Source: Streptomyces sp. SLBN-31 | GTDB lineage: Bacteria; Actinomycetota; Actinomycetes; Streptomycetales; Streptomycetaceae | Direction of reading: 5' to 3' | Assembly (NCBI RefSeq): GCF_006715395.1 | Contig: NZ_VFNC01000001.1 | Span: forward strand, 3,844,001 to 3,908,000 | Length of the DNA: 64,000 bases | Shown: piece by piece, positions 1 to 64,000 of the stretch | How the letters are laid out: every line of letters begins with the position of its first letter | How positions within the stretch are numbered: position 1 is the first letter of the stretch | Translations under genes and position numbers: made by a program | Notes under the pieces: model-generated | Database searches by the model: none | The model's input: the letters and a program-made list of their open reading frames with translations, nothing else | Told to the model about the DNA's origin: nothing

Positions 1-510
1 GTACCACTGTGAGGGGTCCACGGGGGTCGCCCCGACCAACTCCTTCTCGTACGAGGCGAGCAGGGCGGCACCCCCGCGGATGTTCGCGGTGTCGTCCTCG
101 CGCAGGGACTTGACGGAGAGTCCGGTCAGCTCGGCCGCCTGGCGCAGGGTGTGCAAGGCGGGGTCCGCGGCGAGGGAGTCGAGGTCGGCGCGGCCCGCCG
201 CGCCCGCGGCACCGCCAGCCAGCATGGTGGGGGTGACGTCCGTGAGGTTCATCGGTCCGTAACCGCCGTCGGTGCTCGGCAGGGCGCCGTGACCCTCCCA
301 GGCCGACTCCTGGTGGGAGAGGGCGAGCAGCACGCTCGACGGGATGTCGAACTCCTCGGCAGCGGCCAGCAGCGCCTGTTGGCGAGAGTCCGCGGTCGCG
401 CTCGGGTCGTCGGCGAGTGCGTGGCCGGGCAGGGTGAGCAAGGAGCCCGCGACCAGCGCGCTCACGGCGATACCGACGGGCACGCCAACGGCCCTCTTTC
501 TTCTGTGCAA
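1..510 (-). CDS. Secreted lytic transglycosylase/lysozyme-like protein, partial (runs off left edge)
   Basis: Reading the minus strand gives an open frame that enters from the window edge. It has a basic N-terminus (HRRKRA), a hydrophobic stretch (VGIAVSALVAGSLLTLPG) and an ALA-DD cleavage-like site, so it should be exported by Sec. Mature residues include LLALSHQESAWEGHG followed by GYGPMNLTD, the pattern of an SLT/lysozyme-type fold where the E of HQESAW would be catalytic; this resembles Streptomyces exported peptidoglycan hydrolases that join such a domain to further C-terminal domains, which lie outside the window. I chose the TTG at 510 because GAGGAG sits 7 nt upstream; an ATG at 537 is in frame but has no ribosome binding site. 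No ECF41-type promoter precedes it, so it probably marks the flank of the island. The exact enzymatic class is not certain. Confidence 0.6.
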   Translation of the reverse strand, partial: MHRRKRAVGVPVGIAVSALVAGSLLTLPGHALADDPSATADSRQQALLAAAEEFDIPSSVLLALSHQESAWEGHGALPSTDGGYGPMNLTDVTPTMLAGGAAGAAGRADLDSLAADPALHTLRQAAELTGLSVKSLREDDTANIRGGAALLASYEKELVGATPVDPSQWY

Positions 511-1027
511 GGTGATGCTCCTCAGAGGAAGAAACATGGGCGTCAAGGGGCGCCGACGGCATGGCCGCTCATGGGGGAAGGCCCGGGCGACAACTCGATG
601 CGCGGATGACTATAGGACCATGTTTGTTGCAGTGGCCACGGAAAGGGTAACTGTTTCCGTCACACGTTGTTGTGAACGAAGCTGTGTAGAAAGGGCATAA
701 CAGCCCGTCCAGAAAGGCGAGTTGCCGAACAGGCCAGGTAGGGAGGGGGCGCCGCGAAGGTGAAGTGACCAGGCGTGATCCTAGGCACCCGGGGAAGAGT
801 GCGCCCGGGACAGGGACGCCGGAACCCAAAGACGATGTGGATTGCTATACACTCTTCACAGCGACTCCGGCACCGTGTGACACGCTGAGTTGCCGGTATG
901 GGAGCGCTCGCCCACCCGCGGACCGTCCGTCAGCGGGTGCGTGCCTCGGGCTCCTGTTCGAACCCCCGCGGGCAGGTGCCCGAGGCATCTTTGTGACATT
1001 CAGTGCACTGAGCCGAGAAGGCTTCGG
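511..1027. other. Intergenic region with one inverted repeat; no gene recognised
   Basis: This is the leader of the secreted enzyme at 1-510 plus the space behind the winged-helix gene. It contains an inverted repeat, ACGGAAA at 638-644 and TTTCCGT at 654-660, a possible operator or leader hairpin. I looked for a ydaO-type c-di-AMP riboswitch, common before such hydrolases in Streptomyces, and could not recognise one. Confidence 0.4.
942..987 (-). terminator. Strong hairpin downstream of the winged-helix gene
   Basis: TGCCTCGGGC (942-951) pairs perfectly with GCCCGAGGCA (978-987); CCTG/CAGG extends the stem after one mismatch. It starts about 40 nt beyond the stop of the minus-strand gene at 1028-1579. 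There is no U tract, as is usual for Streptomyces terminators. Confidence 0.5.
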
Positions 1028-1579
1028 TCAGGACTCCTGGGCGCGGTAGAGACCGCGGCCGGCCCGGCGTACGCGGGAGGTGCCGACCAGACGGTCGAGC
1101 GTGCTGCGCACCGCATTGATGCTCCCGGAGTCGGTGTCGCGGCCTAGCGCCGCGGCCACGTCGCGCGCGCGGACCTCCGCGTCACCGACGCCCGCGAAGT
1201 AGTCCAGGATCTGTTCGGTGAGGGCCCCGTAGCTGCGCGGTTCCTCGGCCTCCGCATGCGAGGAGGCCACCGGCTTCTCCTTCTGCCTGCGCTCCGCCTG
1301 TCGCGGCGCGGACTGCTTTCGCGCCGTGCGGGCGGCGGGCGCGACGACCGGAGCGTCGGCCTCCGGCTGTTCGGGCTGCTCGGCTCCTCGGCGGCCGGAC
1401 GGCTCGGCCATGAGGACCGTCAGGGCGCTCAGGGCGCGCTGGACGGAGTCGAGGTGGGCGGCCACGGCGGCCAGTTCCCTCTCCAGTGCCTGCTTCTGAA
1501 TCTCCAGGCGGGCGAGGTCCTCCTGGAGGCTCTCCGCAGTGACCTCAATCTCATGCGCTGCGCGAGTTGCCGAGACCAT
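1028..1579 (-). CDS. Coiled-coil plus winged-helix-like protein of unknown function
   Basis: 183 residues. Residues about 10-60 are an E/L/A/R-rich heptad region (ESLQEDLARLEIQKQALERELAAVAAHL in two parts) predicted to be a coiled coil. The middle is a P/E/A linker. The last 65 residues (from YGALTEQILDYF, through EVRARDVAAALGR and INAVRSTLDRLVG, to GRGLYRAQES) look like a winged helix: helices, then a basic wing near the C-terminus, suggesting DNA or protein binding. The C-terminal domain recurs almost identically in the truncated copy at 59104-59516. It has no ECF41-type promoter upstream. The name is unknown to me; a nucleoid-associated or regulatory role is inference only. Confidence 0.7.
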   Translation of the reverse strand: MVSATRAAHEIEVTAESLQEDLARLEIQKQALERELAAVAAHLDSVQRALSALTVLMAEPSGRRGAEQPEQPEADAPVVAPAARTARKQSAPRQAERRQKEKPVASSHAEAEEPRSYGALTEQILDYFAGVGDAEVRARDVAAALGRDTDSGSINAVRSTLDRLVGTSRVRRAGRGLYRAQES

Positions 1580-2029
1580 GTCTTCCTCTCATCCTCACCC
1601 CTCCGTGCCGCGCCTCGCTGAAGTCAGCTGCGGTGCCGCTCGGCTCGGACCCCGGGATGTGTGGGTGCATCGTATGTCACAGCGTACGAGGTTTGGACCC
1701 GGTAGATGCAAGATGGTGATGCGAGGCCCCGTCGAGCCAGGCGACTACCACTGTCCTTTCACCCTTTCGTGAGCGGCACCTCAGCGGTGCGGACACGGTG
1801 CAAACCGGTCACGTCGTGGGTGACTGGACTCCGGGCCGGACAGGGGCGGAATCGGCCGTGGTCGGCGGGTGTCCGCGGGCGTTTGGCCGGGTTCCCGTCG
1901 GGACTGCTCGCAAAGGTGGCGCAGTCGAGGCGCCGATCGTCGGATGCGGGCGCCGACGTCGTCAAGAGCTTCTTGAGCCAGTGAGACACCAGCGGCACGC
2001 GAATCGAAGTCCTGGCCCACGCGTTGCCC

Positions 2030-2896
2030 TCATTTCTCCTGCGTGGCCGCCCGGTTCCAGTGGCGGAGCTTGTCAGGGTTGAGGACCGCCCAGATCTGCA
2101 CGACGCGGTCGCCCGCGACGTCCAGGCTGATGACCGCGGCGACCTCGTCGCCGTAGCGCACCACTATTCCGGTGCGGGCGTTGACGGACTGGCAGTGCAG
2201 TGTGGTGCCGGGGCGGCCAGCTAGGAGGGTCAGCAGGCTGCGGGTGACGCGCCGTGCGCCGTGGACGGGCCGGGTCAGGGTTCTGACCTTGCCACCTCCG
2301 TCGAAGAACACCGTGGCGTCCGGTGCCAGGAGGGATGTCAGGCGGGCGGGGTTCTCTGCCACGCAAGCCTGTCGGACCGCTCGCACCACACGGTCGTGCT
2401 GCTGCGGTGTCGTGGGGTGTGCCCACCTGGTCCCAAGGCTGTGCCGGGCCCGGGCGGCGAGTTCGTCGCATTCCTGTTCCGTCTGTCCGACGATGGCGGC
2501 GACCGTCCCCGGAGCCATCCCGAACACGTCGTTGAGGACGAATGCTGCCCGCTCGGCCGGTGACAGCGTGTCCAGCGCCTCGAGGAGGGCCTGGCTCACC
2601 TCTTCGTCCAGGTCCTGAGGGGGCGCCGCGCCGACCGGGCCCGGATGCGACCGCCCGGTCGGCGCCAAGCGCTCCAGACAGATGCCGCCGACGGTCGTCA
2701 CCAGCCAGGACCGGGGTTCGGCGATACGGATCCTGTGGCCGTCGGACAGGCCGTACCAGCGCCGGTAGGCCTCCGCCACGACGTCGTCGGCGTCCTGGCT
2801 CCGGCCCAGCATCCAGTAGGCCACGTTGAGCAGTCGGCGTCGCTCGTCGAGCAGCTCCGCGATCGGCACCGTCTCGTCGTCCTGTACCCGGTCCAT
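2030..2896 (-). CDS. ECF41-type sigma factor with C-terminal SnoaL-like domain (copy 1)
   Basis: 288 residues. Sigma region 2 is seen at about 15-65 (LLNVAYWMLGRSQDADDVVAEAYRRW), sigma region 4 at about 110-160 (TLSPAERAAFVLNDVFGM followed by a helix-turn-helix). The C-terminal NTF2/SnoaL-like extension holds the ECF41 hallmark FFDGGGKVRT and ends with LNPDKLRHWN. In ECF41 proteins this fused domain replaces an anti-sigma factor and controls activity. It belongs to a subgroup without the WLPEP linker found in copies 2, 4 and 5 and is closest to copy 3. It is preceded by its own ECF41 promoter (3020-3049), suggesting auto- or cross-activation, with a leader of about 110 nt. It lies downstream of the ferredoxin reductase gene on the same strand. 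Confidence 0.9.
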   Translation of the reverse strand: MDRVQDDETVPIAELLDERRRLLNVAYWMLGRSQDADDVVAEAYRRWYGLSDGHRIRIAEPRSWLVTTVGGICLERLAPTGRSHPGPVGAAPPQDLDEEVSQALLEALDTLSPAERAAFVLNDVFGMAPGTVAAIVGQTEQECDELAARARHSLGTRWAHPTTPQQHDRVVRAVRQACVAENPARLTSLLAPDATVFFDGGGKVRTLTRPVHGARRVTRSLLTLLAGRPGTTLHCQSVNARTGIVVRYGDEVAAVISLDVAGDRVVQIWAVLNPDKLRHWNRAATQEK

Positions 2897-3019
2897 CTGG
2901 CATCACCCCTTCGCACAGCACCCGAGAAGGCGGTGCCACCCCTGATTCCGGCCGATGTCCGCCGCGGCTCCCGACAATGGGGCAGTCCGCTTTCGTCCGA
3001 CGGGGCCAACCGATGCACT

Positions 3020-3049
3020 GCTGACCGGACAGCGGCAGATCGTGTGACA
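3020..3049 (-). promoter_or_regulatory. ECF41-type promoter of sigma copy 1
   Basis: Minus strand: TGTCACA at 3049-3043, 17-nt spacer, cG-GTCAGC with GTC at 3025-3023. Target is the ECF41 gene at 2030-2896. Confidence 0.7.
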
Positions 3050-3116
3050 CGGTTTCCCGGTCGTACGCGGCGGCGCCCCCGTGCGCAGCGGGCCGCGGTC
3101 ACCCTCGCGGCGGTCG

Positions 3117-4349
3117 TCAGGGCAGAAGGCTGTCCAGGGGCGTCTCGGGATCGGACAGGGCCCGCGTTCGCCACGGAGGCACCGGACTCGACGAGGGCGC
3201 GGACGGAGTCGATGACGTTCCACACGTTCACACTCATGCCCGCCAGGACCCGGTCCCCGGACAACCAGAAGGCGATGAACCGCCGCTCGGCCGGGTTCCC
3301 GCGGAAGACGACGCGGTCGTAGCCGCCGGGCTCGGTGTACCCCGTGTACTCCATCCCGAGGTCGTACTGGTCGGTGTAGAAGTACGGCAGCCGGTTGTAT
3401 GCCGCCTCCTTCCCGGGCATGGCCAGTGCCGCCGTGCGGGGCTGGTGCAGGGCGTTGGCCCAGTGCTCCACCCGCAGATGCCGGCCGAGCCGGGGGTGGT
3501 AGGCATTGGCGACGTCGCCTGCGGCGTGCACGTCTTGGGCCGAGGTGCGCAGACGCTCGTCGGTGACGATGCCGTTGCGCACCTCCAGTCCCGCCGCCTC
3601 GGCGAGCTGGACGTTGGGGGTGATGCCGATGCCCACCACCACGGCGTCGGCGGGCAGTCGGGTTCCGTCGGCGAGCTGGACGCCGTCGGCGCGGGTGCCG
3701 TCACCGGTGATGCGTTCGACGGCGGCGTGGGGCCGCAGGACGACCCCGTGATCCCGGTGCAGGTCGGCGAAGACCTCGGCCGCCCCCCGGCCGAGCACCT
3801 TCAGCAACGGCAGCTCGGAGTGCTCCAGGACGGTCACCAGCGCCCCGGCCGTCCGGGCCGCCGCGGGGGTCTCCAGGCCGATCCAGCCGCCGCCGACGAC
3901 GACGATCCGGCCCCGGGGGTGAAGGCGGCCTTGAGCCGCTCGCTGTCTCCCACGCGGCGCAGGTACAGCACGTTGTCCAGGTCCGCCCCGGGCACGCTCA
4001 GCCGGCGGGGGGAGGATCCGGTCGCCAGGAGCAGCTTGGTGTAGGACATCCGGCGTCCGCCGGTGAGTTCGACCTGGCGGGTGTGTGCGTCGACGGCCGT
4101 CACGCGCGTTCCCGTCATCAGCTCGACGTCGTGCTCGCGGTACCAGTCCTCGGAATGCACGAATATGGACTCGCGGTCCTCCTTGCCCAGCAGGTACCCC
4201 TTGGACAGCGGCGGTCGGATGTATGGACGCTCCGCTTCGTCCCCGATGAGGACGAGCGGGCCGTCGTAGGACTGACGCCGGAGTTCCTCGGCGGCCTTGC
4301 CCGCGGCGAGGCCGCCCCCGACGATCACGAACCCGTTTTCTCGCGACAT
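3117..4349 (-). pseudogene. FAD-dependent ferredoxin reductase (putidaredoxin-reductase family), two compensating frameshifts
   Basis: FAD/NAD oxidoreductase that would pass electrons from NAD(P)H to a ferredoxin. N-terminus FVIVGGGLAAGKAAEELR is the FAD-binding Rossmann motif; the NAD-binding motif VVVGGGWIGLE follows, then the second FAD motif VHAAGDVAN, and the C-terminal RVEHWANAL and ETPLDSLLP typical of the family. The reading frame changes near 3912 (in a C4/G5 run) and returns near 3185 (GCGGGCCC), so start and stop are in the same frame over 411 codons. Both shifts are at G/C runs and could be sequence errors; if real, the enzyme is dead. Start ATG at 4349, after the ECF41 promoter at 4402-4430. 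A likely partner is the ferredoxin at 33664-34047. Confidence 0.75.
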
Positions 4350-4401
4350 GATGTTCCCGTCTCCGCTCGCGCGCACCGGACACTGGTGTGCCCTCGTGCG
4401 G

Positions 4402-4430
4402 AAAGACCGTGGAACCCGCAGGTTGTGACA
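4402..4430 (-). promoter_or_regulatory. ECF41-type promoter of the ferredoxin reductase gene
   Basis: TGTCACA at 4430-4424, 16-nt spacer (the only site not at 17), then GTCTTT. About 50 nt upstream of the ATG at 4349. Confidence 0.6.
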
Positions 4431-4567
4431 CCGGCCCGCGCCGCGCAGACAGCGTGCGGGCCTGCGAGGGCAGAGCGGAGCAGCGCGACGAGGGCGCGGA
4501 CGACGTCCGTGTTCCACGACCGTGGCCGAGGCGGTCCGCAGATCCGCGTCCCTCGTCGCCGCCGGCG

Positions 4568-5302
4568 CTAGCGTCCGGTGCCTTGCGCCCAGTGCGCCTC
4601 GAGGGCGGCGGCCACCTCCGCGGGCCGCTCCAGCACCGTCCAGTGGTTGCAGTCGAGATGGAGGACGCGGGTGGCGCGCAGGGCGGCGCCGAGTTCGTCG
4701 CCGAACTCGATCTGGCAGGCCGGGTCGCGCTCGCCCCAGAACACCAGCGCGGGTGCGGTGACGTTCGACAGGGCCGGTTCCCACTCCGTCCCCATGGTCA
4801 CGGCGGACCGGTACAGCCGCAGGATGCTGTCCTTCATCGTGCCGTCGACGTGCCGGACCATCTCCTCTACCGGTTCGGCGGGCGCGTCGAAGCCGTTCAC
4901 CAGGTCCTTCGCGAAGGACTCAGGGTCCAGTTCGGCCATGAACCGCTCGCCGGCGACGGGATCCTGCCAGGTCTCGGCCAGCGGGTGCCAGACGTAGCGG
5001 GAACTGATGGGTCCGTTGCCACCGGCCCAGGTGCGCACCAGGTCGGGGCGGAGGGAGGCGGCGCGGGCGGTGAGAATGCAGCCCCAGTCGTGACCGACCA
5101 GGTCCACGGGCTCGCCGACGCGCTCGAGGCGTTCGACGAGCCAGTCGACGTACTCCTCCTTGCCGGATCCGAAGCCGGTGGGGCGGGGGGTGCCGAATCC
5201 GGGCAGGTCCCAGGCCTCGACGTCGGAGCGGGTCAGGTGCCGGCGTACGCCGTTCCACACGCGGTGGGTGTCGGGAACGCCGTGGATGAGGATGGCGGGC
5301 AT
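4568..5302 (-). CDS. Alpha/beta hydrolase (epoxide hydrolase/haloalkane dehalogenase-like)
   Basis: 244 residues from MPAILIHGVPDTHRVW. Visible motifs: oxyanion HGVPDT near the N-terminus, nucleophile elbow VGHDWGC with Asp as nucleophile (residue about 80), acid WGERDPACQ, and catalytic His in DCNHWTVLERP near the end. An Asp nucleophile in GHDWG is the pattern of epoxide hydrolases and haloalkane dehalogenases rather than serine esterases. The protein lacks a signal peptide and has the usual single-domain length with a cap inserted in the middle. I chose ATG 5302 because GAGGGA lies 9 nt upstream. No TGTCACA promoter is present; instead a dyad TGGCAC-ACA-GTGTCA lies at 5414-5428. Confidence 0.8.
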   Translation of the reverse strand: MPAILIHGVPDTHRVWNGVRRHLTRSDVEAWDLPGFGTPRPTGFGSGKEEYVDWLVERLERVGEPVDLVGHDWGCILTARAASLRPDLVRTWAGGNGPISSRYVWHPLAETWQDPVAGERFMAELDPESFAKDLVNGFDAPAEPVEEMVRHVDGTMKDSILRLYRSAVTMGTEWEPALSNVTAPALVFWGERDPACQIEFGDELGAALRATRVLHLDCNHWTVLERPAEVAAALEAHWAQGTGR

Positions 5303-5413
5303 GTCGGTACATCCCTCGTGATAGGGGCCGCGGCCGGGATCCGGGGAGGCTGTGCGGCCGCGGCGGGCCGGGACGACGAGCATCATGTGCCGCGTCGGAT
5401 ACACCCAACATAG

Positions 5414-5428
5414 TGGCACACAGTGTCA
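5414..5428. promoter_or_regulatory. Dyad TGNCAC-N3-GTGNCA
   Basis: TGGCAC, ACA, GTGTCA. The same dyad architecture occurs at 6300-6314 and 28785-28799. It lies in the promoter region of the hydrolase at 4568-5302 and before the methyltransferase remnant; a repressor or activator site is possible. Confidence 0.35.
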
Positions 5429-5514
5429 TGGGTATGTGCCGCTCCCCAGTGCGGTGGGAGGGAATGGGCAGGCGGAGAACCCGCGCCGCGGGCGCCGGAC
5501 CTGTCAACTGGGGG

Positions 5515-6271
5515 ATGTACTCGCATTCGTCCCGCTCGCCCGCGCATCCGACGAGCGCGCCCTCCGGAGAGGCCTACGCCGTCAGTTCCGAGTTCTACGA
5601 CGTGCTGCAAGGCGAGGCCGATGCCGCGCACGTGCGGCAACTCTGCGGAGAAGCGGTGGGCAACGCGCGGGTCGGTGTGCTGGACCTCGGCACGGGCACC
5701 GGCCGTGTCACCCCGCTGGGCCTCGCAGGGTCCGACGTCAGCGTGCACGCCGTCGAACCCACGCGGCCATGCGCGCCACCCTGATGACCCGGCCGGTGTC
5801 CTTCCCTCCGACGCGCGCAAACGGATCACCGTCCACCCCTCCACCCTCCCGGAGACCGGCCTGCAGCGGGTCGCGGAAGTCGCCGTCTGCCACAACACCC
5901 TGGCGTGCCTCGATCCTTCCTCACGCCGACGGCTCCACCCCGCCGTCACCGAAGCGCTCTGTCCCGGCGGCGTCTTTCCGCTGCAGCTTCCCCCGGCGGC
6001 ATGTCTCCCGCGGGTGCGCACCGTCCATCCGCTGCCGCCCGACACTAGGGCGGCACGAGTACGGTCGGGGGCATGGTGCTGTCGGCCGACGCCGGCCGCT
6101 TCCGGACACGTTTCGACAACTGGGTGCGGGACGACCGGTGTCCTGCCCGAGCGCACGGAGACCTTCTGGATGTGGCCGGCCTTCCGGGACGAAATCGCCG
6201 CTGAGCTGGCCCAGCAGCGAGGAGTCACCCGGTTGCCCGACGCGGGCGATCCCGCGGTGCTGACCGTATGA
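5515..6271 (+). pseudogene. Decayed class I SAM methyltransferase, paralog of 59879-60643
   Basis: The first frame reads EAYAVSSEFYDVLQGEAD and VLDLGTGTGRVTPL, the SAM-binding motif I, then breaks in VEPTRPCAPP. The other frames continue the same protein in order: MRATLMTR; RVTVHPSTLPETGL and VAEVAVCHNTLACL; FDNWVRDDR; ERTETFWMWPAFRDE. Each segment matches the intact methyltransferase at 59879-60643. At least four frame changes are needed, so this is a genuine pseudogene and not a single read error. The start is uncertain (ATG at 5515 has a poorly spaced GGGGG). Confidence 0.8.
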
Positions 6272-6299
6272 CGCGCGTAAACGGCGACCCATTACCCCT

Positions 6300-6314
6300 T
6301 GACACGCTGTGACA
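6300..6314. promoter_or_regulatory. Dyad TGACAC-GCT-GTGACA
   Basis: Second copy of the TGNCAC-N3-GTGNCA dyad, 31 bp upstream of the -35 of the YceI promoter. The position would suit an activator or an upstream repressor. Confidence 0.35.
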
Positions 6315-6344
6315 CACAGAACGCCGTCCCGGAGGCGGTCCCAG

Positions 6345-6374
6345 TGTCACACGCGCGGGCCCTCACCTGTCAGT
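6345..6374 (+). promoter_or_regulatory. ECF41-type promoter of the yceI-like gene
   Basis: TGTCACA at 6345-6351, 17-nt spacer, GTCAGT from 6369. Drives 6491-7063 and probably the ferritin-like gene behind it. Confidence 0.65.
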
Positions 6375-6490
6375 CCCTCTGCGGACCTTGCCCGGGTCTC
6401 CTCGGCCGCGGTCCGCTCCACCACCGGCAGGCACACGGCGACGGCTCGCAACGACTGATCGTCGTGACCAGCGACCGCAAGGACCCGCAT

Positions 6491-7063
6491 ATGTCGACCG
6501 TCGTCCCGTACACAGCGCTGACAGGTGTCTACACCATCGACTTGGCACACAGCACCATCGGCTTCTCCGTCCGGCACGCCATGATCGCGAACGTGCGCGG
6601 GCGCTTCGGCGCGTTCGAGGGGCTGGTCAAGCTGGACGGGTACCAGCTCAGCCGGTCCGAGGCCTATTTGAGCGTCCAGACCGGCAGTATCGACACCGGC
6701 AGCCCTCACCGGGACACCCATCTCGCGGGTCCGGACTTCCTCGACGCCGCCACCTATCCTCTGATGGTCTTCCGCTCCGCCGGCCTCGCCGACCGCGGAG
6801 ACGGCCAGTTCCGTCTGATGGGCCACCTCAGGATCAAGGACATCGAACTCCCTCTCCACATCCACCTCGCCCTCAACGGGGCCACGCAGGACGAGAGCCG
6901 AGACCACCGTGTCGGCTTCTCCGGCACCGCTCTGGTGCGCCGCTCCGACTGGGGGCTCGGCGGGAACACGCCCGACGAAACCGGCGGCGTCCTCATCAGC
7001 GACAAGGTCAGGCTCAACTTCGACATCTCCGCCGTCCGCCTCTCCCGCTCGTATGCCGCATGA
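6491..7063 (+). CDS. YceI-family lipid/isoprenoid-binding protein
   Basis: 190 residues. Family features: GVYTIDLAHSTIGFSVRHAMIANVRGRFGAFEG at the N-terminus (seen in two segments), TGSIDTGSPHRDTHLAGPDFLDAATYP in the middle and DKVRLNFDISAVRL at the end. YceI proteins form a lipocalin-like beta barrel that binds polyisoprenoid chains such as ubiquinone or menaquinone precursors. No signal peptide is visible, so it is probably cytoplasmic, unlike Escherichia coli YceI. The ATG at 6491 is preceded by GGACCCGCAT, a weak ribosome binding site; a longer frame extends upstream but would start before the ECF41 promoter, so the short form is preferred. A quinone-handling role would fit the QcrB and NDH-2 genes of the island (inference). 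Confidence 0.88.
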   Translation: MSTVVPYTALTGVYTIDLAHSTIGFSVRHAMIANVRGRFGAFEGLVKLDGYQLSRSEAYLSVQTGSIDTGSPHRDTHLAGPDFLDAATYPLMVFRSAGLADRGDGQFRLMGHLRIKDIELPLHIHLALNGATQDESRDHRVGFSGTALVRRSDWGLGGNTPDETGGVLISDKVRLNFDISAVRLSRSYAA

Positions 7064-7184
7064 CCAACCCCGCGCCACAACACCGACCGCCCCGCGCGGT
7101 CCCCGCCGGCGGCGATGCCGGTGACCACAGGTCGGTCCGCAACCGCGCCCGAACCGTACGCACGAATCCCAGGTGATACCCCCC

Positions 7185-8243
7185 ATGAATCATCAAGACC
7201 CCACCGGCCCGACCCGGTTCCGCCCGATCACGGCGATGGAGGACCTGCGAGAGCACCTGCAGTGGGCCATCGAGCTGGAACACGCCACGCTGCCGCCCTA
7301 CCTCACAGCCCTCTACTCGCTCGACCCCGAGCGGAACGCCCACGCCGTCGAAGTGGTCAGCAGCGTGTTCGTCGAGGAGATGATCCACCTCGCGCTGGTG
7401 GCGAACCTCCTGAACGCGGTCGGCGGGCAACCTCGCGTCGACACCCCGCAAATACTGGCGCCGCATCCGCGGCCCATGCCGCACGCCGACCCCTCCATGC
7501 AGCTGTCCCTGCTGCCCTTCGGTCAGGAGGCGGTCACCATGTTCCTCCGCCTCGAACAACCCGCCCACCCGGGCGACCTTGGCCGAGGGCGACGCCTACA
7601 TGACGATCGGCCAGTTCTACGACGCGATCGAGAAGGGCCTGCGACACCTGTGCGCCGAGCTCGGCGAGGAAAAGGTCTTCACCGGTGATCCCGCCCGCCA
7701 GGTGGCCGCAGGACCCTTCGGGCACACCGGCGGGCGGCTGAGCCCGGTCACCGATCTCGCCTCGGCGCTCTCCGCCCTGGAGGAGATCGTGGAGCAGGGC
7801 GAGGGCGCGGCACGCGTCGACGTGTGGGACGGGGACATGGACATGTTCCACCCGCAGACCAAGGCGGTCTCGCACTACTACCGCTTCCAGGAGCTCGCAC
7901 AGGGCCGGCGCTACCAGCCGGGGGACACACCGGAGACAGGGCCCACCGGCGAGACGCTCACCGTCGACCCCGCCGGGGTGCGCCCGATGCGGCCCAACCC
8001 GCGGCTGGAGGACCATCCGGAGGGCAGTGCGATCCGCACGGCGCAAGAGGCGTTCAACATCGCGTACGGCAAGCTGCTGCAGCTCCTGGAGCAGGCGTTC
8101 AACGGCAATCCCGCGATGCTCGGGGTGTCGGTGGGCACGATGTACTCAAGGGGCAGGCGCAGAGCCTGATGTCGATGCCCGACGACGAAGGCCTGACCGC
8201 GGGCCCGACCTTCGACTACGTTGCTCCGGAAGATCGCGGCTGA
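7185..8243 (+). pseudogene. Ferritin-like (VioB-type) domain protein with two frameshifts
   Basis: The N-terminal part has MEDLREHLQWAIELEHATLPPYLTALYSL and VFVEEMIHLALVANLLNAVGG (in pieces): the E...EH and EEMIH pairs are the diiron ligands of the ferritin-like domain found in VioB-like iminophenylpyruvate dimer synthases. The frame slips near 7575 (CCCGGGC), continues as MTIGQFYDAIEKGLRHL and NIAYGKLLQLLEQAFNG, and slips again near 8147, after which SLMSMPDDEGLTAGPTFDYV completes the family's usual C-terminus. Both slips could be base-calling errors or true inactivation. ATG 7185 has AGGTG 9 nt upstream. It follows the YceI gene by 121 nt and is probably co-transcribed from the ECF41 promoter at 6345. 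Confidence 0.7.
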
Positions 8244-8257
8244 CCCCCGAACCCATG

Positions 8258-8340
8258 GTGGCCCCCTGAACCGTTGGTCCAGGGGCCCCGACGTTGGTGC
8301 GGGTCAGGCGCGGAATCTGCACGCCCCCTGACCCGCGGCA
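8258..8340. terminator. Two hairpins between converging genes
   Basis: GGCCCCCTG...CCAGGGGCC and GCGGGTCAGG (8299-8308)/CCTGACCCGC (8327-8336). They separate the plus-strand gene ending at 8243 from the minus-strand gene ending at 8349. Confidence 0.6.
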
Positions 8341-8348
8341 CCGGTGGG

Positions 8349-9192
8349 TCAGCGCACGGTCCGAGCGGCTGCCTCGATCACCCCGGCGACGTCGGCGGGG
8401 TGGGAGACACTCACGGCGTGCGATGCCCGTACGCGCGTGATGTGGGCGTGTGCGCGCTGTGCCATGAAGATCTGGACCTGCGCCGGGATGTTGCGGTCCT
8501 GGGTGGCGACCACGGCCCAGGACGGGATGTTCTTCCAGCCGGGCTCGGAGGCGTCGTCCGCCAGCGCGGCATTGGTGATCGGGCGCTGCGTGACGGCCAT
8601 GAGGTCCGTGGTGTTGCGGGGGACGTCAGCGGCGAACTGCTGGTGGAACTTGCTCGGCTCGATCGTCAGGTCCGCATCGCGGGAGCCGTCCGGCAGGGTG
8701 ACCGGCACGGAGCGCAGAGCGTCGCCGAGGGTGCTGCCGGGGAACTTGCCCGACAACTCGACGGCGCTCTCTCCCTTTTCGGGGAGGAAGGCGGCGACGA
8801 ACACCAGGGCCTTGACGTTGTCGGCGTCGTGGGCGGCGTCGCTGATCACCGATCCGCCAGTGTCCGGCCAGGACCACCGGGCCGTCGATGCCGGCCAGGA
8901 CCTCTTTGAGGTAGGAGGCGTCGTTGTTCAGCCCGCGCAGAGGGTTGGCCGCGGCGACGACGGGGTAACCCTCGTGCCTCAGCCTCCTGATGACGCCGTT
9001 CCAGCTGGTGGAATCGGCGAACGCGCCGTGCACGAGCACCACCGTGGGCTTCTTCTCGCTCTCCGGTGCGGACGTGGTCCTGTCCGCGTGGGCGGGGGCG
9101 ACCGCAGTGGCGATGAGGGCGGTGGCGACGGAGGCGGTGGCCAGGAGGGAAAGCGGGGTGCGGACCCGCTGATAGGTGAAACTGCGGTTCAT
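8349..9192 (-). pseudogene. Exported alpha/beta hydrolase with nucleophile elbow deleted
   Basis: The N-terminus is a clear signal peptide (LSLLATASVATALIATAVAPAHA). It then reads PTVVLVHGAFADSTSWNGVI, and the C-terminal half (VKALVFVAAFLPEKGESAVELSGKFPGST, IPSWAVVATQDRNIP, ASHAVSVSHP) matches the intact cytoplasmic paralog at 25957-26676. At about 8858 the sequence that should encode GHSYGGSVIS instead reads GHW then loses frame: five bases (CCTAC by comparison with the paralog) are missing. This removes the catalytic Ser and shifts the frame, so the gene is inactive as read. It keeps an ECF41 promoter at 9229-9258 and lies just downstream of qcrB copy 1, the same pairing as at 61795-64000. 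Confidence 0.85.
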
Positions 9193-9228
9193 GAGAGGCC
9201 CTTCGGGAAGCGGTGTGCTGTCACCTTC

Positions 9229-9258
9229 AAGGACCGTGTGCGTGTCGCAAGTGTGACA
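9229..9258 (-). promoter_or_regulatory. ECF41-type promoter of the exported hydrolase
   Basis: TGTCACA at 9258-9252, 17-nt spacer, cG-GTCCTT. Start codon at 9192. Confidence 0.7.
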
Positions 9259-9269
9259 GTTTGTGTCTG

Positions 9270-10901
9270 CTAGTCTTTTTTGCTGGTGAAGTGATGTTTG
9301 CCGGTGATTTCCCTGTACTCCTGGACGGTGGGTTTGAGGATCTGTGTCCCCTCGCCGTAGAAGCCGCGGCTGAGCCGCGCGCGCAACCGCCGCACCCTGC
9401 CGCTCGCGTGGCCGTCTCCGTCGCGTTGTCCCGGGTCGAGGGGCCGGTACTGCTCATGCGCCGTGAGGGCATGGAGTTCGTAGGGGTCGAGGGGCTGGTG
9501 CACCTCGACGTACTCGCCGTGCGGCAGGCGCTTGATGATGCCCGTCTCGCGGCCGTGCAGGACCTTGTCGCGATCGCGGCGTTGCAGACCGAGGGCGATG
9601 CGCTTGGTCACGAGGAAGAGGACGACCGGTACCACGAAAAGGGCGATGCGGACCGTCCAGGTGACCGTGTTGACCGACATGTGGAAGGTCATGGCGATGA
9701 TGTCGTTCGCGGCTCCGAGCAGAGCCGCCAGGTACACCCCGAGCCATGCCACGCCGAATGCCGTGCGCACGGGCCGGTTGCGTGGCCGTTCCAGTAGGTG
9801 GTGTTCGCGGTCGTCGTCGGTGACCCAGGCCTCGATGAACGGGTAGGCGCCCATGACGAGGAAGAAGCCGAGGCCGGCGAGGAGAGGGATCAGATTGTCC
9901 AGGGCCAGGGTGTGGCCCCAGAGATTCACCTCCCACCCGGGCATGACACGCAGCAGCCCGTCGGCGATGCCCATGTACCAGTCGGGCTGGGATCCCGCGG
10001 AGACCTGATCGGCGCGATAGGGGCCGAACTCCCAGACGGGGTTGATCTGGGCGATCGCGGCGATGGTGAAGACGACCCCGGCGACCAGGCAGAAATAGCC
10101 ACCCGCCTTGACCACGTACACCTGCATCGGCGGGCCGACCACGTTTCGCTCCGTACGGCCAGGTCCCGGGTACTGGGTGTGTCGGTGCCGGTGCCCGAGG
10201 AAGGCGTGGAAGGCGACGAGCGCCAGCATCAGCGCCGGAATGACCAGGACGTGGATCATGTGGAAGCGGGGCACCAGGTCGTGCCCGGGGAACTCGCCGC
10301 CGAACAGGAACATCGACACGTAGGTGCCGACGATCGGTACCGACAGAAGTGTCCCGTTCACCACGGCGAGCCCGGTTCCCGACAGGAGGTCGCCGGGGAG
10401 GTCGTAGCCGGTCAGACCACCGAACATGCCGAGGACGAGCAGTGCGAAACCGGCCACCCAGTTCAGCTCGCGCGGCTTGCGGAAGGCGCCGGTGAAGAAC
10501 ACGCGCATCAGGTGGGCCAGCAGGGCTGCGACGAAGATCAGTGCCGCCCAGTGGTGGGCCTGACGGATGAGCAGGCCGCCGCGTACGTCGAAGGAGATAT
10601 GCATCGTCGAGTCGAACGCCTCGGACACCAACTGGCCGCGCAGCGGAGCGTAACTGCCGTCGTAGACGACCTCGTTCGACGACGGGTGGAAGTAGAACGT
10701 CAGATACACGCCGGTGATGAGCAGGACGACGAAGCTGTAGAGACAGATCTCGCCCAGCAGGAACGACCAGTGCTCCGGACGGGCCCTGCGTGTGCCGGTC
10801 GTGGTGGTGGACCCGATCCCCATCCGTGTTCTCGCCCAGTCGGCGATCTTGCCACCGCTGCGGCTGCCCGCCGTGGTGACCGGTTCGATTGCGTCGCTCA
10901 T
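9270..10901 (-). CDS. Solo cytochrome b of the bc1 type (QcrB-like), copy 1
   Basis: 543-residue membrane protein related to QcrB, the cytochrome b subunit of the actinobacterial bc1-aa3 system that oxidises menaquinol. Several transmembrane helices are evident. Heme-ligand His pairs appear in RQAHHWAALIFVAALLAHLMRVF (split here) and HMIHVLVIPALML...AFHAF. The quinol-oxidation site motif reads SQPDWYMGIADGLLRVMPGWE, equivalent to the PEWY loop. The usual partners QcrA (Rieske) and QcrC (cytochrome c) are absent on both sides, so it is an orphan that must borrow partners or work in a different complex. It shares about two thirds of its residues by eye with copy 2 at 61795-63426. Promoter at 11011-11040 is ECF41-type. 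Confidence 0.88.
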   Translation of the reverse strand: MSDAIEPVTTAGSRSGGKIADWARTRMGIGSTTTTGTRRARPEHWSFLLGEICLYSFVVLLITGVYLTFYFHPSSNEVVYDGSYAPLRGQLVSEAFDSTMHISFDVRGGLLIRQAHHWAALIFVAALLAHLMRVFFTGAFRKPRELNWVAGFALLVLGMFGGLTGYDLPGDLLSGTGLAVVNGTLLSVPIVGTYVSMFLFGGEFPGHDLVPRFHMIHVLVIPALMLALVAFHAFLGHRHRHTQYPGPGRTERNVVGPPMQVYVVKAGGYFCLVAGVVFTIAAIAQINPVWEFGPYRADQVSAGSQPDWYMGIADGLLRVMPGWEVNLWGHTLALDNLIPLLAGLGFFLVMGAYPFIEAWVTDDDREHHLLERPRNRPVRTAFGVAWLGVYLAALLGAANDIIAMTFHMSVNTVTWTVRIALFVVPVVLFLVTKRIALGLQRRDRDKVLHGRETGIIKRLPHGEYVEVHQPLDPYELHALTAHEQYRPLDPGQRDGDGHASGRVRRLRARLSRGFYGEGTQILKPTVQEYREITGKHHFTSKKD

Positions 10902-11010
10902 GTCATTACCACCATCAACACATCACCGGGAGCGCCTTGCGGCCGGGCCTGCGCAACGAAACGGTGCATGGCGACGAACTGCCGCACCGGGTTTCGTTGC
11001 CCTCATCAGA

Positions 11011-11040
11011 AGGGACCGGGAAAGTGGTGAAGGTGTGACA
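11011..11040 (-). promoter_or_regulatory. ECF41-type promoter of qcrB copy 1
   Basis: TGTCACA at 11040-11034, 17-nt spacer, cG-GTCCCT. Leader of about 100 nt to ATG 10901. Confidence 0.7.
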
Positions 11041-11076
11041 TGACCGTAAGACAGGATCATGCCGGGGTTGTCCGGG

Positions 11077-11343
11077 TCAGGACGCCTTCGCGCCGATCCG
11101 CTCGACGTCCTTGCGTGCCGAGCGTCGCCGCGTCGCGCGGCGCTCGCTCTCCGTCGTGCCGCCCCAGATGCCCTCGACCTGCCCGACGTCCAGCGCCCAC
11201 TGCAGACACCGCTCCCGCACGGGGCACCGGGCGCAGACGGCCTTCGCCTCGTCGATCTGGACCAGCGTCAGACCCGCGGTGCCGATGGGGAAGAACAGGT
11301 CGGGGTCGACATCCCGGCAGGCCGCTCTCTCACGCCAACTCAT
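11077..11343 (-). CDS. WhiB-family iron-sulfur transcription regulator
   Basis: 88 residues. The four cluster-ligating Cys are present: one in RAACRD (residue 9) and three in VCARCPVRERC. The GIWGG turn and the basic tail ERRATRRRSARKDVERIG complete the Wbl architecture. These proteins bind a [4Fe-4S] cluster that senses oxygen or nitric oxide and usually act through region 4 of the main sigma factor. Start ATG 11343. It is driven by an ECF41 promoter (11383-11412), so an ECF41 signal would raise a redox-sensing regulator inside the same island. Which Wbl subclass it is cannot be told from sequence inspection alone. Confidence 0.9.
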   Translation of the reverse strand: MSWRERAACRDVDPDLFFPIGTAGLTLVQIDEAKAVCARCPVRERCLQWALDVGQVEGIWGGTTESERRATRRRSARKDVERIGAKAS

Positions 11344-11382
11344 GACAGCGCCTCCTTACTCGTCTCGGATGCCTCTCATGTA

Positions 11383-11412
11383 TCTGACCGTCCGAAGGGA
11401 GTCCCTGTGACA
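11383..11412 (-). promoter_or_regulatory. ECF41-type promoter of the whiB-like gene
   Basis: TGTCACA at 11412-11406, 17-nt spacer, cG-GTCAGA with GTC at 11388-11386. Confidence 0.7.
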
Positions 11413-11503
11413 TTCCAGGCGGAGGGCAACAGTGTGAAATACAGTGTGACAACAGACACAATGTCTTGAGCGGGGCTCCGGGGCGTCGCACCATCTGTGA
11501 GTT

Positions 11504-12430
11504 GTGAACGCCACACAGGGCCTGAGGCCCCTACCCAGCCCAGCCGTCGATCTCCGGGACCCCCTGTCCCCGGGCACCCACACCCTCGTCGTCCAGCACG
11601 GCACGGCCGCCGTCGACCAGCGCTACCACGTCGCCGGAACCGGCCCGGTGTGCGTCGCACACTCCGGAGGGCCGGGCATCGGCTGGGAGTACCTGCGCAT
11701 GCCCGAGCTGGAGCGCAGCATGACCGTCGTCTACCTCGAGCCGGTCGGCACGGGCGATTCCGGCCGGCTGGCCGACCCACGCGACTACACCCTCGCCACC
11801 TACACCCACTTCCTGCACGCGGTGATCGAACACCTGGGCCTCGCCAAGGTGGCCCTACTGGGCCACTCCCACGGCGGCTTCATCGCGCAGCGCTACGCCC
11901 TCGGCCACCCCGAGCGCCTGACGTCCCTCGTCCTGTACGACACCTCACCGATGACGGGAGAGGAGTTCTGGGCGGCCGCGGTGGCCAACATGGAGAGCTT
12001 CGTTCAGCGGCACGCCGACGAGCGGCCGGAAGTGGCCACCTACGTCGCGGATCTCACCACGCGACTCGACCGGTCCGACGACGAGGGCGCGACGAAAGTG
12101 CTGCGCACCATCTCGCCCGCCTACTTTCACGACTACTGGGGCCGCGAGGAGGAGTTTGCCGCGGGGCGGGCATCCCTGCGGATGTTCGCGGCACCGGCCT
12201 GGGGGGTGGAGCCCCCGTTCGACGTCCGTGAGGAACTGCCCCGGCTCACCGTCCCGACCCTGGTCCTGGTCGGTGGGGACGACTTCATCTGCGGGCCGCG
12301 CTGGGCGCGCATGATGCATCAGCTCCTTCCCGACGCCCGGCTGGTGATCCTGCAGGAGACCGGCCATCTCGGGCACATCGAGCGTCCCGAGAGCTTCACG
12401 GCGGCCGTGCGCGACTTCCTCAACGGATGA
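11504..12430 (+). CDS. Alpha/beta hydrolase, proline iminopeptidase-like
   Basis: 308 residues beginning with GTG at 11504. Motifs: HSGGPGIGWEY, the HGGPG oxyanion signature of proline iminopeptidases; GHSHGGF, the serine nucleophile elbow; VGGDDFICG with the acid; and ETGHLGHIERP with the catalytic His. No signal peptide. Substrate cannot be predicted; the family includes aminopeptidases and C-C hydrolases. Its 3' end overlaps the 3' end of the MarR gene by 11 bp on the opposite strand. Two direct copies of CAGTGTGA lie upstream at about 11430-11450 but no ECF41 promoter points this way. Confidence 0.85.
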   Translation: MNATQGLRPLPSPAVDLRDPLSPGTHTLVVQHGTAAVDQRYHVAGTGPVCVAHSGGPGIGWEYLRMPELERSMTVVYLEPVGTGDSGRLADPRDYTLATYTHFLHAVIEHLGLAKVALLGHSHGGFIAQRYALGHPERLTSLVLYDTSPMTGEEFWAAAVANMESFVQRHADERPEVATYVADLTTRLDRSDDEGATKVLRTISPAYFHDYWGREEEFAAGRASLRMFAAPAWGVEPPFDVREELPRLTVPTLVLVGGDDFICGPRWARMMHQLLPDARLVILQETGHLGHIERPESFTAAVRDFLNG

Positions 12431-12941
12431 CCACGCGGGCGTCGCTCTCGCCGAGGAGGAGATGCCGCAGGAGGGGATCCGCGTCCTGGGAGCCGAGATC
12501 GCGGACCGCGTCCCGGACGACCTGTTCGTAACGGGACGCGGTACGACGCAGCGCGGCGTGCCCCGCCGGGGTCAGCAGCACCTGCACGCCGCGCCGGTCG
12601 TGGTCGACGACGCTCGAGATGATCAGGCCCTGTCGGCGCAGGCGTGCCATCAGCCTGCTCGTGGCGGACTGACTCAGGCCGAGCCCGTTGGCCACATCCC
12701 CGAGCCGCAGGGGTTCGGCGCCGGCGCCCGGGACGGAGCTCCTTCCCACGTAACGCAGAGCCTGAACTTCACTCAACCCGAACCCGGTCTCCTCGCGCAG
12801 CCGCCGCTCCACCGTCCCCTGGACCCGGCGGTGAAGGCGGTCGAGGGCGTCCCACCGGTCGGTCGCGCAGGACTGAGTGCGATCGTCGGCAGGGCCGGTG
12901 CGCACCTCGCGCACCACCTCCCCGTGCGACGTGCCGGTCAT
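12420..12941 (-). CDS. MarR-family transcription regulator
   Basis: 173 residues. The winged helix is seen in GFGLSEVQALRYVGRS, then LRLGDVANGLGLSQSATSRLMARLRRQGLI and the wing VDHDRRGVQVLLTPAG (segments). Such dimers normally repress nearby genes and release DNA on binding a phenolic ligand or on oxidation. Its ATG overlaps the stop of the truncated ECF41 gene (ATGA at 12938-12941), so the two are translationally coupled and should be made in fixed ratio. The converging hydrolase at 11504-12430 is the obvious candidate target. Confidence 0.88.
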   Translation of the reverse strand: MTGTSHGEVVREVRTGPADDRTQSCATDRWDALDRLHRRVQGTVERRLREETGFGLSEVQALRYVGRSSVPGAGAEPLRLGDVANGLGLSQSATSRLMARLRRQGLIISSVVDHDRRGVQVLLTPAGHAALRRTASRYEQVVRDAVRDLGSQDADPLLRHLLLGESDARVVIR

Positions 12942-13669
12942 GCGGTGGCCCGGTAGGAAGACGCGCCGTCGCGTGCGGCCGTCCCCCCGCCGGAGTACGG
13001 CGCGTCCTGGCCGGTCAGCACGTGCTCCAGACGGTCGAGGTCTCCTGTGCGGGCGGCGGTGAAGATGGCCTGAACGAGCCGCCGATGGGTGGCCGCGTCC
13101 ACGTGCTGCCGGTGCCGCCGGTTGTTCAGTCTGTCCTGCGCGCGGGAGACCTGCTGCCGTACGTTCGCCACGGACAGGCGGAGCAGGTCGCCGATCTGGT
13201 CGTAGGAATAGCCGAACGCCTCGCGCAGCACGTACGCCGCGCGCTGGTTAGGGGTAAGGGTCTGCAGAAGCAGTAGAACGGCATGCTCCACCGAGTCCTG
13301 GCGTTCGGCCAGGGCCTCCGGTGTCATCGTGGTGTCCGTGGACTCCGGCAGCCAGGGGGTGGCACTGGACTCGCGGCGTCTGCGAGCCGACTGCAGCACG
13401 TTGATGGCGAGCCGGACGGTCGTCGTGCGGAGCAGCGCACCGGGGTCGGCGACGACCGTGCGGTCCGTGCCCTGCCAGCGCAGCCACGCCTCCTGGATGA
13501 CGTCCTCGGCTTCGCCGGGATCTCGGAGGATCCGGTTGGCGATCTTGAGCAGTCCTGGCCCGACGCGGCCGAACACGAAGACCGCGTCGTTGAGTTCTAC
13601 AGGCGCGGCAGTGATGGTCACCATCACCGACTGCGGACTCTGCCGGGTTGCGATCACAGATGTGTCCAC
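12938..13669 (-). CDS. ECF41-type sigma factor lacking most of the C-terminal regulatory domain (copy 2)
   Basis: 243 residues from GTG at 13669 (AGAGGAG 6 nt upstream). Sigma region 2: RILRDPGEAEDVIQEAWLRW; linker WLPESTDT, a variant of the ECF41 WLPEP motif; sigma region 4: LTPNQRAAYVLREAFGYSYDQIGDLLRLSVANVRQQVSRAQ (segments). The SnoaL-like domain begins (FTAARTGDLDRLEHVLT) but stops shortly after YSGGGTAARDG, just past the DGGGK position, about 80 residues short of copies 4 and 5. In studied ECF41 proteins, partial removal of the extension can yield a strongly active sigma factor while full removal abolishes activity, so this natural truncation may be a deregulated form. Coupled to the MarR gene. 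No ECF41 promoter precedes it. Confidence 0.85.
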   Translation of the reverse strand: MDTSVIATRQSPQSVMVTITAAPVELNDAVFVFGRVGPGLLKIANRILRDPGEAEDVIQEAWLRWQGTDRTVVADPGALLRTTTVRLAINVLQSARRRRESSATPWLPESTDTTMTPEALAERQDSVEHAVLLLLQTLTPNQRAAYVLREAFGYSYDQIGDLLRLSVANVRQQVSRAQDRLNNRRHRQHVDAATHRRLVQAIFTAARTGDLDRLEHVLTGQDAPYSGGGTAARDGASSYRATA

Positions 13670-14166
13670 GATCGGCTCCTCTGTTGGCTGGGGATCGGCG
13701 GCTTCCCTCGCCACCGACACCAACTTCGCGCCGACACGGGCACTGCCGCGCCCCTGATAGACCGTGGGGCACCCCGTGGTCGTACCGTGGCCGCCACGTG
13801 GCCAGGGCCTACCACCCCCTGGTCCGCAGGCCCCCGGGGCCCGCCACCCCCTGGCCCCGGACGCCCCCCGGGGTCTGCCCCCGGCCCCCCACGCCCCTGG
13901 GACCCGCCCCCCGGCCCCACGCCTCGGGCCCCTGGCCGGGACCTGACCTCGACGGGACCTGCCCCGGACGGCCCGGAGCCATGGGCCATGGTCAGAGGAG
14001 TTCGTGGGCGCACCGCGAGGCGGGAGGCCGCTTGTGCGGCCCGTGCAGCAGGACGCTGGTGGCGAATTCGCGGGGGGTGTGCCAGGTGCGCAGCGCCTCG
14101 AGCACGCCTTCCGCGAACGCCGCGTGGGACAGGCGGCCGTCCGGGCCACTCGTGTTGGCCAGGGGG
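13670..14166. other. Extremely G+C-rich spacer with a possible gene remnant
   Basis: Positions 13800-13960 are almost pure G+C with repeated CCCCTGG, CCCCCGG and GGCCCC units. Between 13990 and 14166 the minus strand has a frame reading ANTSGPDGRLSHAAFAEG and ALRTWHTPREFATSVLL, which looks protein-like but has no start and I do not recognise it. The spacer separates the LAL regulator from the truncated ECF41. Confidence 0.4.
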
Positions 14167-16932
14167 TCAGGCGGGGGTCGCCGCCCCGCCCGGCAGCACG
14201 GCGCCCAGCTGTTTGCGGGACCGGATCCCGAGCTTCGTGAACACCTTCCGCAAATGCCACTCGATGGTGTGCGGACTGAGGAACAGTTGCGCGCCGATCT
14301 CGAGGTTGGTCAGCCCTGCGCCGGCCAGCCGGGCGATCTGGGCCTCCTGAGGCGTGAGCGCCTCGTCGGTGCCGGTGTCGCGCCTGCGCACCGTCTCCCC
14401 GGCGGCCTCCAGCTCCCGGCGGGCGCGCTCGGCGAAGGCCTCCGCGCCAGCCCGGTCGAGGATCTCGTGGGCGCGGGCCAGCTGGTCCCGGGCCTCGGCG
14501 CGGCGGTTCTCGCGGCTCAGCCACTCGCCGTACAGCAGCCGGGTGCGGGCGAGCGCCGTTCGCACCGGGGTGCTCTCCAGCCGGGCGATCGCCTCCCGGT
14601 ACAGGGCGTCGGCCGTGTCCCCCTCACTGATCAGGGCACGCCCCGCCGCGGAAGTGCCCGTCGCCCAGGCCGTGCCACTTGCCTGGCAGATGGTCGCGAG
14701 GCGACCGGCGGCCTCGACTGCGAGGTCCCGCTGCCCGCTGCGGGCCGCCGCCTCCACCAGCTCGACCAGGGAGGAGAGGGCGAGCCCCAGCTCCTGCGGG
14801 TACTCGCAGCCCTTGGCGGCGGCGGCACAGGCCTCCTCGTACCGCCCAAGGCCGTTGTACAGCACAGCCAGCGCCCACTGGGGAGCCGTGAGCGCCTTTC
14901 CCTCGCCGCTGAGGGTCCGGTCACCAGTGATCGTTCCGATCGCCCGCAGCGTCTCGGTCTCGCGGCCACGCCAGGGTTCGATCACCAACGCCCCGTAGTG
15001 TGCGAGGAAGTGGCTGCCGGTGGCCTCGCCGATCGTCACCGCTTCCGCGGCGAGCGAGTCCGCGTCGTCCAGATCACCGGCGAAGACCCGGTTCGACAGC
15101 CGCAGCAGGAGCGCCGAGGGCAGCACGGACAGGGTTCCCGTCTCCCGTGCCAGACGGACGAGCTTGGCCGACAGGGTGCTCCAGCTGTCGAAGTCCCACA
15201 CGTTGTGGGCCATGCGGCAGGCGAACGGGAGCCAGCCCAGCGACTGTTCCACCGTGAAGCCGCCGCACCGCAGCGTGTTCAGCGCGCGGCGCAGAATCGG
15301 GGCGCCCGCCGCGTAGCCGTCCGTGGTGGCCAGGGCCAGGCCGTCGAGGAAGAGGTCGGTGGGTCCGGGGTGAGCCGTCGGGGGCGTGGTGCGTGCGGCC
15401 CGGGCGACCTCCTCGAGGCCGGGGCCGCTGGACACACGGCCCGCGGTGAGGGCCGCGTAGAACGCGTCCCGGTAGGTCTCGCGCGCTATGCCGGCGTCGA
15501 GCGGCTCGAACTCCCGGGCCGCCGTGAGCAGCAGCGGCACGGTGGCACCGGCGCTGCGGGATCCGAAGGTGATCTGTCCACGCAGCAGGCTGGCCTGGGC
15601 GTGCTGGAGATCGTCGAGCGCGCCCATCTCGGCCACGTTCAGCAGCTCGAGCGCGGCGTCGAACGCTCCGGCGAGGTACTTGGCCCGGGCCGCTGCCAGC
15701 GCTCTGCTGCGGCGGCGGGAGGGATCAGGCGTCAGCTCGGCCGCTCGTTCCAGGAAGGCCGCCGATGCGGCGATGCCGCCACGCGCCTGCGCGCGGTCGG
15801 CCGAGCGGGTCAGTTCGTCCGCCACGGCCTCGTCGGGCTCCGCCGCGGCGCGGGCCAGGTGCCAGGCGCGGCGGTCGGGGTCGGCCCGCGCGTCCGTGGC
15901 CTCGGCCAGTGCTCGGTGCACCTCACGGCGCTCGGCCGGTCCCGCCGTGCGGTAGACGGCCGAGCGCACCAACGGATGCCGGAATTGGACCCGTGTGCGC
16001 ACTTCCAGCAGGTTCGCGGCCACCGCGGGGGAGACCTCGCTCATGGACACGCCGAGAATGTCGGCGGCGCGGCGGAGCAGTGAGACATCGCCGACGGGCT
16101 CGGCCGCCGCAAGTAGCAGCAGCCGCCGCGTCTGTGGGGGAAGTTCCTCGACGCGCAGGCTGAAGTTGTGCTCGAGCCTGCCGATGAGTGGCCCCATCGA
16201 CGGTGAGGCGTAGCCGCCCGCGAGTTCGGCCGCGGAGGTGCTGCGGGGCAGTTCCAGCAGGGCCAGCGGATTGCCGCGCGCTTCGGACAGAATCCTGCTG
16301 CGGACCGGCTCGTCGAACCGGCCGGGAAGTACGGAGGTCAGCAGGGCGCGGGCGTCGGGCTCGCTCAGCCCCCCGAGGGTGAGCTCGGGCAGCCCTTGCA
16401 GGGCGCGTTCGCCGTCCGCCTCGCGGACGGCGAAGATCAGCCCCACGCGCTCCGCCATCAGACGCCGGGCGACGAACCCGACGATCTGGGCCGAGACGCG
16501 GTCGAGCCACTGCACGTCGTCGACGAGACAGATCAGCGGCGTCTCCTCAGCGACGTCGGCGAGCAGGCTGAGGACCGCCAGCCCCACGAGGAACCGGTCC
16601 GGGGGAGTGCCCGCGCTGAGCCCGAAGGCGGTCTCCAGGGCCGTCCGCTGCGGATCGGGGAGGTGCCCGAGGCGATCGAGGAAGGGCGCGCACAGCTGGT
16701 GCAGACCCCCGAAGGCCAGCTCCATCTCGGCCTCGACTCCCGCCGCGCGCACCACGGTGCAGGCCTCGGCGGTCTCGGCCACGTACTCCAGCAGGGCGGA
16801 CTTGCCGATACCGGCCTCACCGCGCAGCACGAGGACCGCGCTGTGGCCGTCGCGCACCTTGGCCAGATGCCGGTCCAGCACCGCTCGCTCGCTCTGCCGC
16901 CCGTGCAGGAAGCCCGGATTCTCGCCTTTCAT
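14167..16932 (-). CDS. LAL-family LuxR regulator with AAA/NACHT-like ATPase domain (copy 1)
   Basis: About 921 residues from ATG 16932. Walker A GEAGIGKSALLEYV near residue 40 and Walker B-like LICLVDDVQWLD near 130 form the ATPase; the long helical middle is TPR-like; the C-terminal HTH reads LTPQEAQIARLAGAGLTNLEIGAQLFLSPHTIEWHLRKVFTKLGI (in segments), the LuxR type. MalT-like LAL proteins activate transcription after binding an inducer and ATP. The longer frame to 16977 lacks a better start. It is a close paralog of 48010-50790 (same domain order and length). It is downstream of aceF on the same strand with 197 bp between. Confidence 0.9.
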   Translation of the reverse strand: MKGENPGFLHGRQSERAVLDRHLAKVRDGHSAVLVLRGEAGIGKSALLEYVAETAEACTVVRAAGVEAEMELAFGGLHQLCAPFLDRLGHLPDPQRTALETAFGLSAGTPPDRFLVGLAVLSLLADVAEETPLICLVDDVQWLDRVSAQIVGFVARRLMAERVGLIFAVREADGERALQGLPELTLGGLSEPDARALLTSVLPGRFDEPVRSRILSEARGNPLALLELPRSTSAAELAGGYASPSMGPLIGRLEHNFSLRVEELPPQTRRLLLLAAAEPVGDVSLLRRAADILGVSMSEVSPAVAANLLEVRTRVQFRHPLVRSAVYRTAGPAERREVHRALAEATDARADPDRRAWHLARAAAEPDEAVADELTRSADRAQARGGIAASAAFLERAAELTPDPSRRRSRALAAARAKYLAGAFDAALELLNVAEMGALDDLQHAQASLLRGQITFGSRSAGATVPLLLTAAREFEPLDAGIARETYRDAFYAALTAGRVSSGPGLEEVARAARTTPPTAHPGPTDLFLDGLALATTDGYAAGAPILRRALNTLRCGGFTVEQSLGWLPFACRMAHNVWDFDSWSTLSAKLVRLARETGTLSVLPSALLLRLSNRVFAGDLDDADSLAAEAVTIGEATGSHFLAHYGALVIEPWRGRETETLRAIGTITGDRTLSGEGKALTAPQWALAVLYNGLGRYEEACAAAAKGCEYPQELGLALSSLVELVEAAARSGQRDLAVEAAGRLATICQASGTAWATGTSAAGRALISEGDTADALYREAIARLESTPVRTALARTRLLYGEWLSRENRRAEARDQLARAHEILDRAGAEAFAERARRELEAAGETVRRRDTGTDEALTPQEAQIARLAGAGLTNLEIGAQLFLSPHTIEWHLRKVFTKLGIRSRKQLGAVLPGGAATPA

Positions 16933-17129
16933 GAACACCCCCGGCTGCGAGCGTATATATCTGGTCTTCGGCCACACAACTCATCTGCGCCGCTGGTCAC
17001 CTCGTGGGTGAGGCGCAGGGCAGTGGCGTCGTGTCGGGCCGTGGTGGAGCCGCGGCCGGGGCCGGCCGGCGTGTGTTGCCGGACCGTCGGCGGTTCGTGT
17101 CCGGCGTATCCGTGGCCACCGCCGTCGCG

Positions 17130-18314
17130 TCAGCGTATGTCCTCGAACGCCGCCGCCTCGACGATCTTCTTCACGGTGGTCAGATAGCGGGCGGCGTCCG
17201 CGCCGTCAATCAGCCGGTGGTCGTAGGAGAGCGAGAGGTGGACCAGTTCGCGGACACCGATGAACTCTTCGTCGCCGTCCTGTACGACCGCGGGCCGTCT
17301 GACCGCGGCTCCCACGCCCAGGATGGCCGCCTGGTCCGGCGGGACGATGAGGGTGTCGAAGAGGGCGCCGCGTGTTCCGGTGTCGGAGACCGTGAAGGTG
17401 GCTCCGGCCACGTCCGCGGGCGTGAGTCGGCCGGCGAGGGCGTGGTCGGTGAGGTCGTGGACGGCACGGGCGATGCCGCTGACGGTCAGATCGCCCGTGC
17501 CCCGCACCACTGGAGTCACCGGCCCCTGGTCGGTGTCGACCGTGATGCCGACGTTCTCGGTGTCGTAGTACGTGATGGTCGCGCCGCCCGTGTCGATCCT
17601 GGCATTGATGACGGGATGTGCCTTGAGCGCCTGGGCGGCGGCCAGGACGAAGAACGGCAACGGTGTCAGGGCGAAGCCCTCGCGGGCCATGAAGCCGTCC
17701 GCTGTCCGCCGCCACAGCCGCAACAGGCCGGTGGCGTCGGCCTCGACGGTGGAGGTCAGCTGCGCCTGCTCCAGCAGCGCCTGCTTGAGACTGTCGCCGA
17801 CAGCCTTGCGCAGGCGGGGGACGGCGGCGGTGTGCCCGCGCAGGGCGGCCGGTGGCGGAGCCGCTGCCGTTGCCGCTGCTGGGATGGGGAGCGGAGTCGG
17901 AGCGGCCGCGGGTGCCGGTGCCGGCATCGGGGCGGGTGCGGCGGCGGGTGCGGGGTGCGGCATTGGCGCCGTGGCGGGCGGCTGCGCGACCGGTGCCGGT
18001 GAGGGGGAGGGCTGCGGTGTGGTTACCGGCGGGGCCGGGGCGGCGGTGACCGCGGTCGCCGTCGACGGTTCGGCGTCGGGCGGGCCGATGACGGCGAGCT
18101 CGGCGCCCACTTCGACCGTCTCGTCCTCGCCGACGACGATGGTCAGCAAGACTCCTGTGGCGGGAGCGGGGATCTCGGTGTCCACCTTGTCGGTGGACAC
18201 CTCCAGCAGCGGTTCGTCCTCCTGGACGTGCTCGCCGGGCTGCTTAAGCCAGCGGGTCACGGTGCCCTCGGTGACGGACTCGCCGAGCGCGGGAAGGGGC
18301 ACGGAAATAGTCAT
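17130..18314 (-). CDS. 2-oxoacid dehydrogenase E2 (dihydrolipoyl acyltransferase) without a visible subunit-binding domain
   Basis: 394 residues. Lipoyl domain at 1-80 (PALGESVTEGTVTRWLK, lipoylated Lys in VSTDKVDTEI). A long Ala/Pro linker runs from about 85 to 160. It then goes directly into the catalytic core (VPRLRKAVGDSLKQAL, AQLTSTVEADATGL) ending in SYDHRLIDGADAARYL, which carries the acyltransferase His and Asp. The peripheral subunit-binding domain that normally sits between linker and core and holds E1 or E3 is not recognisable. It would transfer acetyl from E1 to CoA. It starts 18 bp after aceE and belongs to the NmrA-aceE-E2 operon driven from 21941-21970. No E3 gene is present here. 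Confidence 0.88.
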   Translation of the reverse strand: MTISVPLPALGESVTEGTVTRWLKQPGEHVQEDEPLLEVSTDKVDTEIPAPATGVLLTIVVGEDETVEVGAELAVIGPPDAEPSTATAVTAAPAPPVTTPQPSPSPAPVAQPPATAPMPHPAPAAAPAPMPAPAPAAAPTPLPIPAAATAAAPPPAALRGHTAAVPRLRKAVGDSLKQALLEQAQLTSTVEADATGLLRLWRRTADGFMAREGFALTPLPFFVLAAAQALKAHPVINARIDTGGATITYYDTENVGITVDTDQGPVTPVVRGTGDLTVSGIARAVHDLTDHALAGRLTPADVAGATFTVSDTGTRGALFDTLIVPPDQAAILGVGAAVRRPAVVQDGDEEFIGVRELVHLSLSYDHRLIDGADAARYLTTVKKIVEAAAFEDIR

Positions 18315-18331
18315 GGCGGCGTATGGCTCCT

Positions 18332-21019
18332 TCAGGTGTCCAGGCCGTAGTGCTTGCGGGCGCGGTCGACGGTGTCGGGGTCCACTTGTCCGGCCCGTGC
18401 CAGCCGGTCCAGGGCCGTCACGGTGATCGATTCGGCGTCCACACGGAAGTAGCGCCGTACGTCCTCGCGGGTGTCGGACAGGCCGAATCCGTCCGTGCCC
18501 AGTGAGTAGTAGTCCTGCTCGATCCACTGGCCGATCTGGTCGGGGACCTGGCGCATCCAGTCGCTGACGGCCAGGACCGGACCCGGCGCACCGGCGAGCG
18601 CCTCGGTCACGAAGGGCACACGTGTCTCGCCGCGCGTGCGGGCGGTGTCGGCGTCCATCGCGTCCCGGCGGAGCTCCGTCCAGGAGGTCACCGACCAGAC
18701 ATCGGCGCGCACGTTCCAGTCGGCGGCGAGTAGTGCCTGCGCGCGCAGTGCCCAGTGGACGGCGGTGCCGGAGGCCAGGAGCTGCAGCCGGGGGCCGGAC
18801 ACGGCGGGGTCGCCGGGCCGGAACGGGTACAGGCCGCGGACGATGCCCGCCTCAATGCCGGGCAGCGCCGGTATGGGCGGCTGGGGCTTCGGCTCGTTGT
18901 AGACCGTGAGGTAGTAGAAGACGTTCTCGGGCCGCTCCCCGAACATCCGGCGCAGGCCGTCGCGGACGATGACCGCGATCTCGAAGGCGAAAGCCGGGTC
19001 GTAGCTGACGGCCGCCGGGTTGGTGGCGGCCAGGAGATGCGAGTGGCCGTCGCCGTGCTGGAGACCTTCGCCAGTCATGGTGGTGCGTCCGGCGGTGCCG
19101 CCGACGACGAACCCGCGGCCCATCTGGTCGGCTAGGGCCCAGAACTGGTCGCCGGTGCGCTGGAAGCCGAACATGGCGTAGAAGATGTAGAACGGGATCA
19201 TCGGCTCGCCGTGGGTGGCGTACGAGGTCGCGGCGGCGGTGAATTCGGCCATGGAACCGGCTTCGGTGATGCCCTCGATGAGGAGCTGCCCGGTCTCGCT
19301 CTCCCTGTAGTGCAGCAGCTGGTCGGCGTCGACGGGGTCGTAGGTCTGGCCCCGCGGCGAGTAGATGCCGGCCGTGGGGAACATCGACTCCATGCCGAAG
19401 GTACGGGCCTCGTCGGGGATGATCGGCACCCAGCGGGGGCCGGTGCGGCCGTCCCGCATCAGGTCCTTCACCAGGCGGACCAAGGCCATGGTGGTGGCGA
19501 CTTCCTGGTGGCCGAAGCCCTTGAGCAGCGCCTCGAACGGCTGCGCGGCGGGCTCCGGCAGAGGCTTGGCGATCACACGGCGCGCGGGGGTGGGACCGCC
19601 CAGTGCGGCGCGCCGCTCGCGCAGGTACCGCACCTCGGGCGAGTTCTCCCCCGGATGCCAGAAGGGGACGACGTCACCGGCGAGGGCGCTGTCGGGGATG
19701 GGCAGGTCCAGCACGTCGCGCAGCTCACGGAACTGCGCCATGGTCAGTTTCTTCATCTGGTGGTTGGCGTTGCGGGACTCGAACGCCGATCCGAGGGTGT
19801 GCCCCTTGACCGTCTGGGCGAGGATCACCGTCGGTGCCCCCCGGTGTTCGACGGCGGCCCGGTAGGCGGCGTACACCTTCAACGGCTCGTGCCCACCGCG
19901 GGAATTCTCGAACAGCTCCACCACCTGGGCGTCGCTCAGGGTGGCGGAGAGGGCGGACAGGGCGTCTCCGACGAAGAAGTTCTTGCGGATGTAGGCGGCG
20001 TCCCGCGCGGCGAAGGTCTGCATCTGGGCGTCGGGCTCCTCGCCCAGGCGGCGCACCAGGTCGCCGGTCGTGTCCTGGGCCAGCAGCGGGTCCCAGGCCT
20101 CGCCCCACAGGGTCTTGACCACGTTCCAGCCCGCCCCGCGGAACCGGGCCTCCAGCTCCTGCACAATCTTGGAGTTGGAGCGCACGGGTCCGTCGAGGCG
20201 TTGCAGGTTGCAGTTGATCACGAAGGTGAGGTTGTTCAGGCCCTCACGGGAGGCCAGCGTCAGGGCGGCCGTGGCCTCCGGTTCGTCCGTCTCCCCGTCG
20301 CCGAGAAACGCCCACACGCGTGAGGCGGAGGTGTCCTTGATGCCGCGGGCCTGCAGGTAGCGGTTGAAGCGTGCCTGGTAGACGGCGTCAAGAGGGCCGA
20401 GGCCCATGGACACGGTCGGGAACTCCCACAGCCACGGCAGGCGCCTGGGGTGCGGGTAGGACGGGAGGCCGTGACCGCCGGCCTCGCGCCGGAAGCCGTC
20501 CAACTGTTGCTCGCTCAGGCGGCCTTCGAGGAACACCCGGGCGTAGATGCCCGGCGAGGCGTGCCCCTGGAGGAACAACTGGTCGCCCGAGCCGTCCTGT
20601 TCCTTGCCACGGAAGAAGTGGTTGAAGCCGATCTCGTACAGCCAGGCCGCCGAGGCGTAGGTGGAGATGTGTCCGCCCAGGCCGAGCCGGGAGCCGCGGG
20701 TGACCATGGCTGCGGCGTTCCACCGGTTCAGGGCGGTGATCCTGGTTTCCATGGCGATGTCGCCATCGAACGCTGGCTGCGCGGCCGCCGGGACGGTGTT
20801 GACGTAGTCCGTGGTGAGCAGCCCCGGCACGGACAGGCCGGCGCGGGCCGCGTACTCGTGCACGCGCCGGATCAGGTACACCGCCCGATCGGGTCCGGCG
20901 TTGCGTATGACGGCGTCGAGGGAGGCCTGCCACTCGGCGGTCTCCTCGCGGTCACGGTCTGGAAGCTGGTCGAGCTCACTACTCGACGGGGTCGCGTTGG
21001 GCCGGGACGGGTCACTCAT
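18332..21019 (-). CDS. aceE: Pyruvate dehydrogenase E1 component, homodimeric type
   Basis: 895 residues, normal for actinobacterial AceE. The thiamine diphosphate motif is GDGETDEPE followed by [18 protein letters not shown]-terminal segments [51 protein letters not shown] and the C-terminal [11 protein letters not shown] are family landmarks (shown in pieces). It decarboxylates pyruvate and passes acetyl to the lipoyl arm of E2 encoded next to it. In Streptomyces the housekeeping aceE is usually a stand-alone gene elsewhere, so this is probably an extra, conditionally expressed copy. It is separated from the NmrA gene by 87 bp on the same strand and most likely read from the ECF41 promoter at 21941-21970. 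Confidence 0.93.
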
Positions 21020-21106
21020 GGGCGGCCTTCCTCAAGGCATGGGGGCGGGGGAGACGGGAGGGAGTGGTGGATGCCGCCGGCCGTCGGACGGTGCGGCGCG
21101 GGTAGA

Positions 21107-21843
21107 TCAGCGGTCTTTGAGCCACAGGCCCAACGTGTGACGGCCCAGATGGGCGTCCGGTCCGGGCAGCAGGGTCCGCTCCCCGATCAGGGCACCGAAG
21201 AACGGCGTCTGTGCGTCGCCGATCACGGGAGTCGCGCAGTCCTGGGCGGTGAGCCCGTCGGCGGCGAGGTCCTCGAACGGTCGCTCCTCGGGTCCGCCGG
21301 CCTCCAGGACGCCGAACAGCGGCACCGCGACGGCGACGTGGGCGAGGGGGTGGCAACGTCGCCGGCCGCGACCGGTGGCAGCAGCGGGGCTGCGTACAAC
21401 CCGTCCGCGTGCACGCCCGCGCAGACGGCGCTCTCCACGGACTCGACGAACGGAGTGGTCCGCACCAGGGAATACGGCAGTGCGGAGCGGCGGAGGAGGT
21501 CCTCCTGCGCGGCCTTGGCCCGGAGGTAACCCGAGGCGACGCGGTCGGCGCTCACGGCGGACAGTGCCACGTGGTGCTCGACGCCGGCATCCCCGGCGGC
21601 CATCAGGAGGCTGCGGGTGGTGCCGCCGAAGAACGCCGTGCTGACATCCTGCTGTCGCGCGGGCGCGTCGGTGACGTCCACCAGGATCTGCGCACCGCGC
21701 AGTGCTCGGCGCAGAACGTGTGCGTCACCGAGGTTGACGCCCAGGGCGCGGGAGAGGGGCACCACTTGCGGCCCGTGGTCCCGCTGACGGGTGACCGATC
21801 TCGAGCCGAGCCGTCCCGTGGCGCCTGCAACGACGACTTTCAT
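21107..21843 (-). pseudogene. NmrA/SDR-type NAD(P)-binding protein with a homopolymer frameshift
   Basis: The N-terminus MKVVVAGATGRLGSRSV is the Rossmann motif of atypical SDRs of the NmrA family; HHVALSAVSADRVASGYLRAKAAQEDLLR and SLVRTTPFVESV follow (in segments). Near 21348, in a CCCCC run, the frame slips; the missing C would restore LAHVAVAVPLFGVLEAGG through LLPGPDAHLGRHTLGLWLKDR, giving 245 residues. It is a paralog of 30876-31622 and 46638-47381, which are intact, and it is the most diverged of the three. As the first gene behind the ECF41 promoter at 21941-21970 it leads the aceE-E2 transcript. The lesion may be a sequence error. Confidence 0.8.
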
Positions 21844-21940
21844 GCGGTCTCCTTTGCCGTGGGCGGGACGGTCGGGCGTGACGGCCAGGACGTGCTGAGA
21901 GAGCGGCGGCGAGGTCGGATACGCCCGCGCACCCTGCCTT

Positions 21941-21970
21941 GTTGACCGGACGAAAGGTGTTGTTGTGACA
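21941..21970 (-). promoter_or_regulatory. ECF41-type promoter of the NmrA-aceE-E2 operon
   Basis: TGTCACA at 21970-21964, 17-nt spacer, cG-GTCAAC. The first start codon is 98 nt downstream. Confidence 0.7.
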
Positions 21971-22070
21971 AGCTGCCCGTTACCCGAACCTGGGTCGTCC
22001 CGACGGCGGGTGTCCCACGACCACGACCGCGGGGAGGACGCGGGTGCCGCGGGACACCGGAGGGGTGGAC

Positions 22071-22565
22071 CTAGTCCACGAAGTAGGAGTCGTGCCGGTC
22101 GAAGAACGCGGAGCGCTCCTCCTCCGAGGCGTGCGCCAGCTGTGACACCTGCTCGAAGTACTCCTCGCGCGGCGCGCCCGGTGTGAACAGCAGGAGCATG
22201 TCCGCCGGTGCGTCGGAGTCGTTGCGGAAGGCGTGCAGCCCGCCTTGCGGCACGTGCAGGAAGTCGCCCTTGCGGGCGTCCACCCAGCGCACACCGTCGA
22301 AGATGCGCACGGTGCCGTCCAGGATGTAGAACGACTCCGAGATCCGCTTGTGGAAGTGCGTCTTCGGGCCGCCGGCCCGCGGCCTCATCTCGACGCGGTA
22401 CAGCCCGAACTCGCCGCGGGTGGTCCCGGTGGTGGCCAGGTAGTGGGTGGCGTCCTTGCCCGGCCCGCTCTCGCCGAGGTCGGGTGGGGTGTCGGCAGGC
22501 CGGAACACGGCGCTGACCTCGCCGTCGTCTCCGAAGTACTTCTGTTCCGGGTAGGGGTACGACAT
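22071..22565 (-). CDS. Cupin-domain protein
   Basis: 164 residues. The cupin metal-binding motif 1 appears as PKTHFHKRISESFYILDGTV (His, His, Glu) with motif 2 in LHVPQGGLHAFRND (His); one small jelly-roll domain. Such proteins bind Fe, Mn or Ni and act as dioxygenases, isomerases or ligand sensors. The last 30 residues are charged helices (EEERSAFFDRHDSYFVD). ATG 22565 follows GGAAAGG. It has its own ECF41 promoter at 22619-22648 and lies between the NmrA operon and a hydrolase. It is not closely similar to the other cupin of the island at 35319-35786. Confidence 0.88.
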   Translation of the reverse strand: MSYPYPEQKYFGDDGEVSAVFRPADTPPDLGESGPGKDATHYLATTGTTRGEFGLYRVEMRPRAGGPKTHFHKRISESFYILDGTVRIFDGVRWVDARKGDFLHVPQGGLHAFRNDSDAPADMLLLFTPGAPREEYFEQVSQLAHASEEERSAFFDRHDSYFVD

Positions 22566-22618
22566 GGTGGTTTCCTTTCCTGAGGCGGTCAGGCGGCCGC
22601 GTGCCCGCCCGCACTCGA

Positions 22619-22648
22619 TGTGACCGGTGGGCACGCTCCGATGTGACG
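22619..22648 (-). promoter_or_regulatory. ECF41-type promoter of the cupin gene (CGTCACA variant)
   Basis: CGTCACA at 22648-22642, 17-nt spacer, cG-GTCACA. ATG at 22565. Confidence 0.6.
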
Positions 22649-22687
22649 TCGGCGCGGCGATGGGCCGAGGTGCCGCGCGGTCGGGTG

Positions 22688-23635
22688 TCAGCGGGTAAGG
22701 CAGTCGTGGCGGGGGTGTCCCCGTCGCAGGGCCCGTACGTCCCGGACCGCCGCGGCGAATGCCTCGGGGCGTTCCTGCGGCAGGTTGTGGCCGGCGTCCG
22801 CCACCTGAAGGTGCAGGCGCGGGCCGGTGAAGTGGTGAGCGGTCGATGACCCGTCGGTCGCCGGGAAGTTGCCGTCGACGGTGCCGTCCAGGGTGACCGT
22901 GGGGACGGTGATCGGAGGAAGGCCGGCGAGGCGGGCTTCGAGATCGGCGTACGCGTCCGCGCCCGGTGCCAGGCCGAGCCGGTGCCGGTAGGAGTGGATG
23001 ACGACGTCGACGTAGTCCGGATTGGTGAAGGCCTCAGCGGCCCGCTCCAGTTCGGCTTCGCCGAAGGCCCACACGGGGGAGTTGCGTTTCCAGATGACCC
23101 GGGCGACGCCCCGTGGATCGGCTGCCAGTCCGGTGCGGCCGCGCTCGGTGAGGAAGTAGTAGAAGTACCAGAAACCCGCCTCCAGTTCGGGGGAGATGGG
23201 GTTTATGGCGGCGCCGATATCCTGGATCAGGTAGCCGTTCACGCAGACCAGGCCGAGGACCCGTTCGGGCCACAACGCCGCGGCGACCGTGGCCGCGCGA
23301 CCGCCCCAGTCATAGCCGGCGAGGTAGGCCCGCTCGATGCCGAGGGCGTCCAGGAGCGCGATGACGTCAGCCCCCAGGGCCGCCTGCTGGCCGGAACGGG
23401 GAAGAGAGTCGGACAGGAATCTGGTGGGGCCGTGCCCTCGCAGGTGGGGGACGATGACGCGGAATCCGCCTTCAGCCAGCAGGGGGGCCACGTCCACGTA
23501 ACTGTGGATGTCGTAGGGGAAACCGTGCAGAAGGACGACGGTGTCACCGTCGGGGGAGCCCGTCTCGTAATAGGCGACTTCGAGCACGTCGGTCGTGACG
23601 CGTCGCAGCGGGGCGAGCAGGGGCAGGGCTGACAT
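22688..23635 (-). CDS. Alpha/beta hydrolase, epoxide hydrolase-like
   Basis: 315 residues from MSALPLLAPLRRV. Oxyanion LLHGFPYDIHSY, nucleophile elbow LAGYDWGGRAA with Asp as nucleophile, cap-domain Tyr-rich WYFYYFLTERGR, acid region LDGTVDG and catalytic His DAGHNLPQERP. The Asp nucleophile and two cap Tyr suggest epoxide hydrolase chemistry. The longer frame to 23896 begins before the probable transcription start, so ATG 23635 is preferred (GGAGG 6 nt upstream). The only plausible promoter is the ECF41 site at 23878-23907, which would give a leader of about 235 nt. Confidence 0.85.
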   Translation of the reverse strand: MSALPLLAPLRRVTTDVLEVAYYETGSPDGDTVVLLHGFPYDIHSYVDVAPLLAEGGFRVIVPHLRGHGPTRFLSDSLPRSGQQAALGADVIALLDALGIERAYLAGYDWGGRAATVAAALWPERVLGLVCVNGYLIQDIGAAINPISPELEAGFWYFYYFLTERGRTGLAADPRGVARVIWKRNSPVWAFGEAELERAAEAFTNPDYVDVVIHSYRHRLGLAPGADAYADLEARLAGLPPITVPTVTLDGTVDGNFPATDGSSTAHHFTGPRLHLQVADAGHNLPQERPEAFAAAVRDVRALRRGHPRHDCLTR

Positions 23636-24044
23636 GCGAATCCTCCGACGAAGGAGCGGTGGGGGAGGGGAGCCGCGGTTCCCGTCGGGCGCGGCTGGGG
23701 TACCGGGTGTCGTGGCCGGGCGCGTTACCGGCCCGATCGCTGCCGGGCCCGGCCCTCGGAGACAGTGTGCACAGTGTGCATGAGAAGGTTGTTTTGTTAG
23801 TGTCAAGAGTGTTGGCATCATAATGGCCACGTGTGTGCACGGCGTGATCTCCTCATCACGGGGGACTGTCTTCCCGCACAGACCGGCCTTCGCCACCTGC
23901 TGTGACAGCGAAACAAGCCCTGCTCAGCGCCGTGCGCGTCAGGGCCGGACGGACCCCGCGGTCCGTGACGGCCCGAAAGTGCGGGGTCCCGGGCGCACTC
24001 ACCGCGTCCGGTCCGAACAGGCGCGGAACATCCGACCGACTTAG
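23636..24044. other. Long intergenic region with short direct repeats
   Basis: Holds the ECF41 promoter at 23878-23907 and, nearer the hydrolase, two direct copies of AGTGTGCA (about 23763-23780) and a TTGACAC box on the minus strand near 23805. The long leader of the hydrolase spans it. No ORF with plausible coding features was seen. Confidence 0.4.
23878..23907 (-). promoter_or_regulatory. ECF41-type promoter of the hydrolase at 22688-23635
   Basis: TGTCACA at 23907-23901, 17-nt spacer, cG-GTCTGT with GTC at 23883-23881. Confidence 0.6.
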
Positions 24045-24830
24045 GTGATGACCATGGAAACCGAAAGTGTTCTGCATCCCAGCTTCCTCGTTCCCGTCGG
24101 GCACGTGGAGCCGGTGCCCCGCCGTATCAGGGGCGTGATCGGCGGTCGCACCGTCTTCGACACGCGGCGCGCCCTGTACGTCTGGGAGTGGCAGGCCTAT
24201 CCGCAGTTCAGCATCCCGATGCGGGACCTCGTCGACGGCGTCCTCGACGACGAAGGGGTCGCCGAGGAGCACGGTGCGGGGACGGCACACCGGCACACTC
24301 TGTCCGTGGGCGGGGACTCGCGCCCCGGTGCCGCCTGGGTGTGGGGAAAGGACGCCCCGGCGCCGCTCCAGGGCACGGTGCGCTTCGAGTGGCCGGCCAT
24401 CGACTACTGGTTCGAGGAGGACGAACCCGTCTTCGTCCACCCCAGGAGCCCGTACTCGCGGGTGGACGCCGTGCGTTCCTCCAGCAGCGTCCGCGTGGAG
24501 CTGGAGGGCGTGGTCCTGGCGGAGGCTCCGGCGTGCGTCAAACTCTTCGAGACCGGCCTGCCGACGCGCTACTACCTTGACCGTGCGCACGTCGACTGGA
24601 GCCGACTGCGGCGGACCGACACGGTGACCCGGTGCCCGTACAAGGGAACGACCAGCGGCTACTGGTCGTTCGACGGTGCCACCGCCGCCCACGAGGACAT
24701 CGCCTGGGCGTACGACTTCCCGACCATCCACGCCAACCGCATCGCGGGCCTGACGGCCTTCTACAACGAGCATGTCGACCTCTTCGTGAACGGCGAGCCG
24801 CTGCCGAAGCCCGGCACACTCCGTTCCTAG
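24045..24830 (+). CDS. DUF427-family protein
   Basis: 261 residues. The DUF427 half-repeats are visible: RGVIGGRTVFDTRRALYVWEW...YPQFSIP and VRVELEGVVLAEAPACVKLFETGLPTRYYL, then RCPYKGTTSGYWSF and IAWAYDFPTIHANRIAGLTAFYNEHVDLFVNGE (in pieces). The family forms a small beta-tent fold of unknown function, often next to oxidoreductases. Start ATG 24045 (an in-frame ATG at 24051 is equally possible). It is one of few genes here without an ECF41 promoter pointing at it. A hairpin at 24848-24878 terminates it. Confidence 0.85.
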   Translation: MMTMETESVLHPSFLVPVGHVEPVPRRIRGVIGGRTVFDTRRALYVWEWQAYPQFSIPMRDLVDGVLDDEGVAEEHGAGTAHRHTLSVGGDSRPGAAWVWGKDAPAPLQGTVRFEWPAIDYWFEEDEPVFVHPRSPYSRVDAVRSSSSVRVELEGVVLAEAPACVKLFETGLPTRYYLDRAHVDWSRLRRTDTVTRCPYKGTTSGYWSFDGATAAHEDIAWAYDFPTIHANRIAGLTAFYNEHVDLFVNGEPLPKPGTLRS

Positions 24831-24847
24831 CCCCAGCCCCGGTGCCC

Positions 24848-24878
24848 GGTCCCGGGCCGTGCTCGACGGCCCGGGGCC
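24848..24878 (+). terminator. Hairpin terminator after the DUF427 gene
   Basis: GGTCCCGGGCCGT pairs with ACGGCCCGGGGCC around a GCTCG loop, followed by CTTTGG. It lies directly before the next promoter. Confidence 0.7.
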
Positions 24879-24884
24879 CTTTGG

Positions 24885-24914
24885 TGTCACACATCTGCCG
24901 CGGGCCTGGTCTCA
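24885..24914 (+). promoter_or_regulatory. ECF41-type promoter of the two-hydrolase operon
   Basis: TGTCACA at 24885-24891, 17-nt spacer, tG-GTCTCA. Drives 24957-25907 and 25957-26676. Confidence 0.75.
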
Positions 24915-24956
24915 TGGTGTGAAAAGTCCTCCTAATCGCCAGAGAAGGAACACACC

Positions 24957-25907
24957 ATGAGCGACATCGTTCTCGAGCCCGCCGCGCAGGACTTCGCCGA
25001 CGCGACCGCCAAGCCGCCGCTGCTGTACGAGCTCGGGGTCGAGGGCGCGCGCAAGCTGCTCGACGACGTGCAGGCGCAGCCCATCGAGAAGCCCGACGTG
25101 GACGAGAAATGGATCACGGTTCCGGCGCAGGTCGGCGACGTGCGGGTGCGTATCCTCAAGCCCGTCGGCAGCACCGGCCCCCTGCCCGTCATCCTGTACG
25201 TGCACGGCGGCGGCTGGATCCTCGGCAACGCCGGCACGCACGACCGGCTCGTGCGCGAGCTGACCGTCGGGGTGAACGCCGCCCTGGTCTTCGTCGAGTA
25301 CGACCGCTCCCCGGAGGCCAAGTACCCGGTCGCCATCGAGCAGGCCTACGCGACCGCCCGGTGGATCACCACCGAGGGCGTCGGCGAAGGGCTCGACGCC
25401 TCGCGCCTGGCCGTCGCCGGTGACTCGGTCGGCGGCAACATGACCGCCGCGCTGACCCACATGGCCAAGCAGCGGGGCGACGTGGCCTTCGTGCACCAGT
25501 CGCTGTACTACCCCGTCACCGACGCGGCCCAGGACACCGAGAGCTACCGGACCTTCGCGCACGGCCCGCATCTGACGGCCAAGGCCATGGAGTGGTTCTG
25601 GGACGCCTACACCACCGACCCCGCCGAGCGCGCCCAGATCACCGCCTCGCCGTTGCGGGCGACGCTGGAAGACCTCCGGGACCTGCCGCCGGCCCTCGTC
25701 GTCGTCGACGAGAACGACGTGCTGCGCGACGAGGGCGAGGCATACGCCCGCAAACTCGTCCAGGCCGGTGTGCCGACGACCAGCATCCGCTACAACGCCT
25801 CCCTGCACGACTTCATGATGCTCAACACGGTCCGCGGCACCCAGGCGTCGACCGCCGCGATCGAGCAGGCCATCCACGTGCTGCGCAAGGCTCTCGGAAC
25901 CGACTGA
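24957..25907 (+). CDS. Hormone-sensitive-lipase family esterase
   Basis: 316 residues. The family signature HGGGW (YVHGGGWILGN) forms the oxyanion hole; GDSVGGN carries the nucleophile Ser; VDENDVLRDEG the acid; SLHDFMML the His. All catalytic residues are present and no signal peptide is seen, so it should be an active cytoplasmic carboxylesterase. ATG 24957 has AGAAGGA 7 nt upstream. The ECF41 promoter lies 43 bp before the start. It is followed after 49 bp by a second hydrolase, forming a two-gene operon. Confidence 0.92.
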   Translation: MSDIVLEPAAQDFADATAKPPLLYELGVEGARKLLDDVQAQPIEKPDVDEKWITVPAQVGDVRVRILKPVGSTGPLPVILYVHGGGWILGNAGTHDRLVRELTVGVNAALVFVEYDRSPEAKYPVAIEQAYATARWITTEGVGEGLDASRLAVAGDSVGGNMTAALTHMAKQRGDVAFVHQSLYYPVTDAAQDTESYRTFAHGPHLTAKAMEWFWDAYTTDPAERAQITASPLRATLEDLRDLPPALVVVDENDVLRDEGEAYARKLVQAGVPTTSIRYNASLHDFMMLNTVRGTQASTAAIEQAIHVLRKALGTD

Positions 25908-25956
25908 CACCGCATACCCGACCACATTCCCCCGGCACGTCGAAAGGCCGTTTTTC

Positions 25957-26676
25957 ATGAGTGCACACAAGCCCACCATCGTCCTCGTGCACGGCGCGTT
26001 CGCGGACGCCTCCAGCTGGAACGGCGTCGTCGACAAGCTGCTCGCGCACGACTATCCGGTGATCGCCGTCGCCAATCCGCTGCGTGGACTGACCACCGAC
26101 GCCGACTACGTCCGCCAGATCGTGACGTCCGTCGAGGGCCCCGTCGTCCTCGTCGGTCATTCCTACGGCGGGTCAGTCATCAGCAACGCGGCCAAGGGGC
26201 TGCCCGAGGTCAAGGCGCTCGTTTTCGTCGCGGCGTTCCTGCCGGAGGAGGGCGAGAGCGCCGTCACCCTGTCGGGCAAGTTCCCTGGCAGCACCCTCGG
26301 CGACACGCTCCGGCCCGTGCCGGTGACGCTTCCCGACGGCAGGCAGGTCATGGACCTGTACATCGAACAGGCCAAGTTCCACAAGCAGTTCGCCGCTGAC
26401 GTCTCCGAGGAGACCACGGCCGTCATGGCCGCGACACAGCGGCCGGTGGCCGATGCCGCGCTGGCGGAGGGCGCGTCTGCGCCCGCATGGCGGGACATTC
26501 CCTCCTGGGTGCTGGTGGCGGACGAAGACCGGAACATCCCCCCGCAGGTGCAGACCTACATGGCCGAGCGGGCCGGGGCCTCCGTCATCAAGGTCTCCGC
26601 CTCCCACGCGGTCAGCGTCTCGCGCCCTGGCGACGTGACCCGTCTGATCAATGAGGCGGCGCAGGCGACCGCCTGA
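25957..26676 (+). CDS. Alpha/beta hydrolase, intact paralog of the two damaged exported ones
   Basis: 239 residues. PTIVLVHGAFADASSWNGVV, nucleophile elbow VGHSYGGSVISNAA, KALVFVAAFLPEEGESA, VADEDRNIPPQVQ (acid) and ASHAVSVSRP (His). The family (EstC/salicylate esterase-like serine hydrolases) is common in actinobacteria. It lacks the signal peptide found in the related genes at 8349-9192 and 63536-64000, and it is the only one of the three with a complete active site. ATG 25957 follows GAAAGG. Probably co-transcribed with the esterase upstream. Confidence 0.9.
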   Translation: MSAHKPTIVLVHGAFADASSWNGVVDKLLAHDYPVIAVANPLRGLTTDADYVRQIVTSVEGPVVLVGHSYGGSVISNAAKGLPEVKALVFVAAFLPEEGESAVTLSGKFPGSTLGDTLRPVPVTLPDGRQVMDLYIEQAKFHKQFAADVSEETTAVMAATQRPVADAALAEGASAPAWRDIPSWVLVADEDRNIPPQVQTYMAERAGASVIKVSASHAVSVSRPGDVTRLINEAAQATA

Positions 26677-26702
26677 GCGCCGGAGGCCCGCGCCTGACGG
26701 AG

Positions 26703-26746
26703 GCGGGGTGCGGGGTTCGGCTTCACAGCCGGACCCCGCACCCCGC
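26703..26746. terminator. Bidirectional terminator between converging genes
   Basis: An 18- to 19-bp stem: GCGGGGTGCGGGGTTCGGC on the left and its near complement on the right around TTCACA. It serves the hydrolase (plus) and OsmC (minus). Confidence 0.8.
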
Positions 26747-26768
26747 GTACTTGCGTGGGCCTGACGCG

Positions 26769-27173
26769 TCACGGCAGCGGTGCGGGCTCCGCGAGCAGTG
26801 TGGGCACCGTGATGATCGTGACGTCCTTGGTCAGCAGCCGATGGACAGGACAGCGTCCCGCGACCGCCAGGAGCTGGTCCCGCTGTGCGGGGGTCAACTC
26901 TCCAACGAGCCCGATGTTCTTCACCACCTGCCCCTGTGTGTCGAAGCGGACCGCGACGTCCACCCGGTCCAGCGGCCATTCGTGGCGCTGCGCGTAGGCC
27001 CGCACCGCCATGGACGTGCACGCTCCGAGCGCGGCCAGGAGGAGTTCGCCCGGGGTGGGGCCGGTGTCGGTGCCGACGGGCTCCGGCTCGTCGGCTGTCA
27101 GGCGGTGTGTACCGATCGCCACGGAGCGCGCGAGCTGCTTTCCTTCGGCCACGGTAACGATGCGCGTGTTCAT
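26769..27173 (-). CDS. OsmC/Ohr-family protein
   Basis: 134 residues. The two peroxidatic Cys are present, in LLAALGACTSMAVRAYA and AGRCPVHRLL, with the usual spacing. GPTPGELLLAALGAC is the family core. OsmC proteins reduce organic hydroperoxides using dithiol reductants. ATG 27173. An ECF41 promoter at 27228-27257 drives it alone. A peroxide-defence enzyme fits the redox profile of the regulon. Confidence 0.9.
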   Translation of the reverse strand: MNTRIVTVAEGKQLARSVAIGTHRLTADEPEPVGTDTGPTPGELLLAALGACTSMAVRAYAQRHEWPLDRVDVAVRFDTQGQVVKNIGLVGELTPAQRDQLLAVAGRCPVHRLLTKDVTIITVPTLLAEPAPLP

Positions 27174-27227
27174 GCTTGCCTCTCAACCGAGGTACGGGCA
27201 GAGGCACGACTTGTGCCTCCCCGAAGC

Positions 27228-27257
27228 TCAGACCGTGCGGGGCGCCCGACTGTGACG
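27228..27257 (-). promoter_or_regulatory. ECF41-type promoter of the osmC-like gene (CGTCACA variant)
   Basis: CGTCACA at 27257-27251, 17-nt spacer, cG-GTCTGA. Confidence 0.65.
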
Positions 27258-27332
27258 GCCGGCGTGCCCGTACCCGGCTGGAAGCAGGGGGTGCAGGGCG
27301 GCGGTTGCTGCCTCGCGGGTGATCAGGGGTGA

Positions 27333-27958
27333 TCAGCGGGACTGGTCGGTGGGGCGTACGAGGATCTCGTTGACCGCGACGTGGTCGGGCTGTGTGACGG
27401 CGTAGACCACCGCGGCCGCGATGTCTTCCGGCTGAAGTGTCCGCATCGACTCGGCCATGGTCTTGACCGCGGCACGCCTGGTGGGGTCCGTGATGTGGTC
27501 GGCCAACTCGGTCGACACGAAGCCCGGCTCCACGACGACGACGCGGACTCCCTGCTCGGTCACCTCTTGGCGCAGCGCCTCGGCGAAGGCATTGACGCCG
27601 AACTTGGTGGCGGAGTAGACCGCGGCGCCGGCCGAAGAGATACGGCCCGAGGTGTATTGGCGTCCAGGACGGGGCCTGTCAGCATGATGCCGGCATTGTT
27701 CACGACGATGTCGAGGGTGCCGAAGCGTTCGACGGTCCGGTCGACGGCCTTGCGCACCGACTCGGGGTCGCTGACGTCCATGTCCAGGACGAGGATCTCC
27801 CCGGGCGCCTCCTGCGCCAGTGCTTCGAGCCGGTCGGTCCTGCGACCACCGACGGCCACGGTGGCCCCCGCCTTCGACAGCGCCAGTGCGGTCGCTCTGC
27901 CGATGCCGGACGAGGCGCCGGTGACAAGGACGACCTTGGGGTCGAGAACGGAACTCAT
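27333..27958 (-). pseudogene. Short-chain dehydrogenase/reductase with internal deletion and frameshift
   Basis: N-terminal Rossmann VVLVTGASSGIGRATALALS and LDIVVNNAGIMLTGPVLDANT are intact. Immediately after DANT the frame shifts and the sequence resumes with SGRISSAGAAVYSATKFGVNAFAEALRQE (other frame). Relative to family members about 35-40 residues are missing, including the central helix and the catalytic Ser strand, while the YSATK motif remains. The C-terminus VVVVEPGFVSTELADHI is normal. The lesion removes an active-site residue, so this is a real pseudogene rather than a read error. It is divergent from the TetR gene at 28131 across a large dyad. Confidence 0.85.
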
Positions 27959-28065
27959 GTCAACTCCGAAAGGGGTGGTGGGGTGAGGCGGGCAGGCCAT
28001 GTCGTGTGCGAGGAAGAGGACAGGGCGGCCCGAGAAGGTGACCGAGGGGTCACGTTGTGCCAGAG

Positions 28066-28103
28066 TAACACTGAAAATGACCCGCGAGTCATATTCAGTG
28101 TTA
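28066..28103. promoter_or_regulatory. TetR operator between the SDR remnant and tetR
   Basis: Left arm TAACACTGAAAATGAC (28066-28081) and right arm GTCATATTCAGTGTTA (28088-28103): 16-bp arms with one mismatch and a 6-bp centre. The core ATGAC-CCGCGA-GTCAT is typical of TetR-family operators. It probably controls both divergent genes. Confidence 0.75.
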
Positions 28104-28130
28104 ATGTTGTGACACGCAGAGGGAGGCGTC

Positions 28131-28787
28131 ATGACCGGGAGAACAGCGGCAGCGCAGGCCAGGGCCGACAGCGTGCGCAATCGTCGGCTGCTCCTGCGAG
28201 CGGCTACCGAGGCCTTCGCGGAATGCGGGGTGGATGTGTCGATGCACACGATCGCCCAGCGGGCCGGCGTCGCCAAGGGCACGGTGTTCCGGCACTTCCC
28301 GACGAAGGACGACCTTCTCGCGGCGATCATGATGCAGCTGCTCGACCGGCTGCTCGACACGGCGGACCGGCTCCTGCGCGCCGATGACGCCGGCCGTGCG
28401 CTGAAGGACTTCATGGGACACGGAATCGGCCTGCTCGCCGCCGACCGCGCGTTCTGCGACGTCATCGGCCGGCCCTCGCTGCAGCACGCGGACGTACGCG
28501 AGGCGATCGACCGGCTCTGCGACACGGTCGAGGAGCTCACCGCCCGGGCCAGAGAACAAGAAGCCGTCCGTGGTGACATCACCGGAACCGACATCGTGCT
28601 GCTCCTCGGCGGCATCCACCAGACCGCCCAGCCGCTGCTGGACCGCGAACCGCGGGCGTGGGAACGCTTCCTGGAGATCGCGTTCGACGGACTGCGGGCC
28701 CGTGACCGCGCGGCCCTGCCCCATCCGCCCCCCGCCCGGCTGCGGATGGCGGACCTGTCGGGTGTCTCCGCACCGACGAAGGCATGA
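28131..28787 (+). CDS. TetR-family transcription regulator
   Basis: 218 residues. N-terminal HTH: LLLRAATEAFAECGVDVSMHTIAQRAGVAKGTVFRHFPTKDDLLAAIM (in pieces), the canonical TetR motif. The ligand-binding half (residues 60-200) resembles the SbtR-like C-terminal domain. ATG 28131 follows GAGGGAGG. It is divergent from the broken SDR gene, and the dyad at 28066-28103 is the expected self-operator. Since the SDR is damaged, the regulator may be outliving its target. Confidence 0.9.
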   Translation: MTGRTAAAQARADSVRNRRLLLRAATEAFAECGVDVSMHTIAQRAGVAKGTVFRHFPTKDDLLAAIMMQLLDRLLDTADRLLRADDAGRALKDFMGHGIGLLAADRAFCDVIGRPSLQHADVREAIDRLCDTVEELTARAREQEAVRGDITGTDIVLLLGGIHQTAQPLLDREPRAWERFLEIAFDGLRARDRAALPHPPPARLRMADLSGVSAPTKA

Positions 28788-28799
28788 CACTAAGTGGCA
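28785..28799. promoter_or_regulatory. Dyad TGACAC-TAA-GTGGCA before sigma copy 3
   Basis: Third copy of the TGNCAC-N3-GTGNCA dyad (compare 5414-5428 and 6300-6314). It overlaps the tetR stop codon and precedes the ECF41 copy 3 gene, which has no ECF41 promoter of its own. Confidence 0.35.
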
Positions 28800-28948
28800 C
28801 ATCATCGGAGTGTTGTGAAATCATGCCGCAGCTTCTGTCTCGATCAGCCGGCCGACCAGCCGGGTACGGACGGGGGCGGGTAACGTCTGAGGCATGCCGT
28901 CGCGGCGGCTGCGGCTCCGGACTCTCGTCGGCGTGTGGGGGTCGCTCC

Positions 28949-29671
28949 ATGGATCATGTCGTTGGCGCGGTACCGCTCGCCGAGTCGCTCGACGAACGGC
29001 GGCACCTGCTGGACGTCGCCCGCCGCGCGCTCGGCAGCCGCGTCGCGGCCGAACGCGTCGTCGACGAGGCCTACCAGCGGTGGTACCGCCTCACCGATCC
29101 GGAGCGGGTCCGGATGCCGTCCCCCCGGGTCTGGCTCACCCAGGTCGTGGACGAGGCGTGTCTGATGCGACCGGCGTCGGCCTGGCCCGGTGGGGAGGAA
29201 CGGGAGATCCGGGCCCTGCGGGCGTTGTGCGACGAGGACGTGGAACCGGTCGAGCGGGCCCGGTTGAGTGTGGGTGCGCGGCAGGCGCGGCCCGTGTCGG
29301 CGGGTCGCGAGCATGAGATCACCGTTTCCGTGCGGCAGGCGTGCAGCGATCAGGACGGCCCCCGACTGAGGTCGCTGCTGGCCCCCGATGCGACGGCCTT
29401 CTTCGACAGCGGCGGCAAGATCCGGGCGCAGACGCGGCCCGTCCGCGGTGACGAGCAGGTCGCCCGCAGCCTGTTGGTCCTGCTGGCTGGACAGCGGCGT
29501 GTGACGCTGTGCACCGGATTGGTCAACGGGCGCACCGGCCTCGTCGCCCGGTGTGACGACCAGGTCGCCGCGGTGCTGACCCTCGACATCGCGGACTCGC
29601 TGGTCGTTCAGGTCTGGGCGGTGCTCAACCCCGACAAGCTGCGTAGCTGGAACCGTTCCCTTCCCGGGTGA
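28949..29671 (+). CDS. ECF41-like protein with sigma region 4 deleted (copy 3)
   Basis: 240 residues from MDHVVGAVPLAESLDERRHLL. Sigma region 2 is conserved (RALGSRVAAERVVDEAYQRWYRL). The C-terminal SnoaL-like domain is full length, with FFDSGGKIRAQTRPVRG for the DGGGK motif and LNPDKLRSWNRS at the end. Between them, where copy 1 has about 70 residues forming sigma region 4, only about 40 remain (RALRALCDEDVEPVERARLSV), with no helix-turn-helix. It therefore should not read a -35 element. The reading frame is maintained across the deletion, so it may still bind core polymerase through region 2 and act as a competitor, or it may be an early relic. It converges with copy 4 and overlaps it by 47 bp. 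Confidence 0.8.
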   Translation: MDHVVGAVPLAESLDERRHLLDVARRALGSRVAAERVVDEAYQRWYRLTDPERVRMPSPRVWLTQVVDEACLMRPASAWPGGEEREIRALRALCDEDVEPVERARLSVGARQARPVSAGREHEITVSVRQACSDQDGPRLRSLLAPDATAFFDSGGKIRAQTRPVRGDEQVARSLLVLLAGQRRVTLCTGLVNGRTGLVARCDDQVAAVLTLDIADSLVVQVWAVLNPDKLRSWNRSLPG

Positions 29672-30629
29672 GCTCACGTGCCACGGCGTCCACGGGACGC
29701 GAGGGCAGGGGCGCGCAGTGGGCGCGGGATCCGAGGAAGGCGGCGATCTTGTCGGGGGTGAACACCCACAGAACCCGGTGGATCCCCCGCCGTGTGGCGG
29801 CGATGGTCATGAAGGTGGCGGGGCGGCCGTCCCGGTACAGCAGAACCCCGGCGCGTCCATTGGCCTGCACGGGTGCGATCTCGACCGTCGGCCAGAAGCG
29901 TGACGAGGCGGTCGACAGGTTCGCCACCCGGGCACGACCGACCACGGGTACACGGGCCGCGCCGCGCAGCCCGTTGCCGTCGGACAGACTGACCGCGTCG
30001 GGCGTCAGGAGCGCTTCCAGCGAGGCCACGTCCCCATCCTGGGCGGCCGCGACGAAAGCATCGAGCAGCCTGCGGTGCTCCTGGATGTCGACACTGTCCC
30101 GCTCGTCGTCCGTGAGGTGCTTGCGCGCCCTGCTCACGATCTTCCTGGCGTTGACCGGGGTGAGGCGCAGGATCTCCGCGATCTCCGGGTACCCGTACTC
30201 GAAGGCCTCCCTCAGCACGTAGGCGGCCCGTTCGGTGGGTGTGAGCTTCTGCAGGACGAGGAGCAGGGCGAGTTCCAGGGCCTCGGCGCGTTCAGCGCCG
30301 GCCACCGGGTCGATGCTGGTGTCGATGGGCTCGGGCAGCCAGGGCCCGATGTAGGTCTCGCGGCGCACGCGGGCGGACTGCGCCACGTTGATGGCCAGCC
30401 TCGTCGTCGTGCTCGACAGGAACGCCGCAGGGCTGACCACCGCCGAACGGTCGGTCCGCTGCCAGCGCAGCCACGCCTCCTGCACGACGTCCTCGGCCTC
30501 CGTCGCGCTGCCCAGGACGCGGTAGGCGATACCGAAGAGCCGGGGCCGCAGTTCCACGAAGGTGGTGACGGCCTCGGCGAGGTTCCTGTCCGCGGGAGGT
30601 GCCTCTGTGGGGGATGCCTCTGGATACAT
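29625..30629 (-). CDS. ECF41 sigma factor with C-terminal SnoaL-like domain (copy 4)
   Basis: 334 residues. Region 2: RLFGIAYRVLGSATEAEDVVQEAWLRW; linker WLPEPIDT, the ECF41 hallmark; region 4: LTPTERAAYVLREAFEYGYPEIAEILRLTPVNARKIVSRARKHL (in pieces). The extension has LSDGNGLRGAARVPVVGR at the DGGGK position and VFTPDKIAAFLG near the NPDKL position, then an extra 30-residue tail that overlaps copy 3. Its own ECF41 promoter (30715-30744) implies autoregulation. It is one of two copies (with 34135-35031) with every expected domain, and the best candidate for the master factor of the cluster. Confidence 0.93.
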   Translation of the reverse strand: MYPEASPTEAPPADRNLAEAVTTFVELRPRLFGIAYRVLGSATEAEDVVQEAWLRWQRTDRSAVVSPAAFLSSTTTRLAINVAQSARVRRETYIGPWLPEPIDTSIDPVAGAERAEALELALLLVLQKLTPTERAAYVLREAFEYGYPEIAEILRLTPVNARKIVSRARKHLTDDERDSVDIQEHRRLLDAFVAAAQDGDVASLEALLTPDAVSLSDGNGLRGAARVPVVGRARVANLSTASSRFWPTVEIAPVQANGRAGVLLYRDGRPATFMTIAATRRGIHRVLWVFTPDKIAAFLGSRAHCAPLPSRPVDAVARELTREGNGSSYAACRG

Positions 30630-30714
30630 GTCCCTCTGACTCCATTCCTCCGGGGCCCGGGTTGTCGGAATGCGGCCACGAGGCGCTCACAGACCCGGCG
30701 ATCGTCTCCCCCTC

Positions 30715-30744
30715 AACGACCGGGGGACCGAGGACGCTGTGACA
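30715..30744 (-). promoter_or_regulatory. ECF41-type promoter of sigma copy 4
   Basis: TGTCACA at 30744-30738, 17-nt spacer, cG-GTCGTT with GTC at 30720-30718. Start codon at 30629. Confidence 0.7.
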
Positions 30745-30826
30745 GTGCTTTTTGGAGCGCTTTTCCTCGGGGTGTAGGCGGAATAGGCCATGCGCGCCGG
30801 CTGATCTACTGCGCCGTACAAGAAAT

Positions 30827-30863
30827 GGGCCTGTCGTTCCACGGGGCGTGGAACGACAGGCCC
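30827..30863 (-). terminator. Perfect 16-bp hairpin after the NmrA gene
   Basis: GGGCCTGTCGTTCCAC pairs with GTGGAACGACAGGCCC around a 5-nt loop, just beyond the stop at 30876. Confidence 0.85.
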
Positions 30864-30875
30864 AGGAAGACGCGC

Positions 30876-31622
30876 CTACTGCTGCTGGGCGAGCCAGTCG
30901 ACGAAACGGGTCTCGCCGATGCGGGCGTCCGGGCCGGGAAGCAGCGTGGTCTCCTTCAACTCGGCGCCGAAGTACGGGGCGTGCGCGTCGGCGACGACCG
31001 TACGCGCATCGTTCTTGGCGGCCAGGCCCTTGCGGATCAGCTCGTCCAGCTGGAAGGTGCCGGGACCGGCCACCTCGACCACACCGTTGACCGGCGTGCC
31101 CACGGCGGTGCGGCCCACAGTGGCGGCGACGTCGTCCGAATAGACGGGCTGGATCTTCACCGGGGCCAGCCTGACGGTGTCACCCTCGGTCGCCGACTCG
31201 GCGATGCCCTTCATGAACTCGAAGAATTGCGTGGCATGCACGATCGACCACGGGATTCCGGAGGCCTTGATCAGTTCCTCCTGCGCCTGCTTGGCACGGA
31301 AGTAGCCGCTCTCCTGGAGCCGTTCCGTACCCACCACCGACAGGGCGACGTGGTGGGTGACGCCGGCGTTCGCCTCAGCCTTGAGGAGGTTGGTGGTGGA
31401 GGTACGGAAGAACTCCATGACGGCGTCGTCTGCGAAGGAGGGCGAGTTGGAAACGTCGATCACGACGGCCGCGCCCTCCAGCACCTCGGCCAGGCCCTCG
31501 CCCGTCAGCGTGTTGACGCCGGTGTTCGGGGCGGCCGCCACCGCCTCGTGGCCGTGTTCGTTGAGCTTGCTGACGACCTTCGAGCCGATCAGTCCGGTGC
31601 CGCCGATCACTACGACCTTCAT
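30876..31622 (-). CDS. NmrA-family NAD(P)-binding oxidoreductase
   Basis: 248 residues. MKVVVIGGTGLIGSKVV is the dinucleotide-binding motif; VVIDVSNSPSF, THHVALSVVGTERLQESGYFRAKQAQEELI and IVHATQFFEFM are typical of the atypical SDRs annotated as NmrA or NAD-dependent epimerases, a classical ECF41 target family. The active site Tyr and Lys are in GYFRAK. It is a very close paralog of 46638-47381. It stands alone behind the ECF41 promoter at 31667-31696 and ends with a strong terminator. Substrate unknown. Confidence 0.9.
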   Translation of the reverse strand: MKVVVIGGTGLIGSKVVSKLNEHGHEAVAAAPNTGVNTLTGEGLAEVLEGAAVVIDVSNSPSFADDAVMEFFRTSTTNLLKAEANAGVTHHVALSVVGTERLQESGYFRAKQAQEELIKASGIPWSIVHATQFFEFMKGIAESATEGDTVRLAPVKIQPVYSDDVAATVGRTAVGTPVNGVVEVAGPGTFQLDELIRKGLAAKNDARTVVADAHAPYFGAELKETTLLPGPDARIGETRFVDWLAQQQ

Positions 31623-31666
31623 GGGGACGTTCCTTTCACTCATTCTCATCTGCCGCCTGCACGACG

Positions 31667-31696
31667 TATGACCGGGAATTGATCGGCGCTGTGACA
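31667..31696 (-). promoter_or_regulatory. ECF41-type promoter of the NmrA gene
   Basis: TGTCACA at 31696-31690, 17-nt spacer, cG-GTCATA. ATG at 31622. Confidence 0.75.
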
Positions 31697-31739
31697 CCTT
31701 TCTCGAATCCCGGACTTCTTCTCCCGGGCAGGGTGATTC

Positions 31740-33470
31740 CTATTCGACGAGCTTTCCGTCCGCCGAGACGTCCTCCATCAAGGCCGCGATCTCGTCGGGG
31801 ACAGGGCTGATGGGCTCCCGGGTGATGCCGTCGGTCGGGGACCAGACGAGGTTCACCTGCAGCGCGGGATCCATGTCGGGGTAGTCGCTGCGGTTGTGGC
31901 ATCCGCGCGTCTCGCGCCGCTCCAGCGCCGCTTCCAGTGTGGCCCTCGCTGCCAGCGCCGACGACTTTAGGTCGAAGGCGTGGGCGAGGTCCTGGAAGCC
32001 CGCGATGTCCGGGTGGACGCCGACGTTCTCCATGCGCTTCTCGATGGCGTCCAGCTCCGCCAGCCCGGTTCGCAGCCCCTCCTCGTCGCGGACCACGCCC
32101 GCGTGCTCGGTCATGGTGTTGCGGATCGCGCGCTGCAGGGCGCGCACGTTCTCGGGTCCGTCCGCGGCGAGCAGGTCGTCGACCTCCGCACGCGCCTGGG
32201 CCACCGCGGCGGCCGAGCGCGGCTGCGCGGGCAGGGACTCCGAGTAGGCGGCGGCCGCCTGTCCGGTGATGCGGCCGTACACCAGCAGCTCGATGAGGCT
32301 GTTGCCGCCGAGCCGGTTGGCGCCGTGCAGTCCGCTGGAGGCCTCACCGATGGCGTACAGGCCCCGCACGTCCGTGCTGTGGTCCTCGGGGCGGACCCAC
32401 ACACCGCCCATCGAGTAGTGCGCGGTGGGCGCGACCTCGATGGGATCCCGGGTGATGTCCAGCATCTGCAAGTCCAGCAGTGTCTGGTAGACGCGGGGAA
32501 GCCGGTTCATGATGGTCTGCCGGGGCAGGTGGGAGACGTCGAGCCACACCCCGCCGTTGGGTGTGCCGCGGCCTTCCTTGATCTCGGTGTAGGAGGCGAG
32601 GGCGACCCGGTCGCGTGTGGACAGCTCCATGCGTACGGGGTCGTAGCGGTTCATGTACCGCTCGCCGAGCGCGTTGCGCAGGATGCCGCCCTCGCCGCGG
32701 GCTGCCTCGCTCACCAGGGTCCCGGCCGCGTTCTCCGGCTCGATGATGCCGGAGGGGTGGAACTGGACGAGTTCCGGGTCGCGCAGCCGGGCTCCGGCCT
32801 CCGCGGCCAGCCGGAAGGAGTCGCCGGTGTTCTCGTCGCGCCGTGAGGAGGTGCGCCGCCAGATCCGGGTGTGGCCGCCGGCCGCGAGGATGACGGCGTC
32901 CGCGTGCACGAGGTAGCGCCTGCCGTCGGCAAGGCCGAAGCCGTAGGCGCCGAAGACGGCGCCGTCGTGGACCAGGAGACGGGTGATGTAGACGTTGTCG
33001 AGCACCGGTATGTCCAGCTGGTTCGCGCGCCGGATGAGCGTGCGCTGGATCTCCAGGCCCGTGTAGTCGCCCGCGAAGGCGGTGCGGCGGAACTTGTGGG
33101 CGCCGAAGAAGCGCTGGGAGATCCGGCCGTCCTCCTCCCGGGCGAAGGCCATGCCGTAGCGCTCCAGGTCGTCGATGCCGAGGGCGGCTCCCCGGGTGAC
33201 GATCTCGGCGGTGCGGGGGTCGCCGAGGAGGTAGCTCTCCTTGAGGGTGTCGGCGGCGTGCTGCTGCCAGGTGTCCTCGGGGTCCATCGTGGCCAGGGCC
33301 GCATTGATCCCGCCGGCGGCGAGAGAGGTGTGGGTGTCCTCCTTGGGGCGCTTGCCGACTGCGAGGACATCGACGCCGGCCTCGGCCAGCTCGATGGCCG
33401 CGCGCAGGCCCGCTCCGCCGGTGCCGATCACCAGCACTGTGGTGGAAAGACGTTGTTCGGTGGCAACCAC
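31740..33470 (-). CDS. Fumarate reductase/succinate dehydrogenase-type flavoprotein, orphan
   Basis: About 576 residues. FAD site TTVLVIGTGGAGLRAAIELAEAG; the position used for covalent FAD attachment reads DTHTSLAAGGINA; the active-site region includes VQFHPSG, LVSEAARGEGG and YSMGGVWV; the C-terminus has TRGCHNRSDYPD. These are the features of SdhA/FrdA proteins and L-aspartate oxidases. No iron-sulfur or membrane subunit is adjacent. The GTG at 33470 has GGGAG upstream; an ATG at 33482 is possible. The divergent gene is a ferredoxin, and each gene has its own ECF41 promoter, so the two are probably made together and the ferredoxin may be its electron partner (inference). A shortened copy lies at 47536-47793. 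Confidence 0.88.
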   Translation of the reverse strand: MVATEQRLSTTVLVIGTGGAGLRAAIELAEAGVDVLAVGKRPKEDTHTSLAAGGINAALATMDPEDTWQQHAADTLKESYLLGDPRTAEIVTRGAALGIDDLERYGMAFAREEDGRISQRFFGAHKFRRTAFAGDYTGLEIQRTLIRRANQLDIPVLDNVYITRLLVHDGAVFGAYGFGLADGRRYLVHADAVILAAGGHTRIWRRTSSRRDENTGDSFRLAAEAGARLRDPELVQFHPSGIIEPENAAGTLVSEAARGEGGILRNALGERYMNRYDPVRMELSTRDRVALASYTEIKEGRGTPNGGVWLDVSHLPRQTIMNRLPRVYQTLLDLQMLDITRDPIEVAPTAHYSMGGVWVRPEDHSTDVRGLYAIGEASSGLHGANRLGGNSLIELLVYGRITGQAAAAYSESLPAQPRSAAAVAQARAEVDDLLAADGPENVRALQRAIRNTMTEHAGVVRDEEGLRTGLAELDAIEKRMENVGVHPDIAGFQDLAHAFDLKSSALAARATLEAALERRETRGCHNRSDYPDMDPALQVNLVWSPTDGITREPISPVPDEIAALMEDVSADGKLVE

Positions 33471-33502
33471 GATTGCTCCCATCGCTCGGGGTGGTCACCT
33501 GC

Positions 33503-33532
33503 TACGACCAGGTGGAGTGACGGTTTGTGACA
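33503..33532 (-). promoter_or_regulatory. ECF41-type promoter of the flavoprotein gene
   Basis: TGTCACA at 33532-33526, 17-nt spacer, tG-GTCGTA. Back to back with the ferredoxin promoter at 33563. Confidence 0.75.
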
Positions 33533-33562
33533 CCGCCGCCCTGGCCCGGGCCCGCCTGTCGG

Positions 33563-33592
33563 TGTCACACCCCGGCCGCCGGGCCGGTCATA
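33563..33592 (+). promoter_or_regulatory. ECF41-type promoter of the ferredoxin gene
   Basis: TGTCACA at 33563-33569, 17-nt spacer, cG-GTCATA. ATG at 33664. Confidence 0.75.
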
Positions 33593-33663
33593 CCGCACAC
33601 CGGCCGGGCGCACGAAGACCGTGCGGTCCGCAGCCGCCGGCCGGCGAAGGGGAGGTGGGGACG

Positions 33664-34047
33664 ATGACCTACGTCATCGCGGAGCCGTGCGTCGACGTCA
33701 AAGACCGGGCGTGTGTGATCGAGTGCCCGGTCGACTGCATCTACGAGGGCGAGCGGACCCTGTACATCAATCCCTGGGAGTGCGTCGACTGCCACGCTTG
33801 CGAGCCGGTCTGCCCGGTCGAGGCCGTCTTCCACGAGGACGACCTGCCAGCACGGTGGGCGCAGTACCGGTCCGTGAACGCCGAGTACTTCCGCGACGCC
33901 CCGGGGGAGGGCACCGGGCGGGCCGCGCGGGCCGACCATCCCGTGGTCGCGGCCCTGCCCCCGCAGCACGCGGTCAAGAACGACCTGTCCGGATTCGCCG
34001 CCCGCAAGGAGGAGGCCGTCGACGCCGACCTGTGGTTCCCGTGGTGA
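33664..34047 (+). CDS. fdxA: 7Fe (3Fe-4S/4Fe-4S) ferredoxin
   Basis: 127 residues. TYVIAEPCVDVKDRACVIECPVDCIYEG and CVDCHACEPVCPVEAVF (in pieces) carry the Cys of the two clusters in FdxA spacing. The C-terminal tail (residues 75-127) is longer than usual but the family has such tails. It shuttles low-potential electrons to oxidoreductases or P450s. GAGGTGGGGACG precedes the ATG. In-island partners are the divergent flavoprotein and the ferredoxin reductase at 3117-4349. Confidence 0.93.
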   Translation: MTYVIAEPCVDVKDRACVIECPVDCIYEGERTLYINPWECVDCHACEPVCPVEAVFHEDDLPARWAQYRSVNAEYFRDAPGEGTGRAARADHPVVAALPPQHAVKNDLSGFAARKEEAVDADLWFPW

Positions 34048-34134
34048 ACCGTCCGGCACCGGTGCGGCGGGCCGGCCCTGGGTATGCGGCGAACCGGCGG
34101 TCAGGCACCCCGGGACGGCATGCAGGGGCGCGCG

Positions 34135-35031
34135 TCAGGCCCCCAGGGACAGGACGTAGGGGTTCAGCTTGACCGGGTTCATCACCCACATGATGCGCTC
34201 GATGCCGGCCTCGGACGCGTCCACGCACAACAGCGCCACCGGGGCGTCTTCTCGTGCGACGAGCACGGCGGGCCGGCCGTTGGCCTCGACGAACCGGGTC
34301 TCGGCATCCGGCCAGAACCGCGGGGCGAAGGCGGCCAGGTAACGCGAGACGTGATCGCGGCCGATGACGGGGATCCTGGACGCGCCGCGGATGCCGCCGC
34401 CGTCCGAATAGCTGACGACGTCCGAGGTCAGCAGGTCCTCCAGGGTGGAGAGATCTCCCGTGCGCGCGGCGGAGAGAAAGCCTTCGAGCAGACGCCGGTG
34501 GGCCGCGGGGCTGACGCGCTCCTTGCACTCGGCGCCCAGGTGCTTGCGCGCCCGGCTGACCAGCTGCCGAGCGTTCGCGTCGCTGGTCTCCAGGATGTCG
34601 GCGACGCGGCGGTAGGGGTAGTCGAACGCCTCCCGCAGCACATAGGCGGCGCGTTCGATCGGGTTGAGCTTCTCCATCAACAACAGCACCGCCAGCTCGA
34701 GCGCCTCGGCGCGTTCCGCCCCCAGGTGCGGGTCCTGGGTGGTGTCGACCGGCTCGGGGAGCCAAGGCCCGACGTAGGCCTCCCGGCGTACCCGCGCGGA
34801 CTGGGCCAGGTTGATCGCTAGCCGGGTGGTGACCGTGGTCAGGAAGGCGGCTGGTTCATGGATCTGCGCGCGGTCGGTGTTCTGCCATCGCAGCCAGGCG
34901 TCCTGGATGATGTCCTCGGCCTCGACGGCACTGCCGAGGATGCGGTACGCGATGCCGAACAACCGCGGTCTGGCGGAGAGGAAGTCGTCGAGACCGCGGT
35001 CGAACGTGTCGGGGTGGGCGCCAGCGCGCAT
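34135..35031 (-). CDS. ECF41 sigma factor with C-terminal SnoaL-like domain (copy 5)
   Basis: 298 residues, the closest to a textbook ECF41. Region 2 RLFGIAYRILGSAVEAEDIIQDAWLRW, linker WLPEPVDT, region 4 LNPIERAAYVLREAFDYPYRRVADILETSDANARQLVSRARKHL (in pieces), extension with YSDGGGIRGASRIPVIGR and a terminal WVMNPVKLNPY. Unlike copies 1 and 4 it has no TGTCACA promoter upstream, so it may be expressed constitutively or from another sigma factor and could sit at the top of the cascade. It converges with the ferredoxin gene, 87 bp apart. Confidence 0.93.
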   Translation of the reverse strand: MRAGAHPDTFDRGLDDFLSARPRLFGIAYRILGSAVEAEDIIQDAWLRWQNTDRAQIHEPAAFLTTVTTRLAINLAQSARVRREAYVGPWLPEPVDTTQDPHLGAERAEALELAVLLLMEKLNPIERAAYVLREAFDYPYRRVADILETSDANARQLVSRARKHLGAECKERVSPAAHRRLLEGFLSAARTGDLSTLEDLLTSDVVSYSDGGGIRGASRIPVIGRDHVSRYLAAFAPRFWPDAETRFVEANGRPAVLVAREDAPVALLCVDASEAGIERIMWVMNPVKLNPYVLSLGA

Positions 35032-35248
35032 GGGTCGTCCCTTCTGGCTTTGCGCCCTACATGCTACGCGCGAAGGGGAAGGGTACGCGCCACGGGCCGC
35101 TGCTGCTCACGCTATCTCTTTCGCGAACCCCGGTCACACGGTGGCAATCGTCGCGCCCGATCCGCCAGATTTGCCCCCCGGACCGCTGCCCGACTTGCTC
35201 CGGAAGACCGCGGTCGACGAGTGAAAGGGACTGTGTGAGGAGGCCGGT

Positions 35249-35278
35249 TGTCACACATGCGCCCGGTGCCCGGTCACC
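35249..35278 (+). promoter_or_regulatory. ECF41-type promoter of the cupin gene
   Basis: TGTCACA at 35249-35255, 17-nt spacer, cG-GTCACC. About 40 nt to the start. Confidence 0.75.
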
Positions 35279-35318
35279 AGTGACGAACGATGTTCACGCC
35301 TACGGAAGGTGCAACACA

Positions 35319-35786
35319 GTGTCGGACAACATGACAGCACACGACCACTCCGCCCACGGCCACCACGGGCACGGGGACCAGGAGGGCACCGCCGGCTGGA
35401 TGACGGCGGCGAAGGTGCTCCAGGACGCCTCACCCATCACCGTCCCGGAGGGGGCGTCGGCGATGACCATTCTCGTCGAGTGGGAGCCGGGCGACCCGGG
35501 CACGCCCCCGCACCGGCACTCCGGCCCCGCCTTCGGCTACGTTGTCGAGGGCGCGGTCCGTTTCGAGCTCGAGGGCGAGCCCGAGCGCGTGGTGGAGGCG
35601 GGCGGCACCTTCTGGGAGCCCGGCGGAGACGCCATCCACTACCAGGACGGCAACGCGCTTTCCGACGCGCGGACCCGGTTCGTGGTGACCATGATGTGTG
35701 CTCCGGGCAAGCCCATGCTGGAACTGGTCGACGAGAAGGAACTGGCGGAGCGCGCCCACCTGCGGGCACCGCGCCCCACCGCCTGA
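35319..35786 (+). CDS. His-rich cupin-domain protein
   Basis: 155 residues from GTG 35319 (GGAAGG 9 nt upstream; ATG 35331 is further from it). The N-terminus is His-rich (HDHSAHGHHGHGD), a likely metal-binding tail. The cupin core has PPHRHSGPAFGYVVEGAVRFEL (motif 1) and FWEPGGDAIHYQDGN (motif 2). The C-terminus KPMLELVDEKELAERA resembles cupins tied to redox stress operons. The DUF5134-like gene follows after 17 bp and is probably co-transcribed. Confidence 0.88.
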   Translation: MSDNMTAHDHSAHGHHGHGDQEGTAGWMTAAKVLQDASPITVPEGASAMTILVEWEPGDPGTPPHRHSGPAFGYVVEGAVRFELEGEPERVVEAGGTFWEPGGDAIHYQDGNALSDARTRFVVTMMCAPGKPMLELVDEKELAERAHLRAPRPTA

Positions 35787-35803
35787 CCGGGCACGGACCC
35801 GGC

Positions 35804-36424
35804 ATGGGCACGCCTGTCGTCACGGTGCACTGCCTGCTGACGCTGCTGTTTGTGGCGGTGCTCCTGCATGGGCTGAGGCGGGGCGCCGGGTCCCCCAGGA
35901 CCGGGTTGGGTGTCCGGGTGGACCGGCTGCTGGCCGCCGCAATGGCCGTTTCCATGGCGGCGATGCCCTGGATCGATGTCCGCGCGGGGCCCGCTGCCGT
36001 CGTCGGCGGTGGTTTCACCGCCGGCGCGGTGTGGTTTCTCCTGCCGGTCGGCCGTCGGGAGGCCGGGAGGAGGGCGGTGATGACCCATCGGCTGCCGCAC
36101 GCGGCCGGTATGGCCGCGATGGCCTGGATGCTGCGCGTGCCGCACACCAGGACCGGACCGGCGCACGCACACCGCGGGTCGGCTCCGCACTCCACCGGGC
36201 CCGGCGCTCTGGGCGCTGGCGTCCCTCTCGGCGGCTCCGTGATCACGCTGTCGCTGGCGACCTGTCTGCTGGCGTATGCGCTGTGGTCGCTGACCCGCCC
36301 CATGCCCTCCCTGCGCTCGGCCGTGAGCGCGACGCGCCGTGCCGCGGCGGCGACGCCGTCACGGCACGTGGGTGAAGGGGCGATGGCACTCGGGACGGCC
36401 GTGATGCTGGTCCTGCCCCACTGA
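35804..36424 (+). CDS. Small integral membrane protein (DUF5134-like)
   Basis: 206 residues with about five hydrophobic segments: TVHCLLTLLFVAVLLHGL, RLLAAAMAVSMAAMPWI, AAVVGGGFTAGAVWFLL, PHAAGMAAMAWMLRV, and VITLSLATCLLAYALWSL, with a sixth at the extreme C-terminus (MALGTAVMLVLPH). The pattern and the AAMPW motif recall DUF5134 proteins of actinobacteria, which have unknown function. No good ribosome binding site precedes the ATG, so translation may be coupled to the cupin gene 17 bp upstream. Confidence 0.65.
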   Translation: MGTPVVTVHCLLTLLFVAVLLHGLRRGAGSPRTGLGVRVDRLLAAAMAVSMAAMPWIDVRAGPAAVVGGGFTAGAVWFLLPVGRREAGRRAVMTHRLPHAAGMAAMAWMLRVPHTRTGPAHAHRGSAPHSTGPGALGAGVPLGGSVITLSLATCLLAYALWSLTRPMPSLRSAVSATRRAAAATPSRHVGEGAMALGTAVMLVLPH

Positions 36425-36599
36425 GCGCGGGGAAGAAAAAACGGGCACGCGCGCCCGGCACGGCGAAGGTGCGGTGGCCCGCGGTCATGCGCTGAGTGAC
36501 CGCGGACCACACCGCCGGACGGTCGGAGTGACGGTCGTCGCCCTACCGAGGGTGCGGGCGCCGCTCACGGTAGGCCCGCGCCGAGGAGGCGAGCGCCGT

Positions 36600-37994
36600 T
36601 CAGGATGGGCCCTGGTACACCGCCTTGCTCCGCATCAGGAAGTCGGAGAGATAGCTGTCGTGGGGGACGCCCGGCGACATCCAGTGGGTCGGCTGATCGC
36701 CGAAGTACACGTTGGCGATGCTGGTTTCCGCGACCAGGGCCTCCCACAGGTCCCGGTCCCGGGTCAGTGCCGACAGCACCAGCGTGTCGCGCAGCGGCGC
36801 CATGCCGTCCGCGCGGGTCCAGGGGGCGATCCACACCCAGGGGAAGGGCAGTTCGGTGCGCAGTTGAGGGGCTCGAGCGCTCGCGGTCTGATGCACGGCG
36901 GGGCGCAGTACGGCGCTGCCGTCTCCGAGGTCGTCGGCGATCCCGTCGCCCCCGAGCCAGGCGTGCGTCCCGGCCGCCACCGTTTTCAGATACGCGCTGA
37001 GGGCTCGCGCCCGCTCTTGCGGACACACCGGCAGACGGGCCCTCTCGTCTTGCGGGGGAAGGCTGGGCAGGACGGCCAGACGTGCCGCGAGGGCTTCGGC
37101 GAGCGGGGCCGGGTCGCCCTCGACGAGGATGGCGGTGGCGTTGACGCACGCGGTGCCGCTCTCGCCGGCGACGGACGCGACGAGGGCGTCCAGATGGTCA
37201 CGCCAGTCGGTGTCCGCGGTGATGAGGATCTTCGACCGTCCCGGCCCCTGAGGCAGGATCCTCGCGTCGTGCGCGTACTTGGTCACCACGTCGTCGCCGC
37301 CGTAGACCACGGCCCGGTCCGCGCCGTGGACGAGCGTGTCGGCGGTCGCGTGGTCGGTGGGCAGTAGCATGAGCTGGTCGTCCCGGATTCCCGCCTGACG
37401 CAGTGCCGCGACGAGCCGGTGGGGGGTGAAGGGCTCGCGCCGGGACGGGCGCACGGCGACGCGATAACCCAGCGCCAGTGCCTCTAGCCAGACACGGTGT
37501 ACGCCGGGATGGTTGCCGGACGCGTTGACGGCGAACACGTCACCCTGACGCGCCCACACCGTGTGCGTCTCATGCAGGACGGGGTCGCCGAGGTCGAGGG
37601 CGGCGCCGCGCGGCCTTCCACGGTCGGCGGACGAGGCGGCGTGCCGTACGAAGTGCGCCGTGCCCCGGGTCGCGGCGCGCACCACGGCGAGCGGCGTGCC
37701 CGAGGTCCGGCTGACGTGACGTTCGTATTCCCGGATGCTCAAGCCCCCCACGGTGCCCGCGGCGAAGGCCTCCCCGGCGGTGGCGAACACGGTCTCCAGG
37801 TCGGCCGCGGCGATCGGCGGCGCTTGGCGCAGGGCGTCGATCGCCCGAGCCACGTACAGCGGGGGAACCAGACTCAGCCGTGCGATGGGGGCACCGGCCA
37901 CGTCGGTCACCGTGCTCGGCACACGTGTGCGGTAGGTGCCCCGCGGGCCCAGGGCGTCGAGGTGCAGCGGCTCGGTGGTCGGTACGGGGGCCAT
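36600..37994 (-). CDS. Aldehyde dehydrogenase-superfamily acyl reductase (LuxC/EhpG-like)
   Basis: 464 residues. The catalytic Cys lies in AGESGTACVNATAIL, the NAD(P) region in GDVFAVNASGNHPGVHR, and the C-terminal substrate-binding strand in TELPFPWVWIAPW. Proteins of this branch reduce an activated acyl group (acyl-AMP or acyl thioester) to an aldehyde. The upstream gene encodes an acyl-activating enzyme and its stop overlaps this ATG (TGATG), so the pair should work as a carboxylic-acid reductase, as proposed for the EhpF/EhpG step in griseoluteic acid formation. The acid substrate is unknown. Driven from 39182-39211. Confidence 0.8.
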   Translation of the reverse strand: MAPVPTTEPLHLDALGPRGTYRTRVPSTVTDVAGAPIARLSLVPPLYVARAIDALRQAPPIAAADLETVFATAGEAFAAGTVGGLSIREYERHVSRTSGTPLAVVRAATRGTAHFVRHAASSADRGRPRGAALDLGDPVLHETHTVWARQGDVFAVNASGNHPGVHRVWLEALALGYRVAVRPSRREPFTPHRLVAALRQAGIRDDQLMLLPTDHATADTLVHGADRAVVYGGDDVVTKYAHDARILPQGPGRSKILITADTDWRDHLDALVASVAGESGTACVNATAILVEGDPAPLAEALAARLAVLPSLPPQDERARLPVCPQERARALSAYLKTVAAGTHAWLGGDGIADDLGDGSAVLRPAVHQTASARAPQLRTELPFPWVWIAPWTRADGMAPLRDTLVLSALTRDRDLWEALVAETSIANVYFGDQPTHWMSPGVPHDSYLSDFLMRSKAVYQGPS

Positions 37995-39093
37995 CAGTAG
38001 ACACCCTCGATGACCGTCTCACCCTCGACCGCGGGAACCGGCGCGACGTCGGCGACCGCGTCCCCGGCGTGGCCGTCGGCCGGGCGGACCCGCAACGCGG
38101 TGTCCCGCTCCCTGTTGTTGGGGATCAGCATGGCCTTGCTGACGTGGCTCACCACCACCTGGCCCCGCTCCCTTCCGCCACCTGTTGCCCGGTGTCGGGA
38201 TCCACGATGCTCAGGAAGACGTACGGCGAGACGGGGTCGAACACACACGGCTCCGACGCCGTGAGACCGACCCGCTCCAACAGCGCGGTGAGCATCATGG
38301 TGTTGCCGTACATGCCGATCAGTGGCACGTCGGGAAACACCTCGGTCCGCAACAGGTCCCGGGTGTCGGGATCCATGTGGGTGCCGCCCCAGATGATCGC
38401 CTGGGCTTTGCCGTTGATGACCTCCACGAGGTCGCCGTCCCTGGCGAAGCGCTCCAGCATCGGGGTGGTGGCGGCTATGACACCGATGTCCTGGCCGAGC
38501 AGGATGCGCCGGCACTGGTCCACGAGATGGTCGGTATAGGCGTCGACCTCGTCGCGACGGCCCGCGGCGACGAGCTTCTTGACCCAGCGGGGGTCCATGT
38601 CGACCCCCAGCCCGGGGCTGCCGAGACTTGCCGCGCCCCGTTGCAGCACATCGCCCACGAGGTGCGGGCCGGTCGGCGCCACGGTCAGCCACAGCGCGCC
38701 GACGGGCAGTCCGTGGTCCCGGAGCCGGCGGGTCACCTGCTCACTGCCGTGCCGCGCCCAGTCGTCCATCTGCACGACCCGCTTCGGCGCTCCGGTCGTG
38801 CCACCGCTCTCGAACACGTGCAGCGGTCGGGCCTGCGGACCGTAGCCGCGAGGCATGAGATCGGCCACCCGCACATCGCGCAGCTCGTCCGTCAGATCGG
38901 GAAAGAGCGCAAGGTCCACTACGCCCTTGACGTCGCGGCGGGGGTCGAAACCGGGCCGGTCGACCCGTTCCAGCCAGTAACGGGACCCCGTCTCGGGAGC
39001 GAAGTGCCACTGCATGGCCGCCCTGACATAGTCGTCGGGGTCCACCCCGTCGAAGGGGCCGGCGTCCAGAACGGTCAATGAGCCGATCGGCAT
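37994..39093 (-). pseudogene. EhpF/LuxE-like acyl-activating enzyme with one frameshift
   Basis: About 366 residues. FESGGTTGAPKRVVQ is the ATP/AMP-binding P loop; IGMYGNTMMLTALL and PYVFLSIVDPDTGQQV match acyl-adenylate enzymes annotated as phenazine biosynthesis (EhpF-like) proteins. One G is missing near 38168 in a GGG(G)AGCGGGG run; restoring it gives GERGQVVVSHVSKAMLIPNNRERD and a C-terminus ending at the overlap with the reductase gene. The rest of the gene is well conserved, so the slip may be a sequence error. It would adenylate a carboxylic acid for reduction by the next gene product. Confidence 0.78.
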
Positions 39094-39181
39094 GGAACCG
39101 CCTTTCTCGAAGTCGCTGAGGGCGGACGCGTGAGAGCCGCGCGTCCCGGGCGGTCCCGCGGGCCCGACCCGCTCAAGCACA

Positions 39182-39211
39182 GAAGACCGAGGGGTGCAGG
39201 CGTCTGTGACA
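39182..39211 (-). promoter_or_regulatory. ECF41-type promoter of the carboxylate-reduction operon
   Basis: TGTCACA at 39211-39205, 17-nt spacer, cG-GTCTTC. Back to back with the promoter at 39252. Confidence 0.75.
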
Positions 39212-39251
39212 GTCCGGCGGAAACGCGGCTGCGCCCCTGCCGCCGGCACAC

Positions 39252-39281
39252 CGTCACAACCACACGTGTCTCGCGGTCTGA
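39252..39281 (+). promoter_or_regulatory. ECF41-type promoter of the GNAT gene (CGTCACA variant)
   Basis: CGTCACA at 39252-39258, 17-nt spacer, cG-GTCTGA. Confidence 0.65.
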
Positions 39282-39337
39282 TGACTGGGCCGCAGCCGAC
39301 CGGCGGTGTGCCGAGGGCGAGGGAGAGGGAGAGGGAC

Positions 39338-39997
39338 ATGCGACAGGGACTGCGGATCGTGCGCGTCGACCAGGACGACGAACCCTGTGTGGCCGCTCTG
39401 CACCGCCGGTGCTCCGCCGCCGCCCGGTGGCACCGCTACCACCGGGCCGTGGGCGACCCCGACACCTACCTGGGGCCGCTGCTGTCCCGACCCCACTCCG
39501 TGCACCTGGCGGTACAGGACCCGCGAGAGCGGCTCGTCGCGATAGGGCATCTGCTGCCGGACGACGGTGACGCCGAGGCCGCGCTGCTGGTGGAGGACAC
39601 CTGGCAGAACAGGGGTCTGGGCACCCGGCTCCTGGAGGAACTCGGCCGGTTCGCCGTCGTGTTGGGGGTACATGAGGTCTACGGCGTCATCCACCCCGAC
39701 GACGCCCGCATGGCGGCCGTGCTGCACCACGCCGGCGTTCCGCTGCGCACGAACCCGGAGACGGACCGTGCGTCGACGGTCCGGGCCCGGACGCAGGACA
39801 TCGGCCTCGCCCTCGCCTGCTCGCCGACGCGGCGTGCGTGGTGGCAACGCGGTGCTGGAAACACCGTGTGTCGGGGTCGTCGGTACACTCCCGGGCCCCT
39901 GAAGCTGGAGTTCAGCGGGTTCTCCGACACTCCTTCGAAGATGCGTCGCCTACTTGCTGAACTCGCACAGTACAAGACGTGTGACAACATTGAATGA
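39338..39997 (+). CDS. GNAT-family acetyltransferase-like protein
   Basis: 219 residues; ATG 39338 lies right behind a purine-rich GAGGGAGAGGGAGAGGGAC track. The acetyl-CoA motif A is EDTWQNRGLGTRLLEELGRF, followed by VYGVIHPDDARMAAVLHHAGVPLR, as in the acetyltransferase domains seen fused to CoA ligases in actinobacteria. The last 60 residues are not part of the fold and read like low-conservation sequence, so the true C-terminus may be altered. Substrate unknown. Its promoter is divergent from the carboxylate-reduction operon. Confidence 0.75.
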   Translation: MRQGLRIVRVDQDDEPCVAALHRRCSAAARWHRYHRAVGDPDTYLGPLLSRPHSVHLAVQDPRERLVAIGHLLPDDGDAEAALLVEDTWQNRGLGTRLLEELGRFAVVLGVHEVYGVIHPDDARMAAVLHHAGVPLRTNPETDRASTVRARTQDIGLALACSPTRRAWWQRGAGNTVCRGRRYTPGPLKLEFSGFSDTPSKMRRLLAELAQYKTCDNIE

Positions 39998-40002
39998 AAT
40001 AG

Positions 40003-41082
<1,080 letters not shown>

Positions 41083-41121
41083 GCGTGCGGGCCGGCACGG
41101 ACGGGAACCGGTGACGGTCTC

Positions 41122-41940
41122 ATGACGATGCTGCATGTCACCCTGCTTGGCGGGCTCCGCGAGATAGCCGCCGTACCACTGCCCGCGGCGGAAGCCGCGC
41201 ACGGCACGCGGTCTCTGCGCCGCTTCGTCCTGGAACTCCACGTGCCGCACGAACGGCAACCGGCACTGGATGCCGAACTGCAGGCTGCCGCCGCGCCGGA
41301 CGGGACGTACCTGCAAGGCACGGAGGCGATGTGGCGCGTGGTGGAGGGCTGGACCGTCGTGGCCCACAGTCTGCGGGCCGGGATCCACCGGTACCGGGTG
41401 GAGATCGAGGAGGTGAAGGACGCCGCGCAGGCCGGGACCCGCGCTGTGGGCGAGGACGCGTCAGCCGAGGCGGGCAAGCTGCCCGCCGGCGAGAGCGCCG
41501 ACGTCATGCAGCTCAAGCTGGCCGTCCTGGTACTGCCCGTCTCGGACGTCGACCGGGCTAAGTCGTTCTACGAGACCGTCGGGTTCCGACTGGATGCCGA
41601 CCATGCCATCGACGCCTCCTATCGCGTGGTGCACATGACGCCCCCGGGATCGGCGTGCTCGATCCTTTTCGGGACCGGAGTCACTACGGCGGCCCCAGGC
41701 TCGGTGCGGGGCCTGCACCTCGTCGTCTCCGACATCGAGCAGGCCTGCCGCGAACTCGAAGCGAGGGGCGTGGTGACCGGCAAAATCTTCCATGACACGA
41801 GCGGTGTGTTCCACCGCAGCACCGACGAGAAGCGGGTCGAGGGACCCGACCCGCAGCGTCGTGACTATCACTCCTACGCCGAGTTCAGCGACCCGGACGG
41901 TAACGAATGGGTGCTTCAGGAGGTGCTGGCGCGGGCCTGA
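41122..41940 (+). CDS. Glyoxalase/VOC-fold protein with an extra N-terminal domain
   Basis: 272 residues. The C-terminal half (about 130-272) is a glyoxalase/bleomycin-resistance fold: MQLKLAVLVLPVSDVDRAKSFYETVGFRLDAD, GLHLVVSDIEQACRELEARGV and FSDPDGNEWVLQEV (in pieces) carry the usual beta-alpha-beta repeats. The first 125 residues (LRRFVLELHVPHERQPALDAELQAAAAPDG) are a separate unknown domain ending in a flexible linker. The combination may be a fusion specific to this island. It follows ilvC by 39 bp and is probably in the same transcript. Confidence 0.8.
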   Translation: MTMLHVTLLGGLREIAAVPLPAAEAAHGTRSLRRFVLELHVPHERQPALDAELQAAAAPDGTYLQGTEAMWRVVEGWTVVAHSLRAGIHRYRVEIEEVKDAAQAGTRAVGEDASAEAGKLPAGESADVMQLKLAVLVLPVSDVDRAKSFYETVGFRLDADHAIDASYRVVHMTPPGSACSILFGTGVTTAAPGSVRGLHLVVSDIEQACRELEARGVVTGKIFHDTSGVFHRSTDEKRVEGPDPQRRDYHSYAEFSDPDGNEWVLQEVLARA

Positions 41941-41956
41941 GAGGCTCGCGCAGTGT

Positions 41957-42190
41957 TCAACCGCGAGGGAGGGCGTCCTCCGGGGATCCGGAGCGACGCT
42001 CACCTCCACCGTGTGTGGTCGCGGTGCCGCGCAGGGTCTGGAGGGACTCGGCGATCGACGCGATACGTGTGTTCACGACATGAACGGCCTCACGGAGCTG
42101 GCGCAGCCGCCCTTCAAGAGCCGTCGCCTCCGCCGTGAGCGACGCCGCGACGGTGGCGGGGTCCGCCTGAAGATCAACGCCTTGGGACAT
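41957..42190 (-). CDS. Small coiled-coil protein of unknown function
   Basis: 77 residues from ATG 42190. SLTAEATALEGRLRQLREAVHVVNTRIASIAESLQTL (in two pieces) gives a continuous heptad pattern, so the protein should form a coiled coil; the tail is Gly/Arg rich. It is supported as a gene by a well-placed ECF41 promoter at 42233-42262, giving a short leader of about 35 nt. I do not recognise a family, though it recalls the coiled-coil N-terminus of 1028-1579. Confidence 0.6.
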   Translation of the reverse strand: MSQGVDLQADPATVAASLTAEATALEGRLRQLREAVHVVNTRIASIAESLQTLRGTATTHGGGERRSGSPEDALPRG

Positions 42191-42232
42191 CTTCCCGGTC
42201 CTCCTCGGATCGTGTCGGACACCAATCCCCGT

Positions 42233-42262
42233 ACTGACCGGACAGGGGGCGCGCTTGTGACA
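42233..42262 (-). promoter_or_regulatory. ECF41-type promoter of the 77-residue protein
   Basis: TGTCACA at 42262-42256, 17-nt spacer, cG-GTCAGT. Confidence 0.7.
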
Positions 42263-42330
42263 GCCGGAGGCGTCGTACCCACAGTGGGGCGGGTGGCCCG
42301 GGGCGGGGCCGCGGCTGACACATCCTGGGT

Positions 42331-42588
42331 TCAGCAGGCTTCCAGGGCGAAGTCGCCCAGGATGTGCTGTCGTATTCGCCGCACCTCGGCGCGATCGGGT
42401 TCCACGGGCACCTGGCCGCGGGCGTCCCGCTCGGAGGCGCTGTTGGCCCGGTGCACCGCTGCGCACAGGGCTTCGGCGCTGTCCGGCGCCTCGCCGACGA
42501 CGTAGTACAGCCAGACGATCTGGGAGTCGTCCGACCGGCAGGGCAGCCCGACCAACCAGGTGCGGGAGTCTCGGCGTGTGCTGAACAT
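42331..42588 (-). CDS. Small protein of unknown function
   Basis: 85 residues: DSRTWLVGLPCRSDDSQIVWLYYVVGEAPDSAEALCAAVHRA is the most ordered part (beta then helix), ending in a C-terminal Cys. The start is ATG 42588 after GGAGATGAG. No family recognised. An ECF41-like promoter with TGTCACG sits at 42669-42698, supporting it as an expressed member of the regulon. Confidence 0.6.
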   Translation of the reverse strand: MFSTRRDSRTWLVGLPCRSDDSQIVWLYYVVGEAPDSAEALCAAVHRANSASERDARGQVPVEPDRAEVRRIRQHILGDFALEAC

Positions 42589-42668
42589 GAGGTCTCATCT
42601 CCGTTCTCTGCCAGCGGCGATGGCGGCAAAAGTGAGTGGGGCTCCGCGAGGAGTTCCGCCCTTTCTCC

Positions 42669-42698
42669 ATTGACTGGGCAGCGCCCCGGATCGTGACA
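42669..42698 (-). promoter_or_regulatory. ECF41-type promoter of the 85-residue protein (TGTCACG variant)
   Basis: TGTCACG at 42698-42692, 17-nt spacer, cA-GTCAAT. Confidence 0.5.
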
Positions 42699-42764
42699 GC
42701 GAATCGGCCTGTTACAGCTGTCCCCGTCAACTGCCGTGGCGCGACTCGTGGATGGAGATCTTGG

Positions 42765-42794
42765 TGTCACAGATACGTGTGTGCCCCTGTCTCA
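42765..42794 (+). promoter_or_regulatory. ECF41-type promoter of the PP2C phosphatase gene
   Basis: TGTCACA at 42765-42771, 17-nt spacer, cT-GTCTCA. Start codon chosen at 42902. Confidence 0.7.
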
Positions 42795-42901
42795 TGAGCG
42801 AACAGATCGGGCCAGGCAGGAGAAAAAGGGTGTGCGTTTCGCGAGCCGCCGACACTCGTGCGTGGAGCCGCCATTGCCTCTCGCCGCACGAAAGACCACA
42901 C

Positions 42902-44140
42902 ATGAGCATCCCCATTCCGCGGCCGGACGTTCCGGCCGTCGATCGCTGTGGAGGACATCGGGCTCGCGAGGCCCGTCCCCGTGGGGACTTCTCCTTCTGC
43001 CGCGACCTCCGCGTGGTTCTGCTGTCCCAGGATGAACAGGACGCGGTCCACGTCCGGCGGCTGCTTCCGGACCGGCTGGCCGACGCGCTGGTTTGGCACA
43101 CGAGCGTCGAGGAAGGATGCCGCACGTCCGGCACCCACGGCCCGCTGTGCGTTCTGGTGGGCAGCACACCGGGCGGACGGACCTTGGCCGACGTCGTCAC
43201 CCGGGTACGGCGCCACGCCCCCGACGCGGCCGTGCTCGTTCTTGAGGGTACGTATGCGTCCCACGCCTTCCGCTCTGTCGCCGGCTCGGTGCACGGCCGG
43301 GCCGATCACCGCAGCAGCGCCCCCGACGAGTTCTGCGGGAAGATCTGGGTGGCGCTGCAACGTGCCGTCGCGGGGCGCACCGTGGCGGGCGAGGAGATCG
43401 CGCGGGACAACGCCCTGCTGGAACGGGGCCTGTTGCCCGACCTGACGCTGCAGGCCGACGGCTTCACGACCGCCTTCCACTACGCGCCGGGTCGCGCGCA
43501 CACTTTGCTGGGCGGTGACTTCTGCGATGTGGTGCGCGGCGACGACGGCAGCGTCCACGTGGTCATGGGAGATGTGTCCGGGCACGGTGCCGCTGCGGCC
43601 GCCCTCGGTGTCCACCTGCGCCTGGCATGGCGCACGGCCGTGCTGTGCGGGCAGAGCCAGCTGGAACAAGTCCAACTGCTCGAACGCATCCTGACCGAGG
43701 AACGAGCGGAGGAGGAGACCTACGCGACCGTGGTGTCCCTGGTCCTGTCGCCCCACCGCCGCACCCTGCGGACGGTCACCGCCGGCCATCCGGGCTTTCT
43801 GCACCGGCACAGGGGAGAGGTCCGTTGGGTGGAGCCGCCGCCAGGTCTCCCGCTGGGACTCTTCCCCGGGCAAGGGGACTGGCGCGAGAGCGAGATGGCG
43901 ATGCCGGACGGGGACGGCGTCGTGCTGTTCACCGACGGGCTCTACGAAGGTCGTACGGCCGGCGGACGGCTCGGGGAGGAGGGCTTGCTGAGGCTTGCCG
44001 GTCGGCTCGCGCATCTGGAGGCGCAAACGTTCGTCGACGCCCTGGTAGGCGGCGTATCGCTGCTGGCCGCCCCGTTCGGTGGGCTACGGGACGATGTGGC
44101 GGTGCTTCATCTGTCCTGCGACGGAGGGGGCGGGGTTTGA
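42902..44140 (+). CDS. PP2C/SpoIIE-family serine phosphatase (RsbU-like)
   Basis: 412 residues from ATG 42902; upstream codons belong to the leader of the promoter at 42765. The N-terminal 150 residues resemble a response-regulator-like receiver (LRVVLLSQDEQDAVHVRRLL; VRRHAPDAAVLVLEG) without an obvious phospho-Asp. The catalytic domain runs from about 190: LLGGDFCDVVRGDDGSVHVVMGDVSGHGAAAA, VTAGHPGFL, LFTDGLYEGR and GGLRDDVAVLHLS, with all metal-binding Asp residues. Such phosphatases dephosphorylate anti-sigma-factor antagonists and switch SigB-like factors. It offers a link from ECF41 activity to a partner-switching cascade (inference). Confidence 0.9.
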   Translation: MSIPIPRPDVPAVDRCGGHRAREARPRGDFSFCRDLRVVLLSQDEQDAVHVRRLLPDRLADALVWHTSVEEGCRTSGTHGPLCVLVGSTPGGRTLADVVTRVRRHAPDAAVLVLEGTYASHAFRSVAGSVHGRADHRSSAPDEFCGKIWVALQRAVAGRTVAGEEIARDNALLERGLLPDLTLQADGFTTAFHYAPGRAHTLLGGDFCDVVRGDDGSVHVVMGDVSGHGAAAAALGVHLRLAWRTAVLCGQSQLEQVQLLERILTEERAEEETYATVVSLVLSPHRRTLRTVTAGHPGFLHRHRGEVRWVEPPPGLPLGLFPGQGDWRESEMAMPDGDGVVLFTDGLYEGRTAGGRLGEEGLLRLAGRLAHLEAQTFVDALVGGVSLLAAPFGGLRDDVAVLHLSCDGGGGV

Positions 44141-44180
44141 TGTTCTGCCGACCCGCAGGACCGGCCCGGCCTACGGACGA

Positions 44181-44214
44181 AGCCGGTTCCCGCCGGGGAG
44201 AGCGGGAACCGGCT
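44181..44214. terminator. Bidirectional terminator
   Basis: A perfect 13-bp stem, AGCCGGTTCCCGC with GCGGGAACCGGCT, between the converging PP2C and MFS genes. Confidence 0.85.
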
Positions 44215-44252
44215 GGCAAATGCGCCCCGGCCGGGGGATCTCGGCGCTCGAC

Positions 44253-45785
44253 CTAGTCGAGAGCCCGGTGATGGGCGAAGCGCGACACCAGCGGCGGCTC
44301 CATCAGCCAGCCGTGAGCCCGGCCATGCCGTGCGTCAGAGGTGTCGGCGGTTTCGCGCAGCAGGGCGAAGGCCATCGCCGCGCCGATGGCCAGCAGGCCC
44401 GCGCACAGGGGCATGGCCCGGTTGAACGCCGTGTCGAAGGAGTCGGGGGAGCGGGAGGCGTCCGGGCTCATGCCGACCAGCAGCGGCAGCGCGGCCACGG
44501 AGACCAGCCCGGCCGCGCGTGCGGCCGCGTTGTTGATTCCGCTGGCCAGGCCCGCGTCGGCGGCCTGGACCGAGGCCAGCAGCGTCACGCTCAGCGGAGC
44601 GACCATGATGACCATGCCCGTCCCCATCACGAGCAGGGCGGGCAGAACGTCGGCGAAGTAGGGGGCGTGCGTGCCCACCCGCGCCGTCATCACCATGCCC
44701 GCCCCGCACACCAAAGGGCCGACGGTGAGCGGGATGCGCGGGCCCAGGCGTTGGGCGAGTGTCCCGGAGCGGGCGGAGAACAGCAGCATCAGCACCGTGC
44801 TCGGCAACATGGCGGCGCCCGCCGCCAGTGCCGAGTAGCCGGCGACGATCTGCAGTTGCAGGGCGGTCAGGAAGAAGAACCCGCCCAGCCCGGCGTAGAC
44901 GCACAGGGTGATCAGGTTGATGGCCGTGAACGGCCGGGACGAGAAGATCGACAGGGGCATCATCGGGTCGCTGCTGCGCCGCTCCACCAGCAGGAACGCG
45001 GCCGCGGCCGCGATACTGCCCGCGGCCGCGGCAAGGGCGACGGGCCCGCCGGAACGGGCTTCGGTGAGCGCGTAGGTGGCCAGAGCGAGCGTCAGCGCGC
45101 CCAGCGCCGCACCGCCGAGGTCGAAGCCCCGCCGGGACGGAGTGTGGGTACCGGCCGGGACGGTGGGCTGCTGAGGCCTGCCGACGGACTCCGGGACGTG
45201 GCGCATTGCCAGGGGCACGCACAGCAGCGCCGGGGGGATCGTCAGCAGGAAGGTCCAGCGCTAGCCGGGGCCGTCGACGAGCCATCCGCCGAGAAACGGC
45301 CCGAGTGCCGCCCCGATGCCGCCGAACCCGGACCACAGGCCGATGGCGCGCGGCCGGTCGTCCGGGTGGAAGGAGGCTTCGATGATCGCCAGTGAGCCGG
45401 GGGTGAGCAGCGCTCCGCCGACGCCCTGGAGCGCGCGGGCGGCGATGAGCGTGGTCGTGTCGGGAGCCAGTCCGCACAGTAGGGACGCCGCAGCGAACCA
45501 GATGATGCCCAGGACGAAGATCCGGCGTCGGCCGAAGCGGTCGCCCAGGGATCCGCCCAGCAGGATGAGTCCCGCTAGGGTCAGCATGTAGGCGTTCACG
45601 GTCCACTGGAGTGCGGCGAGGTCGGCGTTGAGGTCGTCGCCGATGTGCGGCAACGCGACGTTGGTGACGGACGAGCCGAGCAGCACCACGCTGGAGCCGA
45701 GGACGGTGGCCAGAAGGGTCCATCGGCCACGGGCGCTGGCGATGCGCAGGAGGGCCGGGTCGCTCGGGGCGGGGGAGGGGTGCAT
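44253..45785 (-). pseudogene. DHA2-type MFS drug exporter interrupted by an in-frame amber codon
   Basis: EmrB/QacA-like 14-helix transporter of about 510 residues. N-terminal WTLLATVLGSSVVLLGSSVTNVALPHIG, motif A GGSLGDRFGRRRIF and motif C region ALQGVGGALLTPGSLAII are normal. After FLGGWLVDGPG a TAG stands at 45263-45261 where family members have Trp (a TGG to TAG change); the same frame continues with RWTFLLTIPPALLCVPLAMRHV and a full C-terminal half. Either the gene was lost by a point mutation or the base is an error. No ECF41 promoter precedes it. Confidence 0.85.
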
Positions 45786-46082
45786 GTCGTCTCCTTGGGA
45801 CAGTGGGCCAGGAGGCGGCCGGTGCGTTCGTGCCGGGCAGCGGGTGCGGCGGGTCGGTCTTCTCGTCTACGCACGGGTGCGCTGGGTGGGGGTGGTGGGT
45901 GGCGCGTCGCGTATGCCCGGGTGCGGTGGTTCGCGCGTGGGCCTTCGCATGGGACCCGGGGTGCTGTGGTTCGCGGTGTGGCGTCATGTGGACGCAGGGC
46001 GTCCGGGGGTCTGTCTCCCGCTCGGTGGGCCGGGGCGAGCAGGAGACGGACGGTGGGCGTCCGGCGGGCCGGAGCGCGCGGG
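45786..46082. other. G-rich spacer with imperfect direct repeats
   Basis: Nearly 300 bp with no gene. Two similar units, GGTGCGGTGGTTCGCG and GGTGCTGTGGTTCGCG, lie about 45 bp apart and look like short duplicated sequence. It holds the MFS promoter region and the downstream end of the CMD operon. Confidence 0.4.
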
Positions 46083-46553
46083 TCAGCCGAACATGCCCGG
46101 CTTGTAGCCGCCGGCGGGCTGCTGGTTGATGACGTTGATGCGGTTGTAGGCATTGATGATCGCGATCAACGAGATCAGCGCGGCGAGCTGGTCCTCGTCG
46201 TAGTGCTTCGCGGCGTTGGCCCAGGCCTCGTCCGACACCCCGCCCGCCGCGTCGGCGATGCGGGTGCCCTGCTCGGTGACCTCCAGCGCCGCGCGCTCAG
46301 CGTCGGTGAAGACGGTGGCTTCGCGCCAGGCGGCGACCAGGTGCAGCCGCTGCTGGTCCTCCCCCGCGGCGACGGCGTCCTTGGTGTGCATGTCGGTGCA
46401 GAACCCGCAGCCGTTGATCTGGCTGGCCCGGATCTTCACAAGTTCCTGGGTGGCGACGGGAAGCGCCGAGTGCACAGCGGCTCCGGCCGAGTTGAGGTGT
46501 TTCATGACCTTGCCCGCGAGAGCGTTGCCGAAGTAGTTGATGCGCGCGTCCAT
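46083..46553 (-). CDS. Carboxymuconolactone decarboxylase/AhpD-family protein
   Basis: 156 residues. The AhpD-like core is NGCGFCTDMHTKDA with the CxxC thiols and the proton-relay His; NAYNRINVINQQ near the end is the usual CMD C-terminus. These proteins act as alkylhydroperoxidases coupled to dithiol reductants. It is 84 bp behind the NmrA gene on the same strand, forming the exact gene pair (epimerase-like plus CMD) regarded as the hallmark of ECF41 target loci. It is the only CMD gene in the window. Confidence 0.93.
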   Translation of the reverse strand: MDARINYFGNALAGKVMKHLNSAGAAVHSALPVATQELVKIRASQINGCGFCTDMHTKDAVAAGEDQQRLHLVAAWREATVFTDAERAALEVTEQGTRIADAAGGVSDEAWANAAKHYDEDQLAALISLIAIINAYNRINVINQQPAGGYKPGMFG

Positions 46554-46637
46554 GCAGGGATCCTGAGAGTCAAGTGACGGGAAATGAACTGACGTGACGT
46601 TGCTGCGATTTCGGGGCCGTGGGCTCCGTGCTCGCCG

Positions 46638-47381
46638 TTACTGCTTGCTGCTCCAGTCGGCGAAGTGCGTCTCGCCGAGCTGTGCGTCGGGGCCGGGCAG
46701 CAGGTCGGACTCCTTGAGGGCGGCGCCCCAGTAGAGACCCTTCGGGTCCGTCACGACCGTGCGGGGGTCGTTGTGGGCCGCGAGGCCCTTGCGGATGAAG
46801 TCCTCCAGGGTGAAGGTGTCGGGGCCGGCGACCTCGACGATTCCGTTGACCGGAGTGCCGACCGCCGTGCGGCCGACGGCCGCGGCCACGTCGCCTGAGA
46901 AGATGGGCTGGATCTTGATGGGGGCGACGGACACCGTTTCACCGCTGGTCGCCGAGTCCGCGAGGGTCTTGGCGAACTCGAAGAACTGCGTGGCGTGGAC
47001 GATCGAATACGGCACTCCGGAGTCCCGGATCATGTCCTCCTGGACCTGCTTGGCCTGGAAGTAGCCGGACTGCTGGAGACGGTCGGTGCCCACGACGGAC
47101 AGAGCCACGTGGTGCGTGACGCCAGCGGCAGCCTCCGCGGCGAGCAGGTTGGTGGTGGAGGCGCGGAAGAACTCCATCACCGCGTCGTCGTCGAAGGAGG
47201 GGGAGTTGGAGACGTCGACGACGACGGAGGCGCCCTTCAGGACGTCGGCCAGGCCTTCGCCGGTGACCGCGTTGACTCCGGTGTTCGGGGAGGCTGCCAC
47301 CGCCTCATGACCGTGTTCGTTGAGCTTGGAGACGACCTTGGAACCGATGAGTCCGGTTCCGCCGATCACTACGATCTTCAT
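46638..47381 (-). CDS. NmrA-family NAD(P)-binding oxidoreductase (with CMD gene)
   Basis: 247 residues. MKIVVIGGTGLIGSKVV motif; HHVALSVVGTDRLQQSGYFQAKQVQEDMI; IVHATQFFEFAKTL. By eye three quarters of its residues equal those of 30876-31622, so the two are recent duplicates. First gene of the NmrA-CMD operon with promoter at 47467-47496. The reaction is unknown; in this family some members reduce quinones or aldehydes and others are redox sensors. Confidence 0.9.
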   Translation of the reverse strand: MKIVVIGGTGLIGSKVVSKLNEHGHEAVAASPNTGVNAVTGEGLADVLKGASVVVDVSNSPSFDDDAVMEFFRASTTNLLAAEAAAGVTHHVALSVVGTDRLQQSGYFQAKQVQEDMIRDSGVPYSIVHATQFFEFAKTLADSATSGETVSVAPIKIQPIFSGDVAAAVGRTAVGTPVNGIVEVAGPDTFTLEDFIRKGLAAHNDPRTVVTDPKGLYWGAALKESDLLPGPDAQLGETHFADWSSKQ

Positions 47382-47466
47382 GGACTTTCCCTTCATTGAT
47401 CTCGCACGGCGCCCGGGGGTCTGCGGCGGCCTCGTCCACGGCACCGGTCGCGATGGTTCGTACCCT

Positions 47467-47496
47467 CCTGACCAGGCGGCCCCGGCATCTGTGACA
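47467..47496 (-). promoter_or_regulatory. ECF41-type promoter of the NmrA-CMD operon
   Basis: TGTCACA at 47496-47490, 17-nt spacer, tG-GTCAGG. Confidence 0.75.
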
Positions 47497-47535
47497 GGGC
47501 GGCGCACAAAGATTTCGCGCCGCTGTCGATCGCCC

Positions 47536-47793
47536 TTACACGGCGGGTCCCGCATCATCGGACGCGTCGCGCCACGGCTCGGTGATTCCGTTCGGGGCGG
47601 GCCACAGGGATGTGCGGCGCACGCCGGTCGTCGCGGACCACACCATGGCGTCCGGGGTGTCTTCGCGGGCCCATTGAGTGACCACGACGACCGCGACACC
47701 GGCCTCGGCGACTTCGATGGCCGCTCGGAGGCCTGACGCACCGCTTCCCACCACGAGGACGGACGTGGTGAGCTGGTGTCGGAGCGAAGACAT
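47536..47793 (-). pseudogene. Internally deleted remnant of the SdhA-like flavoprotein
   Basis: 85 residues. The first 45 (LTTSVLVVGSGASGLRAAIEVAEAGVAVVVVTQWAREDTPDA) match the FAD-binding start of 31740-33470. The last 40 (MVWSATTGVRRTSLWPAPNGITEPW) resemble its end (NLVWSPTDGITREPISP). About 480 residues between are gone, with the frame kept. It cannot be a functional flavoenzyme. It still has a perfect ECF41 promoter at 47836-47865, so a small product may be made. Confidence 0.75.
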
Positions 47794-47835
47794 GCGTCCT
47801 CCTACGACAGCGAACGGACAGGATCATTGGTTGGG

Positions 47836-47865
47836 ATCGACCGGCCAGGCCCCCGATTTGTGACA
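47836..47865 (-). promoter_or_regulatory. ECF41-type promoter of the flavoprotein remnant
   Basis: TGTCACA at 47865-47859, 17-nt spacer, cG-GTCGAT. Confidence 0.7.
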
Positions 47866-48009
47866 ACCTCAGCGTGTGTCCGGGCGTGGAAGTAGTCACA
47901 CCGTCTGTCCTCACCGAGGGGGAAGGGCCGCAGGTATCGTGACAAGGATTCTTTCGAACACCGCTGTGGGAGCACTGTTCTCCCGGATCCCGCCGAGGAG
48001 CCGAGTCGC

Positions 48010-50790
48010 ATGATCGCCAGCCCGCTTCCCGCTCTGGTCGGCCGGCAGCGTGAGTGCACGGCGCTCGACAACCTGCTGGCCGGCCTTCGGGCCGGCGATT
48101 CCCGCGTCATGGTCGTCCGGGGCGAGGCGGGCATCGGCAAGTCGGTGCTGCTGGAGTACATGGCTGCGCAGGCGTCCCGGGTGCAGGTGACCTGGGCGCG
48201 CGGTGTCGAGGCCGACATGGAGCTCCCTTACGCGAGCCTGCACCAGGTGTGCGCGTCGTTCCTGGACGGTGTCGAAGAACTGCCGCAACCCCAACGTGAC
48301 GCCGTGCGCGTGGCATTCGGGACGGTTGTCGGCGATCCGCCCGACCGTTTCCTGGTCGGCCTCGCCGTGCTGACCCTGCTCACCCGCGCCTCGGAGACTC
48401 GGCCGGTGCTGGTGCTGGTGGACGACGCCCAGTGGCTGGATCAAGTGTCGTTGCAGACACTTGAGTTCGTGGTCCGGCGACTGCTCGCGGAGCCGGTCGC
48501 CATGGTGTTCGCGGTCCGCGACCCCGAGGGGCAGTCCGCGCTCGCAGGCCTGCCGGCGCTGCAACTCAGGGGACTTGACGCCGCTTCGGCGGGAGAACTC
48601 CTGGAGGGAGCTGTGGGGGGACGGTTGGAGGAGCGGGTCCGGGACCGGTTCGTGGCCGAGACACACGGCAACCCCCTGGCGCTGCTGGAATTCTCCCGTG
48701 GCCGCAGCGCCGCCGAACTGGCCTACGGCGTCGACGCGTCGAGTGCCCCGGTCGTCCAAGGGCCGGTGGCCAGCCGCGTCGAGCGTGATTTCGCCGGGCG
48801 GCTCGGTGCGCTGCCGGCCGCGACCCGCACGCTGCTGCTGATCGCTGCGGCGGAACCGGTTGGCGACGTGCGCCTATTGATCCGCGCGGCCGCTTCCCTC
48901 GGCATCACTCCGGACGCCGCACCGGCCAAGGCAGCCGGCCTGATCGAGTTCGGCGAGCCCGTACGGTTCCGGCACCCGCTGGTCCGTTCGGCGGTCTACC
49001 ACGGAGCCGAGCCGGAGGATCGACGTGCGGTGCACCGGGCCCTGGCCGAGGCCACGGACCCCCTCCTGGACCCCGATCGGCGTGCCTGGCACGCCGCGCA
49101 GGCGGCCGACGGGCCGGACGAGGAGGTCGCCGCAGGACTGGAGCAGGCCGCCGACCGCGCCCGGCAGCGCGGGGGCATTGCGGCCGAGGCGGTTCTGCTG
49201 GAACGCGCGGTGGAGGCGACGCCCGATCCCTGGTCGCGAGGGCGCCGGGCCCTTGCGGCGGCCGAGGCGCACTTCTCGGCCGCCGCGCCCGAACGGGCCA
49301 CGGAATTGGCCGCGGTGGCCGACCTGTATCCCCTCAGCGTCCTGGACCGGGCCCGCCTGGCACGTCTGCGGGCCAGAATCCTGTTCGCCCGCAGCCGCAG
49401 CGACGAGGCGGCACCACTGCTCCTGAAGGCGGCCGCACGGTTCACCGCGGCCGGATCTCCCCTGGCGCGCGAGACCTACCTGGAGGCGATCAGCGCGACC
49501 ATTTTCGCCGGCCGGGTCCATGGTCCGACAGGCGCCCGCGCCGGGGCGATCGCGGCCCGCGCCTCCGGGGCGCCCTCTTCGGGCTCCAAGGCCGCGGACG
49601 CTCTCTTGGACGGTGTGGCGGCCCTGCTCGCGGACGGCTCGGAGACGGCCGTCCCGGCCCTGCGCGAGGCACTCGACCTGCTCGAGCACGAAGAGCTCCG
49701 CACGCGGGAGGCGACCGTACGGTGGCTGCTGCTGGCCCCGGTCGCGCTTGAGTCGTTCATCCACTGGGCCTGGGACCTGCATGCCTGGGACACACTCTCG
49801 ACTCGCGCAGTGCGTCTGGCCCGCGACATTGGAGCACTCGGCAGCCTGCCGCCGGCTCTGATCTACGCGGGCGGGGTGCACATCCACTACGGCGACTTCG
49901 CCGAGGCCGACCGGATGATCGACGAGGCCGACGCGATCGCCGCAGCGACCGGTCACGCCCCGCACAAATACGCCGCGCTCGTCCTGGCCGCATGGCGGGG
50001 TGAGGCGGATGTCGCCGCTGGCATCATCGAAGAAGCCAGAGAGCGCGCCGTGCAGCGGGGCGAAGTATCCCTGCTCGGTGCCATGGGCTACATCCAGGGC
50101 GTGCTCTTCAACGGACTGGCCCGTTACGAAGAGGCGATCGAGGCCGCCCGCACCGGTATCGAGCACGACGGGTTCAACTTCACTGGTCTGTCGCTGGTCG
50201 AACATGTGGAGGCCGCGACGCGTTGCGGTGAAATCGACCAGGCACGCGCCTCGTTGGCCCGCCTTACCGAACTCACCCGCGCCGCCGACTCCGGATGGGC
50301 GCGGGGTGCGAGCGCACGCAGTGAGGCGCTGCTGGCCGACGGTGAGGCGGCCGACCGCCTGTACCGCACGGCGATCGAGGAATTCGGCCGCGGCGGGGTT
50401 GTCGTGGAGGTGGCACGCACCCACCTGCTGTACGGCGAGTGGCTGCGGCGCGCACAGCGCCGCGCGCAGGCCCGCGAGCACCTCCGCACGGCCCACGACA
50501 TGTTCGACGCGATGCCGGCTCACGCGTTCGCCGAACGGGCCCGCCGTGAGCTGATAGCCACCGGCGAGCAGGTGACCGCGCGGGAGACCACACCGGCGAA
50601 CGCTCTCACCCCGCAGGAGTCGCAGGTCGCAGCCCTCGCCGCCGACGGCATGACGAATGCACGGATCGGCGCGGAGCTGTTCATCAGCCCCCATACCGTG
50701 GAATGGCACCTGCGGAAGGTCTATGTGAAGCTCGGCATCAGCACCCGAAGAGCCCTGCCGGACGTCCTCGACAGCGCACGGGCACGGTGA
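48010..50790 (+). CDS. LAL-family LuxR regulator with ATPase domain (copy 2)
   Basis: 926 residues. Walker A VRGEAGIGKSVLLEYM, Walker B-like VLVLVDDAQWLDQ, a long helical repeat region, and a C-terminal LuxR HTH (LTPQESQVAALAADGMTNARIGAELFISPHTVEWHLRKVYVKLGI, in pieces). Same length and architecture as copy 1 at 14167-16932; many blocks are identical (DPPDRFLVGLAVL, NPLALLE, VRFRHPLVRSAVY). ATG 48010 follows GAGGAGCCGAGTCGC. No ECF41 promoter. The two copies flank the central part of the island. Confidence 0.9.
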   Translation: MIASPLPALVGRQRECTALDNLLAGLRAGDSRVMVVRGEAGIGKSVLLEYMAAQASRVQVTWARGVEADMELPYASLHQVCASFLDGVEELPQPQRDAVRVAFGTVVGDPPDRFLVGLAVLTLLTRASETRPVLVLVDDAQWLDQVSLQTLEFVVRRLLAEPVAMVFAVRDPEGQSALAGLPALQLRGLDAASAGELLEGAVGGRLEERVRDRFVAETHGNPLALLEFSRGRSAAELAYGVDASSAPVVQGPVASRVERDFAGRLGALPAATRTLLLIAAAEPVGDVRLLIRAAASLGITPDAAPAKAAGLIEFGEPVRFRHPLVRSAVYHGAEPEDRRAVHRALAEATDPLLDPDRRAWHAAQAADGPDEEVAAGLEQAADRARQRGGIAAEAVLLERAVEATPDPWSRGRRALAAAEAHFSAAAPERATELAAVADLYPLSVLDRARLARLRARILFARSRSDEAAPLLLKAAARFTAAGSPLARETYLEAISATIFAGRVHGPTGARAGAIAARASGAPSSGSKAADALLDGVAALLADGSETAVPALREALDLLEHEELRTREATVRWLLLAPVALESFIHWAWDLHAWDTLSTRAVRLARDIGALGSLPPALIYAGGVHIHYGDFAEADRMIDEADAIAAATGHAPHKYAALVLAAWRGEADVAAGIIEEARERAVQRGEVSLLGAMGYIQGVLFNGLARYEEAIEAARTGIEHDGFNFTGLSLVEHVEAATRCGEIDQARASLARLTELTRAADSGWARGASARSEALLADGEAADRLYRTAIEEFGRGGVVVEVARTHLLYGEWLRRAQRRAQAREHLRTAHDMFDAMPAHAFAERARRELIATGEQVTARETTPANALTPQESQVAALAADGMTNARIGAELFISPHTVEWHLRKVYVKLGISTRRALPDVLDSARAR

Positions 50791-51090
50791 GTTAGAACCG
50801 ACGGACATCACGAGTCCGCGGGGACGGCGTACCTATGGGTGACGGCATACAGTGCCCAGATCCGGTGCACCCGGTCCAGCCGCACCAGGTCGGTCAGTGC
50901 CTCGCGCAGCGAGGAACGAGGTCGGCCTCGCCCCATCTCGTGATGGGCGACGGGGGAAGGACAGCGCGGGCGGCCGCTGGTCCCAGCTGCCGATCCTGTC
51001 CCGATCATGACGGCGCACAAGGAACCAGTGCCCCGATCCACGCGTGTGCACGAGACGGGGAGTGGGTGATCCTCGCCGACCCGGCCGGAC

Positions 51091-51236
51091 GTCTCGCAGG
51101 CCAAGATCCGAGCCCTGGTCGAACCTGCCGTCGACACACTCAAGACCTGGCGGTTGCTGCGCAAGCTCCGGTGCTCGAGCACGCACATGACCAGTCTCGT
51201 CCAAGCCGTCCTCACCCTCCACCTCCCCGGCTCAAA
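51091..51236 (+). mobile_element. C-terminal remnant of an IS5-type transposase
   Basis: The frame reads SQAKIRALVEPAVDTLKTWRLLRKLRCSS and SLVQAVLTLHL then a stop, which matches the tail of DDE transposases with the C-terminal KTWRLLRKLRC block. The following AAAATGAAGTTGGAAAAGG resembles the right end of such elements in Streptomyces. The rest of the transposase is absent. Confidence 0.6.
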
Positions 51237-51537
51237 ATGAAGTTGGAAAAGGCTCACTGATCCCAGAACGGGTTGTCGGCGACACCCGTGAACGTCAGCG
51301 TGTTCACCTTCACGACACCGAATTCCTTTGCACAGTTTGTGGTGCGGGACCCGTGGCTGAGCGCAGGGCAGGCCAGCCGTCTTACGACCTCTCGGACAGG
51401 GCAAAACGACCCCGTCACAGCAGCACTGAGAAGCAGTGGTATTGCTGACGCGAAGAGACGTCGTTGGACAGGAGTCGCCCGCCCCATCAGCCAAAGTGTG
51501 ACACGCTGCACGACGATGCGTTGGTACCGTGTACCCC

Positions 51538-51560
51538 GACTATACGCACAGCGTATAGTC
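51538..51560. promoter_or_regulatory. Perfect palindrome before the FtsX permease
   Basis: Arms GACTATACGC and GCGTATAGTC around ACA, about 96 bp before the start at 51656. The TATAC/GTATA core is typical of TetR- or PadR-type operators of ABC exporters. The decayed TetR gene at 55245-55960 could have been its regulator. Confidence 0.65.
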
Positions 51561-51655
51561 GACCTGGACATCGCAGATGGCGCTCACGCTCCGCGACTGC
51601 CCACCCCTGCGCCGCGAGACGGCACCCTGCCCCTAGTAGGTACGAGAGGAACATT

Positions 51656-53998
51656 GTGATCCCACCTGCACGTCGGCGCCTCGGAGGTCTCCGCGCGCTC
51701 GCTCTCGGCGCTCGACTCGCACTCTTCGGCGGGCGGAACAGCGCGATCCGCACGTCTTTTACAGCCGTCGGGGTGGGGCTGGGTGTGGCCATGTTGCTGT
51801 TCGCCGCGTCGGTGCCGACCGTCAGACACCACCGGGACCAGCGGATCCACCACCGCATCGATGTCAACCTCAGCGACCGCGCCACCACGCGCTCGGATCA
51901 CACTGTTCTTATCAGGGACATCGACACCGTGTTCCGGGGCAAGAAGATCAGAGGGCGCATGGTGCAGCCGGAGGGGCCCGCGGCACCGCTACCGCCGGGA
52001 GTCCAGCGCTACCCTCGCCCCGGGGAGATGGTCGTGTCCCCCGCACTGCACGAACTTTTGGCCGCACCGGGAAACGGACTGCTGCGTGAGCGCCTCGCCC
52101 ATCCCATCGCGGGTGAGATCGGCGATGCAGGTCTGCTCGATCCGGGCGAGCACGTCTTCTATCTGGTCGCGAACCACATGGCGGCGGATGCAGGGCAAGC
52201 GCGTCGGCTCGACCACTTCGGTAAAGCCTACGCGAAGAAGCCCCTTCCCCCTGAACTCGTCCTCCTCTGCATCGCAGGAATCGTCGTACTGCTCCTCCCC
52301 GTCGGTGCCTTCATAGCCGCGGCCGTACGGTTCGGTGGTGAGCGACGGGACCGGCGGCTGGCCGCCCTGCGCTTGGTCGGCGCGAACCGCAGGATGACCG
52401 CCACCATCGCAGCAGGCGAGGTCGCGCTCAGCACACTGGCAGGTATCGCCCTGGGTGCGCTCCTGTTTATGACGGGACGTCAGTTCGCAGGAACGGTGCA
52501 GATACAGGGGCTCGGTGTCTTCACCGAAGATCTCACGCCACAGCCCCTGCTGGCGGCGCTCGTGGTCGTCGCCGTGCTCACGCTCTCCCTCGGCATCACA
52601 CAACTGTCGATGCATAAGGTGGCCGTAGAGCCTCTTGGAGTCGTCCGGAAGTCTGGCAGCACCTCGCGACGCCTGTGGTGGCGTGTAGCACTTCCTCTGC
52701 TCGGACTGATTTTGCTGCGGATCTCCGTACGCAGCCCTACCGACCTGAACGGCACCTCAGGGGTCGTCCTGGTGCTCATCGGCATGCTCTCGCTGCTCGT
52801 CGGAGTCACCGCGGTGCTGCCCTGGGCCGTGGAACGCCTGACCCGACTGTTCGGCGGCTTCGGCCCGCTGCCTTGGCAACTAGCTCTGCGTGGACTGCAA
52901 TTGAACAGCGATTCCGCCACCCGCTCGGTCAACGGAATCGCGGTTGCCGTGGCAGGGGCCGTGGCCCTTCAAACCCTCCTCACCGGACTCTCCCAGAACC
53001 CCGTGGACAGCACCGCCCGAGGGGCACACGGCCCCTCCGCCTCCACACGCGTCGCTATCGCCCGCCTCGACGACGGCGGCACGCGAGGGGCGCAGTACGC
53101 CCCTGTGCTCGCCACGACTCCTGGCGTCCAACGGGCAATTGAGTTCAAGGAGTTGTCGGTGAGCCCCCTGAACGGTGGGTTCCCCCAGGCCGTCCTCATC
53201 GCCGACTGCGCTCATTTGCGCCTGTTGGCACAGTTGTCTTCCTGTTCGGACGGGGACGCCTTTCTCACCGCTTCTCCGGCCACAGACACCATGCCCGACA
53301 TGACCACCTGGGCCACCGGCATGAAACTGCGCATGGACATGTACGGCTCCCGCTGGACAGTGCCGCACATCACCGCAACCGTCCGTGCGACCCCCGCCTA
53401 TCCGGCAGCGGTTTCCTCTGAACGGACCCTGCTGGCCACTCCCTGGGCGGCCGGGCACACCGCCATCGCACACGCCGTCAGTACGGTCGCCCTCACCTAT
53501 GCGACCGGGTTCAAAGACGTGCAGGATCACATCCGCACCGCAGCAGCCCGGCTCGACCCGGCCTTCAGCGTCGACTTTCCTGGAAGGTCCCAGGGCGACC
53601 CTGCCCTCGACGGAGTCAGGCGGGCTCTGCTGGCCGGGGTAACCGCCGTGCTGGTACTGATCGCAGCGAGCATGCTGCTTGGTGCGCTCGAACAGGTCCG
53701 TGAGCGCGCACGAGTCCTGTCCGTACTCGTCGCGTTCGGCACGCCCCGTCGTACGCTCGCCACATCCGTCTTCTTGCAGTCCGTACTTCCCGTCGGACTT
53801 GGTTTGCTCGTGGCGGAGTCGATCGGGACGGCCCTCGGCAGCACGCTGCTCGATCTCGCCGGAAGGCCTGTGACGCACAACTGGAGCACCCTACTGGCCA
53901 TAGCCGGCATCGGGGCGGCCGTCTCCCTCGGTGTCACCCTGTTGACCCTGCCGGCCTTGTGGCGTTCGACGCGACCGCAGGGACTACGTCACGAGTGA
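51656..53998 (+). CDS. FtsX-like ABC transporter permease
   Basis: 780 residues from GTG 51656 (GAGAGGAAC upstream). First membrane segment SFTAVGVGLGVAMLLFAASV, a large extracytoplasmic domain, a cluster of three helices (LVLLCIAGIVVLLLPVGAFIAAAV; LSTLAGIALGALLF; PLLAALVVVAVLTLSLG), a second half with the same plan and a terminal FtsX helix set (ALLAGVTAVLVLIAASMLLGAL; LLVAESIGTALGSTLLDL). LAALRLVGANRRMTATIAAGEVALS is the FtsX cytoplasmic motif. The ATPase normally beside such genes is absent, so either it is encoded elsewhere or was lost. Codon use is less GC-extreme than neighbours. Confidence 0.85.
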   Translation: MIPPARRRLGGLRALALGARLALFGGRNSAIRTSFTAVGVGLGVAMLLFAASVPTVRHHRDQRIHHRIDVNLSDRATTRSDHTVLIRDIDTVFRGKKIRGRMVQPEGPAAPLPPGVQRYPRPGEMVVSPALHELLAAPGNGLLRERLAHPIAGEIGDAGLLDPGEHVFYLVANHMAADAGQARRLDHFGKAYAKKPLPPELVLLCIAGIVVLLLPVGAFIAAAVRFGGERRDRRLAALRLVGANRRMTATIAAGEVALSTLAGIALGALLFMTGRQFAGTVQIQGLGVFTEDLTPQPLLAALVVVAVLTLSLGITQLSMHKVAVEPLGVVRKSGSTSRRLWWRVALPLLGLILLRISVRSPTDLNGTSGVVLVLIGMLSLLVGVTAVLPWAVERLTRLFGGFGPLPWQLALRGLQLNSDSATRSVNGIAVAVAGAVALQTLLTGLSQNPVDSTARGAHGPSASTRVAIARLDDGGTRGAQYAPVLATTPGVQRAIEFKELSVSPLNGGFPQAVLIADCAHLRLLAQLSSCSDGDAFLTASPATDTMPDMTTWATGMKLRMDMYGSRWTVPHITATVRATPAYPAAVSSERTLLATPWAAGHTAIAHAVSTVALTYATGFKDVQDHIRTAAARLDPAFSVDFPGRSQGDPALDGVRRALLAGVTAVLVLIAASMLLGALEQVRERARVLSVLVAFGTPRRTLATSVFLQSVLPVGLGLLVAESIGTALGSTLLDLAGRPVTHNWSTLLAIAGIGAAVSLGVTLLTLPALWRSTRPQGLRHE

Positions 53999-54161
53999 AT
54001 CGCTCCCCCGGCCGCGCCATGTGTAAGGCGACCGGCCGGAGGGTGCCTTCGGGAGCCTGAACGCCAGCCGCCTCCGGACTTCAGAACACGGCCATGATCC
54101 TCGCTCCGGAGGACAGTCAAGGCCGCGGAACGCCGGCCGCAACCACAACGCACACTGTGAT

Positions 54162-55025
54162 GTGCAGAACCACGAGATGAGGAAGACAGCAACCGTGGAT
54201 CCGGCAAGCCCGATCAGCACGTCGAACAACGGGACACGAAGCACTGAGGCTTCGCGGGAACTTGGCGTCATGGCATCGGTGTTCGCCAACTTCCGTCAGT
54301 ACCTCATGGGATGGGGCACGCAGAGCCGAGTGGGCAACACCGTCGACCAGTTCCGCAGCGGGCTTGCCACCCCGCAGTTCAACGGCGTCGTACGCATACG
54401 GTCGGTGTCCGCGTACGGGGCGGACGTGACGGCCGTCCGCAAGGAGTTCGCGAACGTTCCCTGGTGGTGGTGGGTCGGACCCGACAGCCCCGAGGACACC
54501 GCCGACGTCCTGCGGTATCACGGTGGACGAGAGCTCACGACCCTCCCCGTGATGGTGCTCCCGCTCGACGAACGGGCCGACCCGGGCACAGTCCCGCACA
54601 CCGCTCGCACCGGTTTGCGGGTGGAGCCGGTCCGGGGCGATGAACAGCTGGCCGAGTTGGTCCGGACGTACCGGGCGTCGATGGGTGTCGAGTCCGGGCT
54701 GGAGGCTGAGATGGTGCGCATCGAGGCGCGGCGCGAGGACAACGCCGACATCATCCGGCTGGCCGCCGTGCTGGACGGCCGAGTGGTCGGGACAACCGTG
54801 GTGATCACCGCCCACGGGGTGGCCGGGATCTTCCTCGTCCACGTGACCGAAACACAGCGTCGGCGGGGCGTCGGTGCGGCCCTGACGGCCGCCGCGCTCC
54901 AGGTGGGGTGGGAGCGCGGGATGCGCTGCGCCGCGCTGGCGGCCAGCTCTGCGGGCGAACCGTTGTACCGACGTTTCGGCTTCACGACGACATCCGAGTA
55001 CCGGCTGTTCGCCTTCCCCGCCTGA
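54162..55025 (+). CDS. GNAT-family N-acetyltransferase
   Basis: 287 residues as the longest frame, but the likely start is later (in-frame ATG at 54177 or at 54270, MASVFANFRQYLMGWG). The acetyl-CoA-binding motif is ETQRRRGVGAALTAAALQVGWERGMRCAALAASSAGEPLYRRFGF (in pieces), and GIFLVHVTETQ precedes it. The N-terminal half (VPWWWWVGPDSPEDTADVLRYHGG) is a second, degenerate GNAT-like region. Substrate unknown. No ECF41 promoter upstream. Confidence 0.8.
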   Translation: MQNHEMRKTATVDPASPISTSNNGTRSTEASRELGVMASVFANFRQYLMGWGTQSRVGNTVDQFRSGLATPQFNGVVRIRSVSAYGADVTAVRKEFANVPWWWWVGPDSPEDTADVLRYHGGRELTTLPVMVLPLDERADPGTVPHTARTGLRVEPVRGDEQLAELVRTYRASMGVESGLEAEMVRIEARREDNADIIRLAAVLDGRVVGTTVVITAHGVAGIFLVHVTETQRRRGVGAALTAAALQVGWERGMRCAALAASSAGEPLYRRFGFTTTSEYRLFAFPA

Positions 55026-55244
55026 GCCGCAGCCCGGCCCGGACGCGGAGTATGCGCTGCCCCTCCGACCTGCACGCCGACGCCACCGCTGGTTTGCCCG
55101 GCCGGCGGATCGCGCCGGGACTTCGCCTGCCGGCCGGTAGGTTGGCGAGCTGACCGCGCTCGCTCCCCCGACCAAGTCGTCTCTTACACCTCCGGCCGGG
55201 CATTCAGCGGCGCCTTCATCCTGCAGTTCTTCGGCTGACTCTGA

Positions 55245-55960
55245 TCATGGCGTGGTAGAGCTCCGTGCGCTGCGGAGCCTCCGGTGCCGGTTCGACGGGA
55301 GTGTCGGCGGTGGCGCAGGCGCGCAGCAGTTGTGCCACGAGGCGGTGCGAGGCCTTGGCGGCCGTGGCGCCGCTGGCGCGCAGGGTCCCGGTATTGGCCA
55401 GCAGCACCTGGGTGAGATCGCGGCCGTCGAAGGCCTCACGCAGATAAGCCCCTGGCCCGGGAGATGATTCCGAGCGCGCCGCGGGTCGCCTCGGCGCGTC
55501 GGGTCTCCACGGCGCCCCCGGGAAAGGTCATGGTCAGGACCTCCACGAAGGTCGGGTCCGCGGTCTGCAGGGCGCACAGACCGCGGACGTAGTCGGCGAA
55601 GCCCTGCAAGGGGTCCGGATCGTCCGAGCAGGCGGTCACAAGGCTGTGGTGCGCCTCCACACGGTCCGTGAAAGCGGCGTCGATGAGGTGCTCCCTCATG
55701 CCGAACCGGCGGAAGCGTGGCGTTGCCGACGCCGGCCTCGCGTGCGATGGCGGTCATCGGGACGCCGAGTCACTCATGGGACAGGCGCCGGCGGGCCGCC
55801 CGCCAGGATGCGTTCGCGGTTGCGTTCCGCGTCGGCGTGCAGCGCCTTGGCGGGGCCGTGTCCCGACGGCGCCGCGTCCGGGCGGTGCTGTGGCCGGGGT
55901 GTTCCCTGAGGTCCGTGCGCGGCGTCCGTCTGCGGCCCCGAGCCCACCGTCTCGCTCACT
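55245..55960 (-). pseudogene. Decayed TetR-family regulator
   Basis: Pieces of one TetR protein appear in order in different frames: HADAERNRERIL (start of the HTH), then AIAREAGVGNATL (recognition helix), then MREHLIDAAFTDRVEAHHSL and LQGFADYVRGLCALQTADPTFVEVLTMTFPGG, then FDGRDLTQVLLANTGTL and VAQLLRACATADTPV. At least three frame changes are needed, so the gene is broken. It may once have controlled the FtsX permease through the palindrome at 51538-51560. Confidence 0.8.
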
Positions 55961-55999
55961 GGTGGGGTTCCTTCCGGTGTCCGCCCCACGGCCGGATGA

Positions 56000-57199
56000 C
56001 TACTTGCTGAGCCAGAGGTCGGGACCGAACACCTCGTAGTGGACGGACTGGGGGCTCAGCCCGTGTGCGAGGAGGTCGGAGCGGACGGCCTTCATGAAGG
56101 CCAGCGGGCCGCACAGGAACGCCGTGGCGTCGGGCGCAGGGGAGAGGCGGGCGATGTCGGCCAGGCCCTCGTTGATGTGGTCCGCGACGGCGTCGGGGTG
56201 GTCGATGTCCTCGTACCAGACGTGCAGGGAGGCGTGCGCGAGCCGCCCGACGAGTTCGACGAGTTCGAGCCGGTGGGCATGGTCCACGGGGGAGCGGTCC
56301 GCGTGAACGATGGTCACGGGCCGGTGGGGCGAGGTGGCGGCCAGATGGTCCAGCATCGCCAGCATGGGGGTGACGCCGATGCCGGCCGAGGCGAGCAGCA
56401 ACGGGCCGTCACCCTCAGCGAGCAGGAGGTCGCCGAAGGGAAGGGAGACCTGGAGCGTGACGCCGGGCCGGGCGTGGGCGTGCAGCCAGGAGGAGACCTC
56501 GCCCTCCGGCACCCGGCCGTCGGCGGAGCACTCCCGCTTGACGGTGATGCGCCAGGTCTTGAGGCCGGGCGCCGAGGAGAGGCTGTACTGCCGTATCTGG
56601 TGGGCTCCGTCAGGCAGTTCGACCCGAACGCTGACGTACTGGCCGGGGACGAATGGGCCGGTCGGCACACCGTCGGCGCGACGCAGGACGAGGGAGACCG
56701 CGTCCGGCGTCTCCTCGTGGCGTTCGGCCACCTCCATGGCCTGCCAGACCGCGCCGTCCTCGACCCGCGCCTGCGCGTACAGGCGCGCCTCCAGGGCGTT
56801 GGCCATGAGCCAGTAGACCTCGTCCCAGGCGGCGGCTACCTCCGGGGTCACGGCGTCGCCGAGGACCTCGGCCACGGCCCCGAGGAGGTGACGGGCGACC
56901 AGCGTGTACTGGTCGGAGGTGATGCCGAGCGAGGCATGCTTGTTCGCGATGCGGCCCAGCACCGCGTCAGGGCGCTCGTCGGGGCGTTCCACGAGCGCTG
57001 TCGCGAAGGCGGCGACGGCACCGGCGAGCGCTTCGCGCTGGGTGCCGCTGGCCTGGTTCGCCCGGTTGAACAAGTCGCGCAGCAGCTCCGGCCGTTCCTC
57101 GAACATACGGCGGTAGAACAGCTCCGTGATGGTGCTGAGGGAGGCCCCCACGGCGGGGAGCGTGGTGCGGACGATCTGCGCGGACCGTTCGGACAGCAT
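56000..57199 (-). CDS. hmp: Flavohemoprotein (nitric oxide dioxygenase)
   Basis: 399 residues from MLSERSAQIVRTTLPAVG. Globin domain 1-140 with the proximal heme His in YTLVARHLLGAVAEVLG and Tyr in FYRRMFEERPELL; FAD domain with RQYSLSSAP; NAD domain with ASAGIGVTPMLAMLDHL and FLCGPLAFMKAVR. It converts NO to nitrate using NAD(P)H and oxygen. ATG 57199 with GGAG 5 nt upstream is preferred to the longer start 57229, because an NsrR-like operator overlaps the longer start. An ECF41 promoter lies at 57275-57304. Two-signal control by ECF41 and NO is likely (inference). Confidence 0.93.
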   Translation of the reverse strand: MLSERSAQIVRTTLPAVGASLSTITELFYRRMFEERPELLRDLFNRANQASGTQREALAGAVAAFATALVERPDERPDAVLGRIANKHASLGITSDQYTLVARHLLGAVAEVLGDAVTPEVAAAWDEVYWLMANALEARLYAQARVEDGAVWQAMEVAERHEETPDAVSLVLRRADGVPTGPFVPGQYVSVRVELPDGAHQIRQYSLSSAPGLKTWRITVKRECSADGRVPEGEVSSWLHAHARPGVTLQVSLPFGDLLLAEGDGPLLLASAGIGVTPMLAMLDHLAATSPHRPVTIVHADRSPVDHAHRLELVELVGRLAHASLHVWYEDIDHPDAVADHINEGLADIARLSPAPDATAFLCGPLAFMKAVRSDLLAHGLSPQSVHYEVFGPDLWLSK

Positions 57200-57209
57200 G
57201 CCGACTCCA

Positions 57210-57232
57210 AACTGGTAAATGAGATGCATATT
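57210..57232. promoter_or_regulatory. NsrR-like operator in the hmp leader
   Basis: On the minus strand AATATGCATCTCATTTACCAGTT (as two parts, AATATGCATCTC and ATTTACCAGTT) resembles Streptomyces NsrR sites before hmpA genes. It lies between the ECF41 promoter and the start codon, where a repressor would block transcription. NsrR is an NO-sensing Fe-S repressor. Confidence 0.5.
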
Positions 57233-57274
57233 TTTCGGTGTGAGTCACCGCTGGTGCTCATCCGTGCTCGCATG

Positions 57275-57304
57275 CTTGACCGGACCGCGAATTACCTTGT
57301 GACA
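57275..57304 (-). promoter_or_regulatory. ECF41-type promoter of hmp
   Basis: TGTCACA at 57304-57298, 17-nt spacer, cG-GTCAAG. Confidence 0.7.
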
Positions 57305-57392
57305 ACTTTGGGATAGCTACGGAGCACGGTGTGACGGGCTACCGGCTAATCGTGTTGATCGGCCCCAGCAGGCAGTGCTGGAGTCGGCGCGT

Positions 57393-57625
57393 GGACAACA
57401 TCCCCGCCAACCGGCGGCCTTGGAACCGGATCGGCAACGCTTACCAGAGCGAGCACGACCCGCAGATCGGCGCCGAACCCCGGCTTCGGGGCACGTACTC
57501 CATCCCCGCCGCGCGCACCTGCACGCCCTAGGCGACGTCACCGGCACGCGCGTCCTCGACCTCGGCTGCGGCGTCGGCCAGTGGTCCAAGAGGATGTACA
57601 CCGTCCAGTACGGCCACCGCGCTCC
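57393..57625 (+). pseudogene. Fragment of a class I methyltransferase
   Basis: RPWNRIGNAYQSEHDPQIG, then after a frame change GDVTGTRVLDLGCGVGQWSKR, which is SAM-binding motif I. Both ends are missing. It is not a copy of the other two methyltransferases of the window (different motif neighbourhood). Confidence 0.7.
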
Positions 57626-57694
57626 CTGGTCTACGAAACTGACATGCGGGTGAAGAGGGCGCCCACGCAGCCCTGGCACGTGATCCGACCACCG

Positions 57695-57724
57695 TGTCAC
57701 ACCGAGTGCCGACGACCGGTCTAG
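57695..57724 (+). promoter_or_regulatory. ECF41-type promoter of the NDH-2 gene
   Basis: TGTCACA at 57695-57701, 17-nt spacer, cG-GTCTAG. Start 32 nt downstream. Confidence 0.75.
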
Positions 57725-57755
57725 AGGGTTAGGACCGAGAGGAACAGAGGACACC

Positions 57756-59114
57756 GTGCGTGAGATCTTGATCGTGGGCGGCGGGTACGCGGGCTTCTAC
57801 ACCGCGTGGGGCCTGGAGAAGAGGCTGCGGCCGGGCGAGGCGCGCGTCACCGTCGTCGACCCGCGCCCGTACATGACGTACCAGCCCTTCCTGCCCGAGG
57901 TCGTGGCCGGTTCGGTGGAGGCCCGGCACGCGGCGGTCTCGCTCCGCCGTCACCTCCACTACACGCGTCTGGTGGCGGGCTCGGTGACGGAGATCCGCCA
58001 CAGCGCGCGCACGGTCACGGTCCGCCCGGAGTCCGGGCCATCCCTCGACCTGCACTACGACGTGCTGGTCGTGACGGCGGGGGCGGTCACCCGGACCTTC
58101 CCGATCCCGGGGCTGAGCGATCAGGCGTACGGACTCAAGCACGTCGAGGAGGCCGTAGCGATCCGCGACCGCCTCCTCACCTCGTTCGACCGTGCGGCCA
58201 GTCTGCCGCGCGGGCCCGAACGCACCAGACTACTCACCGTCACCGTCGTCGGTGGCGGATTCTCCGGAGTGGAGGGATTTGGTGAACTGCTGGCCCTGGC
58301 GACCGCGTTGCTCAAGCAGTACCCGGAGATCGGCGCGGACGAACCGGCCTTCCACCTGGTCGAGGCACGGGACCGCATCCTGCCCGAGGTCGCGGACCGG
58401 CCGGGCGCCTGGGTGGTGCGTTCACTGGAGAAACGGGGGGCGCGGGTGCACCTGAACACCCAGCTGGTCTCCGCCGAGGACGGCCGGGTGCGGCTGTCGG
58501 ACGGCACCGAGTACTTCTCGGGCCTGCTGGTGTGGACGGCCGGCAACGCCGCCAACCCGATCGTGCACAACCACAGCGACCTGCCTGTCGACGAGCGGGG
58601 CCTGCTCACCGTACGGGCGGATCTGCGGGTCACCACGGACACCGAGGTGGTGCCCGACGTCTGGGCGGCGGGGGACGACGCCTCGGTGCCCGATCTCGCG
58701 GCCGGGAGGCCAGGCGCGCACACCGTGCCCAACGCCCAGCACGCCGTCCGCCAGGGCAAGCTGCTGGCGAAGAACATCCTGGCATCGCTGCGCGGCCGTC
58801 CGACCAAGGACTACGTACACCGCAGTCTCGGTGTGGTGGCCACACTCGGGCTCGGCCGCGGCATCTTCCAGTACCGGGGACTGGTCATCAAGGGGTTCCC
58901 GGCCTGGCTGATGCACCGTGGCTACCACGTCCTGGCCATACCAAGCTGGGAACGCAAGACGCGTGTCTTCGCCGTGTGGGTCACGGCCCTTCTCTACGGC
59001 CGCGACATCGTGTCGCTGGCGTCGGTGCAGCACCCGAGGGAGGCATTCGTCTCCCGCGGCGAACTGCGCCGAGGAGAGGAGCCCGCACAGCCCGGAGGCC
59101 GGCTCACGGCATGA
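57756..59114 (+). CDS. ndh: Type II NADH:quinone dehydrogenase (NDH-2)
   Basis: 452 residues from GTG 57756 (AGAGG 5 nt upstream). EILIVGGGYAGFYTAWGLEKRL binds FAD; VTVVGGGFSGVEGFGELLALA binds NADH; VWAAGDDASVPD is the second FAD motif; AQHAVRQGKLLAKNILASL follows. The C-terminal amphipathic region (RGLVIKGFPAWLMHRGYHVLAIPSWERK) is the membrane and quinone anchor. It oxidises NADH and reduces menaquinone without pumping protons. With the two QcrB genes it would feed a quinone-based chain. Its tail overlaps the end of the remnant on the other strand by 11 bp. Confidence 0.93.
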   Translation: MREILIVGGGYAGFYTAWGLEKRLRPGEARVTVVDPRPYMTYQPFLPEVVAGSVEARHAAVSLRRHLHYTRLVAGSVTEIRHSARTVTVRPESGPSLDLHYDVLVVTAGAVTRTFPIPGLSDQAYGLKHVEEAVAIRDRLLTSFDRAASLPRGPERTRLLTVTVVGGGFSGVEGFGELLALATALLKQYPEIGADEPAFHLVEARDRILPEVADRPGAWVVRSLEKRGARVHLNTQLVSAEDGRVRLSDGTEYFSGLLVWTAGNAANPIVHNHSDLPVDERGLLTVRADLRVTTDTEVVPDVWAAGDDASVPDLAAGRPGAHTVPNAQHAVRQGKLLAKNILASLRGRPTKDYVHRSLGVVATLGLGRGIFQYRGLVIKGFPAWLMHRGYHVLAIPSWERKTRVFAVWVTALLYGRDIVSLASVQHPREAFVSRGELRRGEEPAQPGGRLTA

Positions 59115-59516
59115 CGGCGCGGTACAGTCCACGGCCAGCCCGCTGGACGCGCGAGGCGCCGACGAGACGGTCGAGCGTGCTGCGGACGGCGTTGATGCTG
59201 CCGCTGTCGGTGTCGCGTCCCAGCGCCGACGCGACGTCGCGGGCGCGAACCTCGGTGTCCCCGGCCTGCGCGAAGTACGCCAGGATCTGCTCCGTGAGCT
59301 TGCCGTACGTCGTGCCGCCGTCGCCCGCCTCGTCGCTCCGGCCTGCCGTGGCCGGGGGCTCTGCGGCGGCTTCGACCGTTGCCGCGGCGCGCACGGCCTC
59401 CGGCTTCGCCGACGACGGGACGCTCACGAGGGCGGGGTCCCGCTGGGATGGGGCGGCCGCCGGGCCGGTGCCGGGCATGAGCGCCTGAAGGGCGTCGAGC
59501 GCCCGCCCGAAGCGTG
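59104..59516 (-). pseudogene. 5'-truncated copy of the coiled-coil/winged-helix protein
   Basis: The C-terminal domain (YGKLTEQILAYFAQAGDTEVRARDVASALGRDTDSG, INAVRSTLDRLVGASRVQRAGRGLYRA, in pieces) matches 1028-1579 nearly residue for residue. Upstream of MPGTGP the frame still reads RALDALQALM, equivalent to RALSALTVLM of the full copy, and then meets the ECF41 fragment on the other strand. The coiled-coil N-terminus is lost. A 124-residue product from ATG 59478 could still be made. Confidence 0.75.
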
Positions 59517-59672
59517 CTCACCCTGCTCCGCGCCCAGCCGCAGACCACCGTGGACACCAGGCCGGTCAACGGACGCACCCGGTTGGTCCTCCGCCACCGC
59601 GCCCGGGTCGGCGCGGTGATCACCCTCGACCCGGCCCCGGTCCGCACCCGGGACGACGAGGGACCGGCGTGA
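59514..59672 (+). pseudogene. C-terminal fragment of an ECF41 regulatory domain
   Basis: VLTLLRAQPQTTVDTRPVNGRTRLVLRHRARVGAVITLD (in pieces) matches residues in copy 1 (LLTLLAGRPGTTLHCQSVNARTGIVV, VAAVISLD). It lacks both the sigma domains and the NPDKL end. Confidence 0.75.
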
Positions 59673-59743
59673 CCGTGCGCGCACATCTCCTGCGCGGCCT
59701 TGCTGGCGGCCAGGCCGCCCCCGACGATCACGAACGTCTTCAC
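59666..59743 (-). pseudogene. N-terminal fragment of a ferredoxin reductase
   Basis: From GTG 59743: KTFVIVGGGLAASKAAQEMCAHGHAG, equal in plan to the start of 3117-4349 (FVIVGGGLAAGKAAEELR). It ends after about 26 codons at the junction with the ECF41 fragment. Confidence 0.7.
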
Positions 59744-59878
59744 ACGCGACAGGTTGCATCCCGTCCCAGTTGGTGTGGCCCACACGGCGACCCGTGCGGT
59801 GGGGACGTGCGGATGACCGGGACGACGGGCCCGGTTGCGGCAGTACGGCACCCGGGGAGGCTCTTGCGGTGCGGCGTC

Positions 59879-60643
59879 TCACCGGCGGCCGCGCAGCGTC
59901 ACTGCCAGCAGCTCCGACTCCTCGTACCCCGGGAGCGGGGCGAACCCGTGCGCTGCCAGCTCGCGGGTCAGCCGGGCCCGCGTCGCGGGCCACATCCAGA
60001 ACGTCTCGGTGTGTTCCCGCAGCACGTCCTCGGCGTCCCTGACCCAGTAGTCGGCGCGGGTCCGGATGCGATAGCCGGCGGCCGACATCGTCATGCGCCC
60101 GCCGTAGATGTGCTCGCCGACCCGCTTGTCCGCCAGCAGGCGCACGACGGTGCGGGTTGGGAGCCGGGCGGGCGGCAGCTGCACGAACAGCGAGCCGCCG
60201 GGGGTGAGGGCCCTGCCCAGCGCAGGCCACAACTTCTCGCGTACGCCGGGTGGAAGACAGCCCACCATGTTGTGGCAGACGGCCACGTCCGCGACCGTGT
60301 CCAGCGCCGTCTCGTCCAGGGGGTGCGGGTGCACGGTGACCCGGTTCCGCTGCTCGGAGGGCAGGGCGGCGAGCCGGGTCAGCAGCGACGTACGCATAGC
60401 CCGGGCCGGTTCGACGGCGTGCACGTCGGCCCAGGAGCCGGCGAGGGCCAGCATCGTCACCCGCCCGGTACCAGCCCCGACGTCCAGCACGCCGGTGCGG
60501 GCGTCGGCGATCTGGGGTGCGTAGAGCCGGCGGACCCGGGCTTCGTCCGCGTCCGCCTGCAAGATGTCGTAGAACTCCGCGGTGACCGCGTAGGAGTCGG
60601 ATTCCCGTCGGAGGCCCGACGGACCGCTGAGGATAGTGCGCAT
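59879..60643 (-). CDS. Class I SAM-dependent methyltransferase
   Basis: 254 residues from MRTILSGPSGLRRE. SAM motif I GVLDVGAGTGRVTMLAL, post I VHAVEPARAM, motif II VADVAVCHNMVGCL and post II ALGRALTPGGSLFVQLPPA. An ATG at 60652 overlaps the -10 element of its ECF41 promoter, so the first usable start is ATG 60643, which falls at the predicted transcription start; the mRNA is probably leaderless. Intact homolog of the pseudogene at 5515-6271. Substrate unknown. Confidence 0.88.
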   Translation of the reverse strand: MRTILSGPSGLRRESDSYAVTAEFYDILQADADEARVRRLYAPQIADARTGVLDVGAGTGRVTMLALAGSWADVHAVEPARAMRTSLLTRLAALPSEQRNRVTVHPHPLDETALDTVADVAVCHNMVGCLPPGVREKLWPALGRALTPGGSLFVQLPPARLPTRTVVRLLADKRVGEHIYGGRMTMSAAGYRIRTRADYWVRDAEDVLREHTETFWMWPATRARLTRELAAHGFAPLPGYEESELLAVTLRGRR

Positions 60644-60649
60644 GCCCGA

Positions 60650-60679
60650 CATGACAACGTATGAGCATAGTGTGTGACA
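60650..60679 (-). promoter_or_regulatory. ECF41-type promoter of the methyltransferase
   Basis: TGTCACA at 60679-60673, 17-nt spacer, tT-GTCATG. Predicted start of transcription near 60643. Confidence 0.7.
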
Positions 60680-60709
60680 GCGAGGACAGGCGACCGCAGC
60701 GCGGACCGT

Positions 60710-60739
60710 TGTCACAGAAGCACACGGTGCGCAGTCAAA
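60710..60739 (+). promoter_or_regulatory. ECF41-type promoter of the hydroxyacid dehydrogenase
   Basis: TGTCACA at 60710-60716, 17-nt spacer, cA-GTCAAA. The ATG at 60750 is about where transcription should begin. Confidence 0.7.
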
Positions 60740-60749
60740 GTACGTCGTC

Positions 60750-61688
60750 ATGACCGCGCGATCCCCCCAGGTATGGCTGCCCGCACAGTTCGGCCGCCTC
60801 GCCGATCTGCCCCCCGGCCTCGATTACGCCCGCTGGGACGGCCGTTCGGCCTTTCCCACGGACCCGGCGGAGGTCGAGTTCTACGTGCCCCCGCTGACCA
60901 AAGACATCAGTGTCATTGCCCGGCCGCTGGCCCGGATGACCCGGCTGCAAGCGGTGCAGGCGCTCAGCGCCGGGACCGACGAGCTGCGGGCGGCACTGGA
61001 CCGGCAGCCCCGTGAGGTGACCTTGTGCAACGCGAAGGGGGTGCCGGCTGCAGCCACGGCCGAGCTGGCCCTGACGCTGATCCTCGCCAGCCTGCGCGGC
61101 ATACCGGAATCGCTCCGCGCCCAGGACCGGGAGGACTGGGACCCGCGGACGTTCTCCACCCTGTACGAACGGTCCGTGCTCATCGTCGGTCACGGCGCCG
61201 TCGGCTCCGCCCTGGAGAAGCTCCTGACGCCCTTCGGCTGCACCGTCACCCGCGTCGGGCGCGCGGACAGGGACACGCCCCAAGGGCCGGTGCGCTCCGT
61301 GTCGCTGCTGCCCCGGCTCGTCGCGGACGCCGACGTGATCGTGCTGTGCACTCCGCTGACCGCGGCGACCCGCGGGCTCTTCGATGCCGCACTGCTGTCC
61401 CGCGTCAAGGACGGCGCCCTGCTCGTCAACGTGTCCCGGGGCGCGGTCGTTGACACCGACGCCCTGCTGAAGGAGGTGCACGGCGGCCGGCTGCGGGCCG
61501 CCCTCGACGTTAGCGACCCCGAACCGCTCCCGCCGGGCCACCCGCTCTGGACCGCGCCCGGCGTCCTGGTCACCCCGCACGTCGGCGCTTTCACCCCCGA
61601 TCTGTGGCCCCGTCTCGAAGCGCTCGTGCGACGGCAGCTGGCCCGGTTCGTCGCGGGCGGGGAACTGGAGAACGTCGTCACACGCTGA
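60750..61688 (+). CDS. D-isomer-specific 2-hydroxyacid dehydrogenase
   Basis: 312 residues. NAD-binding motif VLIVGHGAVGSALEKLL, catalytic Arg in VNVSRGAVVDTDALL, Glu in DVSDPEPLPPGHPLW and His in VTPHVGAFT; N-terminal AVQALSAGTDEL. The family reduces 2-oxo acids to D-hydroxy acids with NAD(P)H. The start lies only 11 nt after the -10 element, so translation is probably leaderless. It is divergent from the methyltransferase. Confidence 0.92.
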   Translation: MTARSPQVWLPAQFGRLADLPPGLDYARWDGRSAFPTDPAEVEFYVPPLTKDISVIARPLARMTRLQAVQALSAGTDELRAALDRQPREVTLCNAKGVPAAATAELALTLILASLRGIPESLRAQDREDWDPRTFSTLYERSVLIVGHGAVGSALEKLLTPFGCTVTRVGRADRDTPQGPVRSVSLLPRLVADADVIVLCTPLTAATRGLFDAALLSRVKDGALLVNVSRGAVVDTDALLKEVHGGRLRAALDVSDPEPLPPGHPLWTAPGVLVTPHVGAFTPDLWPRLEALVRRQLARFVAGGELENVVTR

Positions 61689-61704
61689 CACGAGGCCGCC
61701 CGAG

Positions 61705-61734
61705 TGTCACACCCTTGCGTCCTCACCGGTCTTG
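61705..61734 (+). promoter_or_regulatory. ECF41-type promoter of qcrB copy 2
   Basis: TGTCACA at 61705-61711, 17-nt spacer, cG-GTCTTG. Confidence 0.75.
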
Positions 61735-61794
61735 ACTGGCACAGCAGCTGATGAATGCACCCGAACAGTGTGCCGCGCGACGAATGGTGACGAG

Positions 61795-63426
61795 ATGGGC
61801 AACGACAGCCGGCCAGCCGGACCGGAGCGAGGACGCGGTGGAGAGCGGTTCGCCACGTGGGTGGCGAACCGGACGGGCCTGCGCGGGACGGCCCGCTCCG
61901 CCCGGCGCCTGGTCTTCCCGGACCACTGGTCGTTCCTGCTTGGCGAGATCGCGCTCTACAGTCTCGTCGTCCTGCTGATCACGGGCGTCTACCTCAGCCT
62001 TTACTTCCACCCCTCCACCGATCTCGTCGTCTACGACGGCGGATACGCGCCGCTGCGGGGGCAGTTGGTCTCCCGGGCCTTCGACTCGACCCTGCACCTC
62101 TCCTTCGACGTCCGCGGCGGCCTGCTCGTCCGCCAAGCGCACCACTGGGCGGCACTGGTCTTCGTCGCCGCGGTCTTCGCGCACCTGCTGCGGGTCTTCT
62201 TCACCGGCGCGTTCCGCAAGCCGCGCGAGCTGAACTGGGCGCTGGGGTTCCTGCTCCTCGTCCTGGCCATGTTCGCCGGCCTGACCGGCTACGACCTGCC
62301 CGACGACCTGCTGTCCGGAACCGGCCTGCAAGTGGTCAACGGCACGCTCCTGTCGATCCCGGTCGTCGGTACCTACCTGTCGTTCTTCCTCTTCGGCGGC
62401 GAGTTTCCCGGCGAGGACCTGATCGCCCGCTTCAACGCCCTGCACACGCTGGTCATCCCCGCGCTGATGATCGCGGTGCTCGTCGGTTACGCGGTACTGG
62501 CCCTGCGCCACCGGCCCACCCAGTACCCCGGCCCCGGCCGGAGCGAGAACAACGTCGTCGGCGTCCCGCTCGCCGTCCGTGCCGTGAAGTCCGCCGGCTA
62601 CTTCTGCTTTGTGTCCGGCGTGATCTTCTTCATGGCCGCCGTGGCCCAGATCAACCCCGTGTGGAACTACGGCCCCTTCCGCCCAGACCAGGTCTCCGCC
62701 GGGTCCCAGCCGGACTGGTACATGGGCGTCGCGGACGGCCTGCTGCGCGTCATGCCCGGCTGGGAGATCGACGTATGGGGCCACACTCTGGCCCTGGACA
62801 ACTTCCTGCCCCTGCTGGCCGGCCTGCTCCTCTTCCTCGCGATGGGCGCCTATCCGTTTCTGGAGGCCTGGGTCACGGACGACGACCGCGACCACCACCT
62901 CCTCGACCGCCCCCGCAACCGTCCCGTACGGACCGCCTTGGGCGTGGCCTGGCTCAGCATCTACGCGGTGGCGCTCGTCGGCGCCGCCAACGACGTCATC
63001 GCCACCCGGCTGCACGTCTCCGTCAACTCCGTGACCTGGGCTGTGCGCCTCGGCCTGTTCGTCGCCCCGGTCCTGGCCTTCGTCACTACCAAGCGCCTCG
63101 CGCTCGCCCTCCAGCGGCGCGACCGCGACAAGGTGCTGCACGGCCGCGAGACCGGCGTCATCACGCGCCTGCCGCACGGCGAGTATGTCGAGGTCCACGA
63201 GCCCCTCGACCCGGCCCGGCTGCACACCCTCACCGCCCACGAGCAGTACCGGCCGCTGGAGCCCACGCCCGAACCGGACCCGGACGGACCCGCGCCGACC
63301 CGGACCCGGACCGCCACTCGGCGCCTGCGCGTGGCGCTCAGCCGCGTCCTCTACGGCCCGGGCACCCAGATCCCCAAACCCTCGCCGCCCGAGCACCGGG
63401 AACTCACCGCCCGGCACCGGCCCTGA
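61795..63426 (+). CDS. Solo cytochrome b of the bc1 type (QcrB-like), copy 2
   Basis: 543 residues from ATG 61795. HWSFLLGEIALYSLVVLLITGVYLSLYF, RQAHHWAALVFVAAVFAHLLRVFF, GGLTGYDLP-type GLTGYDLPDDLLSGTGL, LHTLVIPALMIAVLVGYAVL and SQPDWYMGVADGLLRVMPGWE match copy 1 (9270-10901). One difference: in the second heme-ligand helix copy 1 has His near the end (AFHAF) and copy 2 has GYAVLALRH, so the ligand may be shifted or missing. No QcrA or QcrC nearby. Followed by a damaged exported hydrolase, the same order as at copy 1. Confidence 0.88.
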   Translation: MGNDSRPAGPERGRGGERFATWVANRTGLRGTARSARRLVFPDHWSFLLGEIALYSLVVLLITGVYLSLYFHPSTDLVVYDGGYAPLRGQLVSRAFDSTLHLSFDVRGGLLVRQAHHWAALVFVAAVFAHLLRVFFTGAFRKPRELNWALGFLLLVLAMFAGLTGYDLPDDLLSGTGLQVVNGTLLSIPVVGTYLSFFLFGGEFPGEDLIARFNALHTLVIPALMIAVLVGYAVLALRHRPTQYPGPGRSENNVVGVPLAVRAVKSAGYFCFVSGVIFFMAAVAQINPVWNYGPFRPDQVSAGSQPDWYMGVADGLLRVMPGWEIDVWGHTLALDNFLPLLAGLLLFLAMGAYPFLEAWVTDDDRDHHLLDRPRNRPVRTALGVAWLSIYAVALVGAANDVIATRLHVSVNSVTWAVRLGLFVAPVLAFVTTKRLALALQRRDRDKVLHGRETGVITRLPHGEYVEVHEPLDPARLHTLTAHEQYRPLEPTPEPDPDGPAPTRTRTATRRLRVALSRVLYGPGTQIPKPSPPEHRELTARHRP

Positions 63427-63535
63427 TCCGCCCCTGCCCCCTACCCGACCGACTCCCGCCCGTCTCCCACCCACGCCCCGCCCGGGAGACGGTCGGGGCA
63501 CCCGCCACCGATCCCGTCCGAAAGGTCATCGACAT

Positions 63536-64000
63536 GAACCGAACCATCCGCACCAGCCGAGCCCGTACCGCACTCACCGCCCTCGCCACCGCGAGCGCTT
63601 CGCCGGGCTGTTCACCACCACGACCGGTTCGGCTGCCGCCGACAAGGGCCCCGCCACCGAGGCGCCCAAGCCCACCGTCGTCCTCGTCCACGGCGCGTTC
63701 GCCGACTCCACGAGCTGGAACGACGTCATCCGCAGACTGCGCCACGATCACTATCCGGTGGTCGCCGTCGCCAACCCGCTGCGCTCTCTGAGCGGCGACT
63801 CCGCCTACCTCAGGGACGTCCTGGCCGGCATCGACGGGCCCATCGTTCTCGCCCGGGCACTCCTACGGCTACCTCGCTGCCTTCCTCCCGGACAAGGGGG
63901 AGAGCGCGGCCGACCTGGCGGGCAAGTTCCCGGGCAGTACCCTCGGCGACGCGCTGCGCCCGGTGCCGACCACGAACGCCGGCGGCTCCCCGGTCAATGA
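63536..64000 (+). pseudogene. Exported alpha/beta hydrolase remnant, cut by window end
   Basis: MNRTIRTSRARTALTALATASA begins a signal peptide; a frame change near 63600 is needed to reach PTVVLVHGAFADSTSWNDVIRRLRHDHYPVVAVANPL. At 63850 an extra C in GCCCGGGCAC shifts the frame again, and after GHSYG the sequence jumps to YLAAFLPDKGES, lacking about 20 residues present in the paralog (GSVISNAAKGLPEVKALVFV). The nucleophile Ser codon survives but the fold is broken. Homolog of 8349-9192 and 25957-26676. Confidence 0.8.

Follow-up and report, generated by a model that had tools for sequence, protein, structure and literature searches.

A putative self-contained ECF41-type sigma factor regulon on a genomic island of Streptomyces

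The window, the whole stretch of 64 kb that was analysed, contains 28 promoter-like motifs, which mark a Streptomyces genomic island some 60 kb long (Table 1). Judging from sequence, we suggest with a probability of about 0.6 that the island is one regulon, consisting mainly of redox and respiratory genes, which is run by its own sigma factors W2, W3 and W4 and is likely regulated in trans by the ECF41-derived protein W1.

Motif sites in the window and in other genomes

All 28 sites described in an earlier note on this DNA were present, with the box TGTCACA in 24, CGTCACA in three and TGTCACG in one. The spacer to GTC was 17 nt in 27 sites and 16 nt in one (4430, minus strand), and GTC was preceded by G in 23 sites, as that note had claimed, by T in three and by A in two. 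TGTCACA occurs 33 times in the window, 23 times with GTC at exactly +17, and any other offset from 5 to 39 had at most four cases. In 60 first-order Markov simulations, 5.8 TGTCACA and 0.12 exact TGTCACA-N17-GTC (maximum 2) were expected in the window versus 33 and 23 observed, so the previous estimate of about two chance boxes was too low, while the conclusion that the motifs are not due to chance is unaffected. When the 9.47-Mb genome was scanned, 23 of the 32 exact TGTCACA-N17-GTC matches fell inside the window, which makes up 0.7% of the genome (binomial P 3e-43), refuting an equal density in and out of it; the reversed pattern, used as a control, occurred four times genome-wide.

None of the 28 sites lies within a called gene, though genes account for 76% of the window (simple gene caller). 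The claim that each site lies upstream of a gene in the right direction holds in that an ORF in the correct orientation follows all 28, but the genes downstream of the minus-strand sites at 4430, 9258 and 21970 are frameshifted in this assembly, the site at 47865 precedes just a remnant, and others are followed by short ORFs. Neither the 77-aa ORF after 42262, examined through its 95-aa relative and through a longer frame, nor the 85-aa ORF after 42698 had a Pfam match; members of the 95-aa family followed the promoter motif in 12 of 21 strains.

The island encodes WhiB-, MarR-like, TetR-like and LuxR-type regulators, and the motifs might be binding sites of such an island-encoded transcription factor, or of some other regulator, instead of sigma promoters. 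We consider this highly improbable, because two asymmetric boxes with a fixed 17-nt spacing are oriented to the gene, the -35 box is the same as the ECF41 consensus, and the pattern continues beyond GTC, with A/T immediately after it, G-rich positions at 6-7 nt and purine-rich positions at 10-12 nt.

The motif recurs in the genus. At least ten TGTCACA-N16-GGTC sites were found in 37 of 392 genomes (source genome counted), and 28 pieces from 23 other strains carried 5-31 sites each. At 79 named loci chosen by their SdhA-like protein there were 441 sites, while of two control patterns one occurred once and the other never. When orthologs in other strains were counted, leaving out near-identical strains, a site stood ahead of the SdhA-like gene in 19/20 matches, ferredoxin reductase in 13/13, WhiB in 14/14, ferredoxin in 9/9, CMD in 14/15 and the two QcrB paralogs in 10/11 and 10/11. 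No site stood ahead of aceE (0/14), E2 (0/8) or MFS (0/9) genes, and LuxR-type regulators had one in 0/15 and 1/15, so that island genes that have no site in this window mostly have none in other strains either. DNA flanking the aligned sites was just 32-34% identical, in a comparison where both boxes were fixed by the search itself. In one genome, G149, three of its 11 sites are one repeated element.

The genome G140 has 87% of the window but only 2% and 5% of the 40-kb flanks of the window, in sequence that reached roughly 16-20 kb past the block, indicating a shared block in unrelated surroundings; 12 other pieces offered little flank. Based on the density in and out of the window, the conservation of sites at orthologs and the presence of ECF41-related genes, two of them with their own site, the clustered ECF41-type regulon proposed in the earlier note is well supported.

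Table 1. Motif sites, sigma-related genes and selected genes of the island
Feature	Coordinates	Strand	Model match
W1, ECF41-derived; DGGGK and NPDKL SnoaL motifs, no WLPEP linker	2030-2896	-	
Motif (GGTC) before W1	3023-3049	-	
Ferredoxin reductase-like, frameshifted; N-terminal frame 3834-4349, later domains in other frame down to about 3165	3165-4349	-	
Motif, N16 spacer, before ferredoxin reductase	4405-4430	-	
Motif before YceI-like gene 6491-7063	6345-6371	+	
Motif before frameshifted alpha/beta-hydrolase 8349-9192 with secretion-signal-like N-terminus	9232-9258	-	
QcrB cytochrome b paralog	9270-10901	-	NF050120, 709.9 bits
Motif before qcrB paralog	11014-11040	-	
Motif before WhiB-family gene 11077-11343	11386-11412	-	
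W4, short ECF41-type sigma factor, 228 aa, most of SnoaL domain missing, no site	12938-13624	-	
Pyruvate dehydrogenase E1 (aceE) and E2 genes, no site directly upstream	17130-21019	-	
Motif before third NmrA-like (NAD_binding_10) gene 21223-21843, frameshifted near 3' end	21944-21970	-	
Motif (CGTCACA) before cupin gene 22071-22565	22622-22648	-	
Motif before alpha/beta-hydrolase 22688-23635, start uncertain	23881-23907	-	
Motif before Abhydrolase_3 esterase-like gene 24957-25907	24885-24911	+	
Motif (CGTCACA) before OsmC-family gene 26769-27173	27231-27257	-	
W5, W1 paralog, 240 aa, no recognisable sigma region 4; convergent with W2	28949-29671	+	
W2, ECF41-type sigma factor; WLPEP linker, degenerate NPDKL motif	29625-30629	-	
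Motif before W2	30718-30744	-	
Motif before NmrA-like oxidoreductase 30876-31622	31670-31696	-	
SdhA/FrdA-like stand-alone flavoprotein, core regulon gene	31740-33437	-	
Motif before SdhA-like flavoprotein	33506-33532	-	
Motif before ferredoxin FdxA 33664-34047	33563-33589	+	
W3, full-length ECF41 sigma factor, above NCBIfam SigX4 cut-off, no site	34135-35031	-	
Motif before cupin gene 35319-35786	35249-35275	+	
Motif before acyl-AMP-ligase-like/aldehyde-dehydrogenase-like genes 36600-39093	39185-39211	-	
Motif (CGTCACA) before GNAT gene 39338-39997	39252-39278	+	
Motif before 77-aa ORF 41957-42190	42236-42262	-	
Motif (TGTCACG) before 85-aa ORF 42331-42588	42672-42698	-	
Motif before SpoIIE-type phosphatase 43013-44140	42765-42791	+	
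Motif before NmrA-like 46638-47396 and AhpD-like CMD 46083-46553	47470-47496	-	
Motif before N-terminal remnant of second SdhA-like gene	47839-47865	-	
Motif before flavohemoglobin-like gene 56000-57199	57278-57304	-	
Motif before Pyr_redox_2 oxidoreductase 57756-59114, read here as NDH-2-like	57695-57721	+	
Motif before methyltransferase 59879-60652	60653-60679	-	
Motif before 2-hydroxyacid dehydrogenase 60750-61688	60710-60736	+	
Motif before second qcrB paralog 61861-63426	61705-61731	+	

The GGTC element and the sigma factors W2, W3 and W4

The motif had been equated with the ECF41 promoter TGTCACA-N16-CGTC, which is correct for the -35 box and the spacing but not for the base before GTC. 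This base is C in none of the 28 sites and in three of 436 at loci chosen by protein, not by motif (G 368, T 59, A 6). In contrast, it was C in 18, T in five and G in one of 24 ECF41 loci outside the islands, a set that omits L209, a W3-type sigma locus outside an island with both GGTC and TGTC. In region 2.4, W2, W3 and W4 carry the segment AINxAQSAR where CGTC-linked factors carry SIDVLRSAR, and no AINxAQSAR-type sigma factor linked to CGTC was found. From this difference, we infer that W2, W3 and W4 would read GGTC, and they are predicted to transcribe the 28 promoter-like motifs of the island as one unit.

W3 shows the sigma2, sigma4 and C-terminal SnoaL architecture, with Pfam matches to r2, r4_2 and, weakly, SnoaL_2 (20.5 bits, below the cut-off of 27), and scores 345.8 bits against SigX4 (cut-off 323.25). 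Since it keeps both the WLPEP linker, as YVGPWLPEP, and the NPxKL motif, an ordinary ECF41 may suffice. The regulon might be real and yet be read by W3, or by the several ECF41-type factors encoded outside the island, for which the -35 box is identical, with W1 decaying and without a regulatory role. This seems quite unlikely to us. Non-island ECF41 loci use CGTC, which island sites almost never contain, the SnoaL motifs of W1 are its best conserved part (76-78%), whole-gene dN/dS is below 0.53 for W1 and W5, and in 22 of 24 strains a site precedes a gene of the W1 family.

W2 scores 325.0 bits against SigX4, over the same cut-off. WLPEP is present in 94/94 W2 homologs and NPDKL in 0/94, mostly replaced by NPSKI, and the domain is missing in the 174-243-aa forms; at canonical-type loci, NP-x-K[LI] is found in 23/24, six having NPDKL proper. 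The SigJ structure (5xe7) aligned to W2 just across positions 15-232 of 311, and to the W1 profile across 8-281 of 295, near its full length. As most W2 proteins retain an extension resembling SnoaL, they may still be controlled in cis.

The W1 family and its proposed role

While W2, W3 and W4 fit the previous description of several ECF41 copies, W1 and W5 do not, as ECF41-defining sigma features are missing from them. The W1 family, W5 included, is unlikely to be a sigma factor of the ordinary kind. NPDKL is found in 89/94 and DGGG[KR] in 94/94 W1 homologs, but the WLPEP linker in 0/94, nor does it occur in any of 37 island copies or 26 further loci. Region 2.3-2.4 of W1 is 16% identical to W2/W3 versus 46% for canonical ECF41s, and its sigma4 recognition helix is neutral to acidic (mean net charge -0.65 versus +3.0 to +4.3 in other classes). 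W1 scores 178.7 bits against SigX4, below the cut-off, and W5 gave no Pfam match. Pfam PhyR_sigma-like matched 25/94 W1 homologs versus 3/94 W2 homologs (E up to 0.001).

These differences bear on whether W1 could be the true master, a divergent ECF41 that controls its own gene and itself recognises every GGTC promoter, with W2-W4 as accessories. Its regular linkage to a site would suit this role, and W1 of the window passes the Pfam cut-offs for sigma region 2 (35.8 versus 24 bits) and region 4 (27.6 versus 25.7); 89/94 homologs match region 4 and 67/94 region 2 (E up to 0.001). W1 is also under purifying selection overall (dN/dS 0.32-0.52), while the estimates for its sigma2 region show much noise, with some above 1. 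We regard this role as unlikely given the divergent region 2.3-2.4, the helix charge and the missing linker, and also because the sigma4-less paralog W5 and, in one genome, a SnoaL-only W1 behind the promoter (L277) persist.

We instead favour W1 as a regulator of the island's sigma factors. W1 kept the SnoaL domain and appears to have lost DNA-reading features, and the NPDKL motif of W1-family proteins may contact the GPWLPEP linker of W2 in place of the contact that ordinary ECF41s make in cis. Because W1 itself is in the regulon, it would give feedback, most likely negative. By analogy, the short W2 and W4 forms might behave like hyperactive truncated ECF41s. W2 adjoins a W1-family gene in 22/24 cases; in the window, W1 is 27 kb from W2, whose neighbour is W5, and W1 and W2 are not sister lineages. 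W1 is absent from three of 18 high-count genomes (G105, G149 and G153); most strains in the gene-content counts were chosen by the GGTC pattern. At even odds, the ECF41 switch may be split in two, with W2/W4, whose brake motifs are lost or degenerate, and the sigma-derived trans regulator W1 jointly governing a mobile 60-kb redox regulon whose GGTC dialect is insulated from host CGTC promoters. The AhpD-like, OsmC, NmrA-like reductase, flavohemoglobin-like, spare QcrB and NDH-2-like genes point to organic peroxide, electrophile or quinone/respiratory stress as the likely trigger, which is the weakest step of the scheme.

Relation to known systems

Sigma factor mimicry operates in the PhyR-NepR-EcfG partner switch, where PhyR is a receiver domain fused to a sigma-like domain. 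In outline, a sigma-derived protein regulates sigma activity there, as proposed for W1; however, W1 has no receiver domain by Pfam and keeps the ECF41 SnoaL domain, and the switch belongs to Alphaproteobacteria, not Actinobacteria as here.

The island resembles ECF41 systems (Ecf41Bli, Ecf41Rsp and SigJ 5xe7) in the TGTCACA -35 box, the 17 nt to GTC, the sigma2-sigma4-SnoaL architecture, the WLPEP linker of W2 and W3, and carboxymuconolactone decarboxylase and oxidoreductase targets. The founding study described one target transcript, with the promoter TGTCACA-N16-CGTC, and hyperactive truncated ECF41s (PMC3426412). This agrees with the earlier statement that known ECF41s control one or two genes, but an Azospirillum ECF41 factor controls motility and lateral flagella, according to the title of a reference in PMC8999054, so control of a single target does not hold for all ECF41s, and larger effects are known. 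Unlike the system of PMC3426412, the island has about 28 promoters, mostly GGTC, and several ECF41-derived factors; in place of a single adjacent COE target, COE genes are among the targets of the 28 sites. NPDKL touches the YVGPWLPEP linker in cis in known ECF41s, according to the part of PMC7730460 consulted, whereas here the two motifs are parted between W1 and W2, a reciprocal loss that is unreported in the literature searched.

ECF41 factors are abundant in actinobacteria. The putative natural domain swap, offering a separable regulator and sigma factor with dozens of target promoters, would make their signal and cis-regulatory mechanism directly testable. In these islands, an entire regulon for respiration and detoxification recurs together with sigma factors and a likely regulator, and the promoter dialect, which apparently limits cross-talk with paralogs of the host, would suit orthogonal expression tools.

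SigG1-RsfG of Streptomyces tsukubaensis (ECF56) also pairs a SnoaL_2-bearing ECF with an adjacent antagonist partner, as proposed here; in the sections of PMC7730460 consulted, however, RsfG is without a conserved Pfam domain and is not said to derive from a sigma factor, and SigG1 lacks NPDKL. OsdR of Streptomyces coelicolor similarly places many stress genes near regulator genes under one regulator, but, in the portion of PMC5069765 consulted, it is a response regulator, not a sigma factor, with some 50 target genes or clusters extending beyond one island.

Number, density and recurrence of the sites

The 28 promoter-like sites that had been proposed from the sequence alone were each confirmed singly. 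They comprise 24 TGTCACA, three CGTCACA and one TGTCACG boxes, GTC follows after 17 nt in 27 of them and after 16 nt in one, and the base preceding GTC is G in 23/28, all in agreement with the earlier note. When we performed Markov simulations of the window, 0.12 copies of the exact pattern TGTCACA-N17-GTC were expected and 23 were observed, which rules out a chance origin of the sites. In the whole genome (9.47 Mb), the exact pattern was found 32 times and the backward control pattern four times, and 23 of the 32 exact matches lie within the window, ruling out an even density of sites genome-wide. None of the 28 sites falls inside a called gene, and an ORF is located downstream of every site as had been claimed, with the caveats that frameshifts interrupt three of these genes, that one site precedes a mere remnant and that two of the ORFs are shorter than 90 aa. 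The Rfam search of the window gave no match at gathering scores, and a tRNA-Thr call at 14118-14197 was rejected, as it overlaps a gene and has no Rfam support.

Of 392 genomes examined in the genus (own genome included), 37 contain at least ten copies of the commonest form of the motif, TGTCACA-N16-GGTC (G149 partly owing to a repeated element), and most others contain 0-4. We compared gene content in 28 pieces of the island drawn from 23 other strains, a non-random sample selected nearly entirely by GGTC count, and near-identical strains were omitted from the per-gene counts of retained sites. A site was present upstream of the homologs of the SdhA-like flavoprotein (19/20), ferredoxin reductase (13/13), WhiB (14/14), ferredoxin (9/9), two NmrA-like queries (20/23 each, paralogs unseparated), cupin (16/17), the AhpD-like carboxymuconolactone decarboxylase (CMD, 14/15), two QcrB queries (10/11 each), the NDH-2-like protein (12/14), esterase (11/13), OsmC (8/9) and methyltransferase (8/11). 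No site was found upstream of the homologs of aceE (0/14), E2 (0/8) or the MFS gene (0/9), and for the two LuxR-type regulators the counts in other islands were 0/15 and 1/15. Site retention across strains is thus gene-dependent.

For 483 sites in 29 pieces, of which 412 had a confident ORF, the downstream ORFs were also placed in single-linkage groups with paralogs merged, and counted over 21 strains (the window's strain and 20 others, the near-identical G140, G084 and G242 being omitted). The promoter-linked families were NmrA-like (21 strains), SdhA-like and W1 (19 each), cupin (15), ferredoxin reductase, AhpD-like and a second OsmC-family protein (14 each; the last, OsmC by Pfam, we read as Ohr-like), W2, NDH-2-like and esterase (13 each), QcrB and a 95-aa protein (12 each), a second cupin, methyltransferase and ferredoxin (10 each) and OsmC (9).

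As a sample independent of the motif, we used 79 named genome loci encoding the SdhA-like protein, taken from the best 80 of 583 matches. These loci contain 441 sites in 1.57 Mb, in which two control patterns occurred 1 and 0 times, and 70 of the loci have at least one site. The siteless nine are eight from Microbacteriaceae (L187, L188 and L190-L195) and one Catenulispora MAG (L166). The Microbacteriaceae proteins show 84-85% identity, with the motif absent nearby. When orthologous sites were aligned, the surrounding DNA was 32-34% identical and the bases just before GTC were 77% identical; the identities of the boxes, 97% and 100%, reflect that both boxes were fixed by the search.

Extent and gene content of the island

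The near relative G140 has 87% of the window in common at about 95% identity, collinear from approximately 0.5 to 60.7 kb, while only 2% and 5% of the 40-kb flanks of the window are common, with about 16-20 kb of G140 beyond the block compared. For twelve further pieces, the common part amounts to 19-72% for the window and 0-6% for the flanks, a flank comparison that says less than that of G140 because most of these pieces include little flanking DNA. The block is a genomic island. In 287 genomes sampled from the phylum outside the genus, the stricter pattern TGTCACA-N15-CGGTC never exceeded four sites. More than four sites do occur, however, at named loci of Embleya (L139, nine sites), Actinacidiphila (L133, six; L175, five), a Catenulispora MAG (L184, seven) and 'Nocardiopsis sp. 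FR4' (L130, six).

The downstream genes were identified using Pfam and NCBIfam. The site-linked genes encode two QcrB paralogs, an FdxA ferredoxin and a ferredoxin reductase, together with a stand-alone SdhA/FrdA-like flavoprotein that scores below the curated cut-offs of the named families and a Pyr_redox_2 oxidoreductase (Pfam), which we read as NDH-2-like. Other site-linked genes encode a flavohemoglobin-like protein, the AhpD-like CMD, an OsmC-family protein, three NmrA-like reductases, YceI, WhiB, cupins, alpha/beta-hydrolases, a methyltransferase, a 2-hydroxyacid dehydrogenase and a SpoIIE-type phosphatase, and two ECF41-related genes are also site-linked. The island also contains the genes of pyruvate dehydrogenase E1 and E2 and of two LuxR-type regulators, none of which has its own site. 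The whole genome contains eight full-length QcrB paralogs at eight loci, including the two in the island.

Features of the island and related loci
Feature	Location	Strand	Remark
Ferredoxin reductase	window 3165-4349		promoter-linked, frameshifted
Alpha/beta-hydrolase	window 8349-9192		promoter-linked, frameshifted
NmrA-like	window 21223-21843		promoter-linked, frameshifted
Large AAA + LuxR-type (GerE) regulator	window 14167-16938		no site
Large AAA + LuxR-type (GerE) regulator	window 48010-50790		no site
Short-chain dehydrogenase piece	window 27333-27563
TetR-type regulator	window 28242-28787
Aldehyde-dehydrogenase/LuxC-like and weakly acyl-AMP-ligase-like genes, in tandem	window 36600-39093		behind site 39211
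77-aa ORF	window 41957-42190	minus	45% identical to a 95-aa family in a stretch of 49 residues
Second SdhA-like gene, N-terminal remnant	window 47380-47865		own motif retained
Second W3-type sigma	G000:C1:2545183-2546278 (L045)		outside island; own GGTC and TGTC sites
SnoaL-only W1 homolog	L277 (G336) 1486-1899	minus	138 aa from first ATG, no sigma region

The three frameshifts may reflect either assembly error or decay. At the second SdhA-like remnant, the same two sites are 369 bp apart in the window versus 1771 bp in G140, leaving room for an intact second copy. The 77-aa ORF had no match in the Pfam search and appears helical or coiled-coil by eye, and its 95-aa family is the one promoter-linked in 12 of the 21 strains. 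The tandem genes behind site 39211 possibly perform fatty-aldehyde-type chemistry. The Pfam domain of the TetR-type regulator is matched from position 20 onward only, and both this regulator and the short-chain dehydrogenase piece may be truncated or wrongly started.

Motif content and neighbourhood of the ECF41-related genes

Among the five ECF41-related genes of the window (W1-W5), W3 encodes a full ECF41 (SigX4 345.8 bits, cut-off 323.25), W2 scores barely above the cut-off (325.0 bits) and most of the SnoaL domain is missing from W4. W5, a paralog of W1 without any Pfam match, forms a separate family together with W1 (178.7 bits). The linker motif WLPEP between sigma2 and sigma4 was absent from the W1 family in 37 island copies, 94 homologs and 26 further loci, while the SnoaL-extension motif NPDKL was present in 37/37, 89/94 and 25/26 of them, respectively. 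Conversely, all 94 W2 homologs carry WLPEP and none carries NPDKL or the second extension motif DGGG[KR], and their sigma regions are best conserved. In motif content, W2 is the mirror image of W1. Each set of 94 consists of 93 of 120 listed hits plus the window protein, near-duplicates having been removed by hand. At canonical-type loci, WLPEP and NP-x-K[LI] occur together in 23 of 24.

The sigma4 recognition helix has a mean net charge of -0.65 in the W1 family (31 sequences), and of +4.3 in W2 (28), +3.1 in W3 (22), +3.0 in W4 (12) and +3.1 in canonical factors (9). In region 2.3-2.4, identity to W2/W3 is 16% for the W1 family and 46% for canonical factors, and the best conserved part of the W1 family is the SnoaL motifs (76-78%). 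With E-values of up to 0.001 accepted, the Pfam PhyR sigma-like model matched 25/94 W1 homologs and 3/94 W2 homologs. Since the whole-gene dN/dS values of W1 and W5 are 0.31-0.52, these genes do not look like pseudogenes; regional values are noisy, with W1 sigma2 above 1 in three of four comparisons and one undefined.

In 22/24 cases, or 19/21 without three near-identical strains, a W2 gene (at least 57% identity) has a W1-family gene (W5 included) no more than 400 bp away and is convergent with or downstream of it. The corresponding counts are 0/19 for W3 and 1/15 for W4. The W1-family gene has a site in 22/24 strains, the gene of G087 having no site and G105 having no gene. In a test set, W1 (at least 55% identity) was found in 15 of 18 genomes with at least ten sites and in 14 of the 16 that were new to the study (G105 and G364 having been analysed before), but in 0/2 genomes with seven sites and 0/20 with none, where two matches of 39-42% are intact ECF41 relatives. 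The test yielded 26 W1-type loci (25 from new genomes), and a WLPEP-bearing ORF lies within the few kb available in 11 of them, two being copies in one genome. A GGTC site is located 58 nt upstream of the SnoaL-only W1 homolog.

In the tree, W1 (100/100) groups with four intact ECF41 relatives bearing both motifs (L276, L278, L290 and L291; 100/99), and W2-W4 form a separate clade (100/97). The possibility that W1 and W2 are halves of one split gene was rejected on this placement, which indicates complementary decay in two separate ECF41 lineages.

Promoter type and proposed regulation

The published ECF41 promoter is TGTCACA-n16-CGTC, with a single target transcript (PMC3426412). The earlier note had equated the sites with this signature, an identity that is not borne out by the base preceding GTC: at loci chosen by protein it is G in 368, T in 59, A in 6 and C in 3 (n=436), whereas outside islands the ECF41 loci show C in 18, T in 5 and G in 1 (n=24). 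The sole G belongs to L261, a locus of W3-type sigma, and L209 (own genome, W3-type, GGTC and TGTC) was omitted from the 24. Where the locus of a sigma factor contains a site, a region-2.4 segment of SIDVLRSAR or QALxRLRTL goes with CGTC or TGTC and AINxAQSAR with GGTC or TGTC. Because this segment tracks the -10 type without crossover, we infer that W2-W4 would read GGTC.

In known ECF41s, SnoaL NPDKL is reported to be linked in cis to the linker YVGPWLPEP (PMC7730460), and the extension is called inhibitory (PMC8999054). Removal of the distal extension increased activity about 20-fold in Bacillus and 120-fold in Rhodobacter, and removal of the whole extension abolished it (PMC3426412). In the island, the contact motifs are divided between W1 (NPDKL) and W2 (WLPEP). 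The hyperactive published variant keeps 37 extension residues (204 minus 167, our subtraction); the measurable short W2/W4 forms mostly have 37-66 residues after sigma4 (62 in the window's W4), G087 having one of 7. We propose that W2-W4 drive transcription of the regulon and that W1, made from the regulon's own promoter, would regulate W2 in trans via NPDKL and GPWLPEP. Its most likely role would be that of a brake, to be released when a ligand occupies the SnoaL pocket. The gene content of the regulon suggests an organic peroxide, an electrophile or quinone/respiratory stress as the trigger.

In the open-access papers surveyed on ECF41 and on ECF sigma factors and genomic islands in Streptomyces, judged by titles and the beginnings of abstracts, neither a clustered ECF41 regulon nor a trans-acting ECF41 relative is described, in line with the novelty claimed for the former. 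The accompanying statement that known ECF41s control one or two genes agrees with the single target transcript in PMC3426412, but the strict single-target view is weakened by the title of a paper cited in PMC8999054, in which motility and lateral flagella of Azospirillum are placed under the control of an ECF41 factor. Finally, the L045 locus of the second W3-type sigma is possibly the seed or the remnant of a smaller island.
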